From positions 147,832-211,831 of the forward strand of contig RXJR01000010.1 of assembly GCA_003963305.1 (NCBI GenBank): a DNA stretch of 64,000 nt, read 5' to 3'. Position 1 is the first letter of the stretch. Every line of letters starts with the position of its first letter. Below are positions 1 through 64,000 of this stretch, piece by piece. The DNA is from Candidatus Melainabacteria bacterium (lineage in GTDB: Bacteria > Cyanobacteriota > Vampirovibrionia > Obscuribacterales > Obscuribacteraceae). The position numbers and the translations under genes are program-made. The notes under the pieces are model-generated. The model searched no databases and was not told where the DNA came from. It worked only from the letters and a program-made list of their open reading frames with translations.

Positions 1-74
1 GGGCGAAATGTCTAAAAGACGAGGTCTTCGTTGTGGCATTAACCCCAAGAAAACGACTGCAGACCCGGTCAAGC

Positions 75-129
75 CAGAAGCGGGTGGTACCCGCTTCTGA
101 CCCGACTGGGTCACCAAAGGGGTCGCCCC
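75..129 (-). promoter_or_regulatory. Cluster of three stem-loops downstream of the first gene
   Basis: Three adjacent inverted repeats lie here. Arms CAGAAGCGGGT (75-85) and ACCCGCTTCTG (89-99) form a perfect 11-bp stem with a 3-nt loop. GACCC/GGGTC (99-112) has a 4-nt loop, and GGGG/CCCC (119-129) has a 3-nt loop. They sit beyond the stop of the minus-strand gene ending at 172. No T-run follows, so they could be a processing or stability element rather than an intrinsic terminator. Positions 1-74 hold nothing I recognise. Confidence 0.5.
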
Positions 130-171
130 CTCATGGTGCAGCGTCAACCCGCCGACAGCAGCCGAGTGCGC

Positions 172-534
172 TTACGCGCGCCCGGCGACTTCGGCGAGAT
201 GCTCCAGCCCCTCGTTGTAGAGGGTGATGTCGAGTCCGGCACCCTGCGCCACAAGGGCGCGGTTGAACTCGGCGATGTCGAGGAGGCGGTACGCCTTCCC
301 GAACAGCTCCGCGTTCAGACCGCCCTGCAGCGCCTTGGCCAGACCGACGATGTCGAAACCGAAAGCGCCGAGCTCGTCCGCAGACGGCATCAGCACATCG
401 GCATCGCCCTCGTCCCACCGAGCCAGCACGCGGTCAGCATCGCTGCCGAACCGGTGCGAATCGATGGTCGACTCCGCCCACAGCTCGAGAACAGCGTCTC
501 GTTCGGGGGCGATCGTTGCCAGTGACATGGTCAT
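172..534 (-). CDS. Hypothetical protein, 120 aa
   Basis: I do not recognise this protein. It is acidic, soluble and alpha-helical in appearance, with no signal peptide, membrane segment or cysteine motif. The ATG at 534 is preceded by AAGGAG with a 7-nt spacer, a strong Shine-Dalgarno that fixes the start. The upstream minus-strand gene (adenylate kinase-like) stops only 14 bases before it, so the two are probably cotranscribed. A small hairpin, AGCCCT-GG-AGGGCT (551-564), covers the end of the upstream gene just before the ribosome-binding site. Third-codon positions are rich in G/C, like the other hairpin-associated genes of the window. Confidence 0.7.
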   Translation of the reverse strand: MTMSLATIAPERDAVLELWAESTIDSHRFGSDADRVLARWDEGDADVLMPSADELGAFGFDIVGLAKALQGGLNAELFGKAYRLLDIAEFNRALVAQGAGLDITLYNEGLEHLAEVAGRA

Positions 535-548
535 AACAGTTCTCCTTC

Positions 549-1319
549 TTAGCCCTGGAGGGCTGTTTTGACTAAGACAAAAACCTCCTGAGCGGTCATG
601 TCTCCAGTCGGATGGAACGAAGCCAGTACCTTTCGGTCCTGGTAGTAATTACAGAGAGGTTTCGTCTCCACTCTGTAGGTGCGAAGCCGCGCCGCCACTA
701 CGTGCGGCACGTCATCGTCTCGCTGAGCAAGTGCGGCGCTGCAAACGTCGCAAATGCCAGCCTTAACGGGCGGACCATACTTCAGGTTGTAGGTTCGTCC
801 GCAAGCTCTGTTGGTGCAAGTTCGGCGATTCGAGAGGCGATCGATCAAGTCGTCGTCATCGACATCCAGCAAAACCACAGTTTCAACCGAAGCACCCCAA
901 CTGGCGAGAAGCGCGTCGAACTGAGTCGCTTGCTCCTGCGTTCGCGGAAAACCATCTTCCATCGCTCCAAACCAGTAGCGAGGACGTGTCAATTCTCTGC
1001 GAACAATTGCCAGGGTGAGTGCGTCGGGAACGAGTGTTCCGTCTGCCAGATGTGCCGTCACCTGCTTACCGAAATTCGTTTGTTCAGCCTTCTCTCGTCG
1101 AAAGACATCACCGGTACTCATGGCACGAACGCGCAACGCAGGGGCTAACTTTGTTGCAAGCGTTCCTTTGCCGGAGCCGGGAGGTCCGAGAAGGATGAAG
1201 TATCGCGGTCGACGAAAGCGCCAAAGCAGCTTCCGGACCACAAGAAAACCGACCTCATTGAAGCAAGTCGCGACGAACCTGAGGCCGGCTTTCCAGGCTT
1301 TGAGAAGCGTGGTATTCAT
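549..1319 (-). CDS. Adenylate kinase-like nucleoside monophosphate kinase with N-terminal extension
   Basis: Expected to transfer a phosphate from ATP to AMP or a related nucleotide. The P-loop GPPGSGKGT (about residues 45-53), the NMP-binding STGDVFR, the DGFPRT motif and a LID with cysteine pairs (a CX4C in RRTCTNRACG and a later CX2C) are all visible and typical of adenylate kinases with a zinc-type LID. The start at 1319 has GGAG five bases upstream; an in-frame start 19 codons earlier has no such site. At 256 aa it is about 40 residues longer than a usual Adk. The excess is an N-terminal helix rich in hydrophobic and basic residues before the P-loop, which might bind membrane. It may be a second Adk-like copy rather than the housekeeping enzyme; the rest of the genome is not visible. 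Confidence 0.85.
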   Translation of the reverse strand: MNTTLLKAWKAGLRFVATCFNEVGFLVVRKLLWRFRRPRYFILLGPPGSGKGTLATKLAPALRVRAMSTGDVFRREKAEQTNFGKQVTAHLADGTLVPDALTLAIVRRELTRPRYWFGAMEDGFPRTQEQATQFDALLASWGASVETVVLLDVDDDDLIDRLSNRRTCTNRACGRTYNLKYGPPVKAGICDVCSAALAQRDDDVPHVVAARLRTYRVETKPLCNYYQDRKVLASFHPTGDMTAQEVFVLVKTALQG

Positions 1320-1722
1320 TGGCACTCCATTCAACCAAGACACTAAGTCGTCTCGGCAGGTCCACAGGTACAGCACTACGGATCACCGAAGTGAGCACGA
1401 GTAGACGAAAAGAAAGGTATTTATGAGTAAGGTTTTTAGACTGGTATTTGGTCTTGAAATAAGAGAAAGAGAATTTGAACCTAGTCTGATCTCATGGCTA
1501 TAGACAAGATCATAAAGGCAACATTAAGACGAAGTTTGCAGGCGCGAGTACACCACTGTTCGTCATATGGATGAACGGAAAACGGCTACTGGTCAAAGGT
1601 TTCAGAACTTACGAGATCGAGATAGCGCAGCTGGAGCAGCTTTAAGAGCCAAAATCTACATAATCGTCAGCATTAGCGCACCTGAACGAGGAACCGGGTT
1701 GGCAAGAGAAATTGGTATGGAG
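1320..1722. other. Gene-free stretch between two minus-strand genes
   Basis: This 403-bp gap must hold the promoter of the adenylate kinase-like gene. It is AT-richer than its flanks. A tiny plus-strand reading frame (1423-1503, 26 codons) has AAAGG before its ATG, but nothing else supports it. I see no hairpin or RNA gene here. Confidence 0.4.
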
Positions 1723-2382
1723 CTAGCGACCATGATAGTCGGTGTGCCGACCGAGACCAAAACGAGATTTGGGCAAATGGCTTTCTTGCCAGCGAATCAA
1801 CACGTCCTTGGATGTATTGACGAGTACAGAGTTTTCATTCTCTCCACCCAGATCAGGATGCAGAGAATCAGCGATAATGCGTCGTTTCCATGCTTTCAAG
1901 ACATCTTCGACTGTGAAATCTTCTTCCACTGGAAGACCAAGCACCTGACAGGCTTTGCGAATTTCGGGCGGCAGGACGACTCGATTGATCGTGGTCAGGT
2001 CTTCTCTGGTGATTCTCTTTTTGCGCAGAAACCAGCTCTGCAGGTTGGTTGAGCCAACCGACTGGGGTGGCGCTCCTTCTCTGTCCATTTTCAGCAATTT
2101 CTGCTCGAGGGCACGGGCCTCGTGCTCGCGCCCGGTGTTGCGGTAAAAAACAGACATCAGGCTGAGCACACGCTTGTAATGGTCGCTCGTATCGCCAAAG
2201 GCTAGCTCAGCCTGACGCAGAGCCTGCTTGTAGCGCAGTTCGGCCTGTTCAATATCGCCTGAATGCCTGAAAGCATCTGCGGCAACGAGAAATTTTTTTA
2301 TCGCCTCTACATAGAGATCGCGAGGTTCAAATTCGATTTCCGGAAGTTCGTTGTTGTTGTCAGTGGATTCCATTCTCACCAT
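1723..2382 (-). CDS. TPR protein with divergent C-terminal J-like domain
   Basis: A 219-aa cytoplasmic protein. Residues about 20-100 form two tetratricopeptide-like helical pairs (alternating A/L/Y/F at TPR spacing, as in YKQALRQAELAFGDTSDHY). The last about 70 residues read like a J-domain: a helix with KAWKRRIIADSL, then HPD within LHPDLGGENE, then a helix with NTSKDVLIRW. The HPD tripeptide is the signature by which J-proteins stimulate Hsp70, so this may be a co-chaperone adaptor that binds clients through TPRs. Two in-frame ATGs (2382 and 2373) exist and neither has a strong Shine-Dalgarno, so the start is uncertain by three codons. A 21-bp palindrome lies three bases upstream of the 2382 ATG. 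Confidence 0.7.
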   Translation of the reverse strand: MVRMESTDNNNELPEIEFEPRDLYVEAIKKFLVAADAFRHSGDIEQAELRYKQALRQAELAFGDTSDHYKRVLSLMSVFYRNTGREHEARALEQKLLKMDREGAPPQSVGSTNLQSWFLRKKRITREDLTTINRVVLPPEIRKACQVLGLPVEEDFTVEDVLKAWKRRIIADSLHPDLGGENENSVLVNTSKDVLIRWQESHLPKSRFGLGRHTDYHGR

Positions 2383-2768
2383 CTCTGCAGCTTATTAAGC
2401 TGCAGACAAACAAGCAGCTGATCAGATTCTCCAATTAATTGCCTTCTAAGAAAATACAGGAAAACCCAACATCAACTATAGGCTAATTTTCTCAGAAATC
2501 CCTGAAACACGACGTTGCCAAGACTTTGCAGAATTATAGGACCAGGTTAAACGAGCTTCTTTGCATCACTCCCCCATATATAAAGCACCATATGCAGCAG
2601 AAAACTCTACTGAGAACTAGAGCATCATAAATTCGTGGTCTCGGCGAACGCACCACATATGACACCAATCTGGCGTGAGTGACTGAGTAAAATTGAAAGC
2701 CTGTTTAAAATTTCTGTTGTGGTGGATGATGTTATAAAGACAAGCAGGCTTGCAATCGAGGATGGATC
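2383..2768. other. Intergenic region with a 21-bp palindrome, between divergent genes
   Basis: This 386-bp gap separates the minus-strand TPR/J gene from a plus-strand gene. At 2385-2405 the arms CTGCAGCTTA and TAAGCTGCAG flank a single T, giving a near-perfect dyad directly upstream of the TPR/J start. It is a good operator candidate, or a hairpin over the initiation site. The rest is AT-rich and should carry divergent promoters; I cannot fix -35/-10 boxes with confidence. Confidence 0.5.
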
Positions 2769-3692
2769 GTGGACAACAAAGATTCGTCAGGTCAAAACCC
2801 GGCCTCAAAAAAGACCGCAGACGATTTATCCAAGAAAATTCTTGGCTCAATGCAGAAGAAATACACAGGTGAAGCGACCGGCAAGTGGATGGCGGATATA
2901 AAAGCTGAGCCGCCGGCCACGAAGACAGTTTTGCAAGGCGATCCCCTGAGAGAGAGCAGCATTGTCTGTCTCGACAAGTTCTTTGATGATTTCGACCGCT
3001 ACTCATATGAGCTGGCAACGCGCGAAAAAGATCCGATCAAGGTCATCTGCAACCGACCCAAGGCACCTGCAACTGCGACACAGCCACAGCTCAGCGATTC
3101 GCTAGTGATATTCCAGGGCTCGGTCATACACGCGCAGTGGGCGCTCGTCATGCAAGCAGAAGTGACCAAAATCAACGCATACATCGTGCCGGCAGAGTAT
3201 CTCAGCGCTTTTCCCGGGCGAAAAGCATTCTTCACAACGTTTATGGAGATGGACGCCGGAACGGACAAAGGTCAAACCGTCTGGACTGTCGATGACCAGC
3301 TCGTGCTCGATTCGATGATGTCGTACATTTCCAAAAAGCTTTTCGGCAGTCTTATTCGAGTTGCAGGCGGGGCGGAATTGCGCAATGAGTATTTTTCACT
3401 CAACTCGCTCAATACTCTGCCCAGTGAAGCGGTACAAGACACCAGCAGTCTTCCTGAACGTTTAAAACAGAGCGAACACACGCTGAACATGGCATTCGAG
3501 GGTTTCATGAGTACCATCGACCACGAGGTCGATCGGCTTGGAGCTATCGGCATGAAAGGTTTGCAAACAAGTGACATGGAAACGACTCGAAAAAGTATGA
3601 AGCGAGGCGCCGAGCTCAAGACTATTCGCGAGAGACTGCTTTTGTTGCAGGAAGAACTGAGACACACCATGAACGAAACAGGGTCAGCTTGA
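2769..3692 (+). CDS. Hypothetical protein, 307 aa
   Basis: Unrecognised. It starts at a GTG with GAGG about eight bases upstream and ends in TGA immediately before the ATG of the next gene, so the pair is translationally coupled. The N-terminal 60 residues are charged and probably disordered. The middle contains a mixed alpha/beta stretch (SLVIFQGSVIHAQWALVMQ; INAYIVPAEYLSAF) that could be a small-ligand or regulatory domain, and the C-terminal about 90 residues look like a coiled coil (RGAELKTIRERLLLLQEELR). There is no signal peptide. Function unknown; the partner gene encodes a secreted TPR protein. Confidence 0.75.
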   Translation: MDNKDSSGQNPASKKTADDLSKKILGSMQKKYTGEATGKWMADIKAEPPATKTVLQGDPLRESSIVCLDKFFDDFDRYSYELATREKDPIKVICNRPKAPATATQPQLSDSLVIFQGSVIHAQWALVMQAEVTKINAYIVPAEYLSAFPGRKAFFTTFMEMDAGTDKGQTVWTVDDQLVLDSMMSYISKKLFGSLIRVAGGAELRNEYFSLNSLNTLPSEAVQDTSSLPERLKQSEHTLNMAFEGFMSTIDHEVDRLGAIGMKGLQTSDMETTRKSMKRGAELKTIRERLLLLQEELRHTMNETGSA

Positions 3693-4442
3693 ATGCCCCA
3701 TATCTCATTCACTAAAAGAGCAACAAGCTGGAGCCTAGGTTCACTCATAGTCATAGCAACTGTGGTGGCACCTCTGCCCGCTCACTCAGCAGCAGATGCC
3801 ACCGCACAGAAACTGTTCGAGAGCGGCGTGCAGCTAAAAAACAAAAGACAGTTCAGACCGGCGATAAATCTCTTCACTCAAGCCATAGCCGTTAACCCGA
3901 ATTTCGCTCAGGCCTACAGAAGCAGAGCATCTTGCCTGATAGAAATCGACAACTTCGATCAAGCCATGACCGATGCAAACAAAGCGATTTCACTGGATCC
4001 TAAGCTGGCATTTGCATATTCTGACCGAGCCAAAATCTACAATGAACGAGGCAAGCACAAAGAGGCAATTGCCGATCTGACGCGAGCGATCGAACTCTCG
4101 AAAGACAAGCCTATGTACACCTTTTATCAAGATCGTGGTTCGCTCCTTAAAGAGAGCGGTGACGATAAAGGTGCCCTGGCAGATTTCACAAGCGGTTTGA
4201 AACTGAATCCGAAAGACTGCTGGCTCCACTACTTCCGTGCTTGCATCTATTACAAACACGGCAACTACAAAGACGCCCTTGCCGATGCCTCTGAAGCGAT
4301 CAGGACTCAAACCGCTGATGAAAAAGGTGCGTTCTATCAAATGAGAGCAAAATGTTACGACAAGCTTGGTCAGCCGGCTCTGGCCAAAAAAGACAGAGAC
4401 ACGGCCGATGCAGCAGTTGGTTTTGTGTGGGGCGAAAAGTAG
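3693..4442 (+). CDS. Secreted tetratricopeptide repeat protein
   Basis: A 249-aa protein with an N-terminal signal peptide (hydrophobic core LGSLIVIATVVAPLPAHSA, cleavage probably after AHS-A). The mature part is almost entirely TPRs: five or six 34-residue units with the usual W/Y-G-A-Y-A-P pattern, e.g. AINLFTQAIAVNPNFAQAYR and EAIADLTRAIELSKDKP. It probably acts as an extracytoplasmic protein-binding scaffold. It starts directly after the TGA of the preceding gene. A symmetrical hairpin terminator follows (4527-4574). Confidence 0.88.
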   Translation: MPHISFTKRATSWSLGSLIVIATVVAPLPAHSAADATAQKLFESGVQLKNKRQFRPAINLFTQAIAVNPNFAQAYRSRASCLIEIDNFDQAMTDANKAISLDPKLAFAYSDRAKIYNERGKHKEAIADLTRAIELSKDKPMYTFYQDRGSLLKESGDDKGALADFTSGLKLNPKDCWLHYFRACIYYKHGNYKDALADASEAIRTQTADEKGAFYQMRAKCYDKLGQPALAKKDRDTADAAVGFVWGEK

Positions 4443-4526
4443 AGGCGACACAATCTCTTGAATCGCCCAAACCGGCAACCTGACGAGAGTAGCACAAAGT
4501 ATACTACACTTTATAATAACAAGAAT

Positions 4527-4574
4527 AAAAATGAGAAGCGGAAGAACACCAGGTGTTCATCCACTCTCATTTTT
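4527..4574. terminator. Bidirectional intrinsic terminator
   Basis: Arms AAAATGAGA ... GAACACC and AGGTGTTC ... TCTCATTTTT form a long interrupted stem, A-rich on the left and T-rich on the right. It can therefore terminate both the plus-strand TPR gene and the converging minus-strand gene, whose stop codon (4573-4575) overlaps its edge. Confidence 0.75.
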
Positions 4575-5646
4575 ACTTCGGATGCGAAAGCCGCAGCGCT
4601 GCCTTCACTTGCGCACAATCGAGATTGGCGTCGGAAGACAGAAGGCTGGCTACAGAGGCAGCAATCTCTGGAGTACGGAAGCTTATCTGATCGCCACCTT
4701 CAACAAGCACATCGGGCTTAGCATCAAGGTCCAACTGATCTGGCGCATAGCAACCAGAACGCAGCCCAACAGCGACTACATGCGGAAAGACTGCCGGTTC
4801 GGCAATCAAACGAGCATCGACGTAATTGAGAAAGCGTGACGATTGCTCACCACGCACCCAGCAATCGCACTTCAACATCGTTTGCGTTTCGGCAGCCAGT
4901 GAAAACTCGAAGGTAACGTCACCGCTGCCCTCGACATCGAACGTCAGTTGCTGACGCTGATTCCACATGTTGCCGTCAAGCCATGAGCCCTCATAACGAC
5001 CCACGACCTGCTGGTCACGCCGCACTGTCAGCCACCACATCTGGTGAGCCGACCCGGCCCACAAGTTGTACGTAGTCGACTCAGTCTGCCGAGCCACAAT
5101 CCACCTGGTCGCGCCTGGTTCGACGAACCATGAGGCGTGCACCGAGCGACCATCACCAGCTCCTGCCGCAGCCACCAGCACGTGCCCGGGGTGTCCCGGT
5201 CCAGTTACCCGAGCCAGTTGATGCGATTCCCAACCAGTTCCGTCGGCGGCGTGAATGATACCGCCAAAAGAGCAGTTAGCAACCGATGTCATTCCGAGCT
5301 GTTTGCACAACTCGACTGCCCAGAGATAAGCCTCGGTCCAGCCGTCGGTGACTATCTTGCCCCCGTGCCAGCCCGTGCGAATGATCTTGCCATCCTCACC
5401 AATCACTCGGATGAGGATAACGGGAGCATCCGGCGCAAATTTGCGCAGTTTGTTCAGCACAATCGACCCGTGGTTAAGCGGGTCACCGGCGAAGTTCTGC
5501 AGCTGCTGCTCGCTCACCAGCGGTGCACCAATGATGGTGACATCGGCGGCGAGGTCGCGCACTGCGAGCACTCTTGCACCGCGCAGCGACTCCAGAGAGA
5601 AGCCGCTGTCGATGACGATCAAACAGGTTTCGATAGCGTTATCCAT
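4573..5646 (-). CDS. Divergent subtilisin-like (S8) serine protease, cytoplasmic
   Basis: A 357-aa protein with recognisable S8 blocks. These are VIDSGFSLE with the likely catalytic Asp13, DPLNHGSIVLNKL with His59, VANCSFGG (substrate-binding strand) and QISFRTPEIAASVASLL aligning with the GTSxAxPxVAG block, giving Ser at about residue 322. The block that normally carries the oxyanion Asn reads VLVAAAGAGDG, with Ala in place of Asn. An insert of about 100 residues, rich in Trp and beta strands, sits between the last two blocks. There is no signal peptide. The start at 5646 follows AGGGAGGAG; a longer in-frame start lacks such a site. It could be a slow or specialised protease, or a recognition domain that has lost activity. 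Confidence 0.7.
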   Translation of the reverse strand: MDNAIETCLIVIDSGFSLESLRGARVLAVRDLAADVTIIGAPLVSEQQLQNFAGDPLNHGSIVLNKLRKFAPDAPVILIRVIGEDGKIIRTGWHGGKIVTDGWTEAYLWAVELCKQLGMTSVANCSFGGIIHAADGTGWESHQLARVTGPGHPGHVLVAAAGAGDGRSVHASWFVEPGATRWIVARQTESTTYNLWAGSAHQMWWLTVRRDQQVVGRYEGSWLDGNMWNQRQQLTFDVEGSGDVTFEFSLAAETQTMLKCDCWVRGEQSSRFLNYVDARLIAEPAVFPHVVAVGLRSGCYAPDQLDLDAKPDVLVEGGDQISFRTPEIAASVASLLSSDANLDCAQVKAALRLSHPK

Positions 5647-5754
5647 ACTCCTCCCTTCTGTCGCTGAGCGACTGTTGGGGCTCGGTGAATGCAGGAACAT
5701 TCACCGAGCCGGTGAAACGATACCGCACTGCCGCTATGAGGAACAATCATGCAG

Positions 5755-6159
5755 CTACTCACGGTCACGGTGCTCGACGACGACCTCGGCCTCGATGCCG
5801 AGTTCGAGCGTCAGCTCCGCGAGCATCTCCGCACACTTGATGGCGAAGAAGCGAGACCGATGCTTACCTCCGGTGCAACCGAAGGCGATGATCAGGGTCT
5901 CGTGGTAGTTGCTGTGGCTGAATCCACGCAGACGGCGGCGCAGGTTGGTGCGCATGTCACTGAGGAATCCGACCACGTCGTCCTGGGCCAGGATGAACTC
6001 CTGCACCGGCGCGTCGGCTCCAGTCATGGCATGAAGAGAGGGCTCGTAAAACGGGTTCTTCACCCATCTCACGTCCTCGACGATGTGCGCAAACGGGGGC
6101 GGTCCGTACTTGAAGCCGAACGACAGCACCCGAATGTTCTTGATGTTGCTTGTGGTCAT
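5755..6159 (-). CDS. Stand-alone RapZ C-terminal domain protein
   Basis: A 134-aa protein matching only the C-terminal half of RapZ/YvcJ (the former UPF0042 family). SFGFKYGPPPFAHIVEDVRW, a following NPFY, TGADAPVQEFIL and IAFGCTGGKHRSRFFA appear in the family order and the protein ends at HRDRE. In full-length RapZ this domain binds small RNAs and RNase E and senses an aminosugar phosphate, while the N-terminal P-loop half is an NTPase. Here the NTPase half is absent and no nearby frame supplies it. AAAGGA precedes the ATG by eight bases. It may be an RNA- or metabolite-binding module in its own right. Confidence 0.8.
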   Translation of the reverse strand: MTTSNIKNIRVLSFGFKYGPPPFAHIVEDVRWVKNPFYEPSLHAMTGADAPVQEFILAQDDVVGFLSDMRTNLRRRLRGFSHSNYHETLIIAFGCTGGKHRSRFFAIKCAEMLAELTLELGIEAEVVVEHRDRE

Positions 6160-6256
6160 AACAGTGGTCCTTTCTCGAGCAAGTCTTCAAGCGCGGAACT
6201 TGAGTACCTGCAACGGATGAGATACCGCGTACGGTGGCAACGAAAGTCCACCGCGG

Positions 6257-6520
6257 TCACTTACCTTTGCCCTTAGCCTTGCTGCAACCGGGTGTTAAGA
6301 TCGGTGACAGTGCCGGTATGAGCAAAGTGATGATGGTCAGCAAAGTGCGGGCGAACCACGCCAGTATGCTGACTGTGATGTTGAAGATGAGCACCAGCAG
6401 CGCCTTTGCCACTGGCAGTCCATCCATTCCTGCCAGAGCAAACAATATGACTATGAAAAAGCCGATCATAAGCAAAGGCGACAGAATGGTTTGTTGAAAG
6501 AGCAGAATCAGATTGGGCAT
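6257..6520 (-). CDS. Small two-TM membrane protein, 87 aa
   Basis: Two strongly hydrophobic segments (about residues 10-45 and 42-78, including PLLMIGFFIVILFALAGMDG and ALLVLIFNITVSILAWFART) are followed by a basic tail ending KAKGKGK, which predicts a cytoplasmic C-terminus. GAGGT lies nine bases before the ATG. It is transcribed in the same direction as the RapZ-C gene, 97 bases upstream of it. Family unknown. Confidence 0.65.
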   Translation of the reverse strand: MPNLILLFQQTILSPLLMIGFFIVILFALAGMDGLPVAKALLVLIFNITVSILAWFARTLLTIITLLIPALSPILTPGCSKAKGKGK

Positions 6521-6858
6521 GGCTGACTACCTCAGACGGGAACGACCGCCTTCAAGCCACCCCACGCAAGCAAGGAAAACCTCCCCGCATGGAGAAAAGT
6601 CCACGATCAGGGGAGGAAATAGTTAGCTAGAGAGCTTTACTGGGTTTTAGATGGGTGCTTTTTGTGAGATGAAAAGAAAGTACCCTCACCCTAATGTCTG
6701 AAAGGCAACATTAAGTAGGGGATACAGCTTCTTTGAATGACGAAAAAGGGCGGAAATCACCAGTGTAGTAGCAAATCTTACGCCTAGCGCAGCTATTAAA
6801 CCGCGCTAATCTCCTTCAAAGCCAAACCGTATTCAGCTTCGGCTGGCAAATAATGAAC
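6521..6858. other. Gene-free stretch with stem-loops
   Basis: A 338-bp gap between two minus-strand genes. CCTCCCC (6580-6586) and GGGGAGG (6610-6616) form a 7-bp stem. A second weak dyad, CCTAATGT against ACATTA, lies at about 6690-6715. The stretch presumably holds the promoter of the small membrane protein gene. No further gene seen. Confidence 0.4.
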
Positions 6859-7332
6859 TCAGCGGCGGGGCAGATCGACGACTTTGTCCTTGCAATATTG
6901 AACCAAAGGTCTGAAAGAGTCTGGCAAAGTGCCGTCGTCATAGGTGACATGGTGTTGTTTGGCACCATCTTTAAAAGTGAAATCGTACTGAAACATGTCA
7001 CAGGCCCCAGAGGTTATGATCTCGCCTTTCCTGGCATCGCTTGCCAGGCCACTGTCAGCGATCAGTGTCTCGAGTTTGTGCCTATCTCCTGAGCTCAAAT
7101 CGGCCAGGTTTTGCTCGTACTTTCGATTCACTCCGATAAAGCCGCCCGTCTGCTTGTAGATGAAGACTTTGGCGTTTGCATCAGGTTTCGTATCCACTGG
7201 TTTCGGCTCCGTTTTCCTGGGTTGAGTTTTAACACCGCCATCGCTGGCATAAGCATCAATCAATCCGATAAAACCGGCCGAAATTAATGCAGCTGATGCT
7301 AAGAAGACAAGAGTGGCAGGGATAATTCGCAC
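6859..7332 (-). CDS. Secreted emfourin-like (protealysin inhibitor family) protein
   Basis: A 157-aa protein starting at GTG (GAGG ten bases upstream) with a signal peptide (ATLVFLASAALISAGFIGLI) and a Pro/Lys/Thr linker. The mature domain has the layout of emfourin, the M4-metallopeptidase inhibitor: KQTGGFIGVNRKY, a helical DRHKLETLIADSGL, SGACDMFQYDFTF, then DDGTLPDSFRPLVQYCKDK. The family pattern is GGFAG..., SG..PD.F.Y..., LP..L..L. The two cysteines may form a disulphide outside the cytoplasm. No M4 peptidase is encoded in this window, so its target would be elsewhere or in another organism. The family call is by pattern only. Confidence 0.55.
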   Translation of the reverse strand: MRIIPATLVFLASAALISAGFIGLIDAYASDGGVKTQPRKTEPKPVDTKPDANAKVFIYKQTGGFIGVNRKYEQNLADLSSGDRHKLETLIADSGLASDARKGEIITSGACDMFQYDFTFKDGAKQHHVTYDDGTLPDSFRPLVQYCKDKVVDLPRR

Positions 7333-7524
7333 AAAGTCATACCTCGTCGACGATCAAAAGTATCCGCTATTGGCAAGTCGGAATAGAGCAGCATTCAGGG
7401 TTCGGATAGAAAATCGCAACAAAAACGCTCTTCCCCTGACCTATATTCCAGAAAAAAACTGACGGTGCTGAGCCTACTTACTGTTATAAATGACGTGGTA
7501 ACTCGTACTTTGGTCCTGGCGTTG

Positions 7525-8892
7525 ATGAATTACTTAGAAGCTGTGCAATACATCCAGTCCTTTCCCGACTCGGAAAGAGACAGTCATGGCTCGCGCAGCT
7601 TGACGATGAGCGTCGAAACGATGCGAGCGCTGTTAAACAGGCTCGGCAACCCGCAAAATGGACGTCACACAATTCACATCACAGGCTCCAAAGGAAAGGG
7701 CAGCACCTGCATGATGGTGGGCTCAATCTTAAAAGAGGCAGGCATCAGAACAGCCTCATACACGAGCCCACACCTCCACTCCTACAACGAACGCATTGCC
7801 ATTGATCTGGAACCTATTTCAGATGAGCTCTTCGTGCGCGGTCTGACCGAGATCAAACCTGCGATCGAGGCTGAGCTGGCTGCTAAAAGCGGCTACATTT
7901 CTACATTCGGTATACTGACCGCTCTCTTCTTTCACATCACCAGAAACATTCAACCTCCAATCGACTGGCAAATCGTCGAGGTCGGACTGGGTGGAAAGTA
8001 TGATGCCACCAATGTTTTCGATACAAAAGATATGGTCATTGTTACTCCGATCAGCCTGGAACATACAGAAGTGCTCGGCGTCAGCCAGTCTGAGATCGCA
8101 GCCAATAAGGCGGGAATAATTACACCCGGTTGCACGACTGTTCTTTCCGCCCAAAAAGATGCATCGGTGCGAAACGTAATCGGGCGCCAGTGCCACATGG
8201 TAGATGCAACCCTGATCGACATAAACAGCAGGCCTTTCAAGCTCAAATCGCACAGTCACGAGCTTTCCGGGCAAACTTTTACCATAGAAAGTCCGCTTGG
8301 CAGTCTGGATTTAGAATTGTCACTGCTGGGCGCGCATCAAATCACCAATGCCGTTACCGCGGCCATGGCTTGTAAAGCCCTGGCACAAAAGGGTGTCTCC
8401 ATCTCAGACGAGAATATTGCTGACGGTTTAGCTGATGCGACGATTAACGGCAGGTTCGAAGTCATGCCGGCATCATCCAGAAACGGAGCACCCCCTTCCC
8501 CAACAGTCGTTCTCGATGGAGCACATAATCACGAATCAGCTGCAGCACTAGCTTCTGCACTGAAGGCACTGTTCAAGACCAACAAATGCATTTTCGTCGT
8601 GGGCGTAAACAACGACAAAAATATCAATGCCATATGGCGAGAACTACGCCCACTCAGCAAAACCGTTATTTCGACTCGTTCACAGAGCATGAGAGCCATG
8701 GACCCCAAGCAGATAGCAGATGCTGTCAGCTTCCAATCAGATCCGCTTTCAGCTGCCACAAACTCAGTGCCTGAGGCAATCAAGCTCGCCTTCGATTCAG
8801 CAGAGCCCGACGACATTGTCTGCATCACCGGCTCACTGTATGTGGTGGCAGAAGCGAGAGAATATTTGCTCTCCGAACAAGCTAAACACTAA
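7525..8892 (+). CDS. folC: Folylpolyglutamate synthase / dihydrofolate synthase
   Basis: Adds glutamate to dihydropteroate or tetrahydrofolate with ATP in folate metabolism. The Mur-ligase-like P-loop ITGSKGKGST (residues about 52-61), the SPHLHSYNERI block, VEVGLGGKYDATNVF, the Mg/ATP region TPISLEHTEVLG and DGAHNHESA are all present. Taking the ATG at 7525 gives 455 aa, within the family range, and begins as FolC proteins do (MNYLEAVQYI). A GTG 20 codons upstream is open but has no ribosome-binding site. The gene runs toward the Ser/Thr kinase gene with only 21 bases between stops and no clear terminator. Confidence 0.93.
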   Translation: MNYLEAVQYIQSFPDSERDSHGSRSLTMSVETMRALLNRLGNPQNGRHTIHITGSKGKGSTCMMVGSILKEAGIRTASYTSPHLHSYNERIAIDLEPISDELFVRGLTEIKPAIEAELAAKSGYISTFGILTALFFHITRNIQPPIDWQIVEVGLGGKYDATNVFDTKDMVIVTPISLEHTEVLGVSQSEIAANKAGIITPGCTTVLSAQKDASVRNVIGRQCHMVDATLIDINSRPFKLKSHSHELSGQTFTIESPLGSLDLELSLLGAHQITNAVTAAMACKALAQKGVSISDENIADGLADATINGRFEVMPASSRNGAPPSPTVVLDGAHNHESAAALASALKALFKTNKCIFVVGVNNDKNINAIWRELRPLSKTVISTRSQSMRAMDPKQIADAVSFQSDPLSAATNSVPEAIKLAFDSAEPDDIVCITGSLYVVAEAREYLLSEQAKH

Positions 8893-8913
8893 AGCTTAAC
8901 CACTCAGGCCGGT

Positions 8914-10689
8914 TCACTTAGGCAAGCTATGCCAGATCTCTGAATCGTCGAGTTCACGCGCTGATTGCGAACGGGGTGTGTAGATAGTAGGAGGAGACCC
9001 ATGATGCGCTTTTGCATGAGGTTTATGGGCAGGCTTGTGGGCGTTGAGAGAATTGCCGGCTTTGCCTGCTTCTTTCGTACCTGAAACAGGCTTTCCATCG
9101 AGCTTTGCCTGCAGAGCATGCAATGCTTCATCCGTGTTTTCAGGGTTGGTGCCTTTAGTGTTTGCCTTAACTTCCGGGTCAGCTCCGGAGTGGCCTGTAA
9201 CGTCAGCAGGAAGGATCGGAGCCGAACCGGCATGAACTTCGGCAGGACTGACGGTGGAAGTCGCTGATGGTTGTCCGGCAGCGGCGGTTGTCGTCTGACT
9301 GGAAGCAGCTTGGGGTGAAGCAGATTGAGATGATTTAGCTTGTGGCGCACTCGGGGCTGATGTAACTGGTGATGGCGTGCCGGTAACCGTCGTCGGCGGC
9401 GCAACCGAAGGTGGTGTCACCGCCGGCGGAGTTTGACCGTTGATCAAGTTAACCACAACTACGGCACAGGCAGCGATCAACCCGCCCACGACACCAGCCA
9501 TCAAGGTTGCTGACTTACCGTCTTTCTTATTGCCCTGTTGCGGTTTGCCTGTCATCGCCTTGGCAGGCATTCTCGGAGCGGGTTGAGCAGCCTGAGGCGT
9601 TTGAGCCGCGGCCGAAGCCATTTCTTCGATGTCTGATTTCTTCATGCGCTTTGTCGGAATGACCGATTGCGGATCGCGCTTCAACTCTTTAGTTGCTTCA
9701 CCCGCCGCCGGGTCGACAACCACTTTCCCGGGTGGCAGCGTGCGAAACAGGGCCTCACTATCAGCAGGAAAAATTCTATCGATCGCATCTTTCAGCTCAG
9801 CCATCGACTGATATCGCTTGTCTGGATTTTTCTCCAGACAGCGCATCACCACAGCCTCCACCTCCGGGGAAATTTTCAAATCAGGAGCAGAATCAGCAAA
9901 AGAAGGGGGTTCCAGACTGACAACCTTCTGAATCGTATCGAGAAAACTTTTCCCCACGATCGGAACGCGCCCGGTTAGCGATTCGTAGAGGACCGATCCC
10001 AGCGAGTAGATGTCAGAACGAGCGTCCATGTCATGTCCATTGCATTGCTCAGGACTCATATAGAGCGGACTGCCCCAGATCTCGCCTGATTGGGTCAGAC
10101 GTTGAGCCTCTTCGCCAATCTGGGCTAAGCCAAAATCAACAACTTTGACGAACTCCTGACCACTGATGTCCATCAACATGATGTTGGCCGGCTTCAAATC
10201 ACGATGCACGATGCCGTTACGATGAGCGTGTTCAACGGCGGCACAGACCTGCCCAAAAATGTTTTTACAACGTCCCGGAGAAAGCCGCTTTTCTGCATTG
10301 ATCAAATCTTGCAAACTGCAGCCCTGCAGGAAATCCATGACGAAGTAAGGTTGTCCATTTTCAATAATGCAATCGAAAACGGTGACGATGTTAGGGTGAT
10401 TCAAGCGACTGAGAGTTTTAATTTCGCGTTCAAAACGCTTGAGCAGCATCGGTTCGGCCATCATCTTTACTTTCAGCGTCTTGATGGCAACGATACGATC
10501 GACCAGTTCCTGCTTGGCTTTATAAACAACGCTCATGCCGCCTTCGCCAAGAGCATCCAGTATTTCGTAGCGTCCGCCCGCTAACTTAGTGCCAATCAGA
10601 GGATCTCGCATAGATTTAGCGAGTCTGGCATTGATTTCCTCGACCGACGGAACGGGCGTTTTTACTGTTTTTTCTTCTTCGTTTGCCAC
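8914..10689 (-). CDS. Hanks-type Ser/Thr protein kinase with TM segment and Pro/Ala-rich extracytoplasmic tail
   Basis: A 591-aa membrane kinase. The kinase domain spans about residues 41-310: glycine loop LGEGGMSVVY, catalytic Lys70 in VAIKTL, HRDLKPANI (Asp164), DFGLAQ (185-187) and GSPLYMSPEQ in the activation segment. A linker leads to one transmembrane helix (about 395-417, LMAGVVGGLIAACAVVVVNL), then about 170 residues rich in P, A, S and T with no recognisable sensor (no PASTA repeats), ending in a basic His/Lys patch. The start is GTG (GTGGCAAACG). The kinase probably phosphorylates cytoplasmic regulators in response to an external cue that cannot be deduced. Confidence 0.93.
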   Translation of the reverse strand: MANEEEKTVKTPVPSVEEINARLAKSMRDPLIGTKLAGGRYEILDALGEGGMSVVYKAKQELVDRIVAIKTLKVKMMAEPMLLKRFEREIKTLSRLNHPNIVTVFDCIIENGQPYFVMDFLQGCSLQDLINAEKRLSPGRCKNIFGQVCAAVEHAHRNGIVHRDLKPANIMLMDISGQEFVKVVDFGLAQIGEEAQRLTQSGEIWGSPLYMSPEQCNGHDMDARSDIYSLGSVLYESLTGRVPIVGKSFLDTIQKVVSLEPPSFADSAPDLKISPEVEAVVMRCLEKNPDKRYQSMAELKDAIDRIFPADSEALFRTLPPGKVVVDPAAGEATKELKRDPQSVIPTKRMKKSDIEEMASAAAQTPQAAQPAPRMPAKAMTGKPQQGNKKDGKSATLMAGVVGGLIAACAVVVVNLINGQTPPAVTPPSVAPPTTVTGTPSPVTSAPSAPQAKSSQSASPQAASSQTTTAAAGQPSATSTVSPAEVHAGSAPILPADVTGHSGADPEVKANTKGTNPENTDEALHALQAKLDGKPVSGTKEAGKAGNSLNAHKPAHKPHAKAHHGSPPTIYTPRSQSARELDDSEIWHSLPK

Positions 10690-10880
10690 AACATTGTCTC
10701 GACAGAACTACAGTCTACAAACTTCAGACCTAATGGTACCCGAACTACCTGACCAAAAGCCCATCGTAACATCCAAAAGCGACTCGAGCTTATCTTGAAT
10801 TCTCAACGCTGCGGTTGAAAAAATTACGAGTAAGATCTCGAAACGCCGGCAAGATCGAACCGATACCGCATATGGTGCAA

Positions 10881-11432
10881 TCAACGCTGACCGCGAACGC
10901 TCTCGAGCACCTCGGCGATCGGGAAAGGGAACGGAATCAGCTGCCCAAGCGTCAGGCAAAGGATTTGGCCATTCTTACCCTCGCCGATCACGTGCGTTTC
11001 GAAGCCGAACTCGCTCAGTGACTGTCGGCAGTTGCAGCACGGCCAGGGGTCCGAGCCTTTGGGAGCATGCACGGCGATAGCCAGGAAAGCCTGAAACTGC
11101 GTCAGTCCAGCCGCTTCAGCCCGCTGCAAGACGCCGTCTGCGATGGCTGCCTGAATGGCCCCTTCTTCCGCGTGCTTTGTCTGCGTGTAGCCGCAGTTCT
11201 CGACATTGCAGCCGGTGTAGATCGTGCCGTCGAAAGTGAGCGCCGCCGCTCCAACGTTGTAGTTGGAATAAGGCCGATAAGCCCTTTCAGCCGCCGCTTT
11301 AGCAGCATCGATGAGACGACGATAAAGCGGTTCGTCGGCTTTCGACACCTCGATCAGCTCCGGTGCTTGAAGCAAAGGCTTGCGTGTAGTGCTGGTTCGA
11401 ATCAACCCATCCTGCATATTTTTCGTGCTCAT
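10881..11432 (-). CDS. cdd: Cytidine deaminase
   Basis: Deaminates cytidine/deoxycytidine to uridine in pyrimidine salvage. The signature blocks are RPYSNYNVGAAALTFDG, TGCNVENCGYTQTKHAEEGAI (zinc ligand, here His, and catalytic Glu in HAE) and PWPCCNCRQSLSEF (PCxxC zinc ligands). Starting at the ATG at 11432 gives 183 aa, with an N-terminal extension of about 45 residues over the usual enzyme. An ATG 34 codons upstream would add a Cys-rich stretch and is less likely. The usual CAE motif reads HAE here, as in several deaminase subgroups, so a related nucleoside or dCMP substrate is possible. Confidence 0.88.
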   Translation of the reverse strand: MSTKNMQDGLIRTSTTRKPLLQAPELIEVSKADEPLYRRLIDAAKAAAERAYRPYSNYNVGAAALTFDGTIYTGCNVENCGYTQTKHAEEGAIQAAIADGVLQRAEAAGLTQFQAFLAIAVHAPKGSDPWPCCNCRQSLSEFGFETHVIGEGKNGQILCLTLGQLIPFPFPIAEVLESVRGQR

Positions 11433-12117
11433 GTCCGTGTGCCTGTATCTGCCACAATTGTGACAGCGATAAGAGTTCTCTTCAAGAACCGCAAGCAACA
11501 CCAGATACGGTTGCAACCTGCTGGTTGAACGCATCGGGAATTGCCTGAAACTCAGTCAGTCTCAGGGTCGAGCTCAGGGGTCTCTGCTTATGGGCCAAAA
11601 TGCCTTTAAAACTGGCAAAACAGTTAGCGCAGTTGTTTAGCTAGCGATGTGAAAGCTCTCATGACGCGCTTTACAAATAAACGAGCCCTATCTGTGAGTA
11701 GCTGCGCTATGCGCAAAAGCCGCTTGACATCACCGGCCGAGCATGAAAGCACCACCTGACAACCGACTCGATCCTATCGCAACTGAGAGGGCTGCTAAAC
11801 ATTCAACTGTTCCTGAAGCGGTTCTCTATGCCCTGATTGGCTCTCTTTGCAGGCTGGACCACTTCAGACTGAGGAAAACTTGCAGTCGCTACTCCTGTCG
11901 ACCACTTGACAAGCCTGGCTCCCTGTCGGCTTTTCATAGATCTAGTTAACTTGGATACTTCCGAGTCTTTTAACTAAGTTCTGTACGTACAGTTACTTCA
12001 CTTCTCCTCTCACCAAGCTTACTTCTACTAGCTATTTTTTCTCTCTAGGCGTCTCTCTTACTGGTTCCTGCCGGGACTGGTATAGACACACGCTCTGACG
12101 AACGGCAGGCAAAGACA
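11433..12117. other. Gene-free stretch between cdd and the first M16 peptidase
   Basis: A 685-bp region between divergent genes, relatively pyrimidine-rich near 11,990-12,060. Its right end carries a hairpin (CCTGCCG 12067-12073 with CGGCAGG 12103-12109) directly before the M16 start. No convincing gene: a 68-codon plus-strand frame at 11743-11949 has no ribosome-binding site and no protein-like pattern. Confidence 0.4.
12067..12109 (+). promoter_or_regulatory. Leader hairpin before first M16 peptidase
   Basis: CCTGCCG and CGGCAGG pair perfectly across 29 nt. The right arm contains the AGG that serves as the Shine-Dalgarno for the ATG at 12118, so pairing would hide the ribosome-binding site. 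Confidence 0.5.
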
Positions 12118-14814
12118 ATGAAAGTCACTTCAGAAGCTCTGAAGAGGCTGGGCGTGAGCTTTGTCCGTGAAACTTCGGGCATCGCTGAGTACACGCTCAC
12201 GAGCAACGGCCTCAAGATTCTCCTTCTTGAACATCACCTCGCTCCTGTTGTGACCACGACGATCATGTATCGCGTCGGTTCTCGCAACGAAGCAGTGGGT
12301 TTTACTGGCTCGACGCATTTTCTCGAGCACATGATGTTCAAGTCAACAAATGACCACGACAGCGCCAGAGGCAACGGCTTCGTGGACATGCTCAAACCGA
12401 CCGGTGCTGATTACAACGCCTACACGGGCGCCGACAGCACAAGCTATGTCATCTGCCTGCCCAGGGAAAAGCTCGGTCTGGCCCTCGCTCTCGAGGCCGA
12501 CCGCATGCGCAACCTGAAGCTGAAAGATGACGAGCGCGAGTCGGAGATGACTGTTGTGCGTAACGAATTCGAGATCGGCGAAAACGATATCGATGACGTG
12601 ATGTACAAGCAGCTCATGGCGATCGCTTACGCAGAACACCCGTACCACCACCCGATCATCGGCTGGCGAGATGATGTCGAGCAGGTCCCACTGTCTCGCA
12701 TGCAGGAGTTCTACGACACTTTCTACCACCCCAACAACGCCACGCTGGTTATAGCGGGCGACTTCGACGCGGAGCAGGCGCTGAGCCTGGTGCGAGACAG
12801 CTTCGGCAAGATTCCGAGAGCTACGCATCCGTTCCCGACCGTCTATACGCGAGAGCCGAAGCAAACGGGCGCTCGCAGCTTCGAGCTGAAGCGCGAAGGC
12901 ATGGACAATCCAAAGCTCGTGATCGGGTTCCCGACACCGGCTGCAAGTCATCCAGACCATCATGCTCTTGCTCTCGTCGCCGACTTGCTGGGTAGCGATT
13001 CGCAGACGACCAGCCGTCTCCACGCAGCACTGATTGAGCCACAGCTGGCTCTCGAGTGCAGTTCTCACGTTGCGGCATCGCGCGACCCAGACCTGTTCAT
13101 GCTGAGCGTGACGGTGAACGGGTACGACAAGATCAAGCTTGTCGAGAAAGCCATTTACGCTGAACTCGAGCGCCTCAAGCGCAGAGGTGTCGGGCAGCGC
13201 GAGATGGCACGGGTCAAGCAAGCCAACCGCAACGGCACGACCCTCCTGAGAAGCGACCCGATGAGGCACGCAGAGCAAATCTGCGAGGCCGAAGCGATCG
13301 CAGATTGGACCTGGGCTGTCGAGTACGACGACAAGTACGACGCAGTCACGAACCAGGACATCATGCGGGTGGTGCGGCAGTATCTCACCATCGACAACAG
13401 CACGACCGGCAGAAGCGCACAGCCGGACAAGAAACGCCACAAGAAGACCGCTGTCGACACCGCCAGCGATACCGGTGACAGCAACAGCAGCGAAGAGATC
13501 GAGCTGCCGGTGCCGCTTCAGCCTGAAGCCGCGTCAACCTCAGCTGTCGTCAAACCGACGGCTCTGGCGGCGAAGGTGGAGCGTTTTGTGCTCGCAAACG
13601 GTCTCAAAGTTTTGATTCTCCCCGTTCCAGATAGCGGGGTCGTCTCGGTCAGCGGAGCCATCCGCGCCGGAACAAGCCTGGCCGGCACGAACTGCATGGC
13701 GCCTGAAATAACTGCGAAGATGCTCAAAGCTGGTGCATGGGGGCTGAATAAGCGAGAAATCGCCACTCGGCTCGACAGCATCGGCTGCGATCTCAGTTTC
13801 AGCATCGACGAATTCGCCGTTACTTTCGACTCCACGTTCGCCGCCGCAGCGGTTACTGACTACTTGACTCTGCTTGGCACCGTTTTGCGGCAGCCGAGAT
13901 TCGCGCCCTCTGAACTGCGCCGGGTGAAGAGCGATACGGAGGCGGAGGCTCGCGCCAACATTGGCGAGTCTTCGACAACTGCAGGGATCAAGATCGCGCA
14001 GGCGCTCTACCCGCGCAACCACGTTTATTACCGCCAGTCCCTCAAGACTGAGCAGAAGCACGCCAAGTCCACCTCAATCAAGGAGGTGCGCCAGTTCCAC
14101 GCCGAGCACTATGTGCCACGCGGCACTGTGCTGTCGATCGTCGGAGACGTCGACCCCGCTTCGGTAAAGGAGACTCTAAACTCTGTGTTCGGTGACTGGA
14201 CAGGCGGCAAGCCCGCTCCGGTCGTCGTACCACCCGGGGAGCTCCCTGCGCAGAAGCGGCGTATCAACGTGCCGCTTTCGGGCAAGTCGAGTGTGGAGAT
14301 CATCATCGGCGTTCCAGTCAGCCTGAAGAAGGCTGACGCCGACTTCAGCGCTGCCGAGATAGCCAATGCGGCGCTCGGCATCGACACACTTTCATCCCGT
14401 CTCGGTGTGGCTGTACGCACCAAGTACGGTCTCACTTACGGGATCATGTCGTCCTTCGAAGACGTCAGGTTCGGTCATGCTCCATGGCTGATCCAGTTTT
14501 CCGTCAATCCTGCCAATGTCGAAAAGGCTCTCCGCGTGGTCGATGCAGTTGTCGAGAACTTCCTCGCCGAAGGCATCACCGAGCGTGAGCTGAAAGACGA
14601 AGCAGGTCGTTTGTACGGTCAGTACGTGGTCGCACTGCGCACCACCGCTGGCCTGGCCGCTACTCTCTGCGCTCGCGAATTCAGAGGCGCGCCTCTGCGT
14701 GACCTCGATCGTGAGTGGAAGAGGCTTCACTCGGTGACAAAAGCACAGGTCGACGAAGCGATGCGCAAGCATCTTCGATACGACAGGGCTGTCACCGTGG
14801 TCGTCGGTAAGTAA
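12118..14814 (+). CDS. M16 family zinc metallopeptidase (pitrilysin/processing-peptidase type), copy 1
   Basis: An 898-aa two-module M16 protein. The N-terminal module carries the inverted zinc motif HFLEH (His67, Glu70, His71) and the distal Glu of VVRNEFEIGEND (about residue 150), so it should be catalytic. The C-terminal module (from about residue 480, after a charged Thr/Ser-rich linker) has the M16 fold pattern including the GLTYGIMSSF block but no HxxEH. No signal peptide, so cytoplasmic unless exported by another route. It is followed after a strong hairpin by a second, closely similar M16 gene. Such proteins degrade oligopeptides or process presequence-like peptides; the substrate here is unknown. 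Confidence 0.92.
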   Translation: MKVTSEALKRLGVSFVRETSGIAEYTLTSNGLKILLLEHHLAPVVTTTIMYRVGSRNEAVGFTGSTHFLEHMMFKSTNDHDSARGNGFVDMLKPTGADYNAYTGADSTSYVICLPREKLGLALALEADRMRNLKLKDDERESEMTVVRNEFEIGENDIDDVMYKQLMAIAYAEHPYHHPIIGWRDDVEQVPLSRMQEFYDTFYHPNNATLVIAGDFDAEQALSLVRDSFGKIPRATHPFPTVYTREPKQTGARSFELKREGMDNPKLVIGFPTPAASHPDHHALALVADLLGSDSQTTSRLHAALIEPQLALECSSHVAASRDPDLFMLSVTVNGYDKIKLVEKAIYAELERLKRRGVGQREMARVKQANRNGTTLLRSDPMRHAEQICEAEAIADWTWAVEYDDKYDAVTNQDIMRVVRQYLTIDNSTTGRSAQPDKKRHKKTAVDTASDTGDSNSSEEIELPVPLQPEAASTSAVVKPTALAAKVERFVLANGLKVLILPVPDSGVVSVSGAIRAGTSLAGTNCMAPEITAKMLKAGAWGLNKREIATRLDSIGCDLSFSIDEFAVTFDSTFAAAAVTDYLTLLGTVLRQPRFAPSELRRVKSDTEAEARANIGESSTTAGIKIAQALYPRNHVYYRQSLKTEQKHAKSTSIKEVRQFHAEHYVPRGTVLSIVGDVDPASVKETLNSVFGDWTGGKPAPVVVPPGELPAQKRRINVPLSGKSSVEIIIGVPVSLKKADADFSAAEIANAALGIDTLSSRLGVAVRTKYGLTYGIMSSFEDVRFGHAPWLIQFSVNPANVEKALRVVDAVVENFLAEGITERELKDEAGRLYGQYVVALRTTAGLAATLCAREFRGAPLRDLDREWKRLHSVTKAQVDEAMRKHLRYDRAVTVVVGK

Positions 14815-14820
14815 CGCAAC

Positions 14821-14865
14821 GAGCCCGCGCGTGCTGATATCATCAACGGTCAGCACGCCGGGCTC
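14821..14865 (+). promoter_or_regulatory. Stem-loop between the two M16 genes
   Basis: GAGCCCG ... CGTGCTGA and TCAGCACG ... CGGGCTC form a two-part stem of 15 bp between the stop of copy 1 and the Shine-Dalgarno (GAAAGGA) of copy 2. No T-run follows, so partial attenuation or mRNA stabilisation is more likely than full termination. Confidence 0.65.
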
Positions 14866-14905
14866 TCATCTGAGCAAGGGGACTTCTCCCCGAAAGGAAA
14901 CTATT

Positions 14906-17551
14906 ATGTCTGACAAAATCAAAGCTCTCGGTTTCAGCAAGGTGCAGGAAGCAAAGGGCATCGTCGAGTACCGACTCGACAGCAACGGCCTCAAGGTTCT
15001 GCTCTCGGAGAACCACGCCAAGCCCGTGGTCACCTTCATGGCGCTCTTCCACGTCGGCTCGCGCAACGAGGCGGTGGGCTTCACCGGCTCCACGCACTTC
15101 CTCGAGCACCTGATGTTCAAGGGCACGCCGGCTCACAACCCGCAGGATGGCAACGGCGTCTTCGAGATGATGAAGCCGCTCGGCAACCTGCTCAACGCGA
15201 CGACCTGGTTCGATCGCACCAACTACTTCGAGTGCGTGCCGGCCGAGCATCTGCCTCTGTGCATCGAGCTCGAGGCCGACCGCATGCGCAACCTGATGCT
15301 GCGCGTCGATGACCGCAACAGCGAGATGACCGTCGTGCGCAACGAGATGGAGCGCGGCGAGAACGAGCCCGACCGGGTGATGATGGGCGAGATGTTCGCG
15401 GTCGCTTTCCGCGAGCACCCGTACCACCACCCCACCATCGGCTGGCGCTCGGACGTCGAGGGCGTGTCGCTGGAGCGCATGAAGGAGTTCTACGATGTCT
15501 TCTACTGGCCGAACAACTGCACGGTGATGGTGCGCGGCGACTTCGACACCGTCGAGGCGCTCGAGCTCATCGCCAAGCACTACGGCAAGATTCCGGCGTC
15601 GCCGCATCCGATCCCGACCGTCTACACGGTGGAGCCGCCGCAGGAAGGCGAGCGCCGCTTCGAGATCAACCGCCCCGGTGACCTGCCCCGCGTCTGGGCC
15701 GGCTTCCATATCCCCCAGGCTGCTCACGAAGACACGTATGCGCTCGCTGCCATGCGTGCCGTGCTGGGCGGCAGCGGCTCCAAGTCGAGCCGTCTCTACA
15801 AGCGCCTGATCGACTCCGGTCTGTGCGCCAGTGCGTCTGCCAGCCACATGGAGCTGCGTGACCCGGGTCTGTTCATGGTCAGCGGCACCGTCTCGGCCGA
15901 GCACAGCGTCGACGAGGTCGAGGCTGCCATGTTCGACGAGGTGGCCAAGCTGGCGGCTGAGCCGGTCACGCTCGACGAGCTCAACCGCGCCAAGAACGCC
16001 AATCGCAAGAGCACCATCCTCGGTGCGCTCGACCCGATGGGCTGGGCCAACATGATCGCCGAAGGCGAGGCTTCGGTCGACTGGAAGTGGGTGATCGAGT
16101 ACGACGACAACTTCGACAAGGTCACTCCGGCTGACGTGCAGCGCGTGGCGGCCAAGTACTTCGGTCGCAACAACCGCACGGTCGGTCACTTCATCCCCAA
16201 GAGCGAGGCGCCCGACGAGTCCGCTCCCGAGGCGGCTGAGTCGGTTCCCGCTGCCGCGGCTGAACCGGTGCAGGCCAAGACTTCGATGGCCGACTCGGTC
16301 GTCACCCGCACGCTCGCCAATGGCATCAAGGTGCAGGTGCAGTCGAACCGTGGTTCGGGCGCTGTCTCGATCAACGGCAAGCTGCGTGCCGGTGGCGTCT
16401 TCGGCGGCGGCGTCGAGCTGCTGCCCGAGCTGACGGCATTCCTGCTCACCCGGGGCTCGTCCAAGTACAGCAAGACCCAGGTGGCCGAGCTGCTTGAGGA
16501 CATGGGTCCGGGGGCTTCCCGCCTCTCCTTCAGCCCCGACACCTTCGCCGTCAGCTTCGGCGGCACGGTCGTTGCGACTGACTTCAAGCAGTACGTCGAC
16601 ATCGTCGGCGACCTGCTTCGCAACCCGCTCTTCCTCGACGAGGAAGTGGCTCGCGCCAAGCAGCAGTTCGCGTCGTTCCTGACCAAGAACGCCAACAACA
16701 CGGGACGTGTCGGACAGAACGCGCTCATGCGCGCCCTCTACGACAGCACCAGCCCATACTTCGGCAAGACTTACGCCGAGCTGGGTGACGAACTGGCCGG
16801 CATCACTGTCGACCGGATCCGTCAGTTCCACAGCGAGCACTACAGCCCCAAGAGCCTGATCATCTCCATCGTCGGTGACATCGATGCGGCCGAGGCGTTC
16901 GCCCTGGTCGAGTCGGTGTTCGGCGACTGGGATGGTGCAGAGCCCAAGCAGTGGGACGTCAGCCAGGGCATTCTGCCTGGCGGCAAGCGCAACCGCATCG
17001 ACGTGAAGATGCCGGGCAAGAAGAACACCGACATCATCATCGGCGCTCCGGTGCCGGTGGCACGCACGGCGGCCGACTTCTGCGCGGCTCGCATCGCCGA
17101 CCTGGCGCTCGGTGGCGACACCATCGGCTCGCGCCTGGGCAAGGTGGTGCGCGTCAAGCACGGTCTCACCTACGGCATCAACAGCCACTACGACGACATC
17201 AGCTTCGGCAACGCGCCCTGGCTGATCACGCTCACCGTCAACCCCGAGAACATCGACAAGGCCCTCGGTCTGGTCGACGAGGTGGTGGAGGAGTTCCTGA
17301 CCGAGGGCATCTCGGATCGCGAGATGTCTGACCTGACCGAGCAGGCCGCGGCCGGCTTCCAGGTCGGGCTGCGCACCGATGCCGCCGTGGCCGGTGTGCT
17401 CAGCCAGTTCACCTTCCTCGGGCTGCCGCTCAGCGAGCTGGACAACTACCCCCAGCGCGTCAAGTCGGTGACCAAAGAAGAGGTCAACGAGGCGATCCGC
17501 AAGTACCTGCGCCTCGACGGGGCGACGACGGTGGTTTGCGGCACTTTCTGA
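14906..17551 (+). CDS. M16 family zinc metallopeptidase, copy 2
   Basis: An 881-aa paralogue of the preceding gene, colinear over its whole length (SNGLKVLLSENHAKPVVTF against SNGLKILLLEHHLAPVVTT; identical GSTHFLEH). The zinc site is His64, Glu67 and His68, with the distal Glu in VVRNEMERGENE. The C-terminal module again lacks HxxEH. AAAGG lies nine bases before the ATG at 14906. Codon choice is much more G/C-ending than in copy 1, suggesting higher expression or different age. Two active-site-bearing copies in tandem may form a heteromer as in mitochondrial or bacterial M16 pairs, but in classic pairs one subunit has lost the zinc site; here neither has. Confidence 0.92.
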   Translation: MSDKIKALGFSKVQEAKGIVEYRLDSNGLKVLLSENHAKPVVTFMALFHVGSRNEAVGFTGSTHFLEHLMFKGTPAHNPQDGNGVFEMMKPLGNLLNATTWFDRTNYFECVPAEHLPLCIELEADRMRNLMLRVDDRNSEMTVVRNEMERGENEPDRVMMGEMFAVAFREHPYHHPTIGWRSDVEGVSLERMKEFYDVFYWPNNCTVMVRGDFDTVEALELIAKHYGKIPASPHPIPTVYTVEPPQEGERRFEINRPGDLPRVWAGFHIPQAAHEDTYALAAMRAVLGGSGSKSSRLYKRLIDSGLCASASASHMELRDPGLFMVSGTVSAEHSVDEVEAAMFDEVAKLAAEPVTLDELNRAKNANRKSTILGALDPMGWANMIAEGEASVDWKWVIEYDDNFDKVTPADVQRVAAKYFGRNNRTVGHFIPKSEAPDESAPEAAESVPAAAAEPVQAKTSMADSVVTRTLANGIKVQVQSNRGSGAVSINGKLRAGGVFGGGVELLPELTAFLLTRGSSKYSKTQVAELLEDMGPGASRLSFSPDTFAVSFGGTVVATDFKQYVDIVGDLLRNPLFLDEEVARAKQQFASFLTKNANNTGRVGQNALMRALYDSTSPYFGKTYAELGDELAGITVDRIRQFHSEHYSPKSLIISIVGDIDAAEAFALVESVFGDWDGAEPKQWDVSQGILPGGKRNRIDVKMPGKKNTDIIIGAPVPVARTAADFCAARIADLALGGDTIGSRLGKVVRVKHGLTYGINSHYDDISFGNAPWLITLTVNPENIDKALGLVDEVVEEFLTEGISDREMSDLTEQAAAGFQVGLRTDAAVAGVLSQFTFLGLPLSELDNYPQRVKSVTKEEVNEAIRKYLRLDGATTVVCGTF

Positions 17552-17640
17552 TCCGCCGATTCAAGCACAAGTAGACCAGCGGCGCCATATTGCGGCGGTG
17601 CAGGTCTGCAATGACATAAGTTCGCTGGACTTAAGCGAGG

Positions 17641-17672
17641 GGCTCGTGCAGAAATGCACGGGCCTTTCGTTT
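17641..17672 (+). terminator. Hairpin terminator after M16 copy 2
   Basis: GGCTCGTGCA and TGCACGGGCC pair around a GAAA tetraloop (one G-U pair) and are followed by TTTCGTTT. This is the usual shape of a moderate intrinsic terminator, 90 bases after the stop. Confidence 0.65.
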
Positions 17673-17685
17673 AGCAGAAGACATC

Positions 17686-17701
17686 GCACCAGATCTGGTG
17701 C
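17686..17701 (+). promoter_or_regulatory. GCACC-N6-GGTGC element (perfect 16-bp palindrome)
   Basis: GCACCAGATCTGGTGC is its own reverse complement. It sits 19 bases before the ATG of the next gene, abutting its Shine-Dalgarno. It is one of six intergenic members of the family reported in the findings. Confidence 0.6.
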
Positions 17702-17720
17702 AGGAAAGAGGAATTTCGCA

Positions 17721-18122
17721 ATGCTGAAAAGCACAATCATTCGCGTACTCGCCTTCGCGGCGCTGTTCGCCTACGTCGTACCGGCAGGCTTCGCCCTGAC
17801 AGGGTTCGGCGCAAGCTTCGCCTTCACGGGCGGTGTCATCGCCGCTCTCGCAGTCGGTGCCGCTTACATGGCTGCCATGTTCGTGGTGCTGGCTGCGATC
17901 GGCATCGCCAGCTCGCCCTTCAAGCTCACCGACGACAAGAAGAACAAGCTCGCTCCGCTCTGGGGCACGATCTTCTTCGTCGCCACCATGCTCTGCCTGC
18001 TCGGCGCAGGCACTATCGCTCCCTGGCTCGGGCTGACCGTCACCGGCCTCCTGCCGTCCATGATCGGCAGCGCACTGGCCATCGCCGTCATGAGCTTCAC
18101 CAAGCCGAAGCTCTCCACCTAG
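17721..18122 (+). CDS. Hypothetical four-TM membrane protein
   Basis: A 133-aa integral membrane protein with hydrophobic segments at about residues 6-28, 33-62, 80-103 and 106-125 and a short charged loop (KLTDDKKNKLAP). The ATG at 17721 has GAGG nine bases upstream; longer in-frame starts would run through the upstream terminator and palindrome. Family not recognised. It lies between peptidase genes on the same strand but with its own hairpins on both sides, so it may be expressed separately. Confidence 0.7.
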   Translation: MLKSTIIRVLAFAALFAYVVPAGFALTGFGASFAFTGGVIAALAVGAAYMAAMFVVLAAIGIASSPFKLTDDKKNKLAPLWGTIFFVATMLCLLGAGTIAPWLGLTVTGLLPSMIGSALAIAVMSFTKPKLST

Positions 18123-18215
18123 GCTCAGTCAGCATTTGAGCTGACGACACCGCTGCAAAAGCGGTGATTGTTCCATTCATTCTGGCATACGGAGTCGCAA
18201 GATTCCCATAAGACT

Positions 18216-18245
18216 GGGAGACGCAGCCTCACAACCGCGTCTCCC
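18216..18245 (+). promoter_or_regulatory. Leader stem-loop of the Pro-aminopeptidase gene
   Basis: GGGAGACGC and GCGTCTCCC form a perfect 9-bp stem with a 12-nt loop. It ends immediately before the Shine-Dalgarno GAAAGG of the gene starting at 18260. Confidence 0.65.
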
Positions 18246-18259
18246 GAAAGGTGAATATC

Positions 18260-19654
18260 ATGTGTACACACGCAACTCATGCGGATACTCGCAATCCGCA
18301 TCTCGAATCTGCTGTCTACGCCGGTCGCACCGCTGAGTTCGTGAGCAAGATGGCTCGCAACAGCGTCGCGATCATCGTCAGCAACCCGGAGCACACGCGC
18401 AGCAACGACACCCAGTTCCAGTACAGGCAGTCGTCGGATGTGCTCTACGTCAACGGCTTCCCCGAAGCCGACAGCGCCATCGTGCTCACCAACATCGGTG
18501 GCAAGGCCAAGCTGATTCTCTTCGTGCGTCCGAAGGACCGCGCTCAGGAGGTCTGGACCGGCATCCGTGTCGGTGTGGACGGGGCCAAGAAGCAGTACCT
18601 GGCCAACGAGGCTTACACGTTCGACAAGTTCGCCGCAGTCGTCGGCAAGCTGCTCGAGCGCGCCGACAGCGTCTACTACAAGTTCGGTCACAACGAACAG
18701 TTCGACAAGCAGTTCATCTCGGTCTGGCAGGAAGACCAGAAGACGCTCTTCAACCCGGAGACGGTGTTGCACGAGATGCGGCTCTTCAAGAGCGAAGCGG
18801 AGCTTGCGATCATGCGTCGCGCCGCCGAGATCTCGGCAGAGGCGCATGTGCTGGCTGCTCGTCGTCTCACGCCCGGTCTCAAGGAGTACCAGATCCGCGC
18901 CACCATGGAAGGTCACTTCCTCGAGTGCGGCGCCAGCGGCCCTGCTTACGGCAGCATCGTCGCCTCCGGCAACAACGCGGTGATTCTGCACTACACAAGC
19001 AACCGCGATACGATCCAGGACGGCGACCTGGTGCTCATCGACGCCGCGTGTGAGTATGAAGGCTACGCAGCCGACATCACTCGCACGTTCCCGGCCAACG
19101 GCAAGTTCACCGAGGCGCAGCGCGAGATCTACCAGCTCGTGCTCGACGCTCAGGAAGCGGGCATCCGTATGGCCAAGACCGGCAAGACGCTCTTTCAGGT
19201 GCATGGCGCCACGAGCAAGGTGCTGCGTCGCGGCCTGGTCAAGCTCGGCATCATCGCTCCCGAGATGGGCACCCGCAAGGGCGCCATCCGCGCCATGAAG
19301 GCCGCCAGGGCACGTGGTGACGGCTCGGAGAAGAACCTGGTCACGCTGGGCAGCTTCTTCATGCACGGCACCTCGCACTGGATGGGGCTCGACGTCCACG
19401 ACGTGGGCAAGGGCAAGCGCAACCGCTCCGGCAAGGATCGCAAGATGCAGCCGGGCATGGTCTTCACGGTCGAGCCTGGCATCTACATCGACAAGGACGA
19501 CACGCGCGTGCCCGAGAAGTATCGCGGCATCGGCGTGCGTATCGAAGATGACGTCGTCATCACCGCCGATGGCTGCGAGGTGCTCACCACCGGTGTGCCC
19601 AAGACCATCGACGCAATCGAGCAGCTGATGAGCGAAGCGGCAGCGCAACGCTAA
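18260..19654 (+). CDS. pepP: Xaa-Pro aminopeptidase (M24B)
   Basis: Releases N-terminal residues next to proline using two metal ions. The 464-aa protein has the N-terminal aminopeptidase-P domain (EHTRSNDTQFQYRQSSDVLY) and the pita-bread catalytic domain. Metal ligands are visible in LIDAACEYEGYAADITRTFP (two Asp), HGTSHWMGLDVHD (His), FTVEPGIY (Glu) and GVRIEDDVV (Glu). The ATG at 18260 has AGGTG six bases upstream; a GTG nine bases earlier is less well placed. No signal peptide, so cytoplasmic peptide turnover. Its position after two M16 peptidases suggests a shared role in peptide recycling (inference). Confidence 0.94.
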   Translation: MCTHATHADTRNPHLESAVYAGRTAEFVSKMARNSVAIIVSNPEHTRSNDTQFQYRQSSDVLYVNGFPEADSAIVLTNIGGKAKLILFVRPKDRAQEVWTGIRVGVDGAKKQYLANEAYTFDKFAAVVGKLLERADSVYYKFGHNEQFDKQFISVWQEDQKTLFNPETVLHEMRLFKSEAELAIMRRAAEISAEAHVLAARRLTPGLKEYQIRATMEGHFLECGASGPAYGSIVASGNNAVILHYTSNRDTIQDGDLVLIDAACEYEGYAADITRTFPANGKFTEAQREIYQLVLDAQEAGIRMAKTGKTLFQVHGATSKVLRRGLVKLGIIAPEMGTRKGAIRAMKAARARGDGSEKNLVTLGSFFMHGTSHWMGLDVHDVGKGKRNRSGKDRKMQPGMVFTVEPGIYIDKDDTRVPEKYRGIGVRIEDDVVITADGCEVLTTGVPKTIDAIEQLMSEAAAQR

Positions 19655-19673
19655 CTCGGCTGCAATCTCAAGG

Positions 19674-19704
19674 GGGCGGTCGGACTCGAGAGAGCCGACC
19701 GCCT
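19674..19704 (+). terminator. Hairpin after pepP
   Basis: GGGCGGTCGG and CCGACCGCCT form a 9-10 bp GC-rich stem 20 bases after the stop. The following sequence, CTTACG, is only weakly T-rich. Confidence 0.5.
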
Positions 19705-19815
19705 CTTACGAGACTGAGCCCCCGGGTCACTATCAGCACCACGGGAATCTAAACTTAACCACTTCACTCGCTGCGCTCTGCGTCTAAGAGTGGCTGATTC
19801 TCAGGATTTCCGCCT

Positions 19816-20274
19816 ATGACCAAAATCGTTAAACAACTCGGGCATCACCCCGTTGTTGTCACTGGTTTGTTCGCTACCTTCCTCGTGACGGTGGCAAGCA
19901 TGCTGCTCTGCTTCGTAGAACCGACTGCCTTCCCCACTTTCTGGGACGGCACCTGGTACAGCATCACGACGATCACGACAATCGGCTACGGCGACATCGT
20001 GCCGCATACTGCCGCAGGGCGCGTGATCAGCGTTTTCTTGATTCTGAGCGGCATCAGCCTGGCCGGCGTGCTGATCGGACTGGTATCGGAAATGGTGCGG
20101 GAGTGGGTGCTCAAATCCAATCACGTCAGCATGCGAGACCTGTCCGAAGGGCTGGAAGAGAACAAGCGGCTGCTCACCGAGTTGCTCGCCGAACGCAAGC
20201 TGCAAAACGAGCTTTTGCGGAAGCTGCTTACGGAGCGCGACGAAAAACGGCGCGAACCACCGACAAGCGACTGA
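19816..20274 (+). CDS. Two-TM potassium channel with C-terminal coiled coil
   Basis: A 152-aa protein with TM1 (VTGLFATFLVTVASMLLCFV), a pore helix and selectivity filter TTITTIGYGDIVP, and TM2 (VISVFLILSGISLAGVLIGL). The TxGYGD signature defines a K+-selective pore; four copies should assemble. Instead of an RCK/TrkA-N gating domain, the tail is a charged coiled coil (EGLEENKRLLTELLAERKLQ) of about 45 residues, likely a tetramerisation helix. AGGA lies ten bases before the ATG. Gating stimulus unknown. Confidence 0.92.
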   Translation: MTKIVKQLGHHPVVVTGLFATFLVTVASMLLCFVEPTAFPTFWDGTWYSITTITTIGYGDIVPHTAAGRVISVFLILSGISLAGVLIGLVSEMVREWVLKSNHVSMRDLSEGLEENKRLLTELLAERKLQNELLRKLLTERDEKRREPPTSD

Positions 20275-20286
20275 CGACCTGCAGGT

Positions 20287-20381
20287 TGCACCAATGGTGG
20301 TGCACTGCTCAACCCAGAGAACCTGTGCAGCCATGCTGACCAGGCTTTTTCACTAACTATAAATCGCGAATCCAATCGCGA
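20287..20381 (+). promoter_or_regulatory. Two leader hairpins before the 150-aa membrane protein gene
   Basis: TGCACCA-ATGG-TGGTGCA (20287-20304) is a perfect 7-bp stem with a tetraloop and belongs to the GCACC-N6-GGTGC family. TCGCGA-ATCCAA-TCGCGA (20364-20381) lies directly before the Shine-Dalgarno GAGGAG. Confidence 0.6.
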
Positions 20382-20394
20382 GAGGAGATGATTT

Positions 20395-20847
20395 ATGTTC
20401 GACTCAAATCCCAAGGATCCGAAGGATCCGACTGACCCCACGCCCAATTTGAACACACCCTGGAACCTGGTCAAGGTTGCCATCGCGGTCGTGCTCTACA
20501 GCATGGTGCAGTGTGCATACAGCCAGTTCAACGCCATCGTCGACTGGACCAAGTCACCTGACTCGAGCACCATTCACACTGTGATCGAGTCGCTCAAGCC
20601 GTCACTGACACTGGGCGCCATCCGCGGCTGCATGCTCGCGGTCATGGCCGTGATCATGGTGTGGCTGGGACCAGCACTGTGGGCCATCGTCGGTCCCGTG
20701 CTGGCAGCTGCCATGCGTGGTCTGATTCGCTACGTCGCGGCGTTCTCGCGTGCGATCCGGGCAGTCACCAATGAGAAGTGCGCCGGCGGTGAAAAGGGTG
20801 ACCCGAGCAAGGGTGACCCCACCAAGGGCGGACCGACCAAGTCGTGA
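20395..20847 (+). CDS. Hypothetical membrane protein, paralogue of the 58.3-kb gene
   Basis: A 150-aa protein with two hydrophobic segments (about residues 22-42 and 66-100) flanked by hydrophilic ends: an Asp/Pro-rich start (NPKDPKDPTDPTP) and a Gly/Lys/Asp tail with the repeat KGDPSKGDPTKGG. Shared blocks with the gene at 58334-58780 include NLVKVA, VVLYS.VQC, IVDWTK.PD, TLGAIRG and GP.LW.I.GPVL, so both belong to one family of unknown function. GGAGA precedes the ATG by seven bases. Confidence 0.75.
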   Translation: MFDSNPKDPKDPTDPTPNLNTPWNLVKVAIAVVLYSMVQCAYSQFNAIVDWTKSPDSSTIHTVIESLKPSLTLGAIRGCMLAVMAVIMVWLGPALWAIVGPVLAAAMRGLIRYVAAFSRAIRAVTNEKCAGGEKGDPSKGDPTKGGPTKS

Positions 20848-20862
20848 CAGCCATGATTACTA

Positions 20863-20942
20863 CTCGTCGACTTTGAAACGCCCGGGCGCGTTTCAGGTCG
20901 ACGAGCTTTTAAAGCACTGGCGCTTCGGCGCCACTGCTTTTT
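20863..20942 (+). terminator. Long stem-loop followed by a UUCG-type terminator
   Basis: CTCGTCGAC plus TGAAACGC (20863-20881) pairs with GCGTTTCA plus GTCGACGAG (20888-20905), giving 17 bp with a small internal bulge. It is followed by AAAGCA-c-TGGCGC-TTCG-GCGCCA-c-TGCTTT and TT (20911-20942), a textbook intrinsic terminator with a UUCG tetraloop. Confidence 0.85.
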
Positions 20943-21089
20943 GGATCTACTTACTAATGCATACAGTATTACAACGGCAGTTATCAGACGCCCGAAGCAA
21001 GAAAAACTCGTCTAAAATGGCATTTTGCTCCGGGCGCATACGTCGGCGCCAAGCGGGGCATAATGACGTGGACTGAACAGGGGTTATAG

Positions 21090-22658
21090 ATGCTAAACCA
21101 GGGCGCACTTTCACTGCAGCCGAATCGCGGCAACGGGCTGCCCGATATGGCCGAACTGCATAGATTGCTCTCCCAGGCATTGGGACGCAGAGGGCAACAC
21201 ATTCAGACTTCCTGGCGATCACCGGATAAGTCGTCAGACTTCATTCTCGACGTAATCAGCAACACCAATGGCGGTGACCCGAAGTGGCGGCTATTCAAAG
21301 AGCAACACGGCAATCGTGTGCTCCTTTTTGATTATCCAAGTGTCGATGTTCTTCTGGTGCACAACTTCATGGTCTCTTCTTGCGCCGACGCACAGGCGAA
21401 AAAGCCAGCAGCCAAGCCGACCTCACAGGTAATAGTTCCAGACACGCCGCCACCATTCATGGGCACTGCGGAACCGGCAGAAGGTCAGAAGAAAGCCAGT
21501 CCGTCGAATGCACCCGGCATTCCCAGCAGCGGCACAATCGAGGAACATCCCCTCGACCATCTGCTGCAAATCATCAAAACTCACAACCTCACGGGCAAGC
21601 TGGAAGTTCGCAACAACCAATCTACTGCCATGCTCTTCGTAAAAGAGGGACTGCCAGTTGATGCCACCGCCTCTGATGCCGAGGGTGACGATGCGATCGT
21701 CGAGCTTCTAACCTGGAAAACAGGTCAGTTCACCTTTGAGCCCCGCGTACTGCGCAACAGCCACACTGTTCATCAACCGATGGAGTCTCTTTTGGCCCAG
21801 AGCAAAACTCTGGCAGAACGAACTCTCTACTTGACCAATGCCGGACTGAAACAGACTTCCACGCTGACGCAGAAAGACGCCACACTGACGGAAGAACAGT
21901 TCAATCAGCGAGCCAAGCCAGGTGCGCCGGCACCAGTGGGCGAAATGTTTCTTTTTTACCGAGCCTTGAACGGCAAAGAAACGATCGAGCAAATGCTGCA
22001 TTCGCAGCGAATACCGCGCGTGCAGCTAATTCACATCACTTACCACCTGGTCATCAACGGTCTGATTAAAATCAACAATCAGATTGTGCTGGAAAAAGCG
22101 ACGCCTTTCCAACCTCGCGCCATTGAAACATCAGCCATCCAGAGCGTGATGATGAGCCTGCGCCGCATGGAAACAGGCATGTTCATTTACCCGGCTTTTC
22201 TCTACTTCCTCGAGCAGGAATATTTCAGATGTTACCGCTCTAAGACACCTCTGTCTGTGATTGTTTTTGAGATGCGGGTGCAGAGCGGTCAGTCAGTGCG
22301 GCAGATGTTGCCGGCGGCAGCCATGCTCGACGCTGTCTTGAGAATCAGTCAGTTAAAACGTCATGTCGACTTGTTGGCGCACTATGACTCTTTTGACTAC
22401 GCCTTGCTGCTCCCCAACACAAAAGCCAACGGTGCACAAATTTTTGCCAAGCGCATTGTTCGAGCGCTGACAGAGACACCACTGGCGGGCGAAGTGGACG
22501 CCAGTCATCTATCTCTGGCGCTGGGTTGCGCCTCGATGCCTGAAGATTTCACCGATCTAAGCGAGCTTCTGGGTGCTGCCGACATGGCAATGGCTCAATC
22601 TCGCGACAATAAACGCCCGGTCGTGATGTTCCGCGACATCAAGCCGATCTCGCTTTAG
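21090..22658 (+). CDS. DUF4388 (PatA-like) protein with degenerate GGDEF-like domain
   Basis: A 522-aa cytoplasmic protein. Residues about 148-240 form a DUF4388/PatA-N-like domain (PLDHLLQIIKTHNLTGKLEV, then FVKEGLPVDATASDAEGDDA, ending FTFEPR). This is followed by a helical region and, from about residue 370, a GGDEF-fold pattern: FRCYRSKTPLSVIVFEM, a long helix, HYDSFDYALLLPNTKANGAQ and a final LGAADMAMAQSRD. The signature loop reads YDSFD instead of GG[D/E]EF, so diguanylate cyclase activity is unlikely and a nucleotide-binding or scaffold role more so. AGGGG lies six bases before the ATG. DUF4388 proteins often act with two-component and gliding/pilus regulators. Confidence 0.82.
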   Translation: MLNQGALSLQPNRGNGLPDMAELHRLLSQALGRRGQHIQTSWRSPDKSSDFILDVISNTNGGDPKWRLFKEQHGNRVLLFDYPSVDVLLVHNFMVSSCADAQAKKPAAKPTSQVIVPDTPPPFMGTAEPAEGQKKASPSNAPGIPSSGTIEEHPLDHLLQIIKTHNLTGKLEVRNNQSTAMLFVKEGLPVDATASDAEGDDAIVELLTWKTGQFTFEPRVLRNSHTVHQPMESLLAQSKTLAERTLYLTNAGLKQTSTLTQKDATLTEEQFNQRAKPGAPAPVGEMFLFYRALNGKETIEQMLHSQRIPRVQLIHITYHLVINGLIKINNQIVLEKATPFQPRAIETSAIQSVMMSLRRMETGMFIYPAFLYFLEQEYFRCYRSKTPLSVIVFEMRVQSGQSVRQMLPAAAMLDAVLRISQLKRHVDLLAHYDSFDYALLLPNTKANGAQIFAKRIVRALTETPLAGEVDASHLSLALGCASMPEDFTDLSELLGAADMAMAQSRDNKRPVVMFRDIKPISL

Positions 22659-22688
22659 CCTGACGATGCCGGTCCCTTTGGCTTGCAA

Positions 22689-24188
22689 TCAGTCTCTCAG
22701 CACGAGTTCTCGATTGCGTCGCTTGAACTCGGGAGCGGCCTTGGGCATTGTAGAGACGTATTGCAGCGGCTCGGAACGATTCTGGTCTTTACCCCTGAAT
22801 GCCACGGCGGCTGCCTGAAGAGCAGACTTCTCCGACTCGAAGGCAACCATGTTGAAATTAACAGGGTCAGAGCGGTCGCTTGGTTGAACGTGCTGGTGAG
22901 TCGTGACGTTTGCGTCAGGAACGGCATAGTGACTCTGCAAGTAAGCGACCAGGCGATTGACGGAATCAAGCTGCACTCTCGTGTACTCCTGCTTGCCCGA
23001 GCGTACAATCTCGATGCCGATGCTGTTATCGTTAGAATATCCGGACAGAGCGCGGCTCGGCTCGATGTGCACAACGACGAGATCAGGATTTGTGGTACTG
23101 CATATAGTTCCATCACGGTCGACTACGAACTGTGCACCGGGATGTTTTAAACCACGATTGTTCCAACTGAGAATGACTCGTCTGGCATCAGCCGGCGATG
23201 CGGTTTCAGTAGAATGGAGAATAATGTATTTAACACGTCCCTGCCGTTTGTAGATGCTCCCCCTGAGAGGATCGTTCTCGAACACTCCGGCGGCAACAAG
23301 ATCATCCCAGGTGTAATCGCCGGCGGTGCCTCTTTCAAAAGAGCGCGATATCGCAGAAGGTGGCACAGGCAGACGCGGTTTGACAACCACGGGATCGGGA
23401 CGTGGCGGCAGGGCAGTGTTGATTTTAGGCGGAGTGACCCCGGTGAGAGCGCTTTCCACATCGCCGTCAACCGCCAGATAGTCGAGAGCCGGACGCGGAC
23501 TCCAGTGGTAAGTGAGGGGGTCCATGGCGACAGGGGCGCTGGCGAGAAGATCACCAGGTGGGAGGTTGGTCCGTCCCGACGAGGCGCCATAAGTAACCGC
23601 ACCCGGCCCAGGTGCTGGCGCTACCTGCGGTGGTCGAGCCTGGGCAAGAGTCGCACGCGCCGTCATATCGCTGCTGCGGTTCACACCCGCACTGGCCGAT
23701 GTCAGGCTGACCGTCTGCAGCGCCGATGGAGCCACTACAGGGGATACCGCGCGAGCGGCTAATAAATTTGCAGAAGATGACCGAGGCAGAAATTGCGGCG
23801 CGGCAACTGGAGCCGACACCGGTGTCGAGGCTCTTACGGCTCCTGAAGCGCTTATCATTGTCGCAGTTCTGGCAGTTCTGGCAGTCGGCACCATTACTAC
23901 TGCCGGCGCCCGCGGTGGCATTGTTTGCCGCTCCAGACTTTGACCAACAGCCGGTTGCGGCCCGGTCATCGCCCCTGAATCCTGAGCCGCAGCACTATCA
24001 TGACGCCGACCGAGACCCGGTATCACGGCATGCATGAGCTTTCGTCCCCACCCCGCATGCGCGGGGGCGGCGCAGGTCAAGGAGACAGTGGCAGATAAAA
24101 TTGCCGCAACAGGCACCAGAGACGATGGCGCACAAAACAGCACGGAACAGTCTGTCAGCTGATTGGGCCGACGGTCATTTTTTCGCAT
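22689..24188 (-). CDS. Secreted N-acetylmuramoyl-L-alanine amidase (Amidase_2) with long Pro/Ala-rich N-terminus
   Basis: Cleaves the MurNAc-L-Ala bond of peptidoglycan, outside the cytoplasm. The first about 45 residues form a signal peptide (VPVAAILSATVSLTCAAPAHA). Residues about 50-290 are low-complexity P/A/S/T. The catalytic domain follows: KYIILHSTETASP (zinc His), GAQFVVDRDGTI, VVHIEPS with GYSNDNSIGIEIV (Glu), VTTHQHVQPSDRSDP (second His and third ligand Asp). AAGGG lies five to six bases before the ATG. The unusually long disordered stretch could span the periplasm or bind the wall. Confidence 0.9.
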   Translation of the reverse strand: MRKNDRRPNQLTDCSVLFCAPSSLVPVAAILSATVSLTCAAPAHAGWGRKLMHAVIPGLGRRHDSAAAQDSGAMTGPQPAVGQSLERQTMPPRAPAVVMVPTARTARTATMISASGAVRASTPVSAPVAAPQFLPRSSSANLLAARAVSPVVAPSALQTVSLTSASAGVNRSSDMTARATLAQARPPQVAPAPGPGAVTYGASSGRTNLPPGDLLASAPVAMDPLTYHWSPRPALDYLAVDGDVESALTGVTPPKINTALPPRPDPVVVKPRLPVPPSAISRSFERGTAGDYTWDDLVAAGVFENDPLRGSIYKRQGRVKYIILHSTETASPADARRVILSWNNRGLKHPGAQFVVDRDGTICSTTNPDLVVVHIEPSRALSGYSNDNSIGIEIVRSGKQEYTRVQLDSVNRLVAYLQSHYAVPDANVTTHQHVQPSDRSDPVNFNMVAFESEKSALQAAAVAFRGKDQNRSEPLQYVSTMPKAAPEFKRRNRELVLRD

Positions 24189-24435
24189 ACAAGCCCTTCA
24201 AGCGAGCAAACGAGTAATAATGCTGCTCACAAAAAGAGCAACCACTTCTGTCGACGACCATTAAATTCCAGTGCTCCCCAGTGCCACCACATGCGCAGCC
24301 ATATTTAGAAAGGCAAGAGTTATTATAAAGGCGAAAAGTCGCGTGTCAAGCCTGATACAGCAAAAGCGTCCTGGTTATAATTTCGTCTACAGAAGGTCCG
24401 ATAATGATTTATTCCGCATGCGTTCAGGATAAGGA

Positions 24436-25188
24436 CTAATACGGCAAAAACATCTTGGTCATGTTTTCGTCGACTGAAGGAGCGAAAAGCTGATTGGTGA
24501 ACGGTACTTTCCGAAAACTCTTATCAGCGTAGAAGAAATTGATCGGTCTACTGAAATTGCGCTCGAATCTAAAAGTGTTCAAAGTAGCACTGCGCGAGGT
24601 CAGGCTTCGAACTGACCAGGGGAAACCAGGCACTGCAGGCGTGTCATAAACTTTCTGCATAATTGATGAAGCTACTTTTGATGGCAAGTCGACAGTCTCG
24701 TATTCTACATCTTCCAGCCCTACAGATTTATCGGCATGTCCTATGTCTGAGCTCCAATAGCTTGGATTCAGCGTGCTGACACGATAGCGAAATGTGTGAA
24801 AAGAGAGGTTCTCTCTCACTCCTTTTGTGACGCTGACCGGCTTCACCATCTCAGCGTACCAACCGACAGCAGCAAAGAGATTTCGGAATTTGATGGTCCA
24901 CTGATCATATGGCAGGCAATAATAAATGTGATTCTTCAGAGACCAGACTGTGACCATTCTGTCGGACTCTTTGTACTGAAAACAAAGCTCCATCTTTGTC
25001 GCTTCGATTTTCACGCCTTCGTCACTGATTTGAATCTTGTAGGGGCCGGTCGGAGACTTCTGCTCGATGAAGTAGTTGTATCTGCTGGACTGCGCATGAG
25101 CCCATGGTGTAAAAACGTTGGAGAAGCAGGATAATATCCAGCTGACGGCGACAGCAACGACTTTAATTTTCGGCGATTGCGTCGTCAT
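24436..25188 (-). CDS. Hypothetical secreted protein, 250 aa
   Basis: An N-terminal signal peptide (VVAVAVSWILSCFSNVFTPWAHA) precedes a mature domain rich in aromatic residues and beta strands (YNYFIEQKSPTGPYKIQISDEG; SDRMVTVWSLKNHIYYCLPY). I do not recognise a family. GAGG stands seven bases before the ATG. The gene is divergent from, and 31 bases from, the L,D-transpeptidase start, so one short region must serve both promoters. Composition is more even than in the GC-rich class. Confidence 0.75.
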   Translation of the reverse strand: MTTQSPKIKVVAVAVSWILSCFSNVFTPWAHAQSSRYNYFIEQKSPTGPYKIQISDEGVKIEATKMELCFQYKESDRMVTVWSLKNHIYYCLPYDQWTIKFRNLFAAVGWYAEMVKPVSVTKGVRENLSFHTFRYRVSTLNPSYWSSDIGHADKSVGLEDVEYETVDLPSKVASSIMQKVYDTPAVPGFPWSVRSLTSRSATLNTFRFERNFSRPINFFYADKSFRKVPFTNQLFAPSVDENMTKMFLPY

Positions 25189-25219
25189 CTACCAACCTCA
25201 GCAAACTCTGCAGTTCCAA

Positions 25220-25957
25220 GTGGCACCCCATTCAATCTCCATCCTAGCAGCGCTTTCACTGACAGTTTTGAGCCTCAGTCTCTCAACAGCGTGCAGAGCG
25301 GCAGAACCCGACAGTTGCAACACTAAAAGTGCACCGAAGCATTACGCTTCTACTGATGCCGTCTTAAAAGCAGTGGGAACGCCCATTCGCAAAAAACTAG
25401 CGACAATATTTGCCGCTCAGTCGGTTAGCTATCCGCCCCCGAAGATGACCTGGATTTGCCTGAAAGAAGAACGGCAGCTCAGGCTTTTTGCCGTGGACCG
25501 AACTAAAATGTACCGTCAAGTCCTCCAATATCCAATCATCGGGGCAAGCGGAAAAGCCGGACCCAAGCTGAAAGAAGGAGATATGCAAGTACCCGAAGGC
25601 TTCTATCGAATCTCCGGTTTTCGACCCAACTTGATTGCTCACATGGGTCTGGACGTAAACTATCCAAACGAAGAAGATCGAGTGCACGCACGACGTGAAC
25701 ATCGCACCAATTTAGGCACAGACATTCTCATTCACGGCAGCCGCTGGTCGACCGGCTGTCTTGCTATGGGCAATGAACCAATCGAGGAGATGTTTGTGCT
25801 GGCGCACGATGTTGGACTGAAGAACATCGCACTTATTTTTGCACCATGCAACCTGACAGTAAAAGAGCCTGACATAAACATAGACAAGGAACCGAAGTGG
25901 CTGCCTCAACTTTATGGTCGACTGAAAAAATCGCTCTCGCCTTTCCTCAACAAATAG
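25220..25957 (+). CDS. L,D-transpeptidase (YkuD family)
   Basis: Expected to make 3-3 crosslinks in peptidoglycan or attach proteins to it, outside the membrane. The YkuD motif is clear: ILIHGSRWSTGCLAMGNEPI, i.e. HGxxxSxGCxxM with the catalytic Cys. It is preceded by a DMQVPEGFYRISG block. A signal peptide follows the GTG at 25220 (ISILAALSLTVLSLSLSTAC). The frame stays open upstream to 25118, overlapping the divergent gene, but no good ribosome-binding site marks an earlier start; the start is therefore uncertain. Length from 25220 is 245 aa. Confidence 0.87.
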   Translation: MAPHSISILAALSLTVLSLSLSTACRAAEPDSCNTKSAPKHYASTDAVLKAVGTPIRKKLATIFAAQSVSYPPPKMTWICLKEERQLRLFAVDRTKMYRQVLQYPIIGASGKAGPKLKEGDMQVPEGFYRISGFRPNLIAHMGLDVNYPNEEDRVHARREHRTNLGTDILIHGSRWSTGCLAMGNEPIEEMFVLAHDVGLKNIALIFAPCNLTVKEPDINIDKEPKWLPQLYGRLKKSLSPFLNK

Positions 25958-26047
25958 CAGTGCACTCCAAACTAAAAGCCCCACTAATTGGCAGAATTCG
26001 CAAGTAATAGACCGGTCAACTACTTGTACTCAATTTTTTTTGCCCGA

Positions 26048-26069
26048 CGGTGCTCCCTCAAGAGCACCG
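26048..26069. promoter_or_regulatory. Stem-loop downstream of the L,D-transpeptidase gene
   Basis: CGGTGCTC and GAGCACCG pair around a 6-nt loop. A run of T lies before, not after, the hairpin on the plus strand. The rest of the 269-bp gap (25958-26226) shows nothing else I can name. Confidence 0.4.
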
Positions 26070-26226
26070 CCAGGTAGAACCGCGAGTCACGGTCGGAACA
26101 GATCCAGATAGATCAAAGTGCACCAACCAGTCGACTTCTTGCGCTGACCAAGAACGCGCATACGCCTTTGCCAGCTGTTATCGAATGCCACTACCATCTC
26201 ATTCATTCCCCATTGGAGCTGAGCTG

Positions 26227-26394
26227 CTAGAGCCAGCCGTTCATCTTAAGCAGAAGGCAAGCGATGAGAAAGAGAATGCCACCACCGGCGAGGGCGGACC
26301 TCTCGCTTTTCGTGACATTGAAGAGAAGCGAAGTCCCCATCACGAAGACGAGGAGCGCCAGCACAAGCCCGATTAACCAGTTTCTATTATCCAT
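26227..26394 (-). CDS. Small two-TM membrane protein, 55 aa
   Basis: A short protein with two hydrophobic stretches (WLIGLVLALLVFVMGTSLLF and LAGGGILFLIACLLLKMNGW) separated by a polar turn. Starting at the ATG at 26394, it has a strong GGAGGAG just upstream; longer in-frame starts would read through the leader hairpin. It follows the sigma-factor gene on the same strand after 58 bases. Function unknown. Confidence 0.65.
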   Translation of the reverse strand: MDNRNWLIGLVLALLVFVMGTSLLFNVTKSERSALAGGGILFLIACLLLKMNGWL

Positions 26395-26409
26395 CTGTTG
26401 CTCCTCCTC

Positions 26410-26440
26410 CGCCTCAGCCTCCAGGCAGGAGACTGAGGCG
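26410..26440 (-). promoter_or_regulatory. Stem-loop between sigma factor and small membrane protein
   Basis: CGCCTCAG-CCTCC and GGAG-A-CTGAGGCG pair around AGGCA. On the minus strand the stem ends directly at the Shine-Dalgarno GGAGGAG of the gene starting at 26394. Confidence 0.65.
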
Positions 26441-26452
26441 AGATCACGCTCA

Positions 26453-27307
26453 TCAAGCTTGCAAGATAGAGCGCAAAAGCTGTGCGTGCGGACCAGCTGC
26501 CAGCTTAGCGAGAGCGCGAATCTCGATCTGACGCACACGCTCACAGCTGATGCCGTAACGATCAGCCAGGTCTTGCAGCGTCACTTCTTGATCGTCAACC
26601 AGCCCGAATCGCATAGAGAGAACCACTCTCTGCCGTTCGTCCAAGCTCGAAAGAGCCAGACTGAGAGCGCGCTTCATCTGATTGTGCTGCACCGAAGCAT
26701 CAGGGTCGACACTGTTCTCATCGGCGATCAGTTCGCCAAGAGTAGTGTCACCGTCGCCGACAATCTCATCGAGAGAGGCGGTCGGCAGCATCGCATTCGG
26801 TGCGACGGCTCGCAGGCGCTGCACGGTCACTTCAGACAACTTGAGAGCGCGGGCGATGGCGGCGTCTGATACTTCCTGGCCGGACTCAAGCAGAGCGCGC
26901 TCGGCCTGCTGAATACGGTAGAGCTTACGCTTAGCGGAAGGCGGCATGTCAGCGCAGTCGTCGGCACCGAGGGCAGAATTCTGAATGGCAGCCCTGATCC
27001 ACCAGGTGGCGACGGTTGAGAAGCTGGTACCCCGACTCGCGTCATACTTATTGGCGGCCTGAACGAGTCCGACCTTGCCGTCAGAGATAAGCTCAGAAAG
27101 CGGCTTGCCGCTTTTCGAGAATTGTCTGGCGATGGAGATGACCAGACGCTCGTGAGACGCAATCAAGCGCTCCCGAGCCTTGTCGCCTGCCTTGCCACCA
27201 GAAAGCATCGTCAAACCAAGCTCGCGGTCCTCACCCTTTGCCAGGTACGGAGCGTTGCGAGCCTGCTCAAAAAGCCGTTGAGCCTCTTCGTCGTAGGCTG
27301 TTGCCAT
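26453..27307 (-). CDS. RNA polymerase sigma factor, sigma-70 family (alternative, RpoD/RpoH-like)
   Basis: A 284-aa sigma factor. Region 2 is clear: RLIASHERLVISIARQF, then GLVQAANKYDASRGTSFSTV and WWIRAAIQ. Region 3 follows (about 130-170). Region 4 has a helix-turn-helix (VTLQDLADRYGISCERVRQI then EIRALAKL). Region 1.1 is absent, and the length fits a group 2/3 alternative factor. AAGGA lies eight bases before the ATG. A long 1.1-kb non-coding stretch upstream suggests complex control. Target promoters cannot be deduced. Confidence 0.93.
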   Translation of the reverse strand: MATAYDEEAQRLFEQARNAPYLAKGEDRELGLTMLSGGKAGDKARERLIASHERLVISIARQFSKSGKPLSELISDGKVGLVQAANKYDASRGTSFSTVATWWIRAAIQNSALGADDCADMPPSAKRKLYRIQQAERALLESGQEVSDAAIARALKLSEVTVQRLRAVAPNAMLPTASLDEIVGDGDTTLGELIADENSVDPDASVQHNQMKRALSLALSSLDERQRVVLSMRFGLVDDQEVTLQDLADRYGISCERVRQIEIRALAKLAAGPHAQLLRSILQA

Positions 27308-28416
27308 TTTGCGATTCCTTCAACAACAGAAACGCCAGACTCGCAAGAACAAGCCAGAACCAGCAGAAACCGCCGTACCGACGGCGCAGAAAGCGCAGTG
27401 GAACAGTCAGTTGCTGGATTGGGAGGGCTTCGGAAAGCTGTGCCGCTTGTGCTCGAGAGATCTGGAAACTAAGGACTGAATAATCAACTCTTCTTGATCT
27501 TGATATCAATTACCAAGATGTAACAGTTGATTTAGATCAGCGATCACGATCTTAAGCTTAGTAACAGGGAGCGCTAGGAACTACTTGCGCTAACTTTCGC
27601 AAGGGCGCCAGGCAGCACGACATCAGGATGATTGGCTCGGCTTAAGCCTGTGCTTCGCGCTAACTTAAGTTTAGCCATTTCAATCAACGCTGATCAGTGA
27701 GGAGCGTCATTCACTACTTTAGACAGAAGAAATACTGGTTCTGTTTCGGACAACTTCACGGTAGTCTCCTGGCATGGAGCTATCAGTGACAACGAACACC
27801 AATCGCTCTGACAAATGACAATAGACCGCTCAAGAATGACAGGAAGACTATCGGTGCGTTCTTGTTTTACTGCGCCACCATATACAATGGCACAACCGAC
27901 AGGACATACGCAAGCGATGACAGCTGGTGTCTACCAGTCGGCGGTCCAGCCTTGATGCATCTCCCCATACCAGAACTACCTTTGCCACTTCAACTTTTTG
28001 ACAGACCAGTTCAACGAGAGGCATGTAATTGGCGTCGAAGTTAGGCTGGCAGGAGCTAACGAGAGTTCAGAAGATCGGCTGGAGGCACAGTACTTTTCTA
28101 ACTGTTATTGCATCCATACCTCCAACTGTGCAGCATGAAATTGACAACCACCAACACCACTGATAAACCGAACCCACTTCGCATCACATATTTAATTCGC
28201 TCACAACAGAACTGTCATTTGACCAAACGTCAAATAGTGACGCCCGGATCTGTTCAAGTTGGTGGTTGAACATTGAAGGTTGGCATCAAAAGCTTACGTG
28301 CCCCTGCATGCCAGCGTTGAAACAGCCGCTGCCAGACTCGTAGTCTGCAGAAAGATACAGATGAAATTCAGGCCACGGTGACAATTGCGCCTGCAAAGCC
28401 AAAGAAGGAAACTGCC
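27308..28416. other. Long gene-free stretch between divergent sigma-factor and secreted-protein genes
   Basis: This 1.1-kb region has no protein-like frame. It holds a sigma-gene leader hairpin (CGCCGT-ACCG-ACGGCG, 27371-27386) and a plus-strand leader hairpin (CAGACT-CGT-AGTCTG, 28333-28347). Near 27500-27560 several short dyads around GATC and TTGATATCAA occur. The decamer GCGCTAACTT recurs at about 27587 and 27658. It is large enough for a non-coding RNA, but I cannot identify one. Confidence 0.4.
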
Positions 28417-29475
28417 ATGAAAAGGCTCATCAAGACTCTACTCGCGGGTATCATCTTCAGTCTCCTCGGCGCCCATGCTGATGCCGCAAACGCGCCGCAC
28501 ACGATCGCCGAGCTGCGCCAGGACTATCCAGAGCTGCCAGCCGGATTCGACGATAAGAGCTTGTACGAGGTCGTCCGCGCGGCCACTGCTCTGAAATTCG
28601 AGCGAGACTTCAATCTGCATGCGGGCTGGTCGGGAGACGAATACGCGCAAGCGTACGCAAGACAGCAGCTCAGATTAGTACGCCTGTATTTCGACATGGA
28701 TACTGGCTTCACTCGCGACCAGCTGATCGAAAGCAGTGTCGCGAAAATGATGGGGCGTTTTCTCACCAACCACCACCTGCCAAAAGACTTCTCGCAAGCA
28801 GAGCTGATTTATTCGGAAGGTCTCAAAGGCGCTGTGTCCGAGGGATACAAGGGTCAGAAAGAACCCTTGCCGGCGAAGGAATTCGAAAAACAAGCGGCCC
28901 AGGCTATCGACGAGGACTATAAAACCAACTGGCACCTCTCAGATCACTGGGACCTCGAAGAGCTGCGCACGACGGTCGGACCAGAAAGAGCCGCGACGCT
29001 GTCACGACTTCACAACATCAGAGCCGGCATGACCCATGCAGAAATTGTCGAGCAGCTTGGCAAGAGTGAAAAGGCTCGATATGCCAAGCGCTTCCATATA
29101 TCAGCCGATTTCACTGCGGACGAGGCAGTGCAAGCAGCAGGCTGGGAGGAAGTCGATTTCCTGCGCTCCGGCTTTGACGCTCCAACCGAGGGCGAATTCA
29201 ATGCAGACTGGCTCATCACGCACTTTCGAGCCGAAGTGCTGGCCAATATGCAGAGAAGTTATCCCGGGCTTGAAGGCAATTTCACCGAGAATCAACTGTG
29301 CGACCATCTGGCAAAACAAGCAGACGCGGTCATGCGCTGGAACTACGGATTCGAGGGTCATTACGAGGAGTACGACGTGGCCACGGCAGCGGCACAGTCA
29401 CTGGTGGCAGAAATTCGCATCAAATACAAGCTGCCGCTCCACTTCACAGAGGAGCAACTGAACGCGGCAATGTAG
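28417..29475 (+). CDS. Secreted protein built from repeated ~40-residue helical modules
   Basis: A 352-aa protein with signal peptide (LIKTLLAGIIFSLLGAHADA, cleavage near ADA-A). The mature chain repeats a module of roughly 40-45 residues with the pattern (L/Y)P.(D/G)F(T/D)..QL or similar followed by two helices. Examples: LPAGFDDKSLYEVV, MDTGFTRDQLIESSV, LPKDFSQAELIYSE, ISADFTADEAVQAA, LEGNFTENQLCDHL, LPLHFTEEQLNAAM. The family is not recognised; it could be a periplasmic binding or scaffold solenoid. AAGGA lies eight bases before the ATG at 28417. Confidence 0.72.
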   Translation: MKRLIKTLLAGIIFSLLGAHADAANAPHTIAELRQDYPELPAGFDDKSLYEVVRAATALKFERDFNLHAGWSGDEYAQAYARQQLRLVRLYFDMDTGFTRDQLIESSVAKMMGRFLTNHHLPKDFSQAELIYSEGLKGAVSEGYKGQKEPLPAKEFEKQAAQAIDEDYKTNWHLSDHWDLEELRTTVGPERAATLSRLHNIRAGMTHAEIVEQLGKSEKARYAKRFHISADFTADEAVQAAGWEEVDFLRSGFDAPTEGEFNADWLITHFRAEVLANMQRSYPGLEGNFTENQLCDHLAKQADAVMRWNYGFEGHYEEYDVATAAAQSLVAEIRIKYKLPLHFTEEQLNAAM

Positions 29476-29511
29476 TTCCGGTGCCACCAACTATTAATTC
29501 GCAAACGCCTG

Positions 29512-29607
29512 CCGATGGCACCGCATGCGATGCCATCGGATAGAGACAAGACTGGCTCCACTCCACTACAGGCAGGCTAGCGCAAGTGGGAAAAACGCTG
29601 CGTAGCC
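29512..29607 (+). promoter_or_regulatory. Post-stop and leader hairpins around 29.5 kb
   Basis: CCGATGGCA (29512-29520) and TGCCATCGG (29531-29539) form a perfect 9-bp stem after the preceding gene. GGCTA-GCGCA and TGCG-TAGCC (29575-29607) form an interrupted stem 29 bases before the next start codon. Confidence 0.55.
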
Positions 29608-29636
29608 TTCACACAGGAATCAGGAAAGGATATTAA

Positions 29637-30035
29637 ATGGTCAAGAACCACCGAATCCGCACATGCAAAACCGATTCGGCCGAGGTCTGCCGTTTCGGTT
29701 TAACCAAGTGCCTCTACAGCAGCAACGGTGACGTCAGGTCAATTCGTTATTTCCCGGAGGATGCCGAGGACGTGCTGTTAGACTCCGACAGACTGCTATT
29801 GGAATCCCGGCCGATTCAAGCTGCTGTTGCAGAAATCCTGAAACTGGACGGCGTCGTTTCTGTCGCGGTCAAACACTATGAAGTGGAAGTCGAGATCGGA
29901 CTCGCCTTCGATTGGTCCGAAATCAGCGCGGCGACAATCTCCATTTTGAAGAAGCTCTTCAAGGATGAAGAGGTCGACATTCAGGACAACGTATTTTCGG
30001 GCGTCTGGGCGGAATCCGAAAAGAGCCGCCCGTGA
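29637..30035 (+). CDS. Nfu/NifU N-terminal-domain-like small protein
   Basis: A 132-aa cytoplasmic protein. Residues about 55-115 resemble the Nfu_N fold seen at the N-terminus of iron-sulphur scaffold proteins: SRPIQAAVAEILKLDGVVSV, then EVEVEIGLAFDWSEISAATI. The domain pattern is PxAxxLFxxxGVxxV ... ITV....DW..I...I. The cysteine-bearing NifU C-terminal domain is missing, and the cysteines that exist are in the first 25 residues. AAAGGA precedes the ATG. The family assignment is by pattern and uncertain. Confidence 0.5.
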   Translation: MVKNHRIRTCKTDSAEVCRFGLTKCLYSSNGDVRSIRYFPEDAEDVLLDSDRLLLESRPIQAAVAEILKLDGVVSVAVKHYEVEVEIGLAFDWSEISAATISILKKLFKDEEVDIQDNVFSGVWAESEKSRP

Positions 30036-30355
30036 TTTTCTGAGACTACTAAAGGGAGTTTGGAAGCGCTACCGGCTGGCACGACGCTGGGTCACCGGTA
30101 GCGGCCCTGATCGGGCCGTACCGTAGATCAAGCCCGGTCCGCCATCGCTATTAACAATGAAGGCGTGAAGTAGCACGGTAAGCCGGCGCACAGTGGCTCA
30201 AACAGGATACAACCAGCTAAAACCTTACAACGTTGACGGATTTGCTCCACTGCGAAAAAAAGTATTTTTACTATAAGAATTAGTATTTCCAGTCTTTTTT
30301 CCCAGAGAATGGAGAAAGGCCCAGCTTCGCCGGACCTTTCTATGCCGAGAGTACT
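30036..30355. other. Convergent intergenic region with tandem hairpins
   Basis: CGCTACCGG (30067-30075) with CCGGTAGCG (30095-30103) and GGCCC-TGATC-GGGCC (30103-30117) are two perfect stems after the plus-strand gene. AGAAAGG ... CCTTTCT (about 30313-30342) is an imperfect stem serving the minus-strand gene that ends at 30356. Between them the sequence is AT-rich with runs of A and T. Confidence 0.5.
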
Positions 30356-30658
30356 TCAACCAGCCAGACCAGCCAGACCGATGCGTTGAGCATAGCCATC
30401 CTCAAGAGCCACCGTCTGGGTCTGTAAATATTCGGAGACCTCTGATGTGGCGCGCTGGAAGCCCAGCAACTGCTTGCGCCTGGCACGCAAAAGGACCAAT
30501 TCGGGCAGGTGTGGAGCGTGCTCCTCCGCCATGGCGATAGCGTGATCGACGATTCGCAGAATCCTTGTCAGGTCTGCATGCACGTCGCTCACGGTCTGGT
30601 CAATCCCGAAGAGATGCGGATAAAGGAAAGAGAGGTCAGGCGATTCGGTGGAAGCCAT
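30356..30658 (-). CDS. Hypothetical helical protein, 100 aa
   Basis: Last gene of the long minus-strand run. A soluble, helix-rich protein (SDVHADLTRILRIVDHAIAM; LVLLRARRKQLLGFQ) with no signal or membrane segment; family unknown. The ATG at 30658 has AGGAG nine bases upstream; an earlier in-frame start would lie inside the leader hairpin (30688-30713). Confidence 0.6.
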   Translation of the reverse strand: MASTESPDLSFLYPHLFGIDQTVSDVHADLTRILRIVDHAIAMAEEHAPHLPELVLLRARRKQLLGFQRATSEVSEYLQTQTVALEDGYAQRIGLAGLAG

Positions 30659-30687
30659 GACTTGAGCTCCTGGCAGAAGTTGCAAGA

Positions 30688-30713
30688 GCACAAGGCGCTT
30701 TCGCGCCTTGTGC
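30688..30713 (-). promoter_or_regulatory. Perfect 11-bp leader stem with GAAA tetraloop
   Basis: GCACAAGGCGC and GCGCCTTGTGC pair without mismatch. On the minus strand the loop reads GAAA, a stable GNRA tetraloop. It lies 30 bases before the start codon at 30658 and follows the preceding stop at 30728. Confidence 0.75.
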
Positions 30714-30727
30714 CGTGAGGGCTCGGC

Positions 30728-31024
30728 TCATCCGAAGATGGCGACGAACAGCTTGCCCACGCCGATGATGACGAGGAAAACGGCGGCCACCCAGAGCACC
30801 GCCAGCGGTGGTCCGTAGACGCCGGCGACATAGTTGCCGGTCTGCACCGCAGCGGCACCGCTGGCCAGTCCGAGGACACCACCGAGGGTGCGGAGGATGG
30901 ACTTCTCGGAACCGACTTCGGCGTTGAAGAGCTTGTAGCTCCACTTAGAGGCGAGATCGGCGGAGACGACGCCGAGGCAGACAGCCAGGGCGATGACGAG
31001 GAGCGCGAAAAGGACTGCACTCAT
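30728..31024 (-). CDS. Small membrane protein, 98 aa
   Basis: Hydrophobic segments at about residues 2-22 (VLFALLVIALAVCLGVVSAD), 40-58 (Gly/Ala-rich) and 70-96 (LAVLWVAAVFLVIIGVGKLF) suggest two or three TM helices. The start at 31024 has AGGA ten bases upstream. Longer in-frame starts would pass through the hairpin at 31053-31074. Family unknown; it closes the long minus-strand gene run together with the next small gene. Confidence 0.65.
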   Translation of the reverse strand: MSAVLFALLVIALAVCLGVVSADLASKWSYKLFNAEVGSEKSILRTLGGVLGLASGAAAVQTGNYVAGVYGPPLAVLWVAAVFLVIIGVGKLFVAIFG

Positions 31025-31052
31025 GTTGTTGAATCCTGTAGTTGGTAAGCCG

Positions 31053-31074
31053 CAGCCAGTCTCATGACTGGCTG
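31053..31074 (-). promoter_or_regulatory. Perfect 9-bp leader stem with tetraloop
   Basis: CAGCCAGTC-TCAT-GACTGGCTG lies between the stop at 31089 and the start at 31024. Confidence 0.7.
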
Positions 31075-31088
31075 AAAAGAGCGTCTTG

Positions 31089-32345
31089 TTACCGATCGGA
31101 CATCGTCGACGACGGCTCCGGAATCGGAATCTCTTCATGCAACTCCGGCATGACAAGCTCGTCTGCCGGAATCTGTACGCGAATGTTGTCGGCTGCCGTG
31201 TAGTCGACCGAACGACTCGGCACCTTGCGCCCGAGCATGTCGACGTGCTTGAGGGTGCCGTCTTCTTCGCGGTAAGTGCGAATCACCTTCTCATACAAGA
31301 CACCGTCGACGGTGACATTGTAGAGGGTCTCGGTGTTGAACTTACCGTGCGACCAGACCAGCTCACGCTTGATCATGCCGCGATCGTCGACTTCAGTCAC
31401 CTTCCACAGCGATCGGCCGACCGACACATCGTTGGTCCAGATCACCTGCTCATAGAGCGGCTTGCCGGAAGCATCGAAGTAAGTCGTCGACTGCTGGTAG
31501 GAAAGCAGCTGTTGCTTGTAGAGCACTGAGCCGTCTTTCCGATATGCCGTGACCAGGGTGGCAGCGGCACTGGTTTCGCTCTCCAGGCTGACCTGAGTCG
31601 TGCCCGGGAAGTAGAACTTGACCGTGGTGCCGACCTTGCCCCAGCGCCCGATGTGCTTGACCTTGAGCGGCACCTCGTTTTCGTCGTAGGTGACCTGATC
31701 GCGCGTGCCGTCGTCCTGAAGCTGGTCTTGATAGACGAGCGAATGCCTGGCGTTGTCGAGCCAGCGCTTCTCGATGATCAGCTTGGGCTCGAAATTGTTG
31801 GCATAGGGATTGGGCTCCGTGATGCGCGACGACTGAGCCGTGTTGCCGTCGGGAAAGAGCACCATCTCCTCATAACGCCCGCTGCGAGGATCGAGCAAGT
31901 GCCCGAGCTTCTCGCGCGTGCCGTCGAGACGCCACCAGATTTCGCTGCGTTTGGTCTTGCCGTCGGCGGAGAAAGTAATCAGCGCCTTGATGCGACGACC
32001 GGCATCGCTGGCTGAAAGCGGATAGTACTCCCTGATGAAGGTGAGCCCTTCTCCATTTTCCTGGTAGAAGACATCCTGCGTGGTGCCGTCTTTCCTTTGC
32101 AGGAAAGTTGCCGTCTTGCGACCGTCTACCATGATGTCATAGCCGCGGTCGTTAGGATCGGCAGGCGCTCCAGTCTTGGGGTCGATCGCTCCGGAATAGA
32201 GACGCATCGGCATGCGCGACTGAGAGACCTGCAAAGCCTCCTCGAGGCTGGGAGCCTGAGGTTGCGAAGCAGGCAGCCACAGGCAAGCGACCGACAGCAA
32301 AACAAGGGCCGCACAAGCGGCCAGGAATTTCTGCAATGGTGTCAT
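31089..32345 (-). CDS. Membrane-anchored MORN/YwqK-like repeat protein, copy 2
   Basis: A 418-aa protein with an N-terminal membrane anchor (FLAACAALVLLSVACLWL) and a long extracytoplasmic part. That part is made of short beta repeats of the Y-[DN]-x-x-G-[KT] type seen in MORN and YwqK proteins (TTYFDASGKPLYEQV, VTAYRKDGSVLYKQ, REEDGTLKHVDMLG). It is a paralogue of the adjacent gene at 32408: both have LEEAL/VEEAL after the anchor and end with a similar NIRVQI/NLRLQI strand. The ATG at 32345 has GGAG six bases upstream. Function unknown; it lies in the MoxR/VWA operon. Confidence 0.7.
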   Translation of the reverse strand: MTPLQKFLAACAALVLLSVACLWLPASQPQAPSLEEALQVSQSRMPMRLYSGAIDPKTGAPADPNDRGYDIMVDGRKTATFLQRKDGTTQDVFYQENGEGLTFIREYYPLSASDAGRRIKALITFSADGKTKRSEIWWRLDGTREKLGHLLDPRSGRYEEMVLFPDGNTAQSSRITEPNPYANNFEPKLIIEKRWLDNARHSLVYQDQLQDDGTRDQVTYDENEVPLKVKHIGRWGKVGTTVKFYFPGTTQVSLESETSAAATLVTAYRKDGSVLYKQQLLSYQQSTTYFDASGKPLYEQVIWTNDVSVGRSLWKVTEVDDRGMIKRELVWSHGKFNTETLYNVTVDGVLYEKVIRTYREEDGTLKHVDMLGRKVPSRSVDYTAADNIRVQIPADELVMPELHEEIPIPEPSSTMSDR

Positions 32346-32378
32346 CGTCCACTCCATGTGTTGGTTGCAATCATTCAC

Positions 32379-32408
32379 AGACGCAGCCAACACGATGTGG
32401 CTGCGTCT
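32379..32408 (-). promoter_or_regulatory. Perfect 11-bp intercistronic stem
   Basis: AGACGCAGCCA and TGGCTGCGTCT pair around an 8-nt loop. The upstream gene's stop codon begins at its edge (32408) and the next start is 34 bases on. Confidence 0.75.
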
Positions 32409-33655
32409 CAGTGCGGACTCTGGGGCGGCGGCGCCGGCAGATCAGAGTCGATCTGAATCTGCAAACGCAAATTCTCCGCACTCACAGGCGACGCGGTGAT
32501 CTGCTCGGAGAGCTCGTGAGTCTCGAGCTTGTAGGGCGGGTACTTGACCTCATCTTTCCAGTAGCGCACTTCTTTCAGGGCGCCCCTGTCATAGTTGTAG
32601 TCCAGTTCCAGGTAATGCACACCGTCTATGGTGACATCGTACGCCTCGATCCGGCTGATCGACGACCCGTCCGAGAAGGTGACCTGCCTGACCTTGTTGC
32701 CCTGCGCGTCGAATTCGGTGACGTAGTACATCTTGTAGGTCGACGAAGTGACAACGCCATTTTGCTTGACGTCGGAGCGGAACCAGAACTGCTCCAGTCG
32801 CTCCTTCGTGCCGGTGGCGTCGAAGTAGTGGATCTCAGTGGAGCCCGTGCTGATCTTGACGAGCGCCTCCAGCGTTCCATCTTTGCGAAAGAACTTGACG
32901 GTGTCGTTGTAGTAATCGCCGACCGCATCCAGACGCAGGGTGAGCGTGTCCGGATAGTACTTCTGGATCTTCATGCCGCTTATCGACTCGTACTTCGGCC
33001 AGAAGATCATCGTCAGCACATTCATGTGCTCGTCAAAGCGCGTGATGGTGCGCGTGTCGTCGGGGTGGTAGATGTTGCGGTAAGCAAGTGAATGCTCCAC
33101 ATCATCGCGCCACTGCTCGTCGCGCATCAACACTTCACCGGAGCAGCAGCCCGGGTCGGTGAACACCTGCTCGCGCAGATGCGTGCTGCCGTCGAGCGCG
33201 AAGTCGGTGATCAAGCGGGTCTTCGTAGCCGGGACATACTCAGTCGACTTGAGGAGCAACCCATTGAGTTGCAAGACCTTCTCGTCGATAAGCAGATCCT
33301 GGGCGCCGTAGAGCCGCTTAATATGGGGGCGACGCCCCGACTCGCCAGGCTGTTCAGGGTAGTAAGACAGGCTCGACAGCTTGTCAGAGCCGCCCGGCAC
33401 CATGACCACGTCCTCGGTGGACCGGTCTTTGTAGGTGATGAAAAGCTTGTGCTCGGGCGACTGCAGCTCAACTGCGCTCGATCTGGCGTCGGCAGCCGGA
33501 TAAAGCCGTTGCACAAGAGGCGTCGAGTAAGCGCCGAGAGCCTCCTCAACAGAGCCTGGAGCGGAGCTTCTAAAATCGAAGATGAGAAAACCGACTAGAG
33601 ACATGGTGGCTAAAACAGCCACCAGAAGCAGGCCCGCAATTCGATCGCGTTCCAT
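32408..33655 (-). CDS. Membrane-anchored MORN/YwqK-like repeat protein, copy 1
   Basis: A 415-aa protein with an N-terminal anchor (GLLLVAVLATMSLVGFLIF) followed by VEEALGAY and a series of beta-rich repeats (YNDTVKFFRKDGTLEALVKI, TEIHYFDATGTKERLEQF, VTEFDAQGNKVRQVTF). It ends in a Pro-rich tail. AGGAGG lies five to six bases before the ATG. Colinear with the downstream paralogue. Such repeats usually form an elongated beta sheet for binding; here they would face the periplasm or cell exterior. Confidence 0.72.
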   Translation of the reverse strand: MERDRIAGLLLVAVLATMSLVGFLIFDFRSSAPGSVEEALGAYSTPLVQRLYPAADARSSAVELQSPEHKLFITYKDRSTEDVVMVPGGSDKLSSLSYYPEQPGESGRRPHIKRLYGAQDLLIDEKVLQLNGLLLKSTEYVPATKTRLITDFALDGSTHLREQVFTDPGCCSGEVLMRDEQWRDDVEHSLAYRNIYHPDDTRTITRFDEHMNVLTMIFWPKYESISGMKIQKYYPDTLTLRLDAVGDYYNDTVKFFRKDGTLEALVKISTGSTEIHYFDATGTKERLEQFWFRSDVKQNGVVTSSTYKMYYVTEFDAQGNKVRQVTFSDGSSISRIEAYDVTIDGVHYLELDYNYDRGALKEVRYWKDEVKYPPYKLETHELSEQITASPVSAENLRLQIQIDSDLPAPPPQSPH

Positions 33656-33690
33656 TTGAACCTCCTGATGGTTTGAGTTGAAGCCAAGGT

Positions 33691-33710
33691 GTGGTGGATT
33701 GCTCCACCAC
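33691..33710 (-). promoter_or_regulatory. Perfect 8-bp stem with GNRA-type tetraloop
   Basis: GTGGTGGA-TTGC-TCCACCAC; on the minus strand the loop is GCAA. It lies between the protease stop (33726) and the start at 33655. Confidence 0.7.
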
Positions 33711-33725
33711 CCTCGCTCCTCAGAA

Positions 33726-35384
33726 CTAGCTCTTGCTGCGCCTCGTCAGCCAGACAAAGCCACCGAGAATGCTCAGCAACAGCAAACCAACCGCACCGCG
33801 GGTGATTTCACTGCGATACTGGAGCACACGGTCTTGCCAGGTGACGACCTTCACGACTTCCAGCGGACGCGGCGCCGGCGTGCCGAGGATGGACGTGTCG
33901 CCCGGGGGCAGCACGGCTACGTTGGCACCGTTGGTGCGCGTCTTGTCGACAAGCAGCTTGATTGCGTAGGCGAGCTGCGCATCGTCGGACGAACCGCGCG
34001 GCTGGTGCACGACGACATCGGGTACGACGCCGACGTTGTGCAGCCACTTGCCGCTCGGGGTGGTGTAGGCAGCGGCGGTGATGGCCAGCTCACCGCAGGT
34101 GGGCAGCGGTCGCACAGCCATCTCAACGCCCTTGCCGAAGCTGCGCTCGCCCACCAGAGTGGTGTCGGGGCGCACTTCCTGCAGGGTGCCACTGACGATC
34201 TCGGAGGCAGACGCCGACGAGCCGTTGATGAGCACCACCATGGGCAGGTGCTTGAGCGCGTCGAGCGTGGGCAGAAGCTCGGCCGGCAGCTTGGCCTTTT
34301 CGATATCGGAGAGCGGCGGAATCGACGTTTTCGAGTCGACGACGAAGCCCTGCTCATCGCGGCTGCGTTCGTTGAGAATGACACCGCGCTCCACCAGAGC
34401 CCGAATCAGCACCTTGGCCATGGGCACAAGCCCACCGCCGTTGTAGCGAAGGTCGAGCACGATGCCCTGCAACCCGCCCGGCGTCTTGACGTTCATGCCC
34501 ACCAGGATCTGGATGAGCTTGTTGAAGCCCTGCACATCCATGAAGGACGGCAGCTTGATGTAAGCGATGTTGTTGCTGACCAGGTCGGCCTTGGCCTGAT
34601 TGGCGTCATCGGGAGGCGAATGCAGAGTGTAGGTGTTCTCCACCTGCACACCGTCTTGCAAGCTGACGATGCGAAGCTGCGCATTGTCAGCGCCTTTGAG
34701 CAGCTTCTCGGCATCCTGCTTGGACAGCCCCTTGAGGAGCGTGCCGTTGACAGAGATGATGCCGTCACCCTCGCGGATGCCCACCGACTGAGCAGTCGAG
34801 CCGGGCTGGATGGCCTCGACTTCGTAGCTGCCGTCTGTGTCGAGGCGCAGAGCGACGCCGAAATAGACAGACTTCTCGGCGACACTGATCTGAGCCGCGA
34901 GGATGGCCGCCGGGTCTTTGTAGTAAGTCCAGCGGTCGCCGACGGCAGAGGTCATGTCGGCAATGGCCGAGTTGAGGTCGCCCCAGGAGTTGATCTTGCC
35001 CTTGTACTTGGTCTTGTACGTCGCCGCCCAGGCGGTCAGCCGGGAGGGTTCGATGTAGTCGCGCGAGATCAACTGAAAGACCGAGTCGTACATGGACTCC
35101 AGCTCCTCAGGCTTGAGGGGCGCAGCCTGAGTGAGAATCTGGTTGACGATCGCCTTCGCGTCGGTGGTCTGCTTGAGCAGCTCGAAGATCGTGGGCGGGC
35201 GCGGAGAGTTGTCGACAGCGCTCTGCGGACCGGTGACGGCGGGAGCCGCAACCAGCGCCGAGGGGTCGAGAGAGAGAAGCTTGCAGTACGGGAACGGGCT
35301 GTCCATCGCCAGCACCTGACCCCCGCTGATAGACATGCCGGTGAGCACCATGGCGCCGAGCATGAGTTTCTGTACGAGTTTCAT
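33726..35384 (-). CDS. C-terminal processing protease (S41, CtpA-type) with PDZ domain
   Basis: A 552-aa secreted or membrane-anchored serine protease. A signal peptide (KLMLGAMVLTGMSISGGQVLA) is followed by a helical N-domain (to about residue 180), a PDZ domain (SVYFGVALRLDTDGSYEVEA; GIREGDGIISVNGT) and the S41 core. Catalytic Ser lies in INGSSASASEIVSG and Lys in GERSFGKGVEM. A C-terminal TM helix (GAVGLLLLSILGGFVWL) anchors it. AAGG lies about ten bases before the ATG at 35384. It sits directly after the mxa-like genes, so it might mature or degrade an exported protein of that system (inference). Confidence 0.93.
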   Translation of the reverse strand: MKLVQKLMLGAMVLTGMSISGGQVLAMDSPFPYCKLLSLDPSALVAAPAVTGPQSAVDNSPRPPTIFELLKQTTDAKAIVNQILTQAAPLKPEELESMYDSVFQLISRDYIEPSRLTAWAATYKTKYKGKINSWGDLNSAIADMTSAVGDRWTYYKDPAAILAAQISVAEKSVYFGVALRLDTDGSYEVEAIQPGSTAQSVGIREGDGIISVNGTLLKGLSKQDAEKLLKGADNAQLRIVSLQDGVQVENTYTLHSPPDDANQAKADLVSNNIAYIKLPSFMDVQGFNKLIQILVGMNVKTPGGLQGIVLDLRYNGGGLVPMAKVLIRALVERGVILNERSRDEQGFVVDSKTSIPPLSDIEKAKLPAELLPTLDALKHLPMVVLINGSSASASEIVSGTLQEVRPDTTLVGERSFGKGVEMAVRPLPTCGELAITAAAYTTPSGKWLHNVGVVPDVVVHQPRGSSDDAQLAYAIKLLVDKTRTNGANVAVLPPGDTSILGTPAPRPLEVVKVVTWQDRVLQYRSEITRGAVGLLLLSILGGFVWLTRRSKS

Positions 35385-35466
35385 GATGAGAATCCTTCTT
35401 CCTGAAAGAGGTGGAATTGCAGGCACTAAAAGAGAAGCGGCGCCTTTCGACACCGCCTCTTCAGAC

Positions 35467-35516
35467 AGGAACGCAAGCGTTCCTCTGCGCAACCACCTCC
35501 AGGGCAGGGAGTGGTT
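35467..35516 (-). promoter_or_regulatory. Two stem-loops before the S41 protease gene
   Basis: AGGAACGC-AA-GCGTTCCT (35467-35484) is a perfect 8-bp stem. AACCACcTCC with GGAGTGGTT (35491-35516) is a stem with one bulge that touches the stop of the upstream gene. Confidence 0.6.
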
Positions 35517-36606
35517 ACCGACGGGGAATCAGTTTCCCGATTGACTGCATCAGCTTGTCGTGCTGAGCAGAGGTGATCGACTTGTTCGGATCGAAGAACA
35601 GAGTCTCGCGATTGAACACGTCTTGCACCGCCGCCAAATCAAGGCCGGCACGCCTGCTAAGCGACGCTAGGGTCTGGGTCGTGTCTTTACCCAGGACATC
35701 GAGGTTGTCGCGAAGCGCGTAGAAGATGCGCCGGTAATGTTCGAGCGTGAACTTGTCGCCGGCCGACTGGATCACTTCATCCAGAACCTGCCAGGTGCGC
35801 TCATTCTTCGTGAGCAGACGCTTGCGCGTCAGGCGAAGGAAGGCCAGCCACCCCAGCGCCACCACCATCGGTATCGCGAAGGGAATGCTGCCGTAAACGG
35901 CCAGCCGAGCAGCAGGCGCTTTGGGACTGAGCTTGGCGCTCAAGTCTCCCTCGAGAATCTGCGTCTGGTTCTGCGTGGCGGCGCGAGTGATGCCGACAAT
36001 CATCTCCTTCGTGCTGGCGGTGCGCCAGTCGGGCTGACCATCGGGCAAAGTGGAGACGGCATAGTTGAAGTCGGCCGAGATGCCCACCTGGGTCTTGGTG
36101 GTGGTCACGTAGGTGGTGACGAAGAACTCCACCACCACCATCTTCTTGCCGTCGGCGCGGATGTACTCCTTGACCGAAGCCGGCACGAGCGGCTCGACAT
36201 CGGAGGGCTTATCGGTGAGCACGTTCATCTTCAGGCCAGACAGCTCGAGCTGCGGCCATTCGAGACGAGCGGGCGGCACAGGCATGGCCTTGTCACCGCT
36301 TGCCACAGGCGCAGTCGGCACCACAGACGGTGTGGTGTCGAGAGGTCCCTTGTCGTGCTCGGCCTTGTACTGGGTCTCAGACTCCAGGATGAAAACGATG
36401 CGCACCGGAATGCTGTCGCCGATCTGGTAGGCGGCGACGAGCGGTGTGCCGATATTGATGTCGATGCGACCATCTTCGATGGTCGAGTGCACCGGAGCAC
36501 CGGGCTCCGGGAGGTTGGCGGCTGCCTCGTCGGCGTGTGCAGGCACAGCCGAAAGCGAGAGCATGGTCGCCAACAGAAGCGCCGGGTAGTTCAGATAGTG
36601 TTTCAT
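35515..36606 (-). CDS. MxaA-like membrane protein of the MoxR/VWA operon
   Basis: A 363-aa protein: signal peptide (LLLATMLSLSAVPAHA), an extracytoplasmic beta-rich domain of about 210 residues (including VRIVFILESETQY and MVVVEFFVTTYVTTTKTQVG), one TM helix (IPFAIPMVVALGWLAFLRL) and a cytoplasmic helical tail (about residues 280-363). This layout and the position right after a DUF58 gene match MxaA/BatD-like proteins. MxaA is needed to load calcium into methanol dehydrogenase. Sequence identity was not testable here. The Shine-Dalgarno GAGGAG is nine bases before the ATG and overlaps the DUF58 stop region. Confidence 0.6.
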   Translation of the reverse strand: MKHYLNYPALLLATMLSLSAVPAHADEAAANLPEPGAPVHSTIEDGRIDINIGTPLVAAYQIGDSIPVRIVFILESETQYKAEHDKGPLDTTPSVVPTAPVASGDKAMPVPPARLEWPQLELSGLKMNVLTDKPSDVEPLVPASVKEYIRADGKKMVVVEFFVTTYVTTTKTQVGISADFNYAVSTLPDGQPDWRTASTKEMIVGITRAATQNQTQILEGDLSAKLSPKAPAARLAVYGSIPFAIPMVVALGWLAFLRLTRKRLLTKNERTWQVLDEVIQSAGDKFTLEHYRRIFYALRDNLDVLGKDTTQTLASLSRRAGLDLAAVQDVFNRETLFFDPNKSITSAQHDKLMQSIGKLIPRR

Positions 36607-36617
36607 GAGAACTCTCC

Positions 36618-37682
36618 TCAGGAGCGCAGTTTGCTGGCGAGCATGGCGAGCAAGTCCTGGACAGCTCTGTCCGACTCGTCCGTGCTCACGATGACCGGGT
36701 TGACCCCGCATTCTTGCAGGCGTTCGAGGATGTGCTCCTCGTGACGCTGCCAGTTTTCAGCGTATTCTCTGGCTGTGGTGACGGAACCGAAAAGCCGCCG
36801 CAACTGCTTCAGATACCAGCGCGGCGAGTTGTCCGGAGCGACCCAGAATGACCTGGTCTCGCCGCGGAAATCTTCGAGCGTGTAACTCATGCCGGGCCAG
36901 GGAGCCTTCGGCAACTCACGCTCACGCCTGTCTTGAACGAAGACGCAGATGGTGTCGTGGCGGATGCCCGCGAGGCGCAGGGCTTCCCAATCGTCTTCGT
37001 TCATGTTGGCGAAGTCGGTGACAACCAGAAGCACGCTGTGGGTGCGCGAAGGCACCGTCTGCAGTGCAAGAGCGAGCCCACCTTCCTGAGAGGCAGCCTC
37101 GGAAACTTCCTGCTCGCGACCGAGCAGCCTGGCAGACCAGGAGCCGGAAGACTCAACTTCGATGAAGTCGCGGTCTTCGACGGCGCGCACAAGGGCCGGG
37201 GTGAGCAAACGAGCGGCGTTCTGCAGCTTGAACAGAGAGACCGGCTTGTGGGTGTAAGTGACGAACGACGCCTGGTCGTTGAACTTCCTGGCAGAGAAGA
37301 TGCCGCTGCCGGCGCAGGCCGCAGCCAGAATGCTTTTCAGCGTGCCCTTGGTGCCCATGTTCATCGACTTATTGACGTCGAGAAGCACGTGCATGCGGAT
37401 GATGCGCGGACTCTTGTAAGTCTGCACGATCATCTGCTGGTCACCCGACTCGTCTTCCGGCTCAGCCGCAGTGGCGTTGTAGTCGATGCGACGCGGGTCG
37501 TCACCATCGGCGGGGTCATAGATCTTCTGCCCAAAGTATTGGATACCAACACCCTTGCGCTTGCTCTTGCGCAGACTCGGTGAGGTGAACACATCGCCGG
37601 AGGGCCAGCGAACATTGACGCCTTTGCCGTCAAGCATGCGCTTGATCTGCAAGACGACTTCCATGGAATCTTCTGGTAGCAT
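36618..37682 (-). CDS. DUF58 protein (MxaS-like)
   Basis: A 354-aa cytoplasmic protein. The N-terminal part has the SLRKSKRKGVGIQYFGQKIY block that replaces the usual DUF58 box. The central von Willebrand-like fold has RIIRMHVLLDVNKSMNMG, a variant of the MIDAS DxSxS (here DVNKS), and VLLVVTDFANMNEDDWEAL. These proteins act with MoxR ATPases. GGAG lies six to seven bases before the ATG at 37682; MEVVLQ, six codons later, is another possible start. Eleven bases separate its stop from the next start. Confidence 0.78.
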   Translation of the reverse strand: MLPEDSMEVVLQIKRMLDGKGVNVRWPSGDVFTSPSLRKSKRKGVGIQYFGQKIYDPADGDDPRRIDYNATAAEPEDESGDQQMIVQTYKSPRIIRMHVLLDVNKSMNMGTKGTLKSILAAACAGSGIFSARKFNDQASFVTYTHKPVSLFKLQNAARLLTPALVRAVEDRDFIEVESSGSWSARLLGREQEVSEAASQEGGLALALQTVPSRTHSVLLVVTDFANMNEDDWEALRLAGIRHDTICVFVQDRRERELPKAPWPGMSYTLEDFRGETRSFWVAPDNSPRWYLKQLRRLFGSVTTAREYAENWQRHEEHILERLQECGVNPVIVSTDESDRAVQDLLAMLASKLRS

Positions 37683-37754
37683 AGCGCTCTCCATCAGTTC
37701 AGCGGGTTGAAGTCAAACATTCGAATGCCAACTCCAACGCCGCTAACGGCTATG

Positions 37755-37789
37755 GAGGCGCGGTTCAAAATACAGGCGAACAGCGCCTC
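37755..37789 (-). promoter_or_regulatory. Stem-loop between MoxR and DUF58 genes
   Basis: GAGGCGC and GCGCCTC pair across 21 nt in the 119-base gap. It may separate the expression level of the two genes. Confidence 0.5.
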
Positions 37790-37801
37790 ACATTGGAGGG
37801 C

Positions 37802-39031
37802 TCACCCCTGGTACGCGGACCAGTCGGTGGTGTGATCCAGGTGAGTCAGAATCGCGTCGATGAAGTGGTCGACGGTGATCGGATTCTTGCCCGGCTTGTT
37901 GAGGCGCTCGACCACCTGCTCACGGGTGATCGAACCGTCGGTCGGGTAGGGGTTGATCTCCCACATGTTGTCGTCGGGCTTGCCGCCCTTGACCACACGC
38001 AGAGCCGCCTCGTCCTTCATGCGGATGCGATGACGGAAGACGGAGTGAGCAATCGCCTTGAGGTCTTCGGGCATGACGAAGTCACGCGACGAGACGCCGT
38101 CTTCGTCTTTGCCGAAGAGGAAAGCGCGCACCCGGCAGGCGTCCTGCAGGGACATGTTGGCGCGGGGCGAGATGCCCGACTCGACTGCATCGAGAATCGG
38201 GCGGATGGCCGGATTCTTGCGATAGAGGTCGATGAACTCGGGTGAGCCGGGGCGGGTGGCCCGCACCACCGACGCCGCGTACTCGATGAACGGTTCGGCG
38301 ACGCGCATGTTCTCGCGCACATACTGCCGCGTCTCGAGAATCTCGTCGAGCGTGATCACGGGCTTGATCTCGTCGAGAATCTCGCGCCGAGCCAGATGCG
38401 GGTTGCGCATCAGGTGCAGCTCGTCCTTGCGCGACGGATAGTCGTAGATGACCTTGTAGAGGAACCGGTCATGCTGCGCTTCCGGCAACGGGTTGGTGCC
38501 CTCCTGCTCGATCGGATTCTGCGTGCACATGAAGACGTTGACCTTGGGCAGGTAGCGGGTCGACTCTTCGGCGCTGAGGCTGGAGGCGGGCAGCTTGACG
38601 CGCCCTTCCGACATCGGCGAGAGCATCGCCGACTGGGTGTGCGTGGCGGCCCGGTTGATCTCGTCGCCGAGAATCCAGTTGGAATCGGCCATGTCGCCGA
38701 AGGCCGCCTTCCAGGAGCCGACCATCTGTCCCGTTGCCGGGTCGAGCTCCTTGTGGAAGTAGGCACTGCCGGTGATGTCCTTCGGCATCATATCGGAGGT
38801 GAACTGAATGACGGTGGACTTGCCGCGCATCAGGCGCGAAATCACTTCCACCGAGCGCGTCTTGGCAGTGCCGGGCACGCCTTCGGCGAGGAAGTGGCAG
38901 ATGCCGCCCTGAATCGCCGACGAGATCATGAGCTTGCCCACATAGGACATGCCGACCACGTACTTGTCGAACTCGGCGGTGACGGCGAGGCACTTGGCGC
39001 GGAGTTCCGCGGCACGATCTTTGTTAGACAT
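37802..39031 (-). CDS. moxR: MoxR-family AAA+ ATPase
   Basis: A 409-aa cytoplasmic ATPase. Walker A GVPGTAKTRSVE, Walker B NWILGDEINRA, sensor 1 FMCTQNPIEQEGTNPLPEAQ with DRFLYKV, and the C-terminal lid with RANMSLQDACRVRAFL are all in order. MoxR ATPases work with VWA and DUF58 proteins to mature or insert cofactors into target complexes. The ATG at 39031 has GGAAGG nine bases upstream; an ATG three codons earlier touches that Shine-Dalgarno and is less likely. The genes for two VWA partners lie immediately upstream and DUF58 downstream. Confidence 0.94.
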   Translation of the reverse strand: MSNKDRAAELRAKCLAVTAEFDKYVVGMSYVGKLMISSAIQGGICHFLAEGVPGTAKTRSVEVISRLMRGKSTVIQFTSDMMPKDITGSAYFHKELDPATGQMVGSWKAAFGDMADSNWILGDEINRAATHTQSAMLSPMSEGRVKLPASSLSAEESTRYLPKVNVFMCTQNPIEQEGTNPLPEAQHDRFLYKVIYDYPSRKDELHLMRNPHLARREILDEIKPVITLDEILETRQYVRENMRVAEPFIEYAASVVRATRPGSPEFIDLYRKNPAIRPILDAVESGISPRANMSLQDACRVRAFLFGKDEDGVSSRDFVMPEDLKAIAHSVFRHRIRMKDEAALRVVKGGKPDDNMWEINPYPTDGSITREQVVERLNKPGKNPITVDHFIDAILTHLDHTTDWSAYQG

Positions 39032-39045
39032 GATAGTCATCCTTC

Positions 39046-40257
39046 CTAATTTGTCCGACCATCGGACTTGCGGTTAAGGGAATCGATCGCGGTCCGAGCC
39101 GAGGCGGACCTGCCAAGCAGGTTGCCCAGGCTAAGATTCGAGACGCGGATCTTGGGCAGCAAAAGCTTCCAGCGGGGCAGTCCGCCACCGCCTGTAGTGA
39201 TGAAGATGAGCAACAGAATGTCGCCCAGAAGCAGCCAGGCACGCAGGTTCGAGTGAGCCGGCAAAGCATGCAGGTCACCGGCATGCTGCGGGAAGCTGTA
39301 GTCGATGCTAACCGTGCCCGGCGGAGCGTAGATGAGCTGCGCCCCGGGAACGGCTGCCTGCATCTGCACGAGCACCTGCGGCTCGAGCTTGGTGGTGCCT
39401 TCATAGTACTTGCCGGTGCGACGTTTCGTCGTCTCGTCATAGAGAGGCACAGTCACGGGCGTGTTGCCGCCGAGCGCGACGATAAGCAGATGAATCCGCC
39501 TTTTGCCAAGCTCGCCGAGCATCTTCTTGAGCTCAGCCGGGTCGCCTGTGAAGCCGCCATCGGTAAAGAGGACGATGAAGCGCTCCTTGTCGGTGGGCTG
39601 ACCCAGCCGCCTGTGCACTTCACTCATCAAGTCGAACTGGGCAAGAGCGGCCTTGAAACCAGCCGTGTAGTCAGACCCGCCACCAGGCGCGGCCTTTATC
39701 TGCACGAACTTCTGGCGCATGACGTTGAAGGCGCCTTTGGGACTGAGATCGGTTGTGATGTCCCACATGTTGAAGCCTTCGCCCATGAGGGTCGTCAGTC
39801 CAGCCGCGTTGTCTTTGAGCTGAACCAGAAGCTGCGTCGTGTAGTACTTGGCGGCATCAAGTCGCGTGCCGTACTGAAACGACTTGTCGGGCATCGACTG
39901 CCCTTCGGGCGCCGGCAGGAACGGACGATAGTCTTCCGCCCCCATCGAGGGAGAGACGTCGTAGACAAACTCGACCTCGGTCGACCCGGCTGGCACCATA
40001 TCTGGTGCAGTCGAGACTTGAGGTCCAGCCAGAGCGATGACGAGAACGACCACGAAGCAGAGCCACTGCAGCCAGAGCGACTTTGTCTGGGCTGCGTTGC
40101 GAGGCGAGAACTGCTTGAGGAAGATGTGGTCGCCCCAGAGCTGGCGCGCCCCTTCCAGGGTGCGCAGGTTGTACCAGGCGAAAGCTCCGCCCAGCACAAG
40201 CACGATAGGAACCCACACCCAGAGCACGGTGGGGTCCATGAAACGGACGTTGAGCAT
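39046..40257 (-). CDS. VWA-domain membrane protein (MxaC/MxaL-like), copy 2
   Basis: A 403-aa protein: two N-terminal TM helices (VWVPIVLVLGGAFAWY; LCFVVVLVIALAGP), a von Willebrand A domain with an intact MIDAS (VYDVSPSMGAED, DxSxS; later Thr in DYTAGFKAAL; Asp in VLFTDGGFTGD) and a C-terminal TM (WLLLGDILLLIFITTG). Metal-dependent binding to partner proteins is expected. Fourteen bases separate it from the upstream gene, with GGGGG as Shine-Dalgarno. The 39993-40008 stretch inside it happens to be another GCACC-N6-GGTGC palindrome. Confidence 0.9.
   Translation of the reverse strand: MLNVRFMDPTVLWVWVPIVLVLGGAFAWYNLRTLEGARQLWGDHIFLKQFSPRNAAQTKSLWLQWLCFVVVLVIALAGPQVSTAPDMVPAGSTEVEFVYDVSPSMGAEDYRPFLPAPEGQSMPDKSFQYGTRLDAAKYYTTQLLVQLKDNAAGLTTLMGEGFNMWDITTDLSPKGAFNVMRQKFVQIKAAPGGGSDYTAGFKAALAQFDLMSEVHRRLGQPTDKERFIVLFTDGGFTGDPAELKKMLGELGKRRIHLLIVALGGNTPVTVPLYDETTKRRTGKYYEGTTKLEPQVLVQMQAAVPGAQLIYAPPGTVSIDYSFPQHAGDLHALPAHSNLRAWLLLGDILLLIFITTGGGGLPRWKLLLPKIRVSNLSLGNLLGRSASARTAIDSLNRKSDGRTN
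39053..39067 (-). promoter_or_regulatory. Leader stem before moxR, inside the end of the VWA gene
   Basis: GTCCGA-CCA-TCGGAC is a perfect 6-bp stem with a triloop. It overlaps the last codons of the VWA gene and stands just before the moxR Shine-Dalgarno. Confidence 0.5.
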
Positions 40258-40271
40258 GGCTGCCCCCGTGG

Positions 40272-40847
40272 TTAGAGTGCGTTGCGGTCCGCCTTGCCGG
40301 CCTGATTGCCTTTGGACGGATCTTGAGACTGCTTGTCGCCAGGCTGGCCGGGCTTACCTTTGCCCTTGCCCTCTTGCTGGGCCTGGTCCTGCTTCTGGTT
40401 GAAGAGGATCTCGAAGTCGATCTGGGTCACCTTGCGGTCGGCGCGCAGCTTAGCGAGCTGAGCAGGCGAGAGATCGACTTGCGAAAGGGCATATTCGGTG
40501 GTCAGCTTGAGCGCATCTTTGTATGCGATGATGGCCAGCTTGGCGTTGCCCATCTTGACGAAAGAGAGCGCTTTGAAGTGCTGAGCAAGCTCAGCCACTT
40601 CCAGAGACGCCGGCGGCGAGAAGCTGTCGGCGGTGCTCTTCTGGTCGACATAGCTGGCGAACGACTTGTCGAAGTAGTCGGCAGCGATGTCGTACTGAGT
40701 GGTCATGTAGGCAGCTCGACCGAGCATGTAGTACTGAACCTGGGTGGACTGCTTGTCCCACCAGGTCCAGCCGCACATGATGCCGATCGAGAAGACGATG
40801 AAACTCGTTATCACCCAGACACGGTGACTCGGTAGATACTTTCTCAT
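40272..40847 (-). CDS. MxaK-like membrane-anchored protein
   Basis: A 191-aa protein with one N-terminal TM helix (VWVITSFIVFSIGIMCGWTW) and an extracytoplasmic helical domain resembling a TPR pair (MLGRAAYMTTQYDIAADYF; LAELAQHFKALSFVKMGNAK-type pattern), ending in a Gln/Lys/Gly-rich tail (KGKGKPGQPGDKQSQDP). Its size and place between two VWA genes fit MxaK. The ATG at 40847 has GGAG six bases upstream; an ATG four codons earlier overlaps the TGA of the VWA gene, so translation is coupled either way. Confidence 0.6.
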   Translation of the reverse strand: MRKYLPSHRVWVITSFIVFSIGIMCGWTWWDKQSTQVQYYMLGRAAYMTTQYDIAADYFDKSFASYVDQKSTADSFSPPASLEVAELAQHFKALSFVKMGNAKLAIIAYKDALKLTTEYALSQVDLSPAQLAKLRADRKVTQIDFEILFNQKQDQAQQEGKGKGKPGQPGDKQSQDPSKGNQAGKADRNAL

Positions 40848-40858
40848 GGTCAACTCCA

Positions 40859-42013
40859 TCAGGGTACCCGCCCGGCTACGGTGACGCAGCCGAAGAACAG
40901 GAGTGCGAAGCCGATGGCGCCCAAGATGAAGGCGTAGTCGACATCGCGGTTGAGGTCGAGAGTCTCGTAGACTTCTTGAGCCTGTTCGAGCTCGTTGATC
41001 TTCTCCATCGCCGCCTTCATCTGACCAGGGTTGCTGGCTCTGAAGACGATGCCTGAAGTGGGGTCGGCTGCGTGCAGCTCGTCTGCGAACTTCTGCAAGT
41101 CGAGCTGGTTGCCTTCCTTCCATCCATCACCCAGTCCGATCACGTAGAACTTGATGTGCGCATCTTTGTAGCGCTGGATGAAGTCGGCTCGCTTTTGCGG
41201 GTCGATGGCGTCGAAGCCGTCGGTGTTCATGATCAGCACACGCGTCGAGTTGTCGGACGTGTTCTGCACGAAGTACTCGTAGGCTTTCTGCAAAGCGACG
41301 ACGAAGTTGGTGCCGCCGCTCGTGTTGGCTATCTGCGCGGTGCGCAAAGTGAGCACGATCTTGTCGTCGGTGAGAGGCGCCATCAGGTAGAGGTCATCGT
41401 CGAACCGCATCATGCAGAAACGGTCCGTATTGGACGGATCGTCAGTCATGCGGTTACGGATGAAGTAGCGAGTCGCCATCTGAGCCGCCTGCAGCCGGTT
41501 CATCGGCTTATTGGGGTCGACGGCAGTGGCGCCGGCTGGAGCCAGGAGCTTGTCGTTGGTGCCGCTGTCGATGATCAGCGAGGCCGGGTCTTTCGCCGCC
41601 CGTTGCTGATCTTCGGCGAGTTCTTTGGCACCGTCGTTGAGAATGGCGTCCATCGAGCCCGAGAAATCGTTGGCGACGCAGACGTTGCGCGTCTGCTTCA
41701 GATGTTGCACCGAGGCCTGAGGCACGACCGGACTCATCATAGCGAAGTCGATGTGAACGACGCAGAGGATGAGTGACGCATAGGCCGCAAGCGACAGTGT
41801 CGACCAGCTGCGCAAGCCTTTGTGCGGCGCGAGCGTCGAGTGTCGAATCGTCACCTGGCGATTTCCCCACAAAAGTGCGAGGTAAATCAGCACAGGAAGA
41901 AGAAAACCGAAGCCGGGGTGAAGCAGGTGCGGTTGCAGAAGCGCAGTCCAGTAGTCGTGGTACGCGTTTGCAACCAGCGTCCATGCACCACCCAGATAGT
42001 GGGTAATGTTCAT
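40859..42013 (-). CDS. VWA-domain membrane protein (MxaL/MxaC-like), copy 1
   Basis: First gene of the operon-like run. A 384-aa protein with two N-terminal TM helices (FLLPVLIYLALLW; LSLAAYASLILCVVHI), a VWA domain (VANDFSGSMDAIL gives the MIDAS DxSxS; RVLIMNTDGFDAIDP the distal Asp) and a C-terminal TM helix (FILGAIGFALLFFGCVTV). The domain should face the periplasm. The ATG at 42013 has AGGAG five bases upstream. The about 1.3-kb gene-free stretch upstream must carry the operon promoter. Confidence 0.9.
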   Translation of the reverse strand: MNITHYLGGAWTLVANAYHDYWTALLQPHLLHPGFGFLLPVLIYLALLWGNRQVTIRHSTLAPHKGLRSWSTLSLAAYASLILCVVHIDFAMMSPVVPQASVQHLKQTRNVCVANDFSGSMDAILNDGAKELAEDQQRAAKDPASLIIDSGTNDKLLAPAGATAVDPNKPMNRLQAAQMATRYFIRNRMTDDPSNTDRFCMMRFDDDLYLMAPLTDDKIVLTLRTAQIANTSGGTNFVVALQKAYEYFVQNTSDNSTRVLIMNTDGFDAIDPQKRADFIQRYKDAHIKFYVIGLGDGWKEGNQLDLQKFADELHAADPTSGIVFRASNPGQMKAAMEKINELEQAQEVYETLDLNRDVDYAFILGAIGFALLFFGCVTVAGRVP

Positions 42014-43339
42014 GTCCACTCCTATCCGCAGTCAAAAGCGTCGAGCCTGACCGCGTTTAGTTAGAGTTCATCAGAGTATGCCGGGCAGCGAAGCGGCCTG
42101 GCAGTGCGGATGCAAGCCAGCGTAGACGTCTGTTGAAGATGGGCCGACGACGTCTCGTACTGGGAAGTACTGTCAGGTTTGGCTTGTTATCTGGTCTTAT
42201 TGCGCCGAAGCGAGGTTTTGTTCCTGAGCAGAAAAAGAAGTTGATTTATAAACTAATAGTGAAGACTTCCAGTCCATAGATGCAATCAAATGCGTGTAAC
42301 GGATGTAAACAAGCGAGCAGATCAGCTTTTGAAGCTTTCACGAGCGAACGCGAGCTGTGCCATAGATAACCGTTAATGCCACCACATTTGATACCAACCA
42401 ATTTTTGCAAAAAAGATCGGACCAACCGATCAAGAGTCCTTAAAGCCCTGAAATACGTACACATTCAGCGATTCAGGGCAGTACAGTGCTAACCTCGCGT
42501 CAATCTAACGAAAACATTAAGAAAGGGAAGCCGAAGATCCTGTGCCTGACAACAACACAGGACACACCAGGCAACAGTTCATCATTCTTTACAACGTAAC
42601 GAGATTGTCATGATGCCTTAGAAGTGGCGCCAGGACATGTTTTCGGGAGCTGCGAATGCTCGCGCGAAGGACACTGATCAGACCTCACGATTTTGTCTTG
42701 TTGGGACAAACCACGAAAGCCATTTAGTGCTGATATGTATGCTGAATTTGAACAGGGGTGCATTGATTATGGCTGAAATCGGATGATTTTCAAGAGGCAG
42801 ATTAACGGCAACTCACTGCAGGTAGCTGCGTAAAAAAGACTGGAAGAGCAGAAGCTGAAAGGTTTCGCGCTAGTTTGCGCTGGTCTGCTTGAATAATTAA
42901 AATTCCCAGAATTAATAAATCCAGTTCAAGGGAAGCCCAAGTCAGCCGGGCAAAGTCGGTTCTTCAGGTGGCCCCCTGCATCTGGTCTGATCTGGTTTTT
43001 CGCACAGGAATGAATAACCAGATCCAAATTTATTTCTACTTTTTAGGCAAAACAGGGCAGTTTTACTTGCGGAAGCTGTCAAGAGATTGATAGAAATAGG
43101 AGCCCTATTCAAACAACACCTCGAGAAACCAAAGCAGCTTCCACGCTTCTTTTGCGCCACCTCAATTCTCAAGTTTCAGCAGAGTCAACTGCTGGGTGGC
43201 TTCTCGGGTCGACAAGGGACAGGCAATCCAAGCCGAGTCAAAACGCTCGGTGCAATCGACCACGAAGTGAGCGGTTCCATTGCCTGGGGAACGCAACGCT
43301 TGCTTCGCGCAATCGCTTTTTGATTGCGGAAAGGTAATT
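42014..43339. other. Long gene-free stretch between divergent operons
   Basis: About 1.3 kb with no convincing protein frame. AGACGTC (about 42124) pairs with GACGTCT (about 42150), followed by GTACT-GGGA-AGTAC at about 42158-42171, on the side of the MoxR/VWA operon. The middle (42,200-43,050) is AT-rich with no dyads that stand out. On the right, CGCAATC (43308-43314) pairs with GATTGCG (43322-43328) just before the Shine-Dalgarno GAAAGG of the next gene. It is long enough for a non-coding RNA or a binding array. Confidence 0.45.
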
Positions 43340-43690
43340 ATGTTCATCGATCTGCAGGACATCCGCGATGCACATCGGGCAGCCGACCCGGCTGCCTACG
43401 AGAAGGCCTACGACGAAGGGTACGTGAAGGCTTACAACCTGATCTTCCCGCTCTTCCTCGAGGCTGTTCGCAGCGGCATCAGGAGCGGAAAGTACGACGT
43501 GTCGAAGCTCGACGCGAAGACCTACCCGACGCTCGAGATCAAGAGCGCCGTCCTGCCGACGATCACGCTTCCGCAGGTGACCGGTCTGGCAGAAGCGATC
43601 ATGGTTGCACACGACCACGGTCGCGACGAAGCATGTGATGACGCCTTCGTGGACGCTGTTTCCACGGCAGTGTCAGAGCTCGACCGCTAG
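43340..43690 (+). CDS. Hypothetical protein, 116 aa
   Basis: An unrecognised soluble protein with an acidic helical start (FIDLQDIRDAHRAADPAAYE) and a central LDAKTYPTLEIKSAVLPTIT stretch. The ATG at 43340 has AAGG six to seven bases upstream; the open frame before it passes through the leader hairpin and is not expected to be translated. GC-rich third positions. First gene of a plus-strand group that includes an acyl-CoA dehydrogenase. Confidence 0.65.
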   Translation: MFIDLQDIRDAHRAADPAAYEKAYDEGYVKAYNLIFPLFLEAVRSGIRSGKYDVSKLDAKTYPTLEIKSAVLPTITLPQVTGLAEAIMVAHDHGRDEACDDAFVDAVSTAVSELDR

Positions 43691-43720
43691 TTTCAACGAA
43701 GAAACCAGCCAAGTTTTTTC

Positions 43721-43779
43721 CGGAGAGGCACATCCTCAGATGGTGCCTCTCCGCTGCAATTCCGCACCAGATACGGTGC
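43721..43779 (+). promoter_or_regulatory. Post-stop hairpin plus GCACC-N6-GGTGC leader element
   Basis: CGGAGAGGCAC (43721-43731) and GTGCCTCTCCG (43743-43753) form a perfect 11-bp stem. GCACC-AGATAC-GGTGC (43764-43779) follows, 35 bases before the acyl-CoA dehydrogenase start. Confidence 0.7.
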
Positions 43780-43814
43780 AACCATCTGTTCCGACGAGTA
43801 CAACTGGAGTAAAA

Positions 43815-45068
43815 ATGACGATCTCATCCAAGTGGCACGGTGTCGACCTGACCGACGATCAGCTCACCCTGCTCGACTGGCTGCGAGAGTTCTGCGAGAA
43901 CGAGATTCGCCCCAACGCCGCCCGCTACGACAAGTCGCAGGCGACGCCCTGGGAGATCATCCACAAGGCAGCGGCAGCCGGCATCTACTCGCTCGAGTTC
44001 TTCGGGCAGCTCTTCTTCGGCGACCCGACGGGCAAGACGGCGGCGCTGGCCATCGAGGAGCTCTTCTTCGCCGACCCGGGCATCGCGCTGGCGCTCTTCG
44101 GCACGGGGCTTCCGGCGGCGGCGATCATGGCCAACGGCACCGACGAGCAGAAGATGAAGTGGCTGCCGCTGTGCTTCGCCGACAGCAAGGGCAAGCCGGC
44201 TCTGGCAGCGTTCTGCTCATCGGAGTCGGGAGCCGGTTCGGACGTGAGCGGCATGCGCACGCGAGCCGTCTACAACGCCAGGAAGAAGACCTGGACGGTG
44301 AACGGCACGAAGGACTGGATCACCAACGGTGCCATCGCCAACGAGGACGGCGAGATCACGGGCGTGCACGTGGTCGTAGCGGTGGTCGACCCCAAGCTGG
44401 GGGCGCGCGGTCAGGCCAGCTTCATCGTGCCGCCCGGCACGAAGGGGCTGTCGCAGGGCACCAAGCACCACAAGCTCGGCTTCCGTGCTTCGCACACGGC
44501 TGAGGTCGTCTTCGACAACGTCGAGGTGCCGGCCGACTGCCTGCTGGGAGGCAAGGAGGCGCTGGACGCGCGACTGGCCAAGGTGCGCGCCGGGCAGAAG
44601 TCGGGCGGGCAGGCGGCCATGGCCACCTTCGAGGGCACCCGCTGGATGGTGGCTGCGATGGGCGTCGGTCTGGCCCGGGCGGCGTTCGAGTACGCAGTGC
44701 AGTACGCCACCGAGCGTGAGGCGTTCGGCAAGCCGATCGCCGAGCACCAGCAGGTGGCGCAGATGATCGCCGAGCTCGACGTCAACATCGATGCGGCGCG
44801 GCTGCTCGTCATGGACGCGGCGAGCAAGTACCTGACCACGGGCAAGCTCTCCCGTGCCGAGGGTTCCAAGGCGAAGCTCTTCGCCACGGAGCTCGCGGTC
44901 AAGGCGACACGCTACGCCGTGCAGATTCTCGGCGGCGCCGGCTACGTGGAGGACCACCCCGTCGAGCGCTGGTTCCGAGACGCGCCTCTGCTGACGATCT
45001 TCGAGGGCACCTCGCAGATCCAGAACCTGATGATCGCCAGCACCGCGACGGGGCTGCGCATCCGCTGA
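43815..45068 (+). CDS. Acyl-CoA dehydrogenase
   Basis: Flavin enzyme that introduces an alpha-beta double bond into an acyl-CoA thioester. The 417-aa protein has the helical N-domain (LREFCENEIRPNAARYDKSQ), the FAD-binding beta domain (AFCSSESGAGSDVSGMRTRA; WTVNGTKDWITNG) and the C-domain (ATEREAFGKPIAEHQQVAQM; GGAGYVEDHPVERWFRDAPL). The catalytic base is the Glu in TIFEGTSQIQNL, at the short/medium-chain position. GGAG lies five bases before the ATG at 43815. No ETF or thiolase genes are nearby, so the substrate is not predictable. Confidence 0.95.
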   Translation: MTISSKWHGVDLTDDQLTLLDWLREFCENEIRPNAARYDKSQATPWEIIHKAAAAGIYSLEFFGQLFFGDPTGKTAALAIEELFFADPGIALALFGTGLPAAAIMANGTDEQKMKWLPLCFADSKGKPALAAFCSSESGAGSDVSGMRTRAVYNARKKTWTVNGTKDWITNGAIANEDGEITGVHVVVAVVDPKLGARGQASFIVPPGTKGLSQGTKHHKLGFRASHTAEVVFDNVEVPADCLLGGKEALDARLAKVRAGQKSGGQAAMATFEGTRWMVAAMGVGLARAAFEYAVQYATEREAFGKPIAEHQQVAQMIAELDVNIDAARLLVMDAASKYLTTGKLSRAEGSKAKLFATELAVKATRYAVQILGGAGYVEDHPVERWFRDAPLLTIFEGTSQIQNLMIASTATGLRIR

Positions 45069-45108
45069 GGTAGAGCCACAGCTCGACCAACAGCAAGGCA
45101 CAACTCAA

Positions 45109-45175
45109 GAGGGCAGTCGTTTCCAGTTGCGATTGCAGGCGACTGCCCTCGACAAGTGCCACCACATACGGCACT
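45109..45175 (+). promoter_or_regulatory. Post-stop hairpin and leader hairpin
   Basis: GAGGGCAGTCG (45109-45119) and CGACTGCCCTC (45140-45150) form a perfect 11-bp stem after the dehydrogenase. AGTGCC-ACCACATAC-GGCACT (45155-45175) follows before the next gene. Confidence 0.65.
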
Positions 45176-45218
45176 GCACTGAAGCATTCAATCTCACCTC
45201 CAGAAAGGAAGTTGCTTC

Positions 45219-45539
45219 ATGTTCTACTTCACCAGTGAGCCCACGGGCGCCTTTCCCACCCAGGGCGAGGGCATCATCGAGGAGACCGGACAGGCCTTCT
45301 ACTTCCGCTACCGGGGTGGCCGAGCCAGCCTGACCATCTCCGAGGACGACCGCGTCGTCGTCGGCAAGGAAGGCAGCGAGGGCGTGGCACGTTGCTACGA
45401 GCAGCGTGTGGTCAGCGAGGACGCCATGCCGATCGAGCAGTCGACGGCGCTGACGACGGCCTGGCTCACCCTCTACCTGGCCGAGCCCCGGCAGCACCCG
45501 GCTCTTACCGCCATCCAGCGCTCGTCGCGCTGGAGCTGA
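45219..45539 (+). CDS. Hypothetical protein, 106 aa
   Basis: Unrecognised small soluble protein with a beta-rich core (GQAFYFRYRGGRASLTISED) and a helical end. AAAGGAAG lies eight bases before the ATG. No signal peptide. It lies between two hairpin-bearing gaps, like its neighbours. Confidence 0.65.
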   Translation: MFYFTSEPTGAFPTQGEGIIEETGQAFYFRYRGGRASLTISEDDRVVVGKEGSEGVARCYEQRVVSEDAMPIEQSTALTTAWLTLYLAEPRQHPALTAIQRSSRWS

Positions 45540-45570
45540 GCAGAGAGCAAGTCCCAGTTCCATCCACCCA

Positions 45571-45647
45571 GGGTGTGGCGTCGAGTCATCGTTGCCACAC
45601 CCGCTCACTGATTTTCAAGCATCCATCTCTGAGCCAGGTCGGCTCAG
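45571..45647 (+). promoter_or_regulatory. Post-stop hairpin and leader hairpin
   Basis: GGGTGTGGC (45571-45579) and GCCACACCC (45594-45602) form a perfect 9-bp stem. CTGAGCC-AGGTC-GGCTCAG (45629-45647) is a 7-bp stem ahead of the Shine-Dalgarno GAAAGGAAG. Confidence 0.65.
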
Positions 45648-45670
45648 GATTCTCCGAAAGGAAGTACATC

Positions 45671-46291
45671 ATGTCCGCAGACAACGGTTCCTATGTGGTG
45701 AAGACGCCGGCTCGCAACGGGCTCGCCTTCGAGTACCGGGCCGGGCACGCGCAGGCGATCGAGAACGCCGAGTGGCCCGTCATCGGTGTGCGCAACCAGT
45801 ACCTGGCCAACGCCTTCGGGGCAAGCTGGGTGTTCGCGCGCGAGCGTCGGGCGGTGGCCTTCGCCAACGTCATCGAAGACGAGGTGGAGGCACTCTGCAA
45901 CGGCTGGGGCACCGAGTATGGTGTGGCGGTGATCCCCGTCGACACTCCCTTCCCGGGCGCCGCAGACGTCAAGCCGAGCTTCGGCGCCGACGACGGTGTC
46001 TACGTGCTGAAGACGCTCTCGCCCTGGGGTGAGGGCTACATCTGGCGCGTCGCCTACGGGCAGGGCATCGGTGCCGACGTGCAGCAGCTGCTCTCCGGTG
46101 GGGGGCGGCTGCTGGAGCTGCACGCGAGTGTCGACAACCTGCTTTCCACCTTCGGGCAGCGGCGCTCGATGATCTTCTCCAGCCGGGGTCGGGCCATGCG
46201 CGCAGCGCACCTGATCAACGACGACATCGTCTCGCGCGGCGGTGCCACCGCCCACGGTGTGGTCAGGCTGGAGTTGCCCTTCGAGCTCTAG
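45671..46291 (+). CDS. Hypothetical protein with internal duplication, 206 aa
   Basis: Two halves of about 100 residues resemble each other: NGSYVVKTPARNGLAFEYRA with DGVYVLKTLSPWGEGYIWRV, and WVFARERRAVAFANVIEDEV with MIFSSRGRAMRAAHLINDDI; both end near a VPVDTPF/RLELPF strand. This indicates an ancient in-gene duplication of an alpha/beta domain. No signal peptide. AAAGGAAG lies eight bases before the ATG at 45671. Family unknown. Confidence 0.7.
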   Translation: MSADNGSYVVKTPARNGLAFEYRAGHAQAIENAEWPVIGVRNQYLANAFGASWVFARERRAVAFANVIEDEVEALCNGWGTEYGVAVIPVDTPFPGAADVKPSFGADDGVYVLKTLSPWGEGYIWRVAYGQGIGADVQQLLSGGGRLLELHASVDNLLSTFGQRRSMIFSSRGRAMRAAHLINDDIVSRGGATAHGVVRLELPFEL

Positions 46292-46305
46292 GCAAGCTCG
46301 ACCAC

Positions 46306-46338
46306 CAGTCGGGCCCGGCGCTGTGCCGGGCCCGACTG
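46306..46338 (+). terminator. 14-bp perfect GC stem after the 206-aa gene
   Basis: CAGTCGGGCCCGGC and GCCGGGCCCGACTG pair without mismatch around GCTGT. There is no T-run, so Rho-independent release is doubtful, but it is the longest uninterrupted stem I found. Confidence 0.65.
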
Positions 46339-46447
46339 AGCGGTACGTGGACTAGTTGAGGGAAACCTTCTCGTGCTCTCAAATTTATTGCTTTTTTCGG
46401 TCAATACACTACCCAATATAGTTAATATTTCAGCACCAGATATAGTA

Positions 46448-47134
46448 TCAGCCAATCGATCTTCCCGAATCGATTCGATAACCCAAACCTTTAGTGGTGC
46501 GAATAAAGGCTTCGCGGCCGGGTCTATCGAGCTTGCTACGAAGCCTGGATATACACTGCCTGACTGCATGTTCTGAAGACTCGGAAGCCGACTGCCATAC
46601 ACCACTGAGCAAGTCATCGACAGTAAAATATTGATCCGGTCTGCGCATCAAGTATTCCAAAACGGCTATTTCCATAGCGCTGAGTGAGACTTCAACGCCG
46701 TCTACAAGAACATTTTTAGTTTTAATACTGAGTTCGACGCCTTTGAAAGACAGAACATCATCTTTGAAAGTACGAGCTCTGCGCAGCAATCCATCGACTC
46801 TGGCAATAAGCTCTCTCATGTCGAATGGCTTAGTGAGGTAATCATCTGCACCCGTTTCAAATCCAATTTCCTTGTCACGGATATCGCTTTTTCCGGTCAA
46901 CATCAAAATGACGGCGTTACCGTTTTTTTGCCTGTACTTCTGCAAAACTTCCAGTCCGTTGAGTTGGGGTATGCCCCAATCCAGGATCACGACTTCATAG
47001 TCAAAGTTTCGCAAAAACTCCAGGGCATCAATTCCATTGCTGACCAACTCGACAACATGCTTGCGCGATTCCAGAGCTGTTAGTACAGAAAGTCCCAGCA
47101 TTTCGTCGTCTTCGACTATGAGGATCTTGGCCAC
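46448..47134 (-). CDS. Response regulator, OmpR/PhoB family
   Basis: A 228-aa two-component regulator. The receiver domain has the acidic pocket (VEDDE), phospho-acceptor Asp52 (VVILDWGIPQ), the Thr switch (LMLTGKS) and Lys (DDYLTKPFDM). The C-terminal winged helix shows VSLSAMEIAVLEYLMRRP and CISRLRSKLDRPG, then FIRTTKGLGYRI. It follows its sensor kinase by 230-240 bases on the opposite transcriptional order (regulator gene lies downstream of the kinase gene on the minus strand). Target genes unknown. Composition is even, unlike the GC-rich neighbours to its left. Confidence 0.95.
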   Translation of the reverse strand: MAKILIVEDDEMLGLSVLTALESRKHVVELVSNGIDALEFLRNFDYEVVILDWGIPQLNGLEVLQKYRQKNGNAVILMLTGKSDIRDKEIGFETGADDYLTKPFDMRELIARVDGLLRRARTFKDDVLSFKGVELSIKTKNVLVDGVEVSLSAMEIAVLEYLMRRPDQYFTVDDLLSGVWQSASESSEHAVRQCISRLRSKLDRPGREAFIRTTKGLGYRIDSGRSIG

Positions 47135-47230
47135 GCAAATTTACCAATCTTTCACTGAAACGCACCGGCGAATCATACTGATGGCCGGGTGGGAAAATTA
47201 TAGCGTCCCGGCATCATCAAAAGTAAAGAA

Positions 47231-47251
47231 CAACCTTGCAGAACAAGGTTG
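47231..47251 (-). terminator. Hairpin between histidine kinase and response regulator genes
   Basis: CAACCTTG-CAGAA-CAAGGTTG is a perfect 8-bp stem; on the minus strand it is followed by TTCTTTACTTTT. It could terminate or attenuate transcription coming from the kinase gene before the regulator. Confidence 0.6.
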
Positions 47252-47376
47252 CTCTTATCCCCTGAAAAATTGAAATCCGGCAATGCCGAGCAATGAATCG
47301 ATTGCAAATTGACCATACCGGGGCTACATAACTCTTTTATGACAAGAAGGCAGCAAAGTATTTTTTTCGCGTCAAA

Positions 47377-49260
47377 TCAAACCGAAGAAATTTCTCTGGG
47401 CAATTGAAACCAGAAGCGGCTACCCACGCCCAACTCACTTTCCACACCAATGGTGCCACCATGAGCTGCCACCAGAGATTTACAGATCGCCAGTCCGAGC
47501 CCGGAGCCACCTTGAACGACTGCGTCAGAACGCTCAACTTGACTGTAACGGTCAAACAGAGAAAGACACTTTTCTTTGGGAATGCCACGTCCCTGATCCG
47601 AAACAAAAAATTCGAATGTAGTATCTGATTCTAGTACGCCCAAAGTGATGGCACTATTGGACGGGGCAAATTTGAGACTATTGCCGATCAAATTCACGAG
47701 CACCTGTACGATTCTGTCAGCATCGACATTGATGAGAGTATCGCCGGAACACTCCAACTTCAGATCAATCGATTTCTTTTCGGCGCTGGATTGTACTGAG
47801 TCAAGGGCGCGTGCAAACAGCGTGCTTATGCTGATTGGCTGCAACTCAATGGTGAGCATACCGGAATCAATGCGCTCCATATCGAGCAAATCGCTGATCA
47901 GACGGATCAATCGCTCTGTTGACTGCAGCCCTTTTTCGCTGAGATTCTTGCCACGATCATTCAATTCACCCAAGACACCCTCAGTCAAAAGTTCAAACAT
48001 AATCGTCAGAGATGATAGGGGAGTGCGAATGTCATGCGTAACCATGGTCATAAACTCAGTACGCATCTGCTCGACTTTCTTGCGATCGCTGATATCGTGT
48101 GCGATACAAAAGATAGTCTCCTCCGACTCGACACGAATAGTCGACCATAGCGTAAACAGAGTGGTTCCATCATTGCGAACAATGAGACGTTCCATCGAAT
48201 TGACGGAGACTTCATCAGATAATGAAAGAAGCTGAGAGCGAGCAGATTCGCGCTCGGCCGCAGGGAGAATTTGATCAATACTCTTGCCAACCAAATCGTC
48301 GGGAGTGTATCCCCAGAGTTTCTCGGAAGCCCTGCTAACGAAGTTAAATTGCAAATCCAGATTGACAGAAAAAATGACATCGGCAGAATGGCTAATAATG
48401 GCAGTCTCACGGCGATGTGCTTCACTCAGTTGACGCGCCATATCATGAAAGGAATGATCAAGGCGGGCAATTTCATCTCGCCCGGAGACTTCAGGAAGGA
48501 GAGTGATGCCTTCAGACAATCTGCTCAAATTTTTCATCAAGCTATCCAACCGGCTCAGAGTGGACTTATTGAAATAGATAGCTAAACCGGTGACGAGAAT
48601 AATGTTCAGGATCACGCCCGTCCATACAATATAGTCCAACAGCTCGCGCAACTGTTGTTGCTTCTCTGCATCTCTGGCCTGCACCTGATCTTGCTGATCA
48701 ATAATTCGGTCTGCGATAGGCATCAATCCTGCCAGTTTTTTATAAATCTTGACGACAAGAAACTGCTGTTCAAGGACCGAGCCCCTCCGGTACTCCAGAG
48801 TTTCAAAATCAGCACCGAGATCAGTAATGAGACGAGTCAGAGTTTCGACATCGGGTTTAACCACATTTTCGTCGTCAACGAGAGCGAGGACGTTCTTCCA
48901 TTGCGCAACCGCGTCGGACATGCCGGCCGCTCTCTGATGAGTCCAAAAGCGACGTTCTTTTCGCAACTGTGGTGCCACCACTTGCCAGATGTCCTTATCC
49001 TCATTGACTTGATGTATTTTTCTCATGGAGATTACCTTCTCCATCATGGCGAAGCTGCCAGCTCGCAGCAATGTACTTTCGGCTTTGTTAATCGCTACGG
49101 CTAGAGTCTTCTCTTTCAACTCAGTTTTGTACAGCTTTTCCAGTTGACTCTGTGTACCACACAGCAGAGAAACGAAGAGGACCTCGAATGCCAGAGGTAT
49201 GCCAACCAGCAAGAAAGACTTTTGCGAAAGCGACAAATTAGCAGAGAAAGGACTGTTCAA
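47377..49260 (-). CDS. Sensor histidine kinase with periplasmic sensor, HAMP and PAS domains
   Basis: A 627-aa membrane kinase. TM1 (FLLVGIPLAFEVLFVSLLCG), an extracytoplasmic helical sensor of about 160 residues (CHASE-like in layout), TM2 (WTGVILNIILVTGLAIYF), a HAMP linker (SRLSEGITLLPEVSGRDEIA), a PAS domain (about 290-400, DVIFSVNLDLQFNFVSRASE), HisKA with MVTHDIRTPLSSLT (phospho-His) and an HATPase domain (LVNLIGNSLKFAPSN; SDQGRGIPKEK; GGSGLGLAI). Partner of the adjacent response regulator. The sensed signal is unknown. Confidence 0.95.
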   Translation of the reverse strand: MNSPFSANLSLSQKSFLLVGIPLAFEVLFVSLLCGTQSQLEKLYKTELKEKTLAVAINKAESTLLRAGSFAMMEKVISMRKIHQVNEDKDIWQVVAPQLRKERRFWTHQRAAGMSDAVAQWKNVLALVDDENVVKPDVETLTRLITDLGADFETLEYRRGSVLEQQFLVVKIYKKLAGLMPIADRIIDQQDQVQARDAEKQQQLRELLDYIVWTGVILNIILVTGLAIYFNKSTLSRLDSLMKNLSRLSEGITLLPEVSGRDEIARLDHSFHDMARQLSEAHRRETAIISHSADVIFSVNLDLQFNFVSRASEKLWGYTPDDLVGKSIDQILPAAERESARSQLLSLSDEVSVNSMERLIVRNDGTTLFTLWSTIRVESEETIFCIAHDISDRKKVEQMRTEFMTMVTHDIRTPLSSLTIMFELLTEGVLGELNDRGKNLSEKGLQSTERLIRLISDLLDMERIDSGMLTIELQPISISTLFARALDSVQSSAEKKSIDLKLECSGDTLINVDADRIVQVLVNLIGNSLKFAPSNSAITLGVLESDTTFEFFVSDQGRGIPKEKCLSLFDRYSQVERSDAVVQGGSGLGLAICKSLVAAHGGTIGVESELGVGSRFWFQLPREISSV

Positions 49261-49369
49261 AGCGCAGGTTCCAGCGAGTAGCCTAATGGCGACAAATCTA
49301 CAGCAAATAGCAACTTCCGTCAGCCGAAAGTTGCCATTTGTCTGGCGAAACTGAGAAATTTAGAGAACA

Positions 49370-49864
49370 CTAGAATTTCAACAAGGGCTCCTGGTCAAGA
49401 CTGCCTCCTGCAAGGCCATTTCCGCCTCTGCTTTTAAGTCCTCGTTCCATACCATCTCTTGTGCTGTCAAAATCAGACTGCGGACCAACAGAGTCGAGTA
49501 ATGGTCCATGCCCCTTATCCTGCGCTCCGTCGCCCGTACCGCTCTTAGCAACGGGGTCCTTTTTGTCTGGAGCAGCTACGGAGTCACTGCTCGAGCCGAC
49601 AACCGTTCGTCCCGATTTATGAGAATTTTGTGCATGGTCAGGCTCTTGCTCTTGTCTATCTTTCGGAGCACCACCCCTATCTGGCGCACCAAATACGATA
49701 CCTTGATCAGAAACTACAGCTTCGGGCACAACACCGGTTGCCGAACCAGAATCGGCAACCGACTTAGCAAATGCCTTATCGCCATACGCGTCTTGATGGA
49801 GGTAGGCACCGGCGTTCGACTTTCCTGAATCAACTGCGTCTCTAACGTTAACTGAATCTTTCAT
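49370..49864 (-). CDS. Hydrophilic, probably disordered protein, 164 aa
   Basis: Rich in Gly, Ser, Asp and Lys with no hydrophobic core and no cysteine; segments such as DRQEQEPDHAQNSHKSGR suggest an intrinsically disordered chain. The start is the ATG at 49864; GGAG lies about 12 bases upstream, so initiation is only moderately supported. I cannot assign a function. Confidence 0.5.
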   Translation of the reverse strand: MKDSVNVRDAVDSGKSNAGAYLHQDAYGDKAFAKSVADSGSATGVVPEAVVSDQGIVFGAPDRGGAPKDRQEQEPDHAQNSHKSGRTVVGSSSDSVAAPDKKDPVAKSGTGDGAQDKGHGPLLDSVGPQSDFDSTRDGMERGLKSRGGNGLAGGSLDQEPLLKF

Positions 49865-50242
49865 GGTTCATGCTCTCCATCAAGTATGTGATTGCTACCC
49901 AAGCACTGGTAATGGCGGACTTGTGCTTGTGAACAATCTAAATCGCGTTGTTAACTTATTCTTGACAATAAGCATCGGTGAACAGAATGTGCGAAAACAG
50001 CCTGCGCGGGCTACGTACAGAGGTCTCTGCCGCAGCTTACGGTTTAATTTGATCGTTTGCTTTATATGTACTATACTATATACAAGAACAACAAAAAAAA
50101 GGGAAAACGGCAAGGATGCCGCTTTCCAGGTTGTTCGCGAGCATCGGCGGAATTGGCAGGAGCCAGTTCCACCGATGTCGTTGCTCTTTTCGCCGTGAAC
50201 TGAGAGAGCTTCCGGTCCGAAGGAATCGGGCCGGAGCGCCGC
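49865..50242 (-). other. Gene-free stretch with terminator and hairpins
   Basis: AT-rich at 49,900-50,100. At its right end, GGAAAACGGCA (50102-50112) and TGCCGCTTTCC (50117-50127) form a stem that on the minus strand is followed by CCCTTTTTTTTG. A second stem, CATCGGcGGAA... with ...TTCCaCCGATG, lies at 50142-50177. Both serve the peroxidase gene ending at 50243. Confidence 0.55.
50094..50127 (-). terminator. Intrinsic terminator of the dioxygenase gene cluster
   Basis: An 11-bp stem (one A-C mismatch) with AGGA/TCCT loop, followed on the minus strand by a run of eight T. This is the clearest Rho-independent terminator on the minus strand. Confidence 0.8.
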
Positions 50243-53086
50243 TCAGCCCTGTTCGCGCACCAGATCGTAGTGAGCCAACCCCTGGTAAGCACGCAGCAGG
50301 GTGGCCTTGCTAATCGCCGGCACGAGATTGCGATCTTCCTCGCAGACGTGATCGGCGTAGAGCCTGAGCAGCCGGTCCGAGCGCCGCCGGGCCGAAGCCT
50401 TGCTGAAAGCCCGGGTGAGCCAGTTGCCCTTGCCCGCACGTGCTGCTGCCACGGCATCGCCTTCATGCATGCGGGCGAAGTCGTAGGCAGTCATGTAGTC
50501 ACGTCCGGGCGCGTAGGTGCGGAAGCTGCGCTCGAACGCCTCCTTATCGACATCCACTGCCGCTCCGGCAGGGATGTCCTGCACCGTCGTGAGCGGCTGC
50601 CCTTCACGCATGCGGTTGCGCAGGCTGATCTTCAGCACCTGCGCATCGACCACGAACGTGTTGGAGAGCCGGCGCGTGGCAAAGCCGCTCACCGCCACGA
50701 TGCCGCACAGAAGCGCCACCACGGGGTGAGACGAGTGCAGGAGCCAGGCCAGAGCGGCGCCACCGCCTGTGATGGCGAAAGCACCGAGCCGCCCGAAGCA
50801 AGCAGCGCGGTTGATCCACCTTTCAGCACGAGCGAGCGTGCCGAACATGAGGGTGCGCTTGTCGGTGTAGCACTTCTGCCACACCTGTTGCATGAAGCGC
50901 ATGGCGAGCATGCGAGTCACAACGAGAGCGAGCGAGCCTGCCGCGAAGAGTGCGAGCAGAACGAGCGCCGTGGTCAGCGTGAAAGCGCCCGTGTACACGC
51001 CGATACCGGCAGCGAGAGCGGCCAGAACGAAGGTGCGCAGGTCGGTCTTGAACAGCGTGGCTGTGTCCTCGTGCGTCTCCGTCAGCATGCGATAGGGGAA
51101 AGTCTCGGTCTCCTTCCAGGGCGCGAAGGCGCGCGTCACGCCTTCCATTTGAGGGCGCAAACCCGGCACATGGCGAGCCATGGCACCGAGCATGCCACCA
51201 CCGTGCTCGACCCAATCCATGCCGACGCCGTATTCGGCATAGGTGAAGCCTTCCGTCAGATGACGGTTGGACTTGACCCGGCGCGGGGCGTTGAGCACGA
51301 ACTGGTAGAACTGGCAGAAGCCGAGCGCGAAGCCGGCCGGCTTCGGTTCGACGAGAATGCCGATGCCGGCATCGACCGCATCGACATCACCCTCATAGAG
51401 CACTTCCAGCTCGCGCGCCATCTCGACATCGCCGCCGGTCAACTCCAGGAAAGAAGTAACAGGAGGCTCGCCCAGCGACTGTCGGAAGTCGTTGTAGGTG
51501 CCCGTTCCGTCGGTGCGCTCGCGGAAGACGTCACGCTCGGCCAGGTCGGTCCAGGTGCCGTCCTGCTGGTTCTTGAACTGGGTCAGGGCGCGCGGGAAGT
51601 TGTGCAGAGTCAGTGCCCCTGCCGATTTCTTCACGAACGACCAGGCCAGGGTCTCGTAGCCGAAGCGCTCGACCAGAGAGCGTGTGTTGCCGTGAATGAA
51701 GTCGACGAGCGAGACGCGGTCGAGCGTGCGGTCGCTGCCGGGCTCGATGATTTCCTGCTCGCTCAAGATCATCTCGTGCAGGCGATAGACCATGCGGAAC
51801 TGCTTGGGCACCTGGAAGGGTCCGTCGTGGTGCTCCCACTTCGAACCGGGCATGCCCCAGATCAGCTCATAGTGCCGGAACCAGGTCATCAGCCGGGCGA
51901 TGGTCGGGTGACGATCGAAGAAGCGCATCATGAACATCTTGGCGCGCTGCCCGAGGAAGCCGTACCAGTCGGCGTGCATGCCCATCTGCAAGGTTGGGTG
52001 CTGGAGCAGATCTTCGGTCCACATGACGGTGTGGATGCGAGCGATCTGAGCCACGTTCACCTTGCGCGCCATCTGGAAGAGACGCTCGTCGTCCCAGTCG
52101 GGATGGAAGTAAGCGTAGTGCCGAGCGATGGCGTTGTGCTCGGAGACGAACAGCCAGTGCAGGAAGCTCAGCAACGGGCTGTAGTTGTTGTTGAAGCCGG
52201 TCTTGTCGATGCCCGGCTTGGCAGGGTCTTCGGGCAGGCGCTGGCTCTCGTCGACGGCCATCTCGCCACCACTGAAGGTGCGCAGCGAGTGGAGCTCATC
52301 GTCATTGGTGCCGTAGATCTGCCCCTGGATCCAGGCCATCTCGCGTTCGGAGATGACGGTCGGCCTGCCATTGTCGGTGGTGCGGGTCCAGTCTTTGCTG
52401 GTGCGATCGACAACGGCCGCCTCGCCGTCAGGCCAGTTCTCTTCCGGGCGGCGCGCAAGCAGGTGCGGGCACTGACTGACCGGGTCGTGCCTGGTGTTGC
52501 CGCCGAAGTTGTGGAACTGGAACTGAATCCAGCCACCCGCCAGGTTGTTCAGAATCAGCGCCGGCTTGACGATTTCTCGTCCGTGCTCGTCCAGCCTGCG
52601 CCAGCGAACCTTGCCGACATCGCGAGCGCTGGGAGTGATCGCCTCGGGGTCGGGGCGCACCTTCCTGGGCGGAATGTTCGACCCGAGCCTGGTGTTGACG
52701 GCTCCCATCTGCGGGTCATCGTTGTCGGAGACCCAGGTGCCGTCGGCGGTGTAGAAGTGCTTGACGGCGTCAGGCTCCGGTCCGAACTGCTTCGTGTCGT
52801 TCGTCGCGTAGTCGTAGGGGTCGGTGAGTGCGTTGCTGCGGTTGAAGCGAATCTTGGCGAGCAGGTAGAGCAGCCCGAGGAAGGGCGGCCACTTGTCCCA
52901 CGTCACCTTGCGATTGGGGTCGCGCGAGAGCCCGCGGTTGAGCGTCTCGAGAATCCAGTAGAAGCAGTTCCAGTAGACATAGCGAATCGGACCGATGCCG
53001 ACGCGCGAAGACTGGGGTCGAAAGCCACCTGTGACGCGATGGAAAGGGCAGCGCTTCTGTTGCTGCCCGTCTTGATCTTCTGTCAT
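50243..53086 (-). CDS. Animal-haem-peroxidase / alpha-dioxygenase-like protein with membrane segments
   Basis: A 947-aa protein. The N-terminal about 640 residues match the animal haem peroxidase superfamily that includes cyclooxygenases and fatty-acid alpha-dioxygenases: GGWIQFQFHNFGG (distal region), SFLHWLFVSEHNAIARHYAY with HPDWDDERLFQMARKVNVAQ, and a later FIHGNTRSLVERFGYETLAW. Residues about 690-810 hold hydrophobic segments (VLAALAAGIGVYTGAFTLTT; ALVLLALFAAGSLALVV) and the C-terminal 120 residues are helical and basic. The family oxygenates fatty acids to hydroperoxides or uses H2O2. The adjacent catalase-like gene suggests the product is processed further (inference). AGGA lies about ten bases before the ATG. 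Confidence 0.83.
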   Translation of the reverse strand: MTEDQDGQQQKRCPFHRVTGGFRPQSSRVGIGPIRYVYWNCFYWILETLNRGLSRDPNRKVTWDKWPPFLGLLYLLAKIRFNRSNALTDPYDYATNDTKQFGPEPDAVKHFYTADGTWVSDNDDPQMGAVNTRLGSNIPPRKVRPDPEAITPSARDVGKVRWRRLDEHGREIVKPALILNNLAGGWIQFQFHNFGGNTRHDPVSQCPHLLARRPEENWPDGEAAVVDRTSKDWTRTTDNGRPTVISEREMAWIQGQIYGTNDDELHSLRTFSGGEMAVDESQRLPEDPAKPGIDKTGFNNNYSPLLSFLHWLFVSEHNAIARHYAYFHPDWDDERLFQMARKVNVAQIARIHTVMWTEDLLQHPTLQMGMHADWYGFLGQRAKMFMMRFFDRHPTIARLMTWFRHYELIWGMPGSKWEHHDGPFQVPKQFRMVYRLHEMILSEQEIIEPGSDRTLDRVSLVDFIHGNTRSLVERFGYETLAWSFVKKSAGALTLHNFPRALTQFKNQQDGTWTDLAERDVFRERTDGTGTYNDFRQSLGEPPVTSFLELTGGDVEMARELEVLYEGDVDAVDAGIGILVEPKPAGFALGFCQFYQFVLNAPRRVKSNRHLTEGFTYAEYGVGMDWVEHGGGMLGAMARHVPGLRPQMEGVTRAFAPWKETETFPYRMLTETHEDTATLFKTDLRTFVLAALAAGIGVYTGAFTLTTALVLLALFAAGSLALVVTRMLAMRFMQQVWQKCYTDKRTLMFGTLARAERWINRAACFGRLGAFAITGGGAALAWLLHSSHPVVALLCGIVAVSGFATRRLSNTFVVDAQVLKISLRNRMREGQPLTTVQDIPAGAAVDVDKEAFERSFRTYAPGRDYMTAYDFARMHEGDAVAAARAGKGNWLTRAFSKASARRRSDRLLRLYADHVCEEDRNLVPAISKATLLRAYQGLAHYDLVREQG

Positions 53087-53145
53087 ATGGTTTTTCCTAT
53101 TCAGTTCTTGCCAGCATTACTGCCGGTGTGAAAGAGAGCGAGCCT

Positions 53146-54123
53146 TCAAGAAGCAGTGCCACCCGCGTTCTTGTTGGTTCGCCATGTGAAGTCGGCGCGA
53201 TAGACGGCCTCGCGCACACGGTTCACCCAGCCCAGCGGACGATGCTCGGGCAGGGTGCGCCAGGGGTTGAAGGAGAGCGCTTCTCCCGACGATTCCAGAA
53301 GCGGATTGTCGTCACGCCGGCGCGGAATTTCCAGCACCGCCACCGGTATCAGACGCCCGCGCCACTGGACGGAAGGATCTTCGATCGGTTCGCCTTCCTG
53401 CTGGAACTGCACGCAGAGCGTGAAGCGCACCGCCTGCTTGCGCAGGAGCTTTTCGGCGGCATGGCGAAGGTAGGCGCCGTCGAAGATATTGGGCAGCGAA
53501 AAGAAGCTGCTGCGCTGTTGCGCGATCAGCGCATACTTGACGGCACGGTCACCGAACATGTAGGGCGTCTGCGAGTAGTAGTCGATGGTGAGCGGGTTCT
53601 TGACCAGCTTGAGCACCGCCTTGAGCAGAAGCCGTCCTTCGGGCTTGAAGCGCCGCAGTACCTGGCCGACCTTGCCGCGCGCCATCAGGTCGCGGATGGG
53701 CGGGTAGTCTTCCAGATGGCGATGGAAAGAAACGGGGTGATTGGCGAGCAGGAAGTCGCAACAATCAGCCTGTTCATCGCCGACGAGCAGCTTGTCGCCA
53801 AGAACGCCATGCACCTTGATGGCGATGCCTCGCACGTTGGGAAGGATGTCGGGGCCGGTCCCGGGCGCACCGTTGGAAAGGCGCACACTGGCACCAAAGT
53901 AGTAGCCGGACTTGCCGAAAAGACCGATGTTTCCAGGCGCCACCCGGTCGAGAATGCGCACTCGGGCATCGGTAAAGCTGCCGTGCGATTTGCTGTGCAC
54001 GTCACGGCGAGCCAGGCTGCCTGGCTTGTAATCGCGCTCCTGGTCGGCGATTGTGCCGTCGACGATCTCAGCGATGATGCTCGCTTCGTTGACGCCGACT
54101 TCTTCTTGTGGTCTGTTGTGCAT
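53146..54123 (-). CDS. Catalase-like haem protein (short, y4iL-type)
   Basis: A 325-aa protein related to catalases: RRDVHSKSHGSFTDARVRIL (distal His region), PNVRGIAIKVHGV, ANHPVSFHRHLEDY and YYSQTPYMFGDRAVKYALI follow the catalase-fold order. It is shorter than a true catalase and lacks a recognisable R..DTQ..R proximal segment, so classic H2O2 dismutation is uncertain. Catalase-related allene oxide synthases and hydroperoxide isomerases act on fatty-acid hydroperoxides, and the adjacent downstream gene encodes a dioxygenase-like protein. GAGGA precedes the ATG by eight bases; 59 bases separate the two genes. Confidence 0.8.
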   Translation of the reverse strand: MHNRPQEEVGVNEASIIAEIVDGTIADQERDYKPGSLARRDVHSKSHGSFTDARVRILDRVAPGNIGLFGKSGYYFGASVRLSNGAPGTGPDILPNVRGIAIKVHGVLGDKLLVGDEQADCCDFLLANHPVSFHRHLEDYPPIRDLMARGKVGQVLRRFKPEGRLLLKAVLKLVKNPLTIDYYSQTPYMFGDRAVKYALIAQQRSSFFSLPNIFDGAYLRHAAEKLLRKQAVRFTLCVQFQQEGEPIEDPSVQWRGRLIPVAVLEIPRRRDDNPLLESSGEALSFNPWRTLPEHRPLGWVNRVREAVYRADFTWRTNKNAGGTAS

Positions 54124-54145
54124 GCATAATTCCTCTTGAAGGAAA

Positions 54146-54174
54146 TGCGGCGAAACTGGTTGAGCATCGCCGCA
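54146..54174 (-). promoter_or_regulatory. Leader stem before the catalase-like gene
   Basis: TGCGGCG and CGCCGCA pair perfectly across a 15-nt loop, 22 bases upstream of the start codon. Confidence 0.55.
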
Positions 54175-54201
54175 AGCTGGTGAATGAACGGACAGAGAGC
54201 C

Positions 54202-54231
54202 GGCAACTCCCGATAGAAAGCGGGTGTTGCC
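54202..54231 (-). promoter_or_regulatory. Post-stop stem after the 44-aa gene
   Basis: GGCAAC-T-CCCG and CGGG-T-GTTGCC pair with a single T-T mismatch, 20 bases beyond the stop at 54251. Confidence 0.55.
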
Positions 54232-54250
54232 AGCTACCTGAGTGAACGGG

Positions 54251-54385
54251 TCAGCTCAGCGCCGCGCCAAGCAGGACCACAATGAGCAGCCCGACCAGAA
54301 TCGACACGACCACGATGTTGCGCTCCATGAAGCGGTCAAAGGCAGACCTGGACTGAGACCGAGGCGTGGGTGATTGACGAGGCAT
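54251..54385 (-). CDS. Small single-TM protein, 44 aa
   Basis: A short gene: a polar, Ser/Pro/Arg-rich start (PRQSPTPRSQSRSAFDRFME) and one C-terminal TM helix (NIVVVSILVGLLIVVLLGAA). GGAG lies seven bases before the ATG at 54385. The layout is that of a tail-anchored or small regulatory membrane protein. It is placed 20 bases after the Ala-rich coiled-coil gene and probably cotranscribed with it. Confidence 0.6.
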   Translation of the reverse strand: MPRQSPTPRSQSRSAFDRFMERNIVVVSILVGLLIVVLLGAALS

Positions 54386-54405
54386 TGAAGTTCTCCGTTT
54401 GCCTG

Positions 54406-55101
54406 TTACGAGGAAGCAGCCGCGTCAGACATCGCCTTCCAGACGGGAAGATCTTGCGTGTTGACGTAACTGTAGGCGAACTGCTCTTCCGTTGTGCCGG
54501 TGAGCGCATGGGCAGCATCGGCAACAGCGCGCTCGAGCCCGAAGAGTCCGAGCGATGCGGGGTGGCAGGCACTCTGTTGAGCACTGAAGAGCGCCTCGCC
54601 GGCAGCGCTATTGGCAGACCTGGCCTTGTTCAAGGCGGCAGCGCAAGAGTCCACGTGCTGCACACCACTGGCGATGCCCTCTTCGGCCTGGTCGAGCGCC
54701 GCGCGAGCCGCAGCCAGTTCCTGGTGAATCAGCCAGAAGCTGTGCGTGCGGTCGCCGTATGTTACGGCAGCCGCGACGATAAACTCTTCGTCGTCCGACG
54801 AACAGACAGACCAGAGGTGCTGACGCGCCTGCGCAAGACTGCCGGCGACCTGCTGCAACTGCAGTTGTACCGTCGACAGACGCCGCTGAGCGACCAACTT
54901 GTTGAGCCTTGCCGATGCCAGAGCGGCTTCGGCGGAGGTGAACGCCAGCTCCGCTTCGGCCACCTGCTCCGAGGTCGTGAGCTGCAGCTGTTCGGCTGCA
55001 ACGATGGCGCAGTGGGAATTGAATTCATCACGCTGGTGCGCAGCGAGCGCACGAGCAGCGATGATGAGAGTTTGGATGTTGCCAGAATTTTCCGTAGTCA
55101 T
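54406..55101 (-). CDS. Ala/Gln-rich coiled-coil protein, 231 aa
   Basis: Long amphipathic helices with heptad-like spacing (LTTSEQVAEAELAFTSAEAA; LVAQRRLSTVQLQLQQVAGS; ALDQAEEGIASGVQHVDSC) and few bulky residues, typical of a cytoplasmic coiled-coil protein. Starting at the ATG at 55101 avoids a longer frame with no ribosome-binding site, although the Shine-Dalgarno here is weak. A 13-bp dyad ATTTAC-C-GTAAAT (55105-55117) covers the initiation region. Function unknown. Confidence 0.6.
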   Translation of the reverse strand: MTTENSGNIQTLIIAARALAAHQRDEFNSHCAIVAAEQLQLTTSEQVAEAELAFTSAEAALASARLNKLVAQRRLSTVQLQLQQVAGSLAQARQHLWSVCSSDDEEFIVAAAVTYGDRTHSFWLIHQELAAARAALDQAEEGIASGVQHVDSCAAALNKARSANSAAGEALFSAQQSACHPASLGLFGLERAVADAAHALTGTTEEQFAYSYVNTQDLPVWKAMSDAAASS

Positions 55102-55263
55102 GATATTTACCGTAAATGTGTTTTGCTGGAGAGACTTGAAAGCGCCCCCGCGCAAAATTTAGAAAGCACGCACCGAGTTTTGGTTCGATACGCTCCGTGA
55201 AGCAGCACTGCAGATGCACGCATCACCAGCGCCGATCTGGCGCCGGAGATGCTGGCACAAGCA

Positions 55264-55380
55264 GCGCCCCTGAAAGGGACGCCGGTGATGTTGCCACCAC
55301 CAGCGCCACTAAACACAACGCCCGTGTTGTTGCCATCACGAACGCCACTAAACACAACGCCCGTGTTGTTGCCATCACGA
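55264..55380 (-). repeat. 39-bp tandem repeat, two perfect copies and one degenerate copy
   Basis: Copies at 55303-55341 and 55342-55380 differ only at their first base; 55264-55302 is a degenerate copy of equal length. The unit contains ACACAACGCCCGTGTTGTT, which can fold on itself. Because 39 is divisible by three, several frames stay open. One is the frame of the sedolisin gene, continuing past its TGA with a 13-residue repeat (NNTGVVFSGVRDG). Confidence 0.9.
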
Positions 55381-55400
55381 GCAGTGCTACAGCAGACGAC

Positions 55401-57047
55401 TCAGGAGCCGCTGCTGCCGCTCATCTTGGGGAAGTAGCCGTAGACGAGCGAGCCACCGCCGACCGGGACGTTGATCTTGTCTTTGGGATCGGCCTTGTAG
55501 TCGCCGTTGCTGCCCGGCTCGGTCACCATCTCGAGCAAGCCCTTGTCGAGGTGCCCGTAGATGAAGGCGATCGGGTCGGTGACGACCAGGCCCTTGTCCT
55601 CGAGAGCCTTGAACATCTTCGCCATCTTGATGCCGATAGCCGGCGCCGCATGGCTCGTGCCGCCGACCTTGGACGAACGGTTCTGGTAGCGCACATTGGG
55701 TCCGCACTCGGGCGCCGCCACGTCAGCCACGAGCGAAGCGCTGTGCCCGGCTTTGCCGGTGCTGGCCGAGACCGGCAGCCCCAGCCCGACCTCCTCCTTC
55801 ATGGGCGGGAAGAGATCAGAGATGCCACCGCCGGTGTCGCTCCAGACGTAGCGGCTCGTCACCGTCTTGCCGTCACGGGAGCGGATGCCGATGCCGGCGG
55901 CGCCGATGATGTTCGGCACCGAGGACGGTGCGTCGGCAACGGCCTTGGGCGTGTTGTCGCGCGAGCCATTGTCGCCCGTGGCGGCAGTGACGATCATGCC
56001 CTTGAGACGAGCCGCCGCGGCCGCTTTCTCCCAGCGCAGCAGCGACTGCTGCGTGAAGTTGGACTCGGCCATGCCCCAGCTGATCGTGTAAGCGCGCAGC
56101 TTGAGCAGGCGCCCGTCCCTGGTCTGAACGCCCTTGAAGGCGACTGCCGCTTCGATCGCCTGGATGAAGGCGTCGTCGGAATTGTCGGCGCGGAAGATGA
56201 CGCAGTAGCCGTTGGGATTGAGCAGCACGTGCGCCTGCAGATCGAGAGCATTCTCGACCGTGGCGCCGTCGGCGTAGCCCGAAGCGCCACCATCGAGCGG
56301 CGTGCCGTCGACCGAGTTGCCGATCACAGGAGCGGCGGCGATGCCTTCCTGTTTGGCGACGTAGGCCGCATCGGCGAGAAGCCGCGGACCGTTGTCACCG
56401 CCGAGGCTGACGAAGCCGGTGACGACATCTTCCACCTTGTCCATGGCGGCGACATCGAAGCCTTGCAGCCGGGCCAGCCCGCGCGACGTCAGACCAGACG
56501 GGATGGCGCTGGGCTCGACCGCCGAGCCGGCGAAGCGCAGGTTGACATGCGCGATGTCGCGCGTGTCGAGACCGTAGACGCCGATGATCGGCAGCCCGGG
56601 CTTGACGGTGATGTGGCCTTCGCGTCCGACGAACTTGCCGCCCTTCGCATCGACGAAGTGGGAGAGCTCGATGCCGGGCAGGAAGCGCCGGGCTGCGGCG
56701 TAGGTGCCCTGCACACGCTGGATGCCGAACATCTTGTCGGCGTCGGTGCGGGGCAGGAGCGTCAGACCGTGCTCGCGAGCAGCCTTGCGAACGCGGCGCA
56801 GATGCGACTTGCGCTCGCCGAAGAGAGCGGTCAGCTCGTCGTTGGTGAGGTGCGGGCGGGCGCCGCGCGAGACCTTCTCCTGCAGCCGGGCGATGTCATC
56901 GCGGCTCGCAAGAGACGACATCTCGAGCGAGAAGCGCACCTGCTTGTTGCCGGCCAGCTCACGCACACGGGTGCCCGACGGTGCCGGCTTGAAGCTTGAG
57001 GTGAGAGCGACCACGGCAGCGGCGGTGGCCTTGTTGGACTTGGACAT
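55401..57047 (-). CDS. Sedolisin (S53) serine-carboxyl peptidase with pro-domain
   Basis: A 548-aa acid-type peptidase homologue. The N-terminal about 130 residues form a kumamolisin-like pro-domain (VRFSLEMSSLASRDDIARLQ; HLTNDELTALFG). The catalytic domain has VENALDLQAHVLLN (Glu and Asp of the triad), TISWGMAESNFTQQ, VTAATGDNGSRDN (oxyanion Asp) and GGTSHAAPAIGIKMA (catalytic Ser), ending with a calcium-site-like NGDYKADPKDKINVP. There is no obvious signal peptide. GGAG lies about nine bases before the ATG at 57047. After the TGA the frame stays open for 97 more codons through a 39-bp repeat. Confidence 0.9.
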   Translation of the reverse strand: MSKSNKATAAAVVALTSSFKPAPSGTRVRELAGNKQVRFSLEMSSLASRDDIARLQEKVSRGARPHLTNDELTALFGERKSHLRRVRKAAREHGLTLLPRTDADKMFGIQRVQGTYAAARRFLPGIELSHFVDAKGGKFVGREGHITVKPGLPIIGVYGLDTRDIAHVNLRFAGSAVEPSAIPSGLTSRGLARLQGFDVAAMDKVEDVVTGFVSLGGDNGPRLLADAAYVAKQEGIAAAPVIGNSVDGTPLDGGASGYADGATVENALDLQAHVLLNPNGYCVIFRADNSDDAFIQAIEAAVAFKGVQTRDGRLLKLRAYTISWGMAESNFTQQSLLRWEKAAAAARLKGMIVTAATGDNGSRDNTPKAVADAPSSVPNIIGAAGIGIRSRDGKTVTSRYVWSDTGGGISDLFPPMKEEVGLGLPVSASTGKAGHSASLVADVAAPECGPNVRYQNRSSKVGGTSHAAPAIGIKMAKMFKALEDKGLVVTDPIAFIYGHLDKGLLEMVTEPGSNGDYKADPKDKINVPVGGGSLVYGYFPKMSGSSGS

Positions 57048-57069
57048 TGGTGATATCTCCACGTTGTTA

Positions 57070-57095
57070 ACCTGGCAGCGTGATTGCCACCAGGT
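57070..57095 (-). promoter_or_regulatory. Leader stem before the sedolisin gene
   Basis: ACCTGGCA (57070-57077) and TGCCA-cc-AGGT pair with a 2-nt bulge; on the minus strand the Shine-Dalgarno begins about ten bases later. Confidence 0.5.
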
Positions 57096-57167
57096 CTCGA
57101 AGGAAAACTGCGAAATTGAGGACAAGCGGCGGGGCGCTAACCTTTCAGAAAGCGCCAGACTGCCCGG

Positions 57168-57605
57168 TCAGACTGCCCGGGCATGGAAGTTGGGGTTGGC
57201 GGCGCGGAAGCCGTCGGCGAGAACCGACATCATGGCGATGGCGTCGAGCTTCTGCATGAGCCCTTCCGCCATTTCGATCATGTCCTCGGCCGAATCGAGC
57301 AGAGCATCGCGCTCTTCTTCGGTCTGGCACAGCGCCACGTCGGCGAAAGTGCCCTTCACACGAACGAAGGGATAGCGCTTGATGCCTGCGCTGATTGAAC
57401 CGAGCGCCGAGCTGGCGAACATGTTCGCCGAGAACGGATCGGCGTCAGCCTCGTATCCCGTCTGCACGATATGGTCGGTGAGAAAGATGACAGACAAGGC
57501 TCGTTGCGCGAGCTGATCCACATCGTCAGTCTTGCGTCCACGGAAGTGGTTGACGACGTCAGCGAGTTCGGTGAGCAGGATCGAGTCGCGGTTGGTCTTG
57601 GTCAT
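57168..57605 (-). CDS. Hypothetical protein, 145 aa (paralogue of the 57.7-kb gene)
   Basis: A soluble helical protein. It shares with its neighbour (57731-58204) the pattern ADVVNHFRGRKTDDVDQLAQ / CDVVKHFRNREIDDLDRLVQ, then R..SV.. and a YPF.R block. The pair arose by tandem duplication. GAGGAG lies nine bases before the ATG. Function unknown; both lie upstream of the sedolisin gene on the same strand. Confidence 0.7.
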   Translation of the reverse strand: MTKTNRDSILLTELADVVNHFRGRKTDDVDQLAQRALSVIFLTDHIVQTGYEADADPFSANMFASSALGSISAGIKRYPFVRVKGTFADVALCQTEEERDALLDSAEDMIEMAEGLMQKLDAIAMMSVLADGFRAANPNFHARAV

Positions 57606-57623
57606 TTACTTATTCTCCTCACA

Positions 57624-57670
57624 TGCACCAGATGCGGTGCACAATGCAACGACAGATGCCAGGCATCTGT
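57624..57670 (-). promoter_or_regulatory. GCACC-N6-GGTGC element and adjacent palindrome
   Basis: TGCACC-AGATGC-GGTGCA (57624-57641) lies about 20 bases before the start of the 145-aa gene. ACAGATGCC-A-GGCATCTGT (57652-57670) is a second, near-perfect dyad with 9-bp arms. Confidence 0.7.
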
Positions 57671-57730
57671 ACGGACAGCAGACGGCTGGCAGAATCGCCG
57701 GCCGCCTTTGATTGCTTCGGTGGCAGTAGT

Positions 57731-58204
57731 TCAGCCCTGGTGTCGGCCGGTCTGGGCAGGGCTGTTGTAGACGAGCACTTCGCCCGCATAGAACGCGTTC
57801 AGGCTGACATCGACAGGCGCTGCGGTCGAGACCGGGTCGACACCGCCGCAGTTCGACGGAGCAGGCTCCTGCACGAGCTGCTCGGCCATGCCGATCAGCC
57901 CCTGCACATGACCGAGCAAGCTCGGGTCGGCGAGCGTGACCACCTGTTCGGCATCACGAAGGAACGGGTAAGTCCTGAAACTGCGACCGACTATGGTGAG
58001 CGCCTCATCGGCGTACATCTCGGCGAGCGCCGCAGAGGAGAGGAAGTCGCCCTGCGAACGGGGCTTACCTCTCGTTCTGAGAAGAACCGAAACGCCTCGC
58101 TGCACGAGCCGATCCAGGTCGTCGATCTCCCGGTTGCGGAAGTGTTTGACGACATCGCAGAAGTTGCCGCGCAGAACCGAGTCGGCGTGATTGGTCGAGG
58201 ACAT
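57731..58204 (-). CDS. Hypothetical protein, 157 aa (paralogue of the 57.2-kb gene)
   Basis: Paralogue of the next gene downstream (same DVVKHFR / DDLDRLVQR core, followed by FRTYPFLRD). Its C-terminal 35 residues differ. The ATG at 58204 has GGAG six bases upstream; an ATG four codons earlier is too close to any Shine-Dalgarno. No signal peptide or TM. Function unknown. Confidence 0.65.
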   Translation of the reverse strand: MSSTNHADSVLRGNFCDVVKHFRNREIDDLDRLVQRGVSVLLRTRGKPRSQGDFLSSAALAEMYADEALTIVGRSFRTYPFLRDAEQVVTLADPSLLGHVQGLIGMAEQLVQEPAPSNCGGVDPVSTAAPVDVSLNAFYAGEVLVYNSPAQTGRHQG

Positions 58205-58223
58205 GTGAAGCTCCATGCCTTAT

Positions 58224-58311
58224 GCACCAGATGCGGTGCGGGGTGTCGTGACTGTCGATACCGGCGCATCGACGGGTGAAGACTTACCAGCATTCGACTC
58301 GCCGGAGTCTT
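58224..58311 (-). promoter_or_regulatory. GCACC-N6-GGTGC element and post-stop stem
   Basis: GCACC-AGATGC-GGTGC (58224-58239) stands 20 bases before the start of the 157-aa gene. AAGACT (58279-58284) and AGTCTT (58306-58311) bracket a GC-rich loop after the preceding gene's stop. Confidence 0.6.
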
Positions 58312-58333
58312 AAGCTGGGCCAAGGTGGCAGAC

Positions 58334-58780
58334 TTACGCAGATTTGCCGGAGTCGTTGCCGGTGCTGCCGTCGCCGTGCATACCAAACGGGTCCTTCGGA
58401 TCGAAGGGACCGTGCTGGCGAGCCGCACGAGCGAATGCACCGACGAAACGCAGCGAGCCACGTGCGGCGCTGCCGAGCACCGGGCCGATGATGCCCCAGA
58501 GGGGCGGTCCGACCCAGACTATGATGACGCTCATGAGCGCCAGCATCACACCACGAATGGTGCCAAGCGCGGCGGCGGGCTTGATCTGTTGCAGCACGGT
58601 GTGCACCGTGCTCATGTCTGGCATCTTGGTCCAGTCGACGATGCCGTTGAAGGAGTTGTTGCAGCACTGCACGACGCTGTAGAGCAGCACGCAGAATGCC
58701 ACCTTGACGAGATTGCGGGGGCTGTTGAGGGGCGGGTCGTTCTGGTCGTCGGGACTCTTGGGGTTGGTTGCGTTGGACAT
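58334..58780 (-). CDS. Hypothetical membrane protein, paralogue of the 20.4-kb gene
   Basis: A 148-aa protein sharing NLVKVA, VLLYS.VQC, NGIVDWTK.PD, TVHTV, LGTIRG and GP.LWGIIGPVL with the gene at 20395-20847. It has the same two-hydrophobic-segment layout and Asp/Pro-rich ends (DPKDPFGMHGDGSTGNDSG). Starting at the ATG at 58780 (GGAGG nine bases upstream) removes a long, unlikely N-terminal extension. Confidence 0.75.
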   Translation of the reverse strand: MSNATNPKSPDDQNDPPLNSPRNLVKVAFCVLLYSVVQCCNNSFNGIVDWTKMPDMSTVHTVLQQIKPAAALGTIRGVMLALMSVIIVWVGPPLWGIIGPVLGSAARGSLRFVGAFARAARQHGPFDPKDPFGMHGDGSTGNDSGKSA

Positions 58781-58794
58781 TGGTCTATCCTCCG

Positions 58795-58814
58795 GTGCCT
58801 GCAGGCAGGCACCA
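58795..58814 (-). promoter_or_regulatory. Perfect 9-bp leader stem
   Basis: GGTGCCTGC-AG-GCAGGCACC directly precedes the Shine-Dalgarno GGAGG of the gene starting at 58780. Confidence 0.7.
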
Positions 58815-58866
58815 TTCGGGGTTGACGAGCGGCGGATGCCGCCCGAGAGAAGCGGTGTCACCACAA

Positions 58867-58998
58867 TCAGTGGCGGTACCGGCGCAAGCGGAACCAGCGG
58901 CGACGGGGTCGATACTCCATCGACCTGCCGCAGGTGCACATGAGAACAACGATGATCAGCACCAGGAAGGCACAGAAGAGATTTTTGATGAGCTGCAT
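58867..58998 (-). CDS. Small single-TM protein, 43 aa
   Basis: A candidate short gene: an N-terminal hydrophobic helix (LIKNLFCAFLVLIIVVLMCT) with three cysteines, followed by a strongly basic tail (EYRPRRRWFRLRRYRH). GGAAA precedes the ATG at 58998 by six bases. The hydrophobic-then-basic layout suggests an inner-membrane protein with a cytoplasmic tail. Supported only by layout and ribosome-binding site. Confidence 0.45.
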   Translation of the reverse strand: MQLIKNLFCAFLVLIIVVLMCTCGRSMEYRPRRRWFRLRRYRH

Positions 58999-59446
58999 GG
59001 ATGTTTCCGGTTGTGCTGCAACTGAGTTGACACCTCTTGCTGCTCCTCGTATCAAACCAGCCACCCGGGGCAGCCAGCAATCATGAGGACCCGACAAGAG
59101 ATGCAGCGGAGACGCCGTCTGTCTATCGAGGCGTTAGACAAAAGTCATCTTCGATGGTCAGACACGCCAGTCGGCGACTGACGTAAGTAAATCCAGATAC
59201 TTGCAGGAGTGCTGTTTCTTAGCTCTTTTCGGAAATGAAAACTGATGGATGAATACTTAGAGATTTACCAGTATCTAAATGGTGATCTCATCACAAGTTT
59301 TGTATAGACGAGCACTTTACAACGCTTAACCGCTAGCCCTGTTAGCATTCGCACACGCTGTAAAGAGCCTCGCACACTGTCGCGAGTGCAGGTAAATCCA
59401 ACCTGCGACTCTCCAAGATTGCCTGAAACCCTGACTGATGCTCTAT
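58999..59446. other. Gene-free stretch with stem-loops
   Basis: GTCAG...CGCC-AGTC-GGCG...CTGAC (59157-59182) and CTCGC-ACACTGTC-GCGAG (59369-59386) are visible dyads. The part around 59,200-59,320 is AT-rich. No gene seen. Confidence 0.4.
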
Positions 59447-59992
59447 CTACATAGACTTAGCGGAGCTTTCAGCGAGCTTTTTGACCATGCTTAGATTGCG
59501 CTTAGAACGGTGACTGACGATGCCGTTTGTAATCATTCGCGGCAAAGAAATATTCGGCTCGACATAAGTAGACAGCGAGAGCTTTGTGTGGCCTTCCTCG
59601 GTAGGAGTGAGAATCCAACTTCCTTCCATCGCTTTCAAATCTTCAGATGAGATAAGTTTGAAATCTACTCGCTGAGCTGCTGTTTCATTAAGGTGCAATA
59701 TGCATTCGGCATTGCCAAACGGCGAAGGAAAAATGAACTTCTGCTCTACTACAGGCTCACCGTTCTCGCTGGCCGACTTGATGTAAGCAGAATCCGGATC
59801 TATCTTGCGCTGTTCGAGCATACTTCTCCAGACAATTTTAGGTGGTGCCTTGATCAGGACTTCTTCATGCACACCGTTCTTATGCGCCTTGCCCACTGCC
59901 GTATGTTCGGCCCGAACAGGCTGCATCACCGGCACTGACACCGTTGAAAGAACGAGTGCCGCAGCAACAATTATTCTTGTCTTTATGCTCAC
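59447..59992 (-). CDS. Secreted SRPBCC (START-like) domain protein
   Basis: A 181-aa protein with a signal peptide (IIVAAALVLSTVSVPVMQPV) and a domain resembling the SRPBCC helix-grip fold. It begins EEVLIKAPPKIVWRSMLEQR, continues with strands GEPVVEQKFIF, ECILHLNET and RVDFKLISSED, then a GSWILTPTEEGHTKLSLST strand, and ends in a long helix. The fold binds hydrophobic ligands. The GTG at 59992 has GGAG eight bases upstream; an in-frame TTG nine codons earlier has no such site. Ligand unknown. Confidence 0.75.
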   Translation of the reverse strand: MSIKTRIIVAAALVLSTVSVPVMQPVRAEHTAVGKAHKNGVHEEVLIKAPPKIVWRSMLEQRKIDPDSAYIKSASENGEPVVEQKFIFPSPFGNAECILHLNETAAQRVDFKLISSEDLKAMEGSWILTPTEEGHTKLSLSTYVEPNISLPRMITNGIVSHRSKRNLSMVKKLAESSAKSM

Positions 59993-60279
59993 ACCAATAG
60001 CTCCATGAGAGGCCGGCAATTATAAATAACTCGCGATAGGTAGCACATTACATATTGCCAAGGTGTACGTTGCCAAGAAGCGCAGGCGGTTGTTTATTGA
60101 CTCTGCAGATTGCTAATTCTAAGAAGTCACGTTTCATTACTTTCAACAGCCAACAAAACCTGTAAGTACCTTCAGCTTCTTTCGAGAACGTCTTTCTTCT
60201 CTGCGTTAGCAGGGTGGATGTTTCTCGACTATCTGGCGCCACCAATTCAGGTGTGCGTCGCTTTGTCGGAGTCACTCTC

Positions 60280-61500
60280 ATGGACAAACTCATCGGACTA
60301 CTAGGCATCGCCGTCATCATCGGCATCGCCGTGCTTCTCTCCAACAACCGAAAAGCGATCAAGTGGCGCCCGGTTGTTGTTGGTCTCGCCTTCAACTTCA
60401 TCGCCGCCCTGCTCATTCTCAAAGTGCCGATCACACGCCAGGCTTTCGAGGCGGTCGGACAGGGCATCAACAAGCTGCTCGAATTTGCTGTCGACGGCGC
60501 GGCGGGAATCTTCGGCGACAAGCTGGCCCGTGGCGAATTCATCTTCGCTATCAGGGTCGGCTCTTCGATCATTCTCATCGCCGCCCTCTCGTCACTGGCA
60601 TACTACCTGGGCATCATGCAGCGCATCGTCAAGCTCCTCGCCCGAGGACTGATGCGCACCATGGGCATCACCGGACCGGAAGCGCTCTCAAGCGTTGCCG
60701 CGGTTTTCGTCGGTCAGGTGGAGTGTCAGTTTCTGATCAAGCCGTATCTGAAGCGGCTGAGCAGCTCTGAACTCTTCACATCGATCGCCGCTGCCATGGC
60801 GACTATTTCCGGATCGGCCCTGGTCGCTTACACGGCTCTGGGCATGAATCCGGTCTGGCTGCTGTCAGCCTCGATCATGTCGATATTCGCCGGCATCGCG
60901 ATCGCCAAGATCCTCTGCCCGGAAACGGAGCAGAAGGCACTCACGGGCGAGGTGGTTCTCGACATCGAGAACAAACCTGTGAACGCCTTTGATGCCATCG
61001 CCCACGGTGCAATGGACGGTGCCAAAATCGCCGTCAACGTGATGGTGATGGTGCTGGTCGGTATCGCCATGGTGGCGATGATCAACTTCTTGATCGCCAT
61101 TCCGCTGCACTGGTTCGGTGTCAGCTGGCAGATCCAGGACATGCTCGGCGTGTTGCTCACACCGCTGGCCTGGCTGCTCGGCGTGCCCGCGCACGAGGCC
61201 TTCCACGTGGCACGCCTGATGGCTACCGAAATCTTCGTCAACGAGTTCGTCGCTTACGGAGAGCTCAGCCAGGTCATCCACGGACACGGCGCCTACGTCT
61301 TGAGCGAACGCACACAGCTGATTGCGACGGCAGCGCTGTGCGGCTTTGCCAACCTCGGCTCGATCGCCATCAACATCGGCGGTCTGGGCGCGATGGCTCC
61401 CGACAGACGCGGTGAAATCGCCAAGATCGGCTTGAAGTGCCTGGTCGCGGCGAATCTGGCCACATGGATCACAGCCGCTACCTGCGGACTTTTCATGTAG
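60280..61500 (+). CDS. nupC: Concentrative nucleoside transporter (NupC/CNT family)
   Basis: Symports nucleosides with protons or Na+ across the inner membrane. The 406-aa protein has about eight to ten TM helices and the CNT signature blocks VFVGQVECQFLIKPYL, ATISGSALVAYTALGM, ALTGEVVLDIENKPVNAFDA and the conserved NEFVAYGELSQ with TAALCGFANLGSIAINIGGL. The ATG at 60280 has GGAG eight bases upstream; longer in-frame starts are unsupported. It stands alone on the plus strand, with a strong terminator behind it. It may feed the salvage pathway that includes the cytidine deaminase at 11 kb (inference). Confidence 0.94.
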   Translation: MDKLIGLLGIAVIIGIAVLLSNNRKAIKWRPVVVGLAFNFIAALLILKVPITRQAFEAVGQGINKLLEFAVDGAAGIFGDKLARGEFIFAIRVGSSIILIAALSSLAYYLGIMQRIVKLLARGLMRTMGITGPEALSSVAAVFVGQVECQFLIKPYLKRLSSSELFTSIAAAMATISGSALVAYTALGMNPVWLLSASIMSIFAGIAIAKILCPETEQKALTGEVVLDIENKPVNAFDAIAHGAMDGAKIAVNVMVMVLVGIAMVAMINFLIAIPLHWFGVSWQIQDMLGVLLTPLAWLLGVPAHEAFHVARLMATEIFVNEFVAYGELSQVIHGHGAYVLSERTQLIATAALCGFANLGSIAINIGGLGAMAPDRRGEIAKIGLKCLVAANLATWITAATCGLFM

Positions 61501-61526
61501 ACCACCGCGCTTGACTGACTTTCGAG

Positions 61527-61578
61527 AGCGGCAGGGTAGATCGTTGAAAAACGACACTCCCTGCCGCTTTCGCTTTTA
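61527..61578 (+). terminator. Intrinsic terminator of nupC
   Basis: AGCGGCAGGG (61527-61536) pairs with CCCTGCCGCT (61559-61568), with an inner TCGTT/AACGA stem; TTCGCTTTTA follows. Confidence 0.85.
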
Positions 61579-61676
61579 TCCCACCCTACTATACTATAGA
61601 ATAGCTTGCGATAAAAATGAAAACTGTTAAAAGCCGGTCCCTTTCAGCAAATCGATGGTTATCCAACCTGAATGCG

Positions 61677-61711
61677 ACCGGCGAAAGCAGCAAAGAGCCG
61701 CGTTCGCCGGT
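61677..61711 (-). terminator. Hairpin after the 119-aa membrane protein gene
   Basis: ACCGGCGAA and TTCGCCGGT form a perfect 9-bp stem 26 bases beyond the minus-strand stop. No T-run. Confidence 0.5.
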
Positions 61712-61736
61712 CCTTCATGCCTTACAGCTCGGACGC

Positions 61737-62096
61737 CTAGGTCTCAGGACCAAGAAGGCGGTAGCCGAAGCCGTTGATGACACCAATCACGAGCACGCCC
61801 CCCGTCACGAGCAAGACATCGAAGGCAGACAGCACAGCCGAGATCTTGTAGCTGACGGCGAGAAAAGCAATAATGCCACCGAAGACGACTCCGGTCGCGA
61901 TCACACCGCCCAGGATGGGACGGCTGGAGCCGAAAGCAGCGATGAGACCGCCGATGACGGCGCCCAGAACGAGACCGACGACGGCAGCTGCCTGTAGGTG
62001 CGGGTTCAGTCCGTAGGCGATGATGTTGAAGATCAATTCGGCGATGGAGCAGGCCAGAGCACTGCCCAGGACGCCAGTCAGTTTGTTCTTTTGCAT
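61737..62096 (-). CDS. Four-TM membrane protein, 119 aa
   Basis: Hydrophobic segments at about residues 8-30, 36-58, 62-84 and 88-112, Gly-rich (LVLGAVIGGLIAAFG; LGGVIATGVVFGGIIAFLAV), as in small membrane proteins of the TIGR04086/YrzE type; the family is not certain. AAGG precedes the ATG by eight bases. Transcribed away from its upstream neighbour after a long structured leader. Confidence 0.65.
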   Translation of the reverse strand: MQKNKLTGVLGSALACSIAELIFNIIAYGLNPHLQAAAVVGLVLGAVIGGLIAAFGSSRPILGGVIATGVVFGGIIAFLAVSYKISAVLSAFDVLLVTGGVLVIGVINGFGYRLLGPET

Positions 62097-62186
62097 GCAC
62101 GTACCTTCTTTCTAATCGGCACTTAGCACGATTTGTTGAATTGAGATTTGAATATTGGTCACAAGCAAAGGCACTAACGGCAGGCA

Positions 62187-62220
62187 GGCGATGCTCAGCA
62201 CAAGCGTGCTCAACATCGCC
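62187..62220 (-). promoter_or_regulatory. Interrupted stem between the DUF4870 gene and the next gene
   Basis: GGCGATG and CATCGCC form the outer stem, and AGCAC-AAGC-GTGCT the inner stem with tetraloop. Confidence 0.6.
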
Positions 62221-62275
62221 CACCGGTCTTGTCAGTCAGCGTCGCGAGCAGTTCTCGTTTGCTGCGCCGCCGTCG

Positions 62276-62629
62276 TCATCGGATGATCCGGATGGTGAGC
62301 GGATAGCGATAGGCCGTGCCACCGCCGGCAGTGATGGCGGCGATGATGGGCAGAATGAAGCCCAGAACGCCGACCGCGATGAGCATGGGAATGCCGATGA
62401 TGAAGAAGCACAGCAGCGCCGAAACGATCGCCCAGAAGACCAGGTTGATCTGGAAGTTGAGCACCTCTTTGGCCTGGTCCTTGACGAAGGGCGAGTCCGA
62501 GATGAGCATGATGACCAGCGGCACGAAGATGTTGCAGAGGATGGAGGTGGCCAGAAGCGAGACCAGATGGCAGATGACAGCCAGGGTTCGCTCCTCGCCG
62601 GTGGTGTTGCTGAGATTGGTTGCAGACAT
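62276..62629 (-). CDS. DUF4870 (Tic20-like) membrane protein
   Basis: A 117-aa protein with three to four TM helices and the DUF4870 pattern: ERTLAVICHLVSLLATSILC, VPLVIMLISDSPFVKDQAKE, VLNFQINLVFWAIVSALLCF, ending in a Gly/Ala/Tyr stretch (ITAGGGTAYRYPLTIRII). GAGGAC lies five to six bases before the ATG. Role unknown in this family. Confidence 0.87.
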   Translation of the reverse strand: MSATNLSNTTGEERTLAVICHLVSLLATSILCNIFVPLVIMLISDSPFVKDQAKEVLNFQINLVFWAIVSALLCFFIIGIPMLIAVGVLGFILPIIAAITAGGGTAYRYPLTIRIIR

Positions 62630-62650
62630 GTTGTCCTCTCTTAAAAGTCC

Positions 62651-62765
62651 AGCTGAAGTTGTTCAGCTCAAATGTGCATTGACATGACGAGCAAACCCGC
62701 TTGTGAAGCAGGTGCCCGAAGGTGGCCAGGCTGACGGAGAGGGAGCGGCTGAAGTGCTCCCTCTC
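62651..62765 (-). promoter_or_regulatory. Leader tetraloop hairpin and post-stop hairpin
   Basis: AGCTGAA-GTTG-TTCAGCT (62651-62668) is a perfect 7-bp stem before the DUF4870 gene. GAGAGGGAGC (62737-62746) and GCTCCCTCTC (62756-62765) form a perfect 10-bp stem after the preceding gene's stop at 62776. Confidence 0.65.
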
Positions 62766-62775
62766 TGTCCATGAA

Positions 62776-63132
62776 TCAAACTGCGGCAAGCTCCCTGTCG
62801 CTCCAGAGCGACTTCGGAACCGGCTTGCCATGCTGGTCGCGCAGAGCGATGCAGTAGCAGGGTCCACCCGACTCCATCACTTCCTGCACGTACTCCTCCA
62901 GCACGGTACCGTTGGCCAGCGTGTAGCGATGCAAATCGCCGGCGAACAGCTTGTAGCGCGCACGCACACGGCTGTACACGCGTTTCTCGACACAGGCGAC
63001 CCGACGAACACGGTCGAAAGGCACTTCCTTCCCACCGGCGCGGATCTCCTTGCCGACTTCGTGCACCAGCTTGGTGCGATTGACCTTGCGACGAGCCCAC
63101 TGGTTGAGCCCTTTGAACTGGTCCATTCTCAT
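62776..63132 (-). CDS. Hypothetical basic protein, 118 aa
   Basis: A soluble, Arg/Lys-rich protein (LNQWARRKVNRTKLVHEVGK; RRVACVEKRVYSRVRARYKL) with two nearby cysteines (GPCYCIALRDQ). It could bind nucleic acid, but no named fold is recognised. GAGGA precedes the ATG by seven to eight bases. Confidence 0.6.
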   Translation of the reverse strand: MRMDQFKGLNQWARRKVNRTKLVHEVGKEIRAGGKEVPFDRVRRVACVEKRVYSRVRARYKLFAGDLHRYTLANGTVLEEYVQEVMESGGPCYCIALRDQHGKPVPKSLWSDRELAAV

Positions 63133-63164
63133 AGCAATTTCCTCTTTGTCTTTGAGTGATTACA

Positions 63165-63256
63165 GGGTGCTGGAACACCCGTTTCAGAAGCAGGCCAACG
63201 TGGGCATTGAGCTCGACGTTGGGTGAGCGAGAGGCAATGCCTGGCACCGCCTCTCG
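63165..63256 (-). promoter_or_regulatory. Cluster of three stems between two small genes
   Basis: GGGTG-CTGGAA-CACCC (63165-63180), CCAACGT with ACGTTGG (63195-63222) and CGAGAGGC with GCCTCTCG (63228-63256). Confidence 0.6.
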
Positions 63257-63296
63257 AGAAGTTTCAAGACCCTGAGGTCGTGACCGAGGCTGAGCC

Positions 63297-63629
63297 TCAG
63301 TAGTAGAGGTCGTGCAAACGACCGAAGATGCGCTCGACTTCAGGCGCTCGCGAACCGAGTGCCTTCTCCATGACGCACAGCGCCTCGCCCAGCACTTCAC
63401 GCGCCTGGTCGAGGCTGTTCATGGCCGTCAGGATGGTGCCGAGGTCTTCCAGGCAGTAGCCGTAAGCACGGCTGTCTTTGCCGATGTGCTCAGCGGCGAG
63501 CGCCAGCGCTTCACGACAGATGCGTTCAGCGGCGATGTAGTCCTTCTTCCGCCATTCGCTCGTGGCACTGTCGAGAAGGGCAGCGACGCGGGAAGCGTAG
63601 CTGGTCTCAGGGATGTTCGGATTCGTCAT
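63297..63629 (-). CDS. Small TPR protein, 110 aa
   Basis: Two TPRs of the kinesin-light-chain style (KKDYIAAERICREALALAAE; SLDQAREVLGEALCVMEKAL) separated by YGYCLEDLGTILTAM. No signal peptide, so cytoplasmic adaptor. GGAG precedes the ATG by five to six bases. Confidence 0.8.
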   Translation of the reverse strand: MTNPNIPETSYASRVAALLDSATSEWRKKDYIAAERICREALALAAEHIGKDSRAYGYCLEDLGTILTAMNSLDQAREVLGEALCVMEKALGSRAPEVERIFGRLHDLYY

Positions 63630-63662
63630 TCAGACTCCGTTGCAGTTGATGGGTTCGTCGGA

Positions 63663-63678
63663 GCACCAATCAAGGTGC
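63663..63678 (-). promoter_or_regulatory. GCACC-N6-GGTGC leader element
   Basis: GCACC-AATCAA-GGTGC, 33 bases before the start of the small TPR gene. Confidence 0.55.
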
Positions 63679-63713
63679 CAGTGATTTTTGGTGGCAATCT
63701 CCCTGAGGTTGTG

Positions 63714-63935
63714 TCAATCGACCACACGAATCTGGTCGGCACCATAGGCAGCAGCCCAGAGAGCCTTGTAGGTCCAGTATTCGTGTGGGTCCGGAGGCGT
63801 GGTTCGCTTTGCTTCGTACTCAGCTACCAACGCCTCATAACGCTGCTGGGCCTGGGCGGCTTGCACAGACGTGAGAATGACTTCACGCCGCGTGTCGACC
63901 GCCTGAACGCCAGCTGCATCGCTTGAGTCAGGCAT
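63714..63935 (-). CDS. Hypothetical protein, 73 aa
   Basis: A short helical protein (ILTSVQAAQAQQRYEALVAE; EYWTYKALWAAAYGADQI). GGAG lies seven bases before the ATG. Cotranscription with the TPR gene is possible. Positions 63936-64000 are its leader, cut by the window edge. Family unknown. Confidence 0.55.
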   Translation of the reverse strand: MPDSSDAAGVQAVDTRREVILTSVQAAQAQQRYEALVAEYEAKRTTPPDPHEYWTYKALWAAAYGADQIRVVD

Positions 63936-64000
63936 TGCAAAGCTCCGGAAAGAGTTGAAAGTCGCAGTCCCTCTCGGCTGTTTTGAAGTTCAGTGATTAG

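Follow-up and report, generated by a model that had tools for sequence, protein, structure and literature searches.

The window, the whole 64,000-nt stretch analysed here, lies in a 7.5-Mb Melainabacteria/Vampirovibrionia-type MAG, of which about 1 Mb was read, that contains two classes of genes: ordinary genes, with a GC3 of ~52%, and class-1 genes, with a GC3 of 75-98%, which are limited to some contigs. All 15 stem-loops listed in the original prediction were confirmed by reading the sequence, and, with a score cut-off of at least 22, at least one hairpin was present in 27 of the 38 window gaps that are at least 50 nt long and touch a high-GC3 gene. The hairpins and related features are as follows.

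14821..14866, + strand: 3' hairpin of the M16 peptidase gene that ends at 14814, with a perfect core at 14829-14858
17571-17609 and 17632-17673, + strand: two hairpins past the M16 gene that ends at 17551
18216..18245, + strand: 5'-proximal hairpin (minority type), 14 nt upstream of the M24 aminopeptidase gene start
19671..19707, + strand: 3' hairpin, 16 nt past the M24 peptidase stop
20863..20940, + strand: two hairpins past the gene that ends at 20847
26410..26440, - strand: 3' hairpin, 12 nt past the sigma-70-family stop (gene 26453-27307)
30688..30713, - strand: 3' hairpin with 11-bp arms, 14 nt past the stop of gene 30728-31024
31053..31074, - strand: 3' hairpin, 14 nt past the stop of gene 31089-32345
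32380..32407, - strand: 3' hairpin immediately past the stop of gene 32408-33655
33684..33715 (limits approximate), - strand: 3' stem past the S41 peptidase stop (gene 33726-35384)
35433..35460, - strand: hairpin between genes 33726-35384 and 35515-36606, 54 nt past the stop
37755..37789, - strand: 3' hairpin, 12 nt past the MoxR-type AAA stop (gene 37802-39031)
43721..43753, + strand: 3' hairpin, 30 nt past the stop at 43690
45109..45150, + strand: 3' hairpin with arms of about 19, 40 nt past the acyl-CoA dehydrogenase stop
45571..45602, + strand: 3' hairpin, 31 nt past the stop at 45539
46306..46338, + strand: 3' hairpin, 14 nt past the stop at 46291, convergent gap
54193..54240, - strand: strong hairpin 10 nt past the upstream called stop, in a gap (54124-54250) that separates class-1 genes
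57625..57640, unstranded: 16-bp dyad GCACCAGATGCGGTGC, a repeated operator-like motif upstream of 57168-57605, distinct from the unique hairpins
57657..57691, - strand: 3' hairpin, 39 nt past the stop of gene 57731-58204
58794..58813, - strand: 5'-proximal hairpin (minority type), 13 nt upstream of the start of gene 58334-58780
61676..61712, - strand: 3' hairpin, 24 nt past the stop of gene 61737-62096, convergent gap
62183..62224, - strand: 3' hairpin with arms of about 19, 51 nt past the stop of gene 62276-62629
62733..62769, - strand: 3' hairpin, 6 nt past the stop of gene 62776-63126
63228..63256, - strand: 3' hairpin, 40 nt past the stop of gene 63297-63629

The stem at 33684..33715 falls under the hairpin score cut, yet is clear in the fold, and the hairpin at 14821..14866 is still foldable in G002, a genome of the same genus. 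Tight gaps (11-14 nt) at other places in the operon of the MoxR-type gene contain no hairpin.

The stem-loops had been described as systematic and restricted to one gene class, and both descriptions held. The best inverted repeats reached 7.7 in class-1 gaps versus 5.1 expected from dinucleotide shuffles, compared with 5.8 versus 5.2 in ordinary gaps, and shuffled gaps did not do equally well: among tandem gaps of at least 90 nt, 81-100% of those of class 1 and 7-26% of the ordinary ones folded with z < -2 relative to shuffles. It is shape rather than sequence that recurs, as predicted, since only one pair among the 87 class-1 hairpins of the genome shares a 12-mer. No Rfam family matched within the window at the curated threshold.

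The original prediction anchored the stems mainly before start codons, as leaders of the downstream gene. Although four of the 15 listed stems (18216, 57624, 58795 and 62651) do lie near a start codon, the other 11 go with the stop before them, at distances of about 0-40 nt. Divergent gaps, which contain two 5' ends and no 3' end, are nearly empty (strict stems at 1/21 and 0/20 class-1 5' ends), whereas 65-100% of convergent gaps with a class-1 end contain hairpins, and most of the stems are therefore hairpins at the 3' end of the gene upstream. Hairpin coverage is 0-10% before class-1 starts versus 30-53% at its peak after class-1 stops, with a median distance from the stop of 22-25 nt in this genome. 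Hairpin presence also tracks the upstream gene's class, not the downstream gene's, with z < -2 in 67-71% of cases after a class-1 gene, whatever follows, and in 19-29% after an ordinary one. Several convergent gaps in G053, a genome of a related genus, contain two hairpins, one by each stop, and tight operon gaps contain none.

Comparison of G053 with the related genome G054 indicated that the 3' hairpins are under selection for pairing. Orthologous hairpins diverge by 6.6% in their arms, 30.1% in their loops and 17.7% in their flanks, and 445 of 465 pairs are kept (p=1.6e-16); control stems within coding sequence have no such contrast between arms, loops and flanks. In orthologous stems G-U changes outnumbered A-C changes by 13 to 8, which is the expected direction but not significant (p=0.38). 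At class-1 3' ends the sense strand folds better than the antisense strand (-2.6 kcal/mol, p=2e-6), and stable GNRA/UUCG tetraloops outnumber their antisense counterparts by 12 to 2 (class 1, both genomes pooled); together, the folding bias and the tetraloop excess indicate that the hairpins act as RNA. In tandem gaps, no sense/antisense difference in folding was found at class-1 5' ends.

Most of the stems had been said to lack T-runs, and in this genome TTTT occurs within 12 nt of only 6/68 class-1 hairpins in tandem gaps and 6/19 in convergent gaps (p=0.02 for the difference). A simple terminator scan (stem, then T-rich tail) of 44001-64000 gave no excess, with 14 versus 16.8 in shuffles, as expected for hairpins without U-tracts. 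The further claim that these are not ordinary terminators was too strong, because T is enriched after class-1 hairpins in the related genus (a fraction of 0.43-0.56 versus a background of 0.24-0.31; TTTT at 14/38 tandem and 7/13 convergent hairpins in G053). Class-1 hairpins thus form a continuum with intrinsic terminators: a GC-rich stem-loop specific to the upstream gene lies past the stop, as in the canonical type, a U-tract directly after the stem is mostly missing here, and a stable hairpin within about 100 nt past the stop without a U-trail matches the I-shaped type. The Rho domain PF07497 was found in 0/50 family genomes, compared with 9 of 14 control genomes, which argues against a Rho-dependent end trimmed back to the hairpin.

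The analysis shows where the hairpins lie, their class specificity, selection on their pairing, an RNA-strand bias and a lack of detectable Rho; from these we infer that the activity of the hairpins is termination and/or end protection. Judged from sequence, they probably end class-1 transcription units as intrinsic terminators poor in U, as blocks to 3' exonucleases, or as both. Each high-GC3 gene or tight operon would be followed, typically 10-50 nt past the stop, by its own 9-20-bp hairpin, which would make RNA polymerase stop, as an intrinsic terminator of a long-stem, U-poor type in a lineage where Rho was not found, and would leave a 3' end closed to 3'-5' exonucleases. Selection would act on pairing alone, so that each hairpin could have its own sequence. 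Termination at U-less hairpins is disputed, and the missing U-tract in most hairpins of this genome counts against it. Because gaps of 60-70 nt (e.g. 31025-31088 and 32346-32407) leave little promoter room after the hairpin, hairpins in such gaps would need to be leaky or intra-operonic. Also against this explanation, U-less hairpins in Synechococcus sp. PCC 7002 were not associated with long half-lives (PMC7406221).

These same features could instead mean that the hairpins do not terminate transcription and are barriers or processing signals that give polycistronic class-1 mRNAs stable internal 3' ends, with termination taking place elsewhere by an unknown mechanism. Such hairpins would amount to REP-like protection without shared sequence, with a termination mechanism of the kind proposed for cyanobacteria. 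The scarcity of U-tracts, the hairpins in 60-70-nt gaps of same-strand runs and the lower frequency of TTTT in tandem gaps of this genome compared with its convergent ones are all consistent with this possibility, as is the finding that most Synechococcus transcription units have non-canonical ends, only about a fifth looking canonical (PMC13289151); high GC3 would also fit long-lived mRNA. However, the T enrichment after tandem class-1 hairpins in G053, the strong presence of hairpins in convergent gaps and their absence from tight operon gaps make it unlikely that termination plays no part. Protection or processing of mRNA as such, which the original prediction had proposed, is plausible.

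A weaker, separate set of stems does exist near start codons, and these 5' stems, although a minority, are real. Class-1 5' ends fold slightly better than shuffles (z of -0.9 to -1.0; z < -2 in 21-22% versus 6-9% at ordinary 5' ends), single stems lie 13-14 nt before starts (18216 and 58795), and a few SD-side stems, e.g. TTTCC..GGAAA, are conserved in G053/G054. Some 5' stems are the separate 16-bp operator-like dyad, and a true repeated dyad, GCACCNNATNNGGTGC, occurs in some gaps. Translational control, or protection of the downstream mRNA, by 5' leader stems fits at most this minority; for the bulk of the hairpins the nearly empty divergent gaps and the dependence on the upstream gene's class refute it, and as the main phenomenon it is very improbable. 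Least credible are DNA-level elements (attC-like recombination sites, REP/MITE insertions or protein-binding dyads), for which only the repeated dyad speaks, against unique hairpin sequences, attC-like core sites (RYYYAAC ... GTTRRRY) flanking 0/87 hairpins, and a strand asymmetry and sense-strand tetraloops that point to RNA.

The class-1 gene set itself is more surprising than its hairpins. Between contig C10 and contig C5 of G053, 43 reciprocal-best pairs are collinear (rho 0.70), class-1 and ordinary genes are interleaved, and the class is kept in 40 of the 43 pairs and is thus conserved between genera, all of which argues against a chimeric contig or recent transfer as the origin of class 1. 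EF-Tu, EF-G, S12 and S7 belong to the ordinary class (GC3 0.54-0.61), ruling out that class 1 consists of translation-optimised, highly expressed genes. The split, in which codon usage, promoter content and 3' end co-vary, is therefore explained neither by expression-level codon bias nor by recent gene transfer. Ordinary genes have putative TATAAT-type promoters; the sigma-70 -10 box TA[TA]AAT is absent upstream of class-1 genes, for which a search for a spaced two-box promoter yielded no clear motif and TCAACC as the sole strand-specifically enriched one. The window's sigma factor (26453-27307) was considered as a class-wide sigma; matches at E 1e-55 are confined to this genome, leaving a family-wide role unsupported. 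Tentatively, the genome may have kept two compartments of genes, each with its own expression grammar, side by side since before the genera split, class 1 possibly using a different holoenzyme or long-lived mRNA.

The hairpins bear on how transcripts end in Rho-less cyanobacteria and their non-photosynthetic relatives. One gene class carries a clear, selected 3' structure that neighbouring ordinary genes mostly lack, and termination and protection by U-poor hairpins could thus be compared within a single genome. A Melainabacteria co-culture with a diatom has been reported, with a draft genome of 7.6 Mb (PMC10868163). Like intrinsic (Rho-independent, L-shaped) terminators, class-1 hairpins are GC-rich, follow soon after the stop with a sequence of their own at each gene, occur in twos in some convergent gaps and leave divergent gaps nearly empty; unlike them, they mostly lack the U-tract here (it is partly present in G053) and serve one codon-usage class only. 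I-shaped, U-less terminators (a WebGeSTer class; PCC 7002, PMC7406221) likewise place a hairpin without a U-trail past genes, but the type here is split by gene class inside one genome, and its terminator activity is putative. REP/RIP 3'-stabilising hairpins also lack a U-tract and could block exonucleases; however, REP elements share sequence and class-1 hairpins do not, and Rho was not found here. Under the hairpin rule that sets mRNA 3' ends in Mimivirus (PMC4402537), a palindrome able to form a hairpin ends each gene and shape is the signal, an analogy only, as that unrelated system uses viral cleavage and polyadenylation machinery, none of which is indicated here. Synechococcus elongatus (PMC13289151) is Rho-less, belongs to the same broad phylum and has few canonical terminators, but its non-canonical ends are mostly unstructured, whereas class-1 ends are strongly structured.

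Third-position GC content (GC3) is bimodal in the genome of the window (44 contigs, 7.48 Mb, 95% complete), which belongs to a non-photosynthetic relative of cyanobacteria. Most genes lie at ~0.50-0.55 (the ordinary class), and a second set, class 1, lies at 0.75-0.98, favors TTC, AAG, CAG and ATC, with TTA and CTA nearly absent. Since EF-Tu, EF-G, S12 and S7 sit in the ordinary class, class 1 does not reflect ordinary expression bias. Genes were called with a purpose-built codon-model caller, for which uncertainty in exact starts is the main technical caveat. Several coding regions of the window are listed here.

Coding features of the window
12118-17551: two fused M16 peptidase genes in tandem; many paralogs, ordinary and high-GC3, in family genomes
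20395-20847 and 58334-58780: two small class-1 proteins, similar to one another on visual inspection (NLVKVA...Y..VQC.....F..IVDWTK); neither matches Pfam
50243-54123: 947-aa animal-haem-peroxidase-type protein adjoining a 325-aa protein; the latter has no match in Pfam or NCBIfam

The stem-loops that the original prediction located in the gaps of one gene class are present in the sequence at the coordinates it gave and are indeed systematic: inverted repeats and folding exceeded dinucleotide shuffles strongly in class-1 gaps and weakly in ordinary gaps. The folding excess rose with gap length, and among tandem gaps of at least 90 nt, 81-100% of class-1 gaps vs 7-26% of ordinary gaps reached z<-2. 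The prediction had placed most stems before start codons, and this anchor did not hold. Divergent gaps are flanked by 5' ends only and convergent gaps by 3' ends only; a strict stem occurred at class-1 5' ends of divergent gaps in 1/21 and 0/20 cases (two genomes), and 65-100% of convergent gaps with a class-1 end carried hairpins. In unambiguous gaps, hairpin coverage peaked at 40-53% ~30-60 nt downstream of class-1 stops and was at most 10% in every bin before class-1 starts. A hairpin was present in 67% of gaps in which a class-1 gene precedes an ordinary gene and mostly absent (26%) in the reverse arrangement, and none was found inside closely packed operons, for example the MoxR/VWA run (gaps of 11-14 nt). 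Together, these results show that the hairpins mark the 3' ends of class-1 genes, and that most of the stems assigned to a downstream start follow the preceding stop in a short tandem gap.

The excess of structure at class-1 5' ends (21-22% at z<-2, vs 6-9% in ordinary genes) was weaker than on the 3' side, so functional leader stems may exist but would be a minority. TA[TA]AAT, enriched upstream of ordinary genes in the window's genome, was absent from 210 class-1 upstream sequences from this genome and G053, a genome of another genus (~4.6 expected from shuffles). TCAACC was enriched on the sense strand of class-1 upstream regions, from which no two-box promoter emerged; class-1 genes may be served by another type of promoter. 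A 16-bp dyad, GCACCNNATNNGGTGC, accounts for several of the small stems close to start codons. It occurs at 57 sites genome-wide (reversed-pattern control, 0), is strongly enriched in gaps and lies near genes of both classes; a slightly looser pattern, GCACYNNATNNRGTGC, is ~8 times as dense in gaps as in genes. The dyad looks like a regulator's operator, separate from the hairpins.

Further features of the window
17686, 39993, 43764, 57625 and 58224: 16-bp dyad
26453-27307, minus strand: divergent sigma-70-family factor scoring under NCBIfam equivalog cut-offs; its sole other relative at E 1e-55 lies within the same genome and carries one in-frame TAG

Selection on pairing was assessed by comparing a G053 contig (G053:C5) with its counterparts in the relative G054 (12% divergence overall). 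Class-1 3' hairpins had changed at 6.6% of arm, 30.1% of loop and 17.7% of flank positions, and retained 445/465 base pairs, with 14/15 altered G-U pairs still paired; in control stems inside coding sequence, arm change about equaled loop change. Of the compensatory substitutions that the prediction called for, some exist but they are few, and a test of G-U vs A-C changes in these orthologous stems was not significant. By our reading of the alignment, the hairpin after the window's first M16 gene remains foldable in a same-genus genome through wobble and paired changes. At class-1 3' ends, folding is more favorable for the sense strand than for its complement (p=2e-6), and stable RNA tetraloops outnumber their antisense counterparts 12 to 2. 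These comparisons argue that class-1 3' hairpins are selected as paired RNA.

A Rho RNA-binding domain was found in 0 of 50 family genomes, as in cyanobacteria, and a hairpin directly after the stop would therefore be the expected means of ending or protecting a transcript. T is enriched downstream of class-1 hairpins in G053, as in intrinsic terminators, and slightly so in tandem gaps of the window's genome (0.30 vs 0.24, p=2e-4), where most class-1 hairpins would be classed as I-shaped (U-less). We infer that the hairpins probably do both, terminating with modest efficiency and protecting the 3' end; the chief rival is that they protect without terminating.

Class 1 is limited to portions of the window's contig (C10), C8 and C7 and small pieces of C2, in same-strand runs interleaved with ordinary genes (GC3 ~0.52). 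It recurs in G053, and high-GC3 M16 peptidase copies occur in about a dozen further family genomes. Chimerism or recent transfer as its source is disfavored by reciprocal-best pairs between C10 and G053:C5, which are collinear and retain their class in 40/43 cases.

What appears new is the deep conservation of the high-GC3 class and a hairpin partitioned by gene class inside one Rho-less genome, of which we found no prior description in the limited collection of literature searched. The class-1 hairpins of this genome differ from canonical terminators in the U-tract and, for this reason, are not filed as such; we infer that the putative element works in the manner of an intrinsic terminator or of a barrier at the 3' end.
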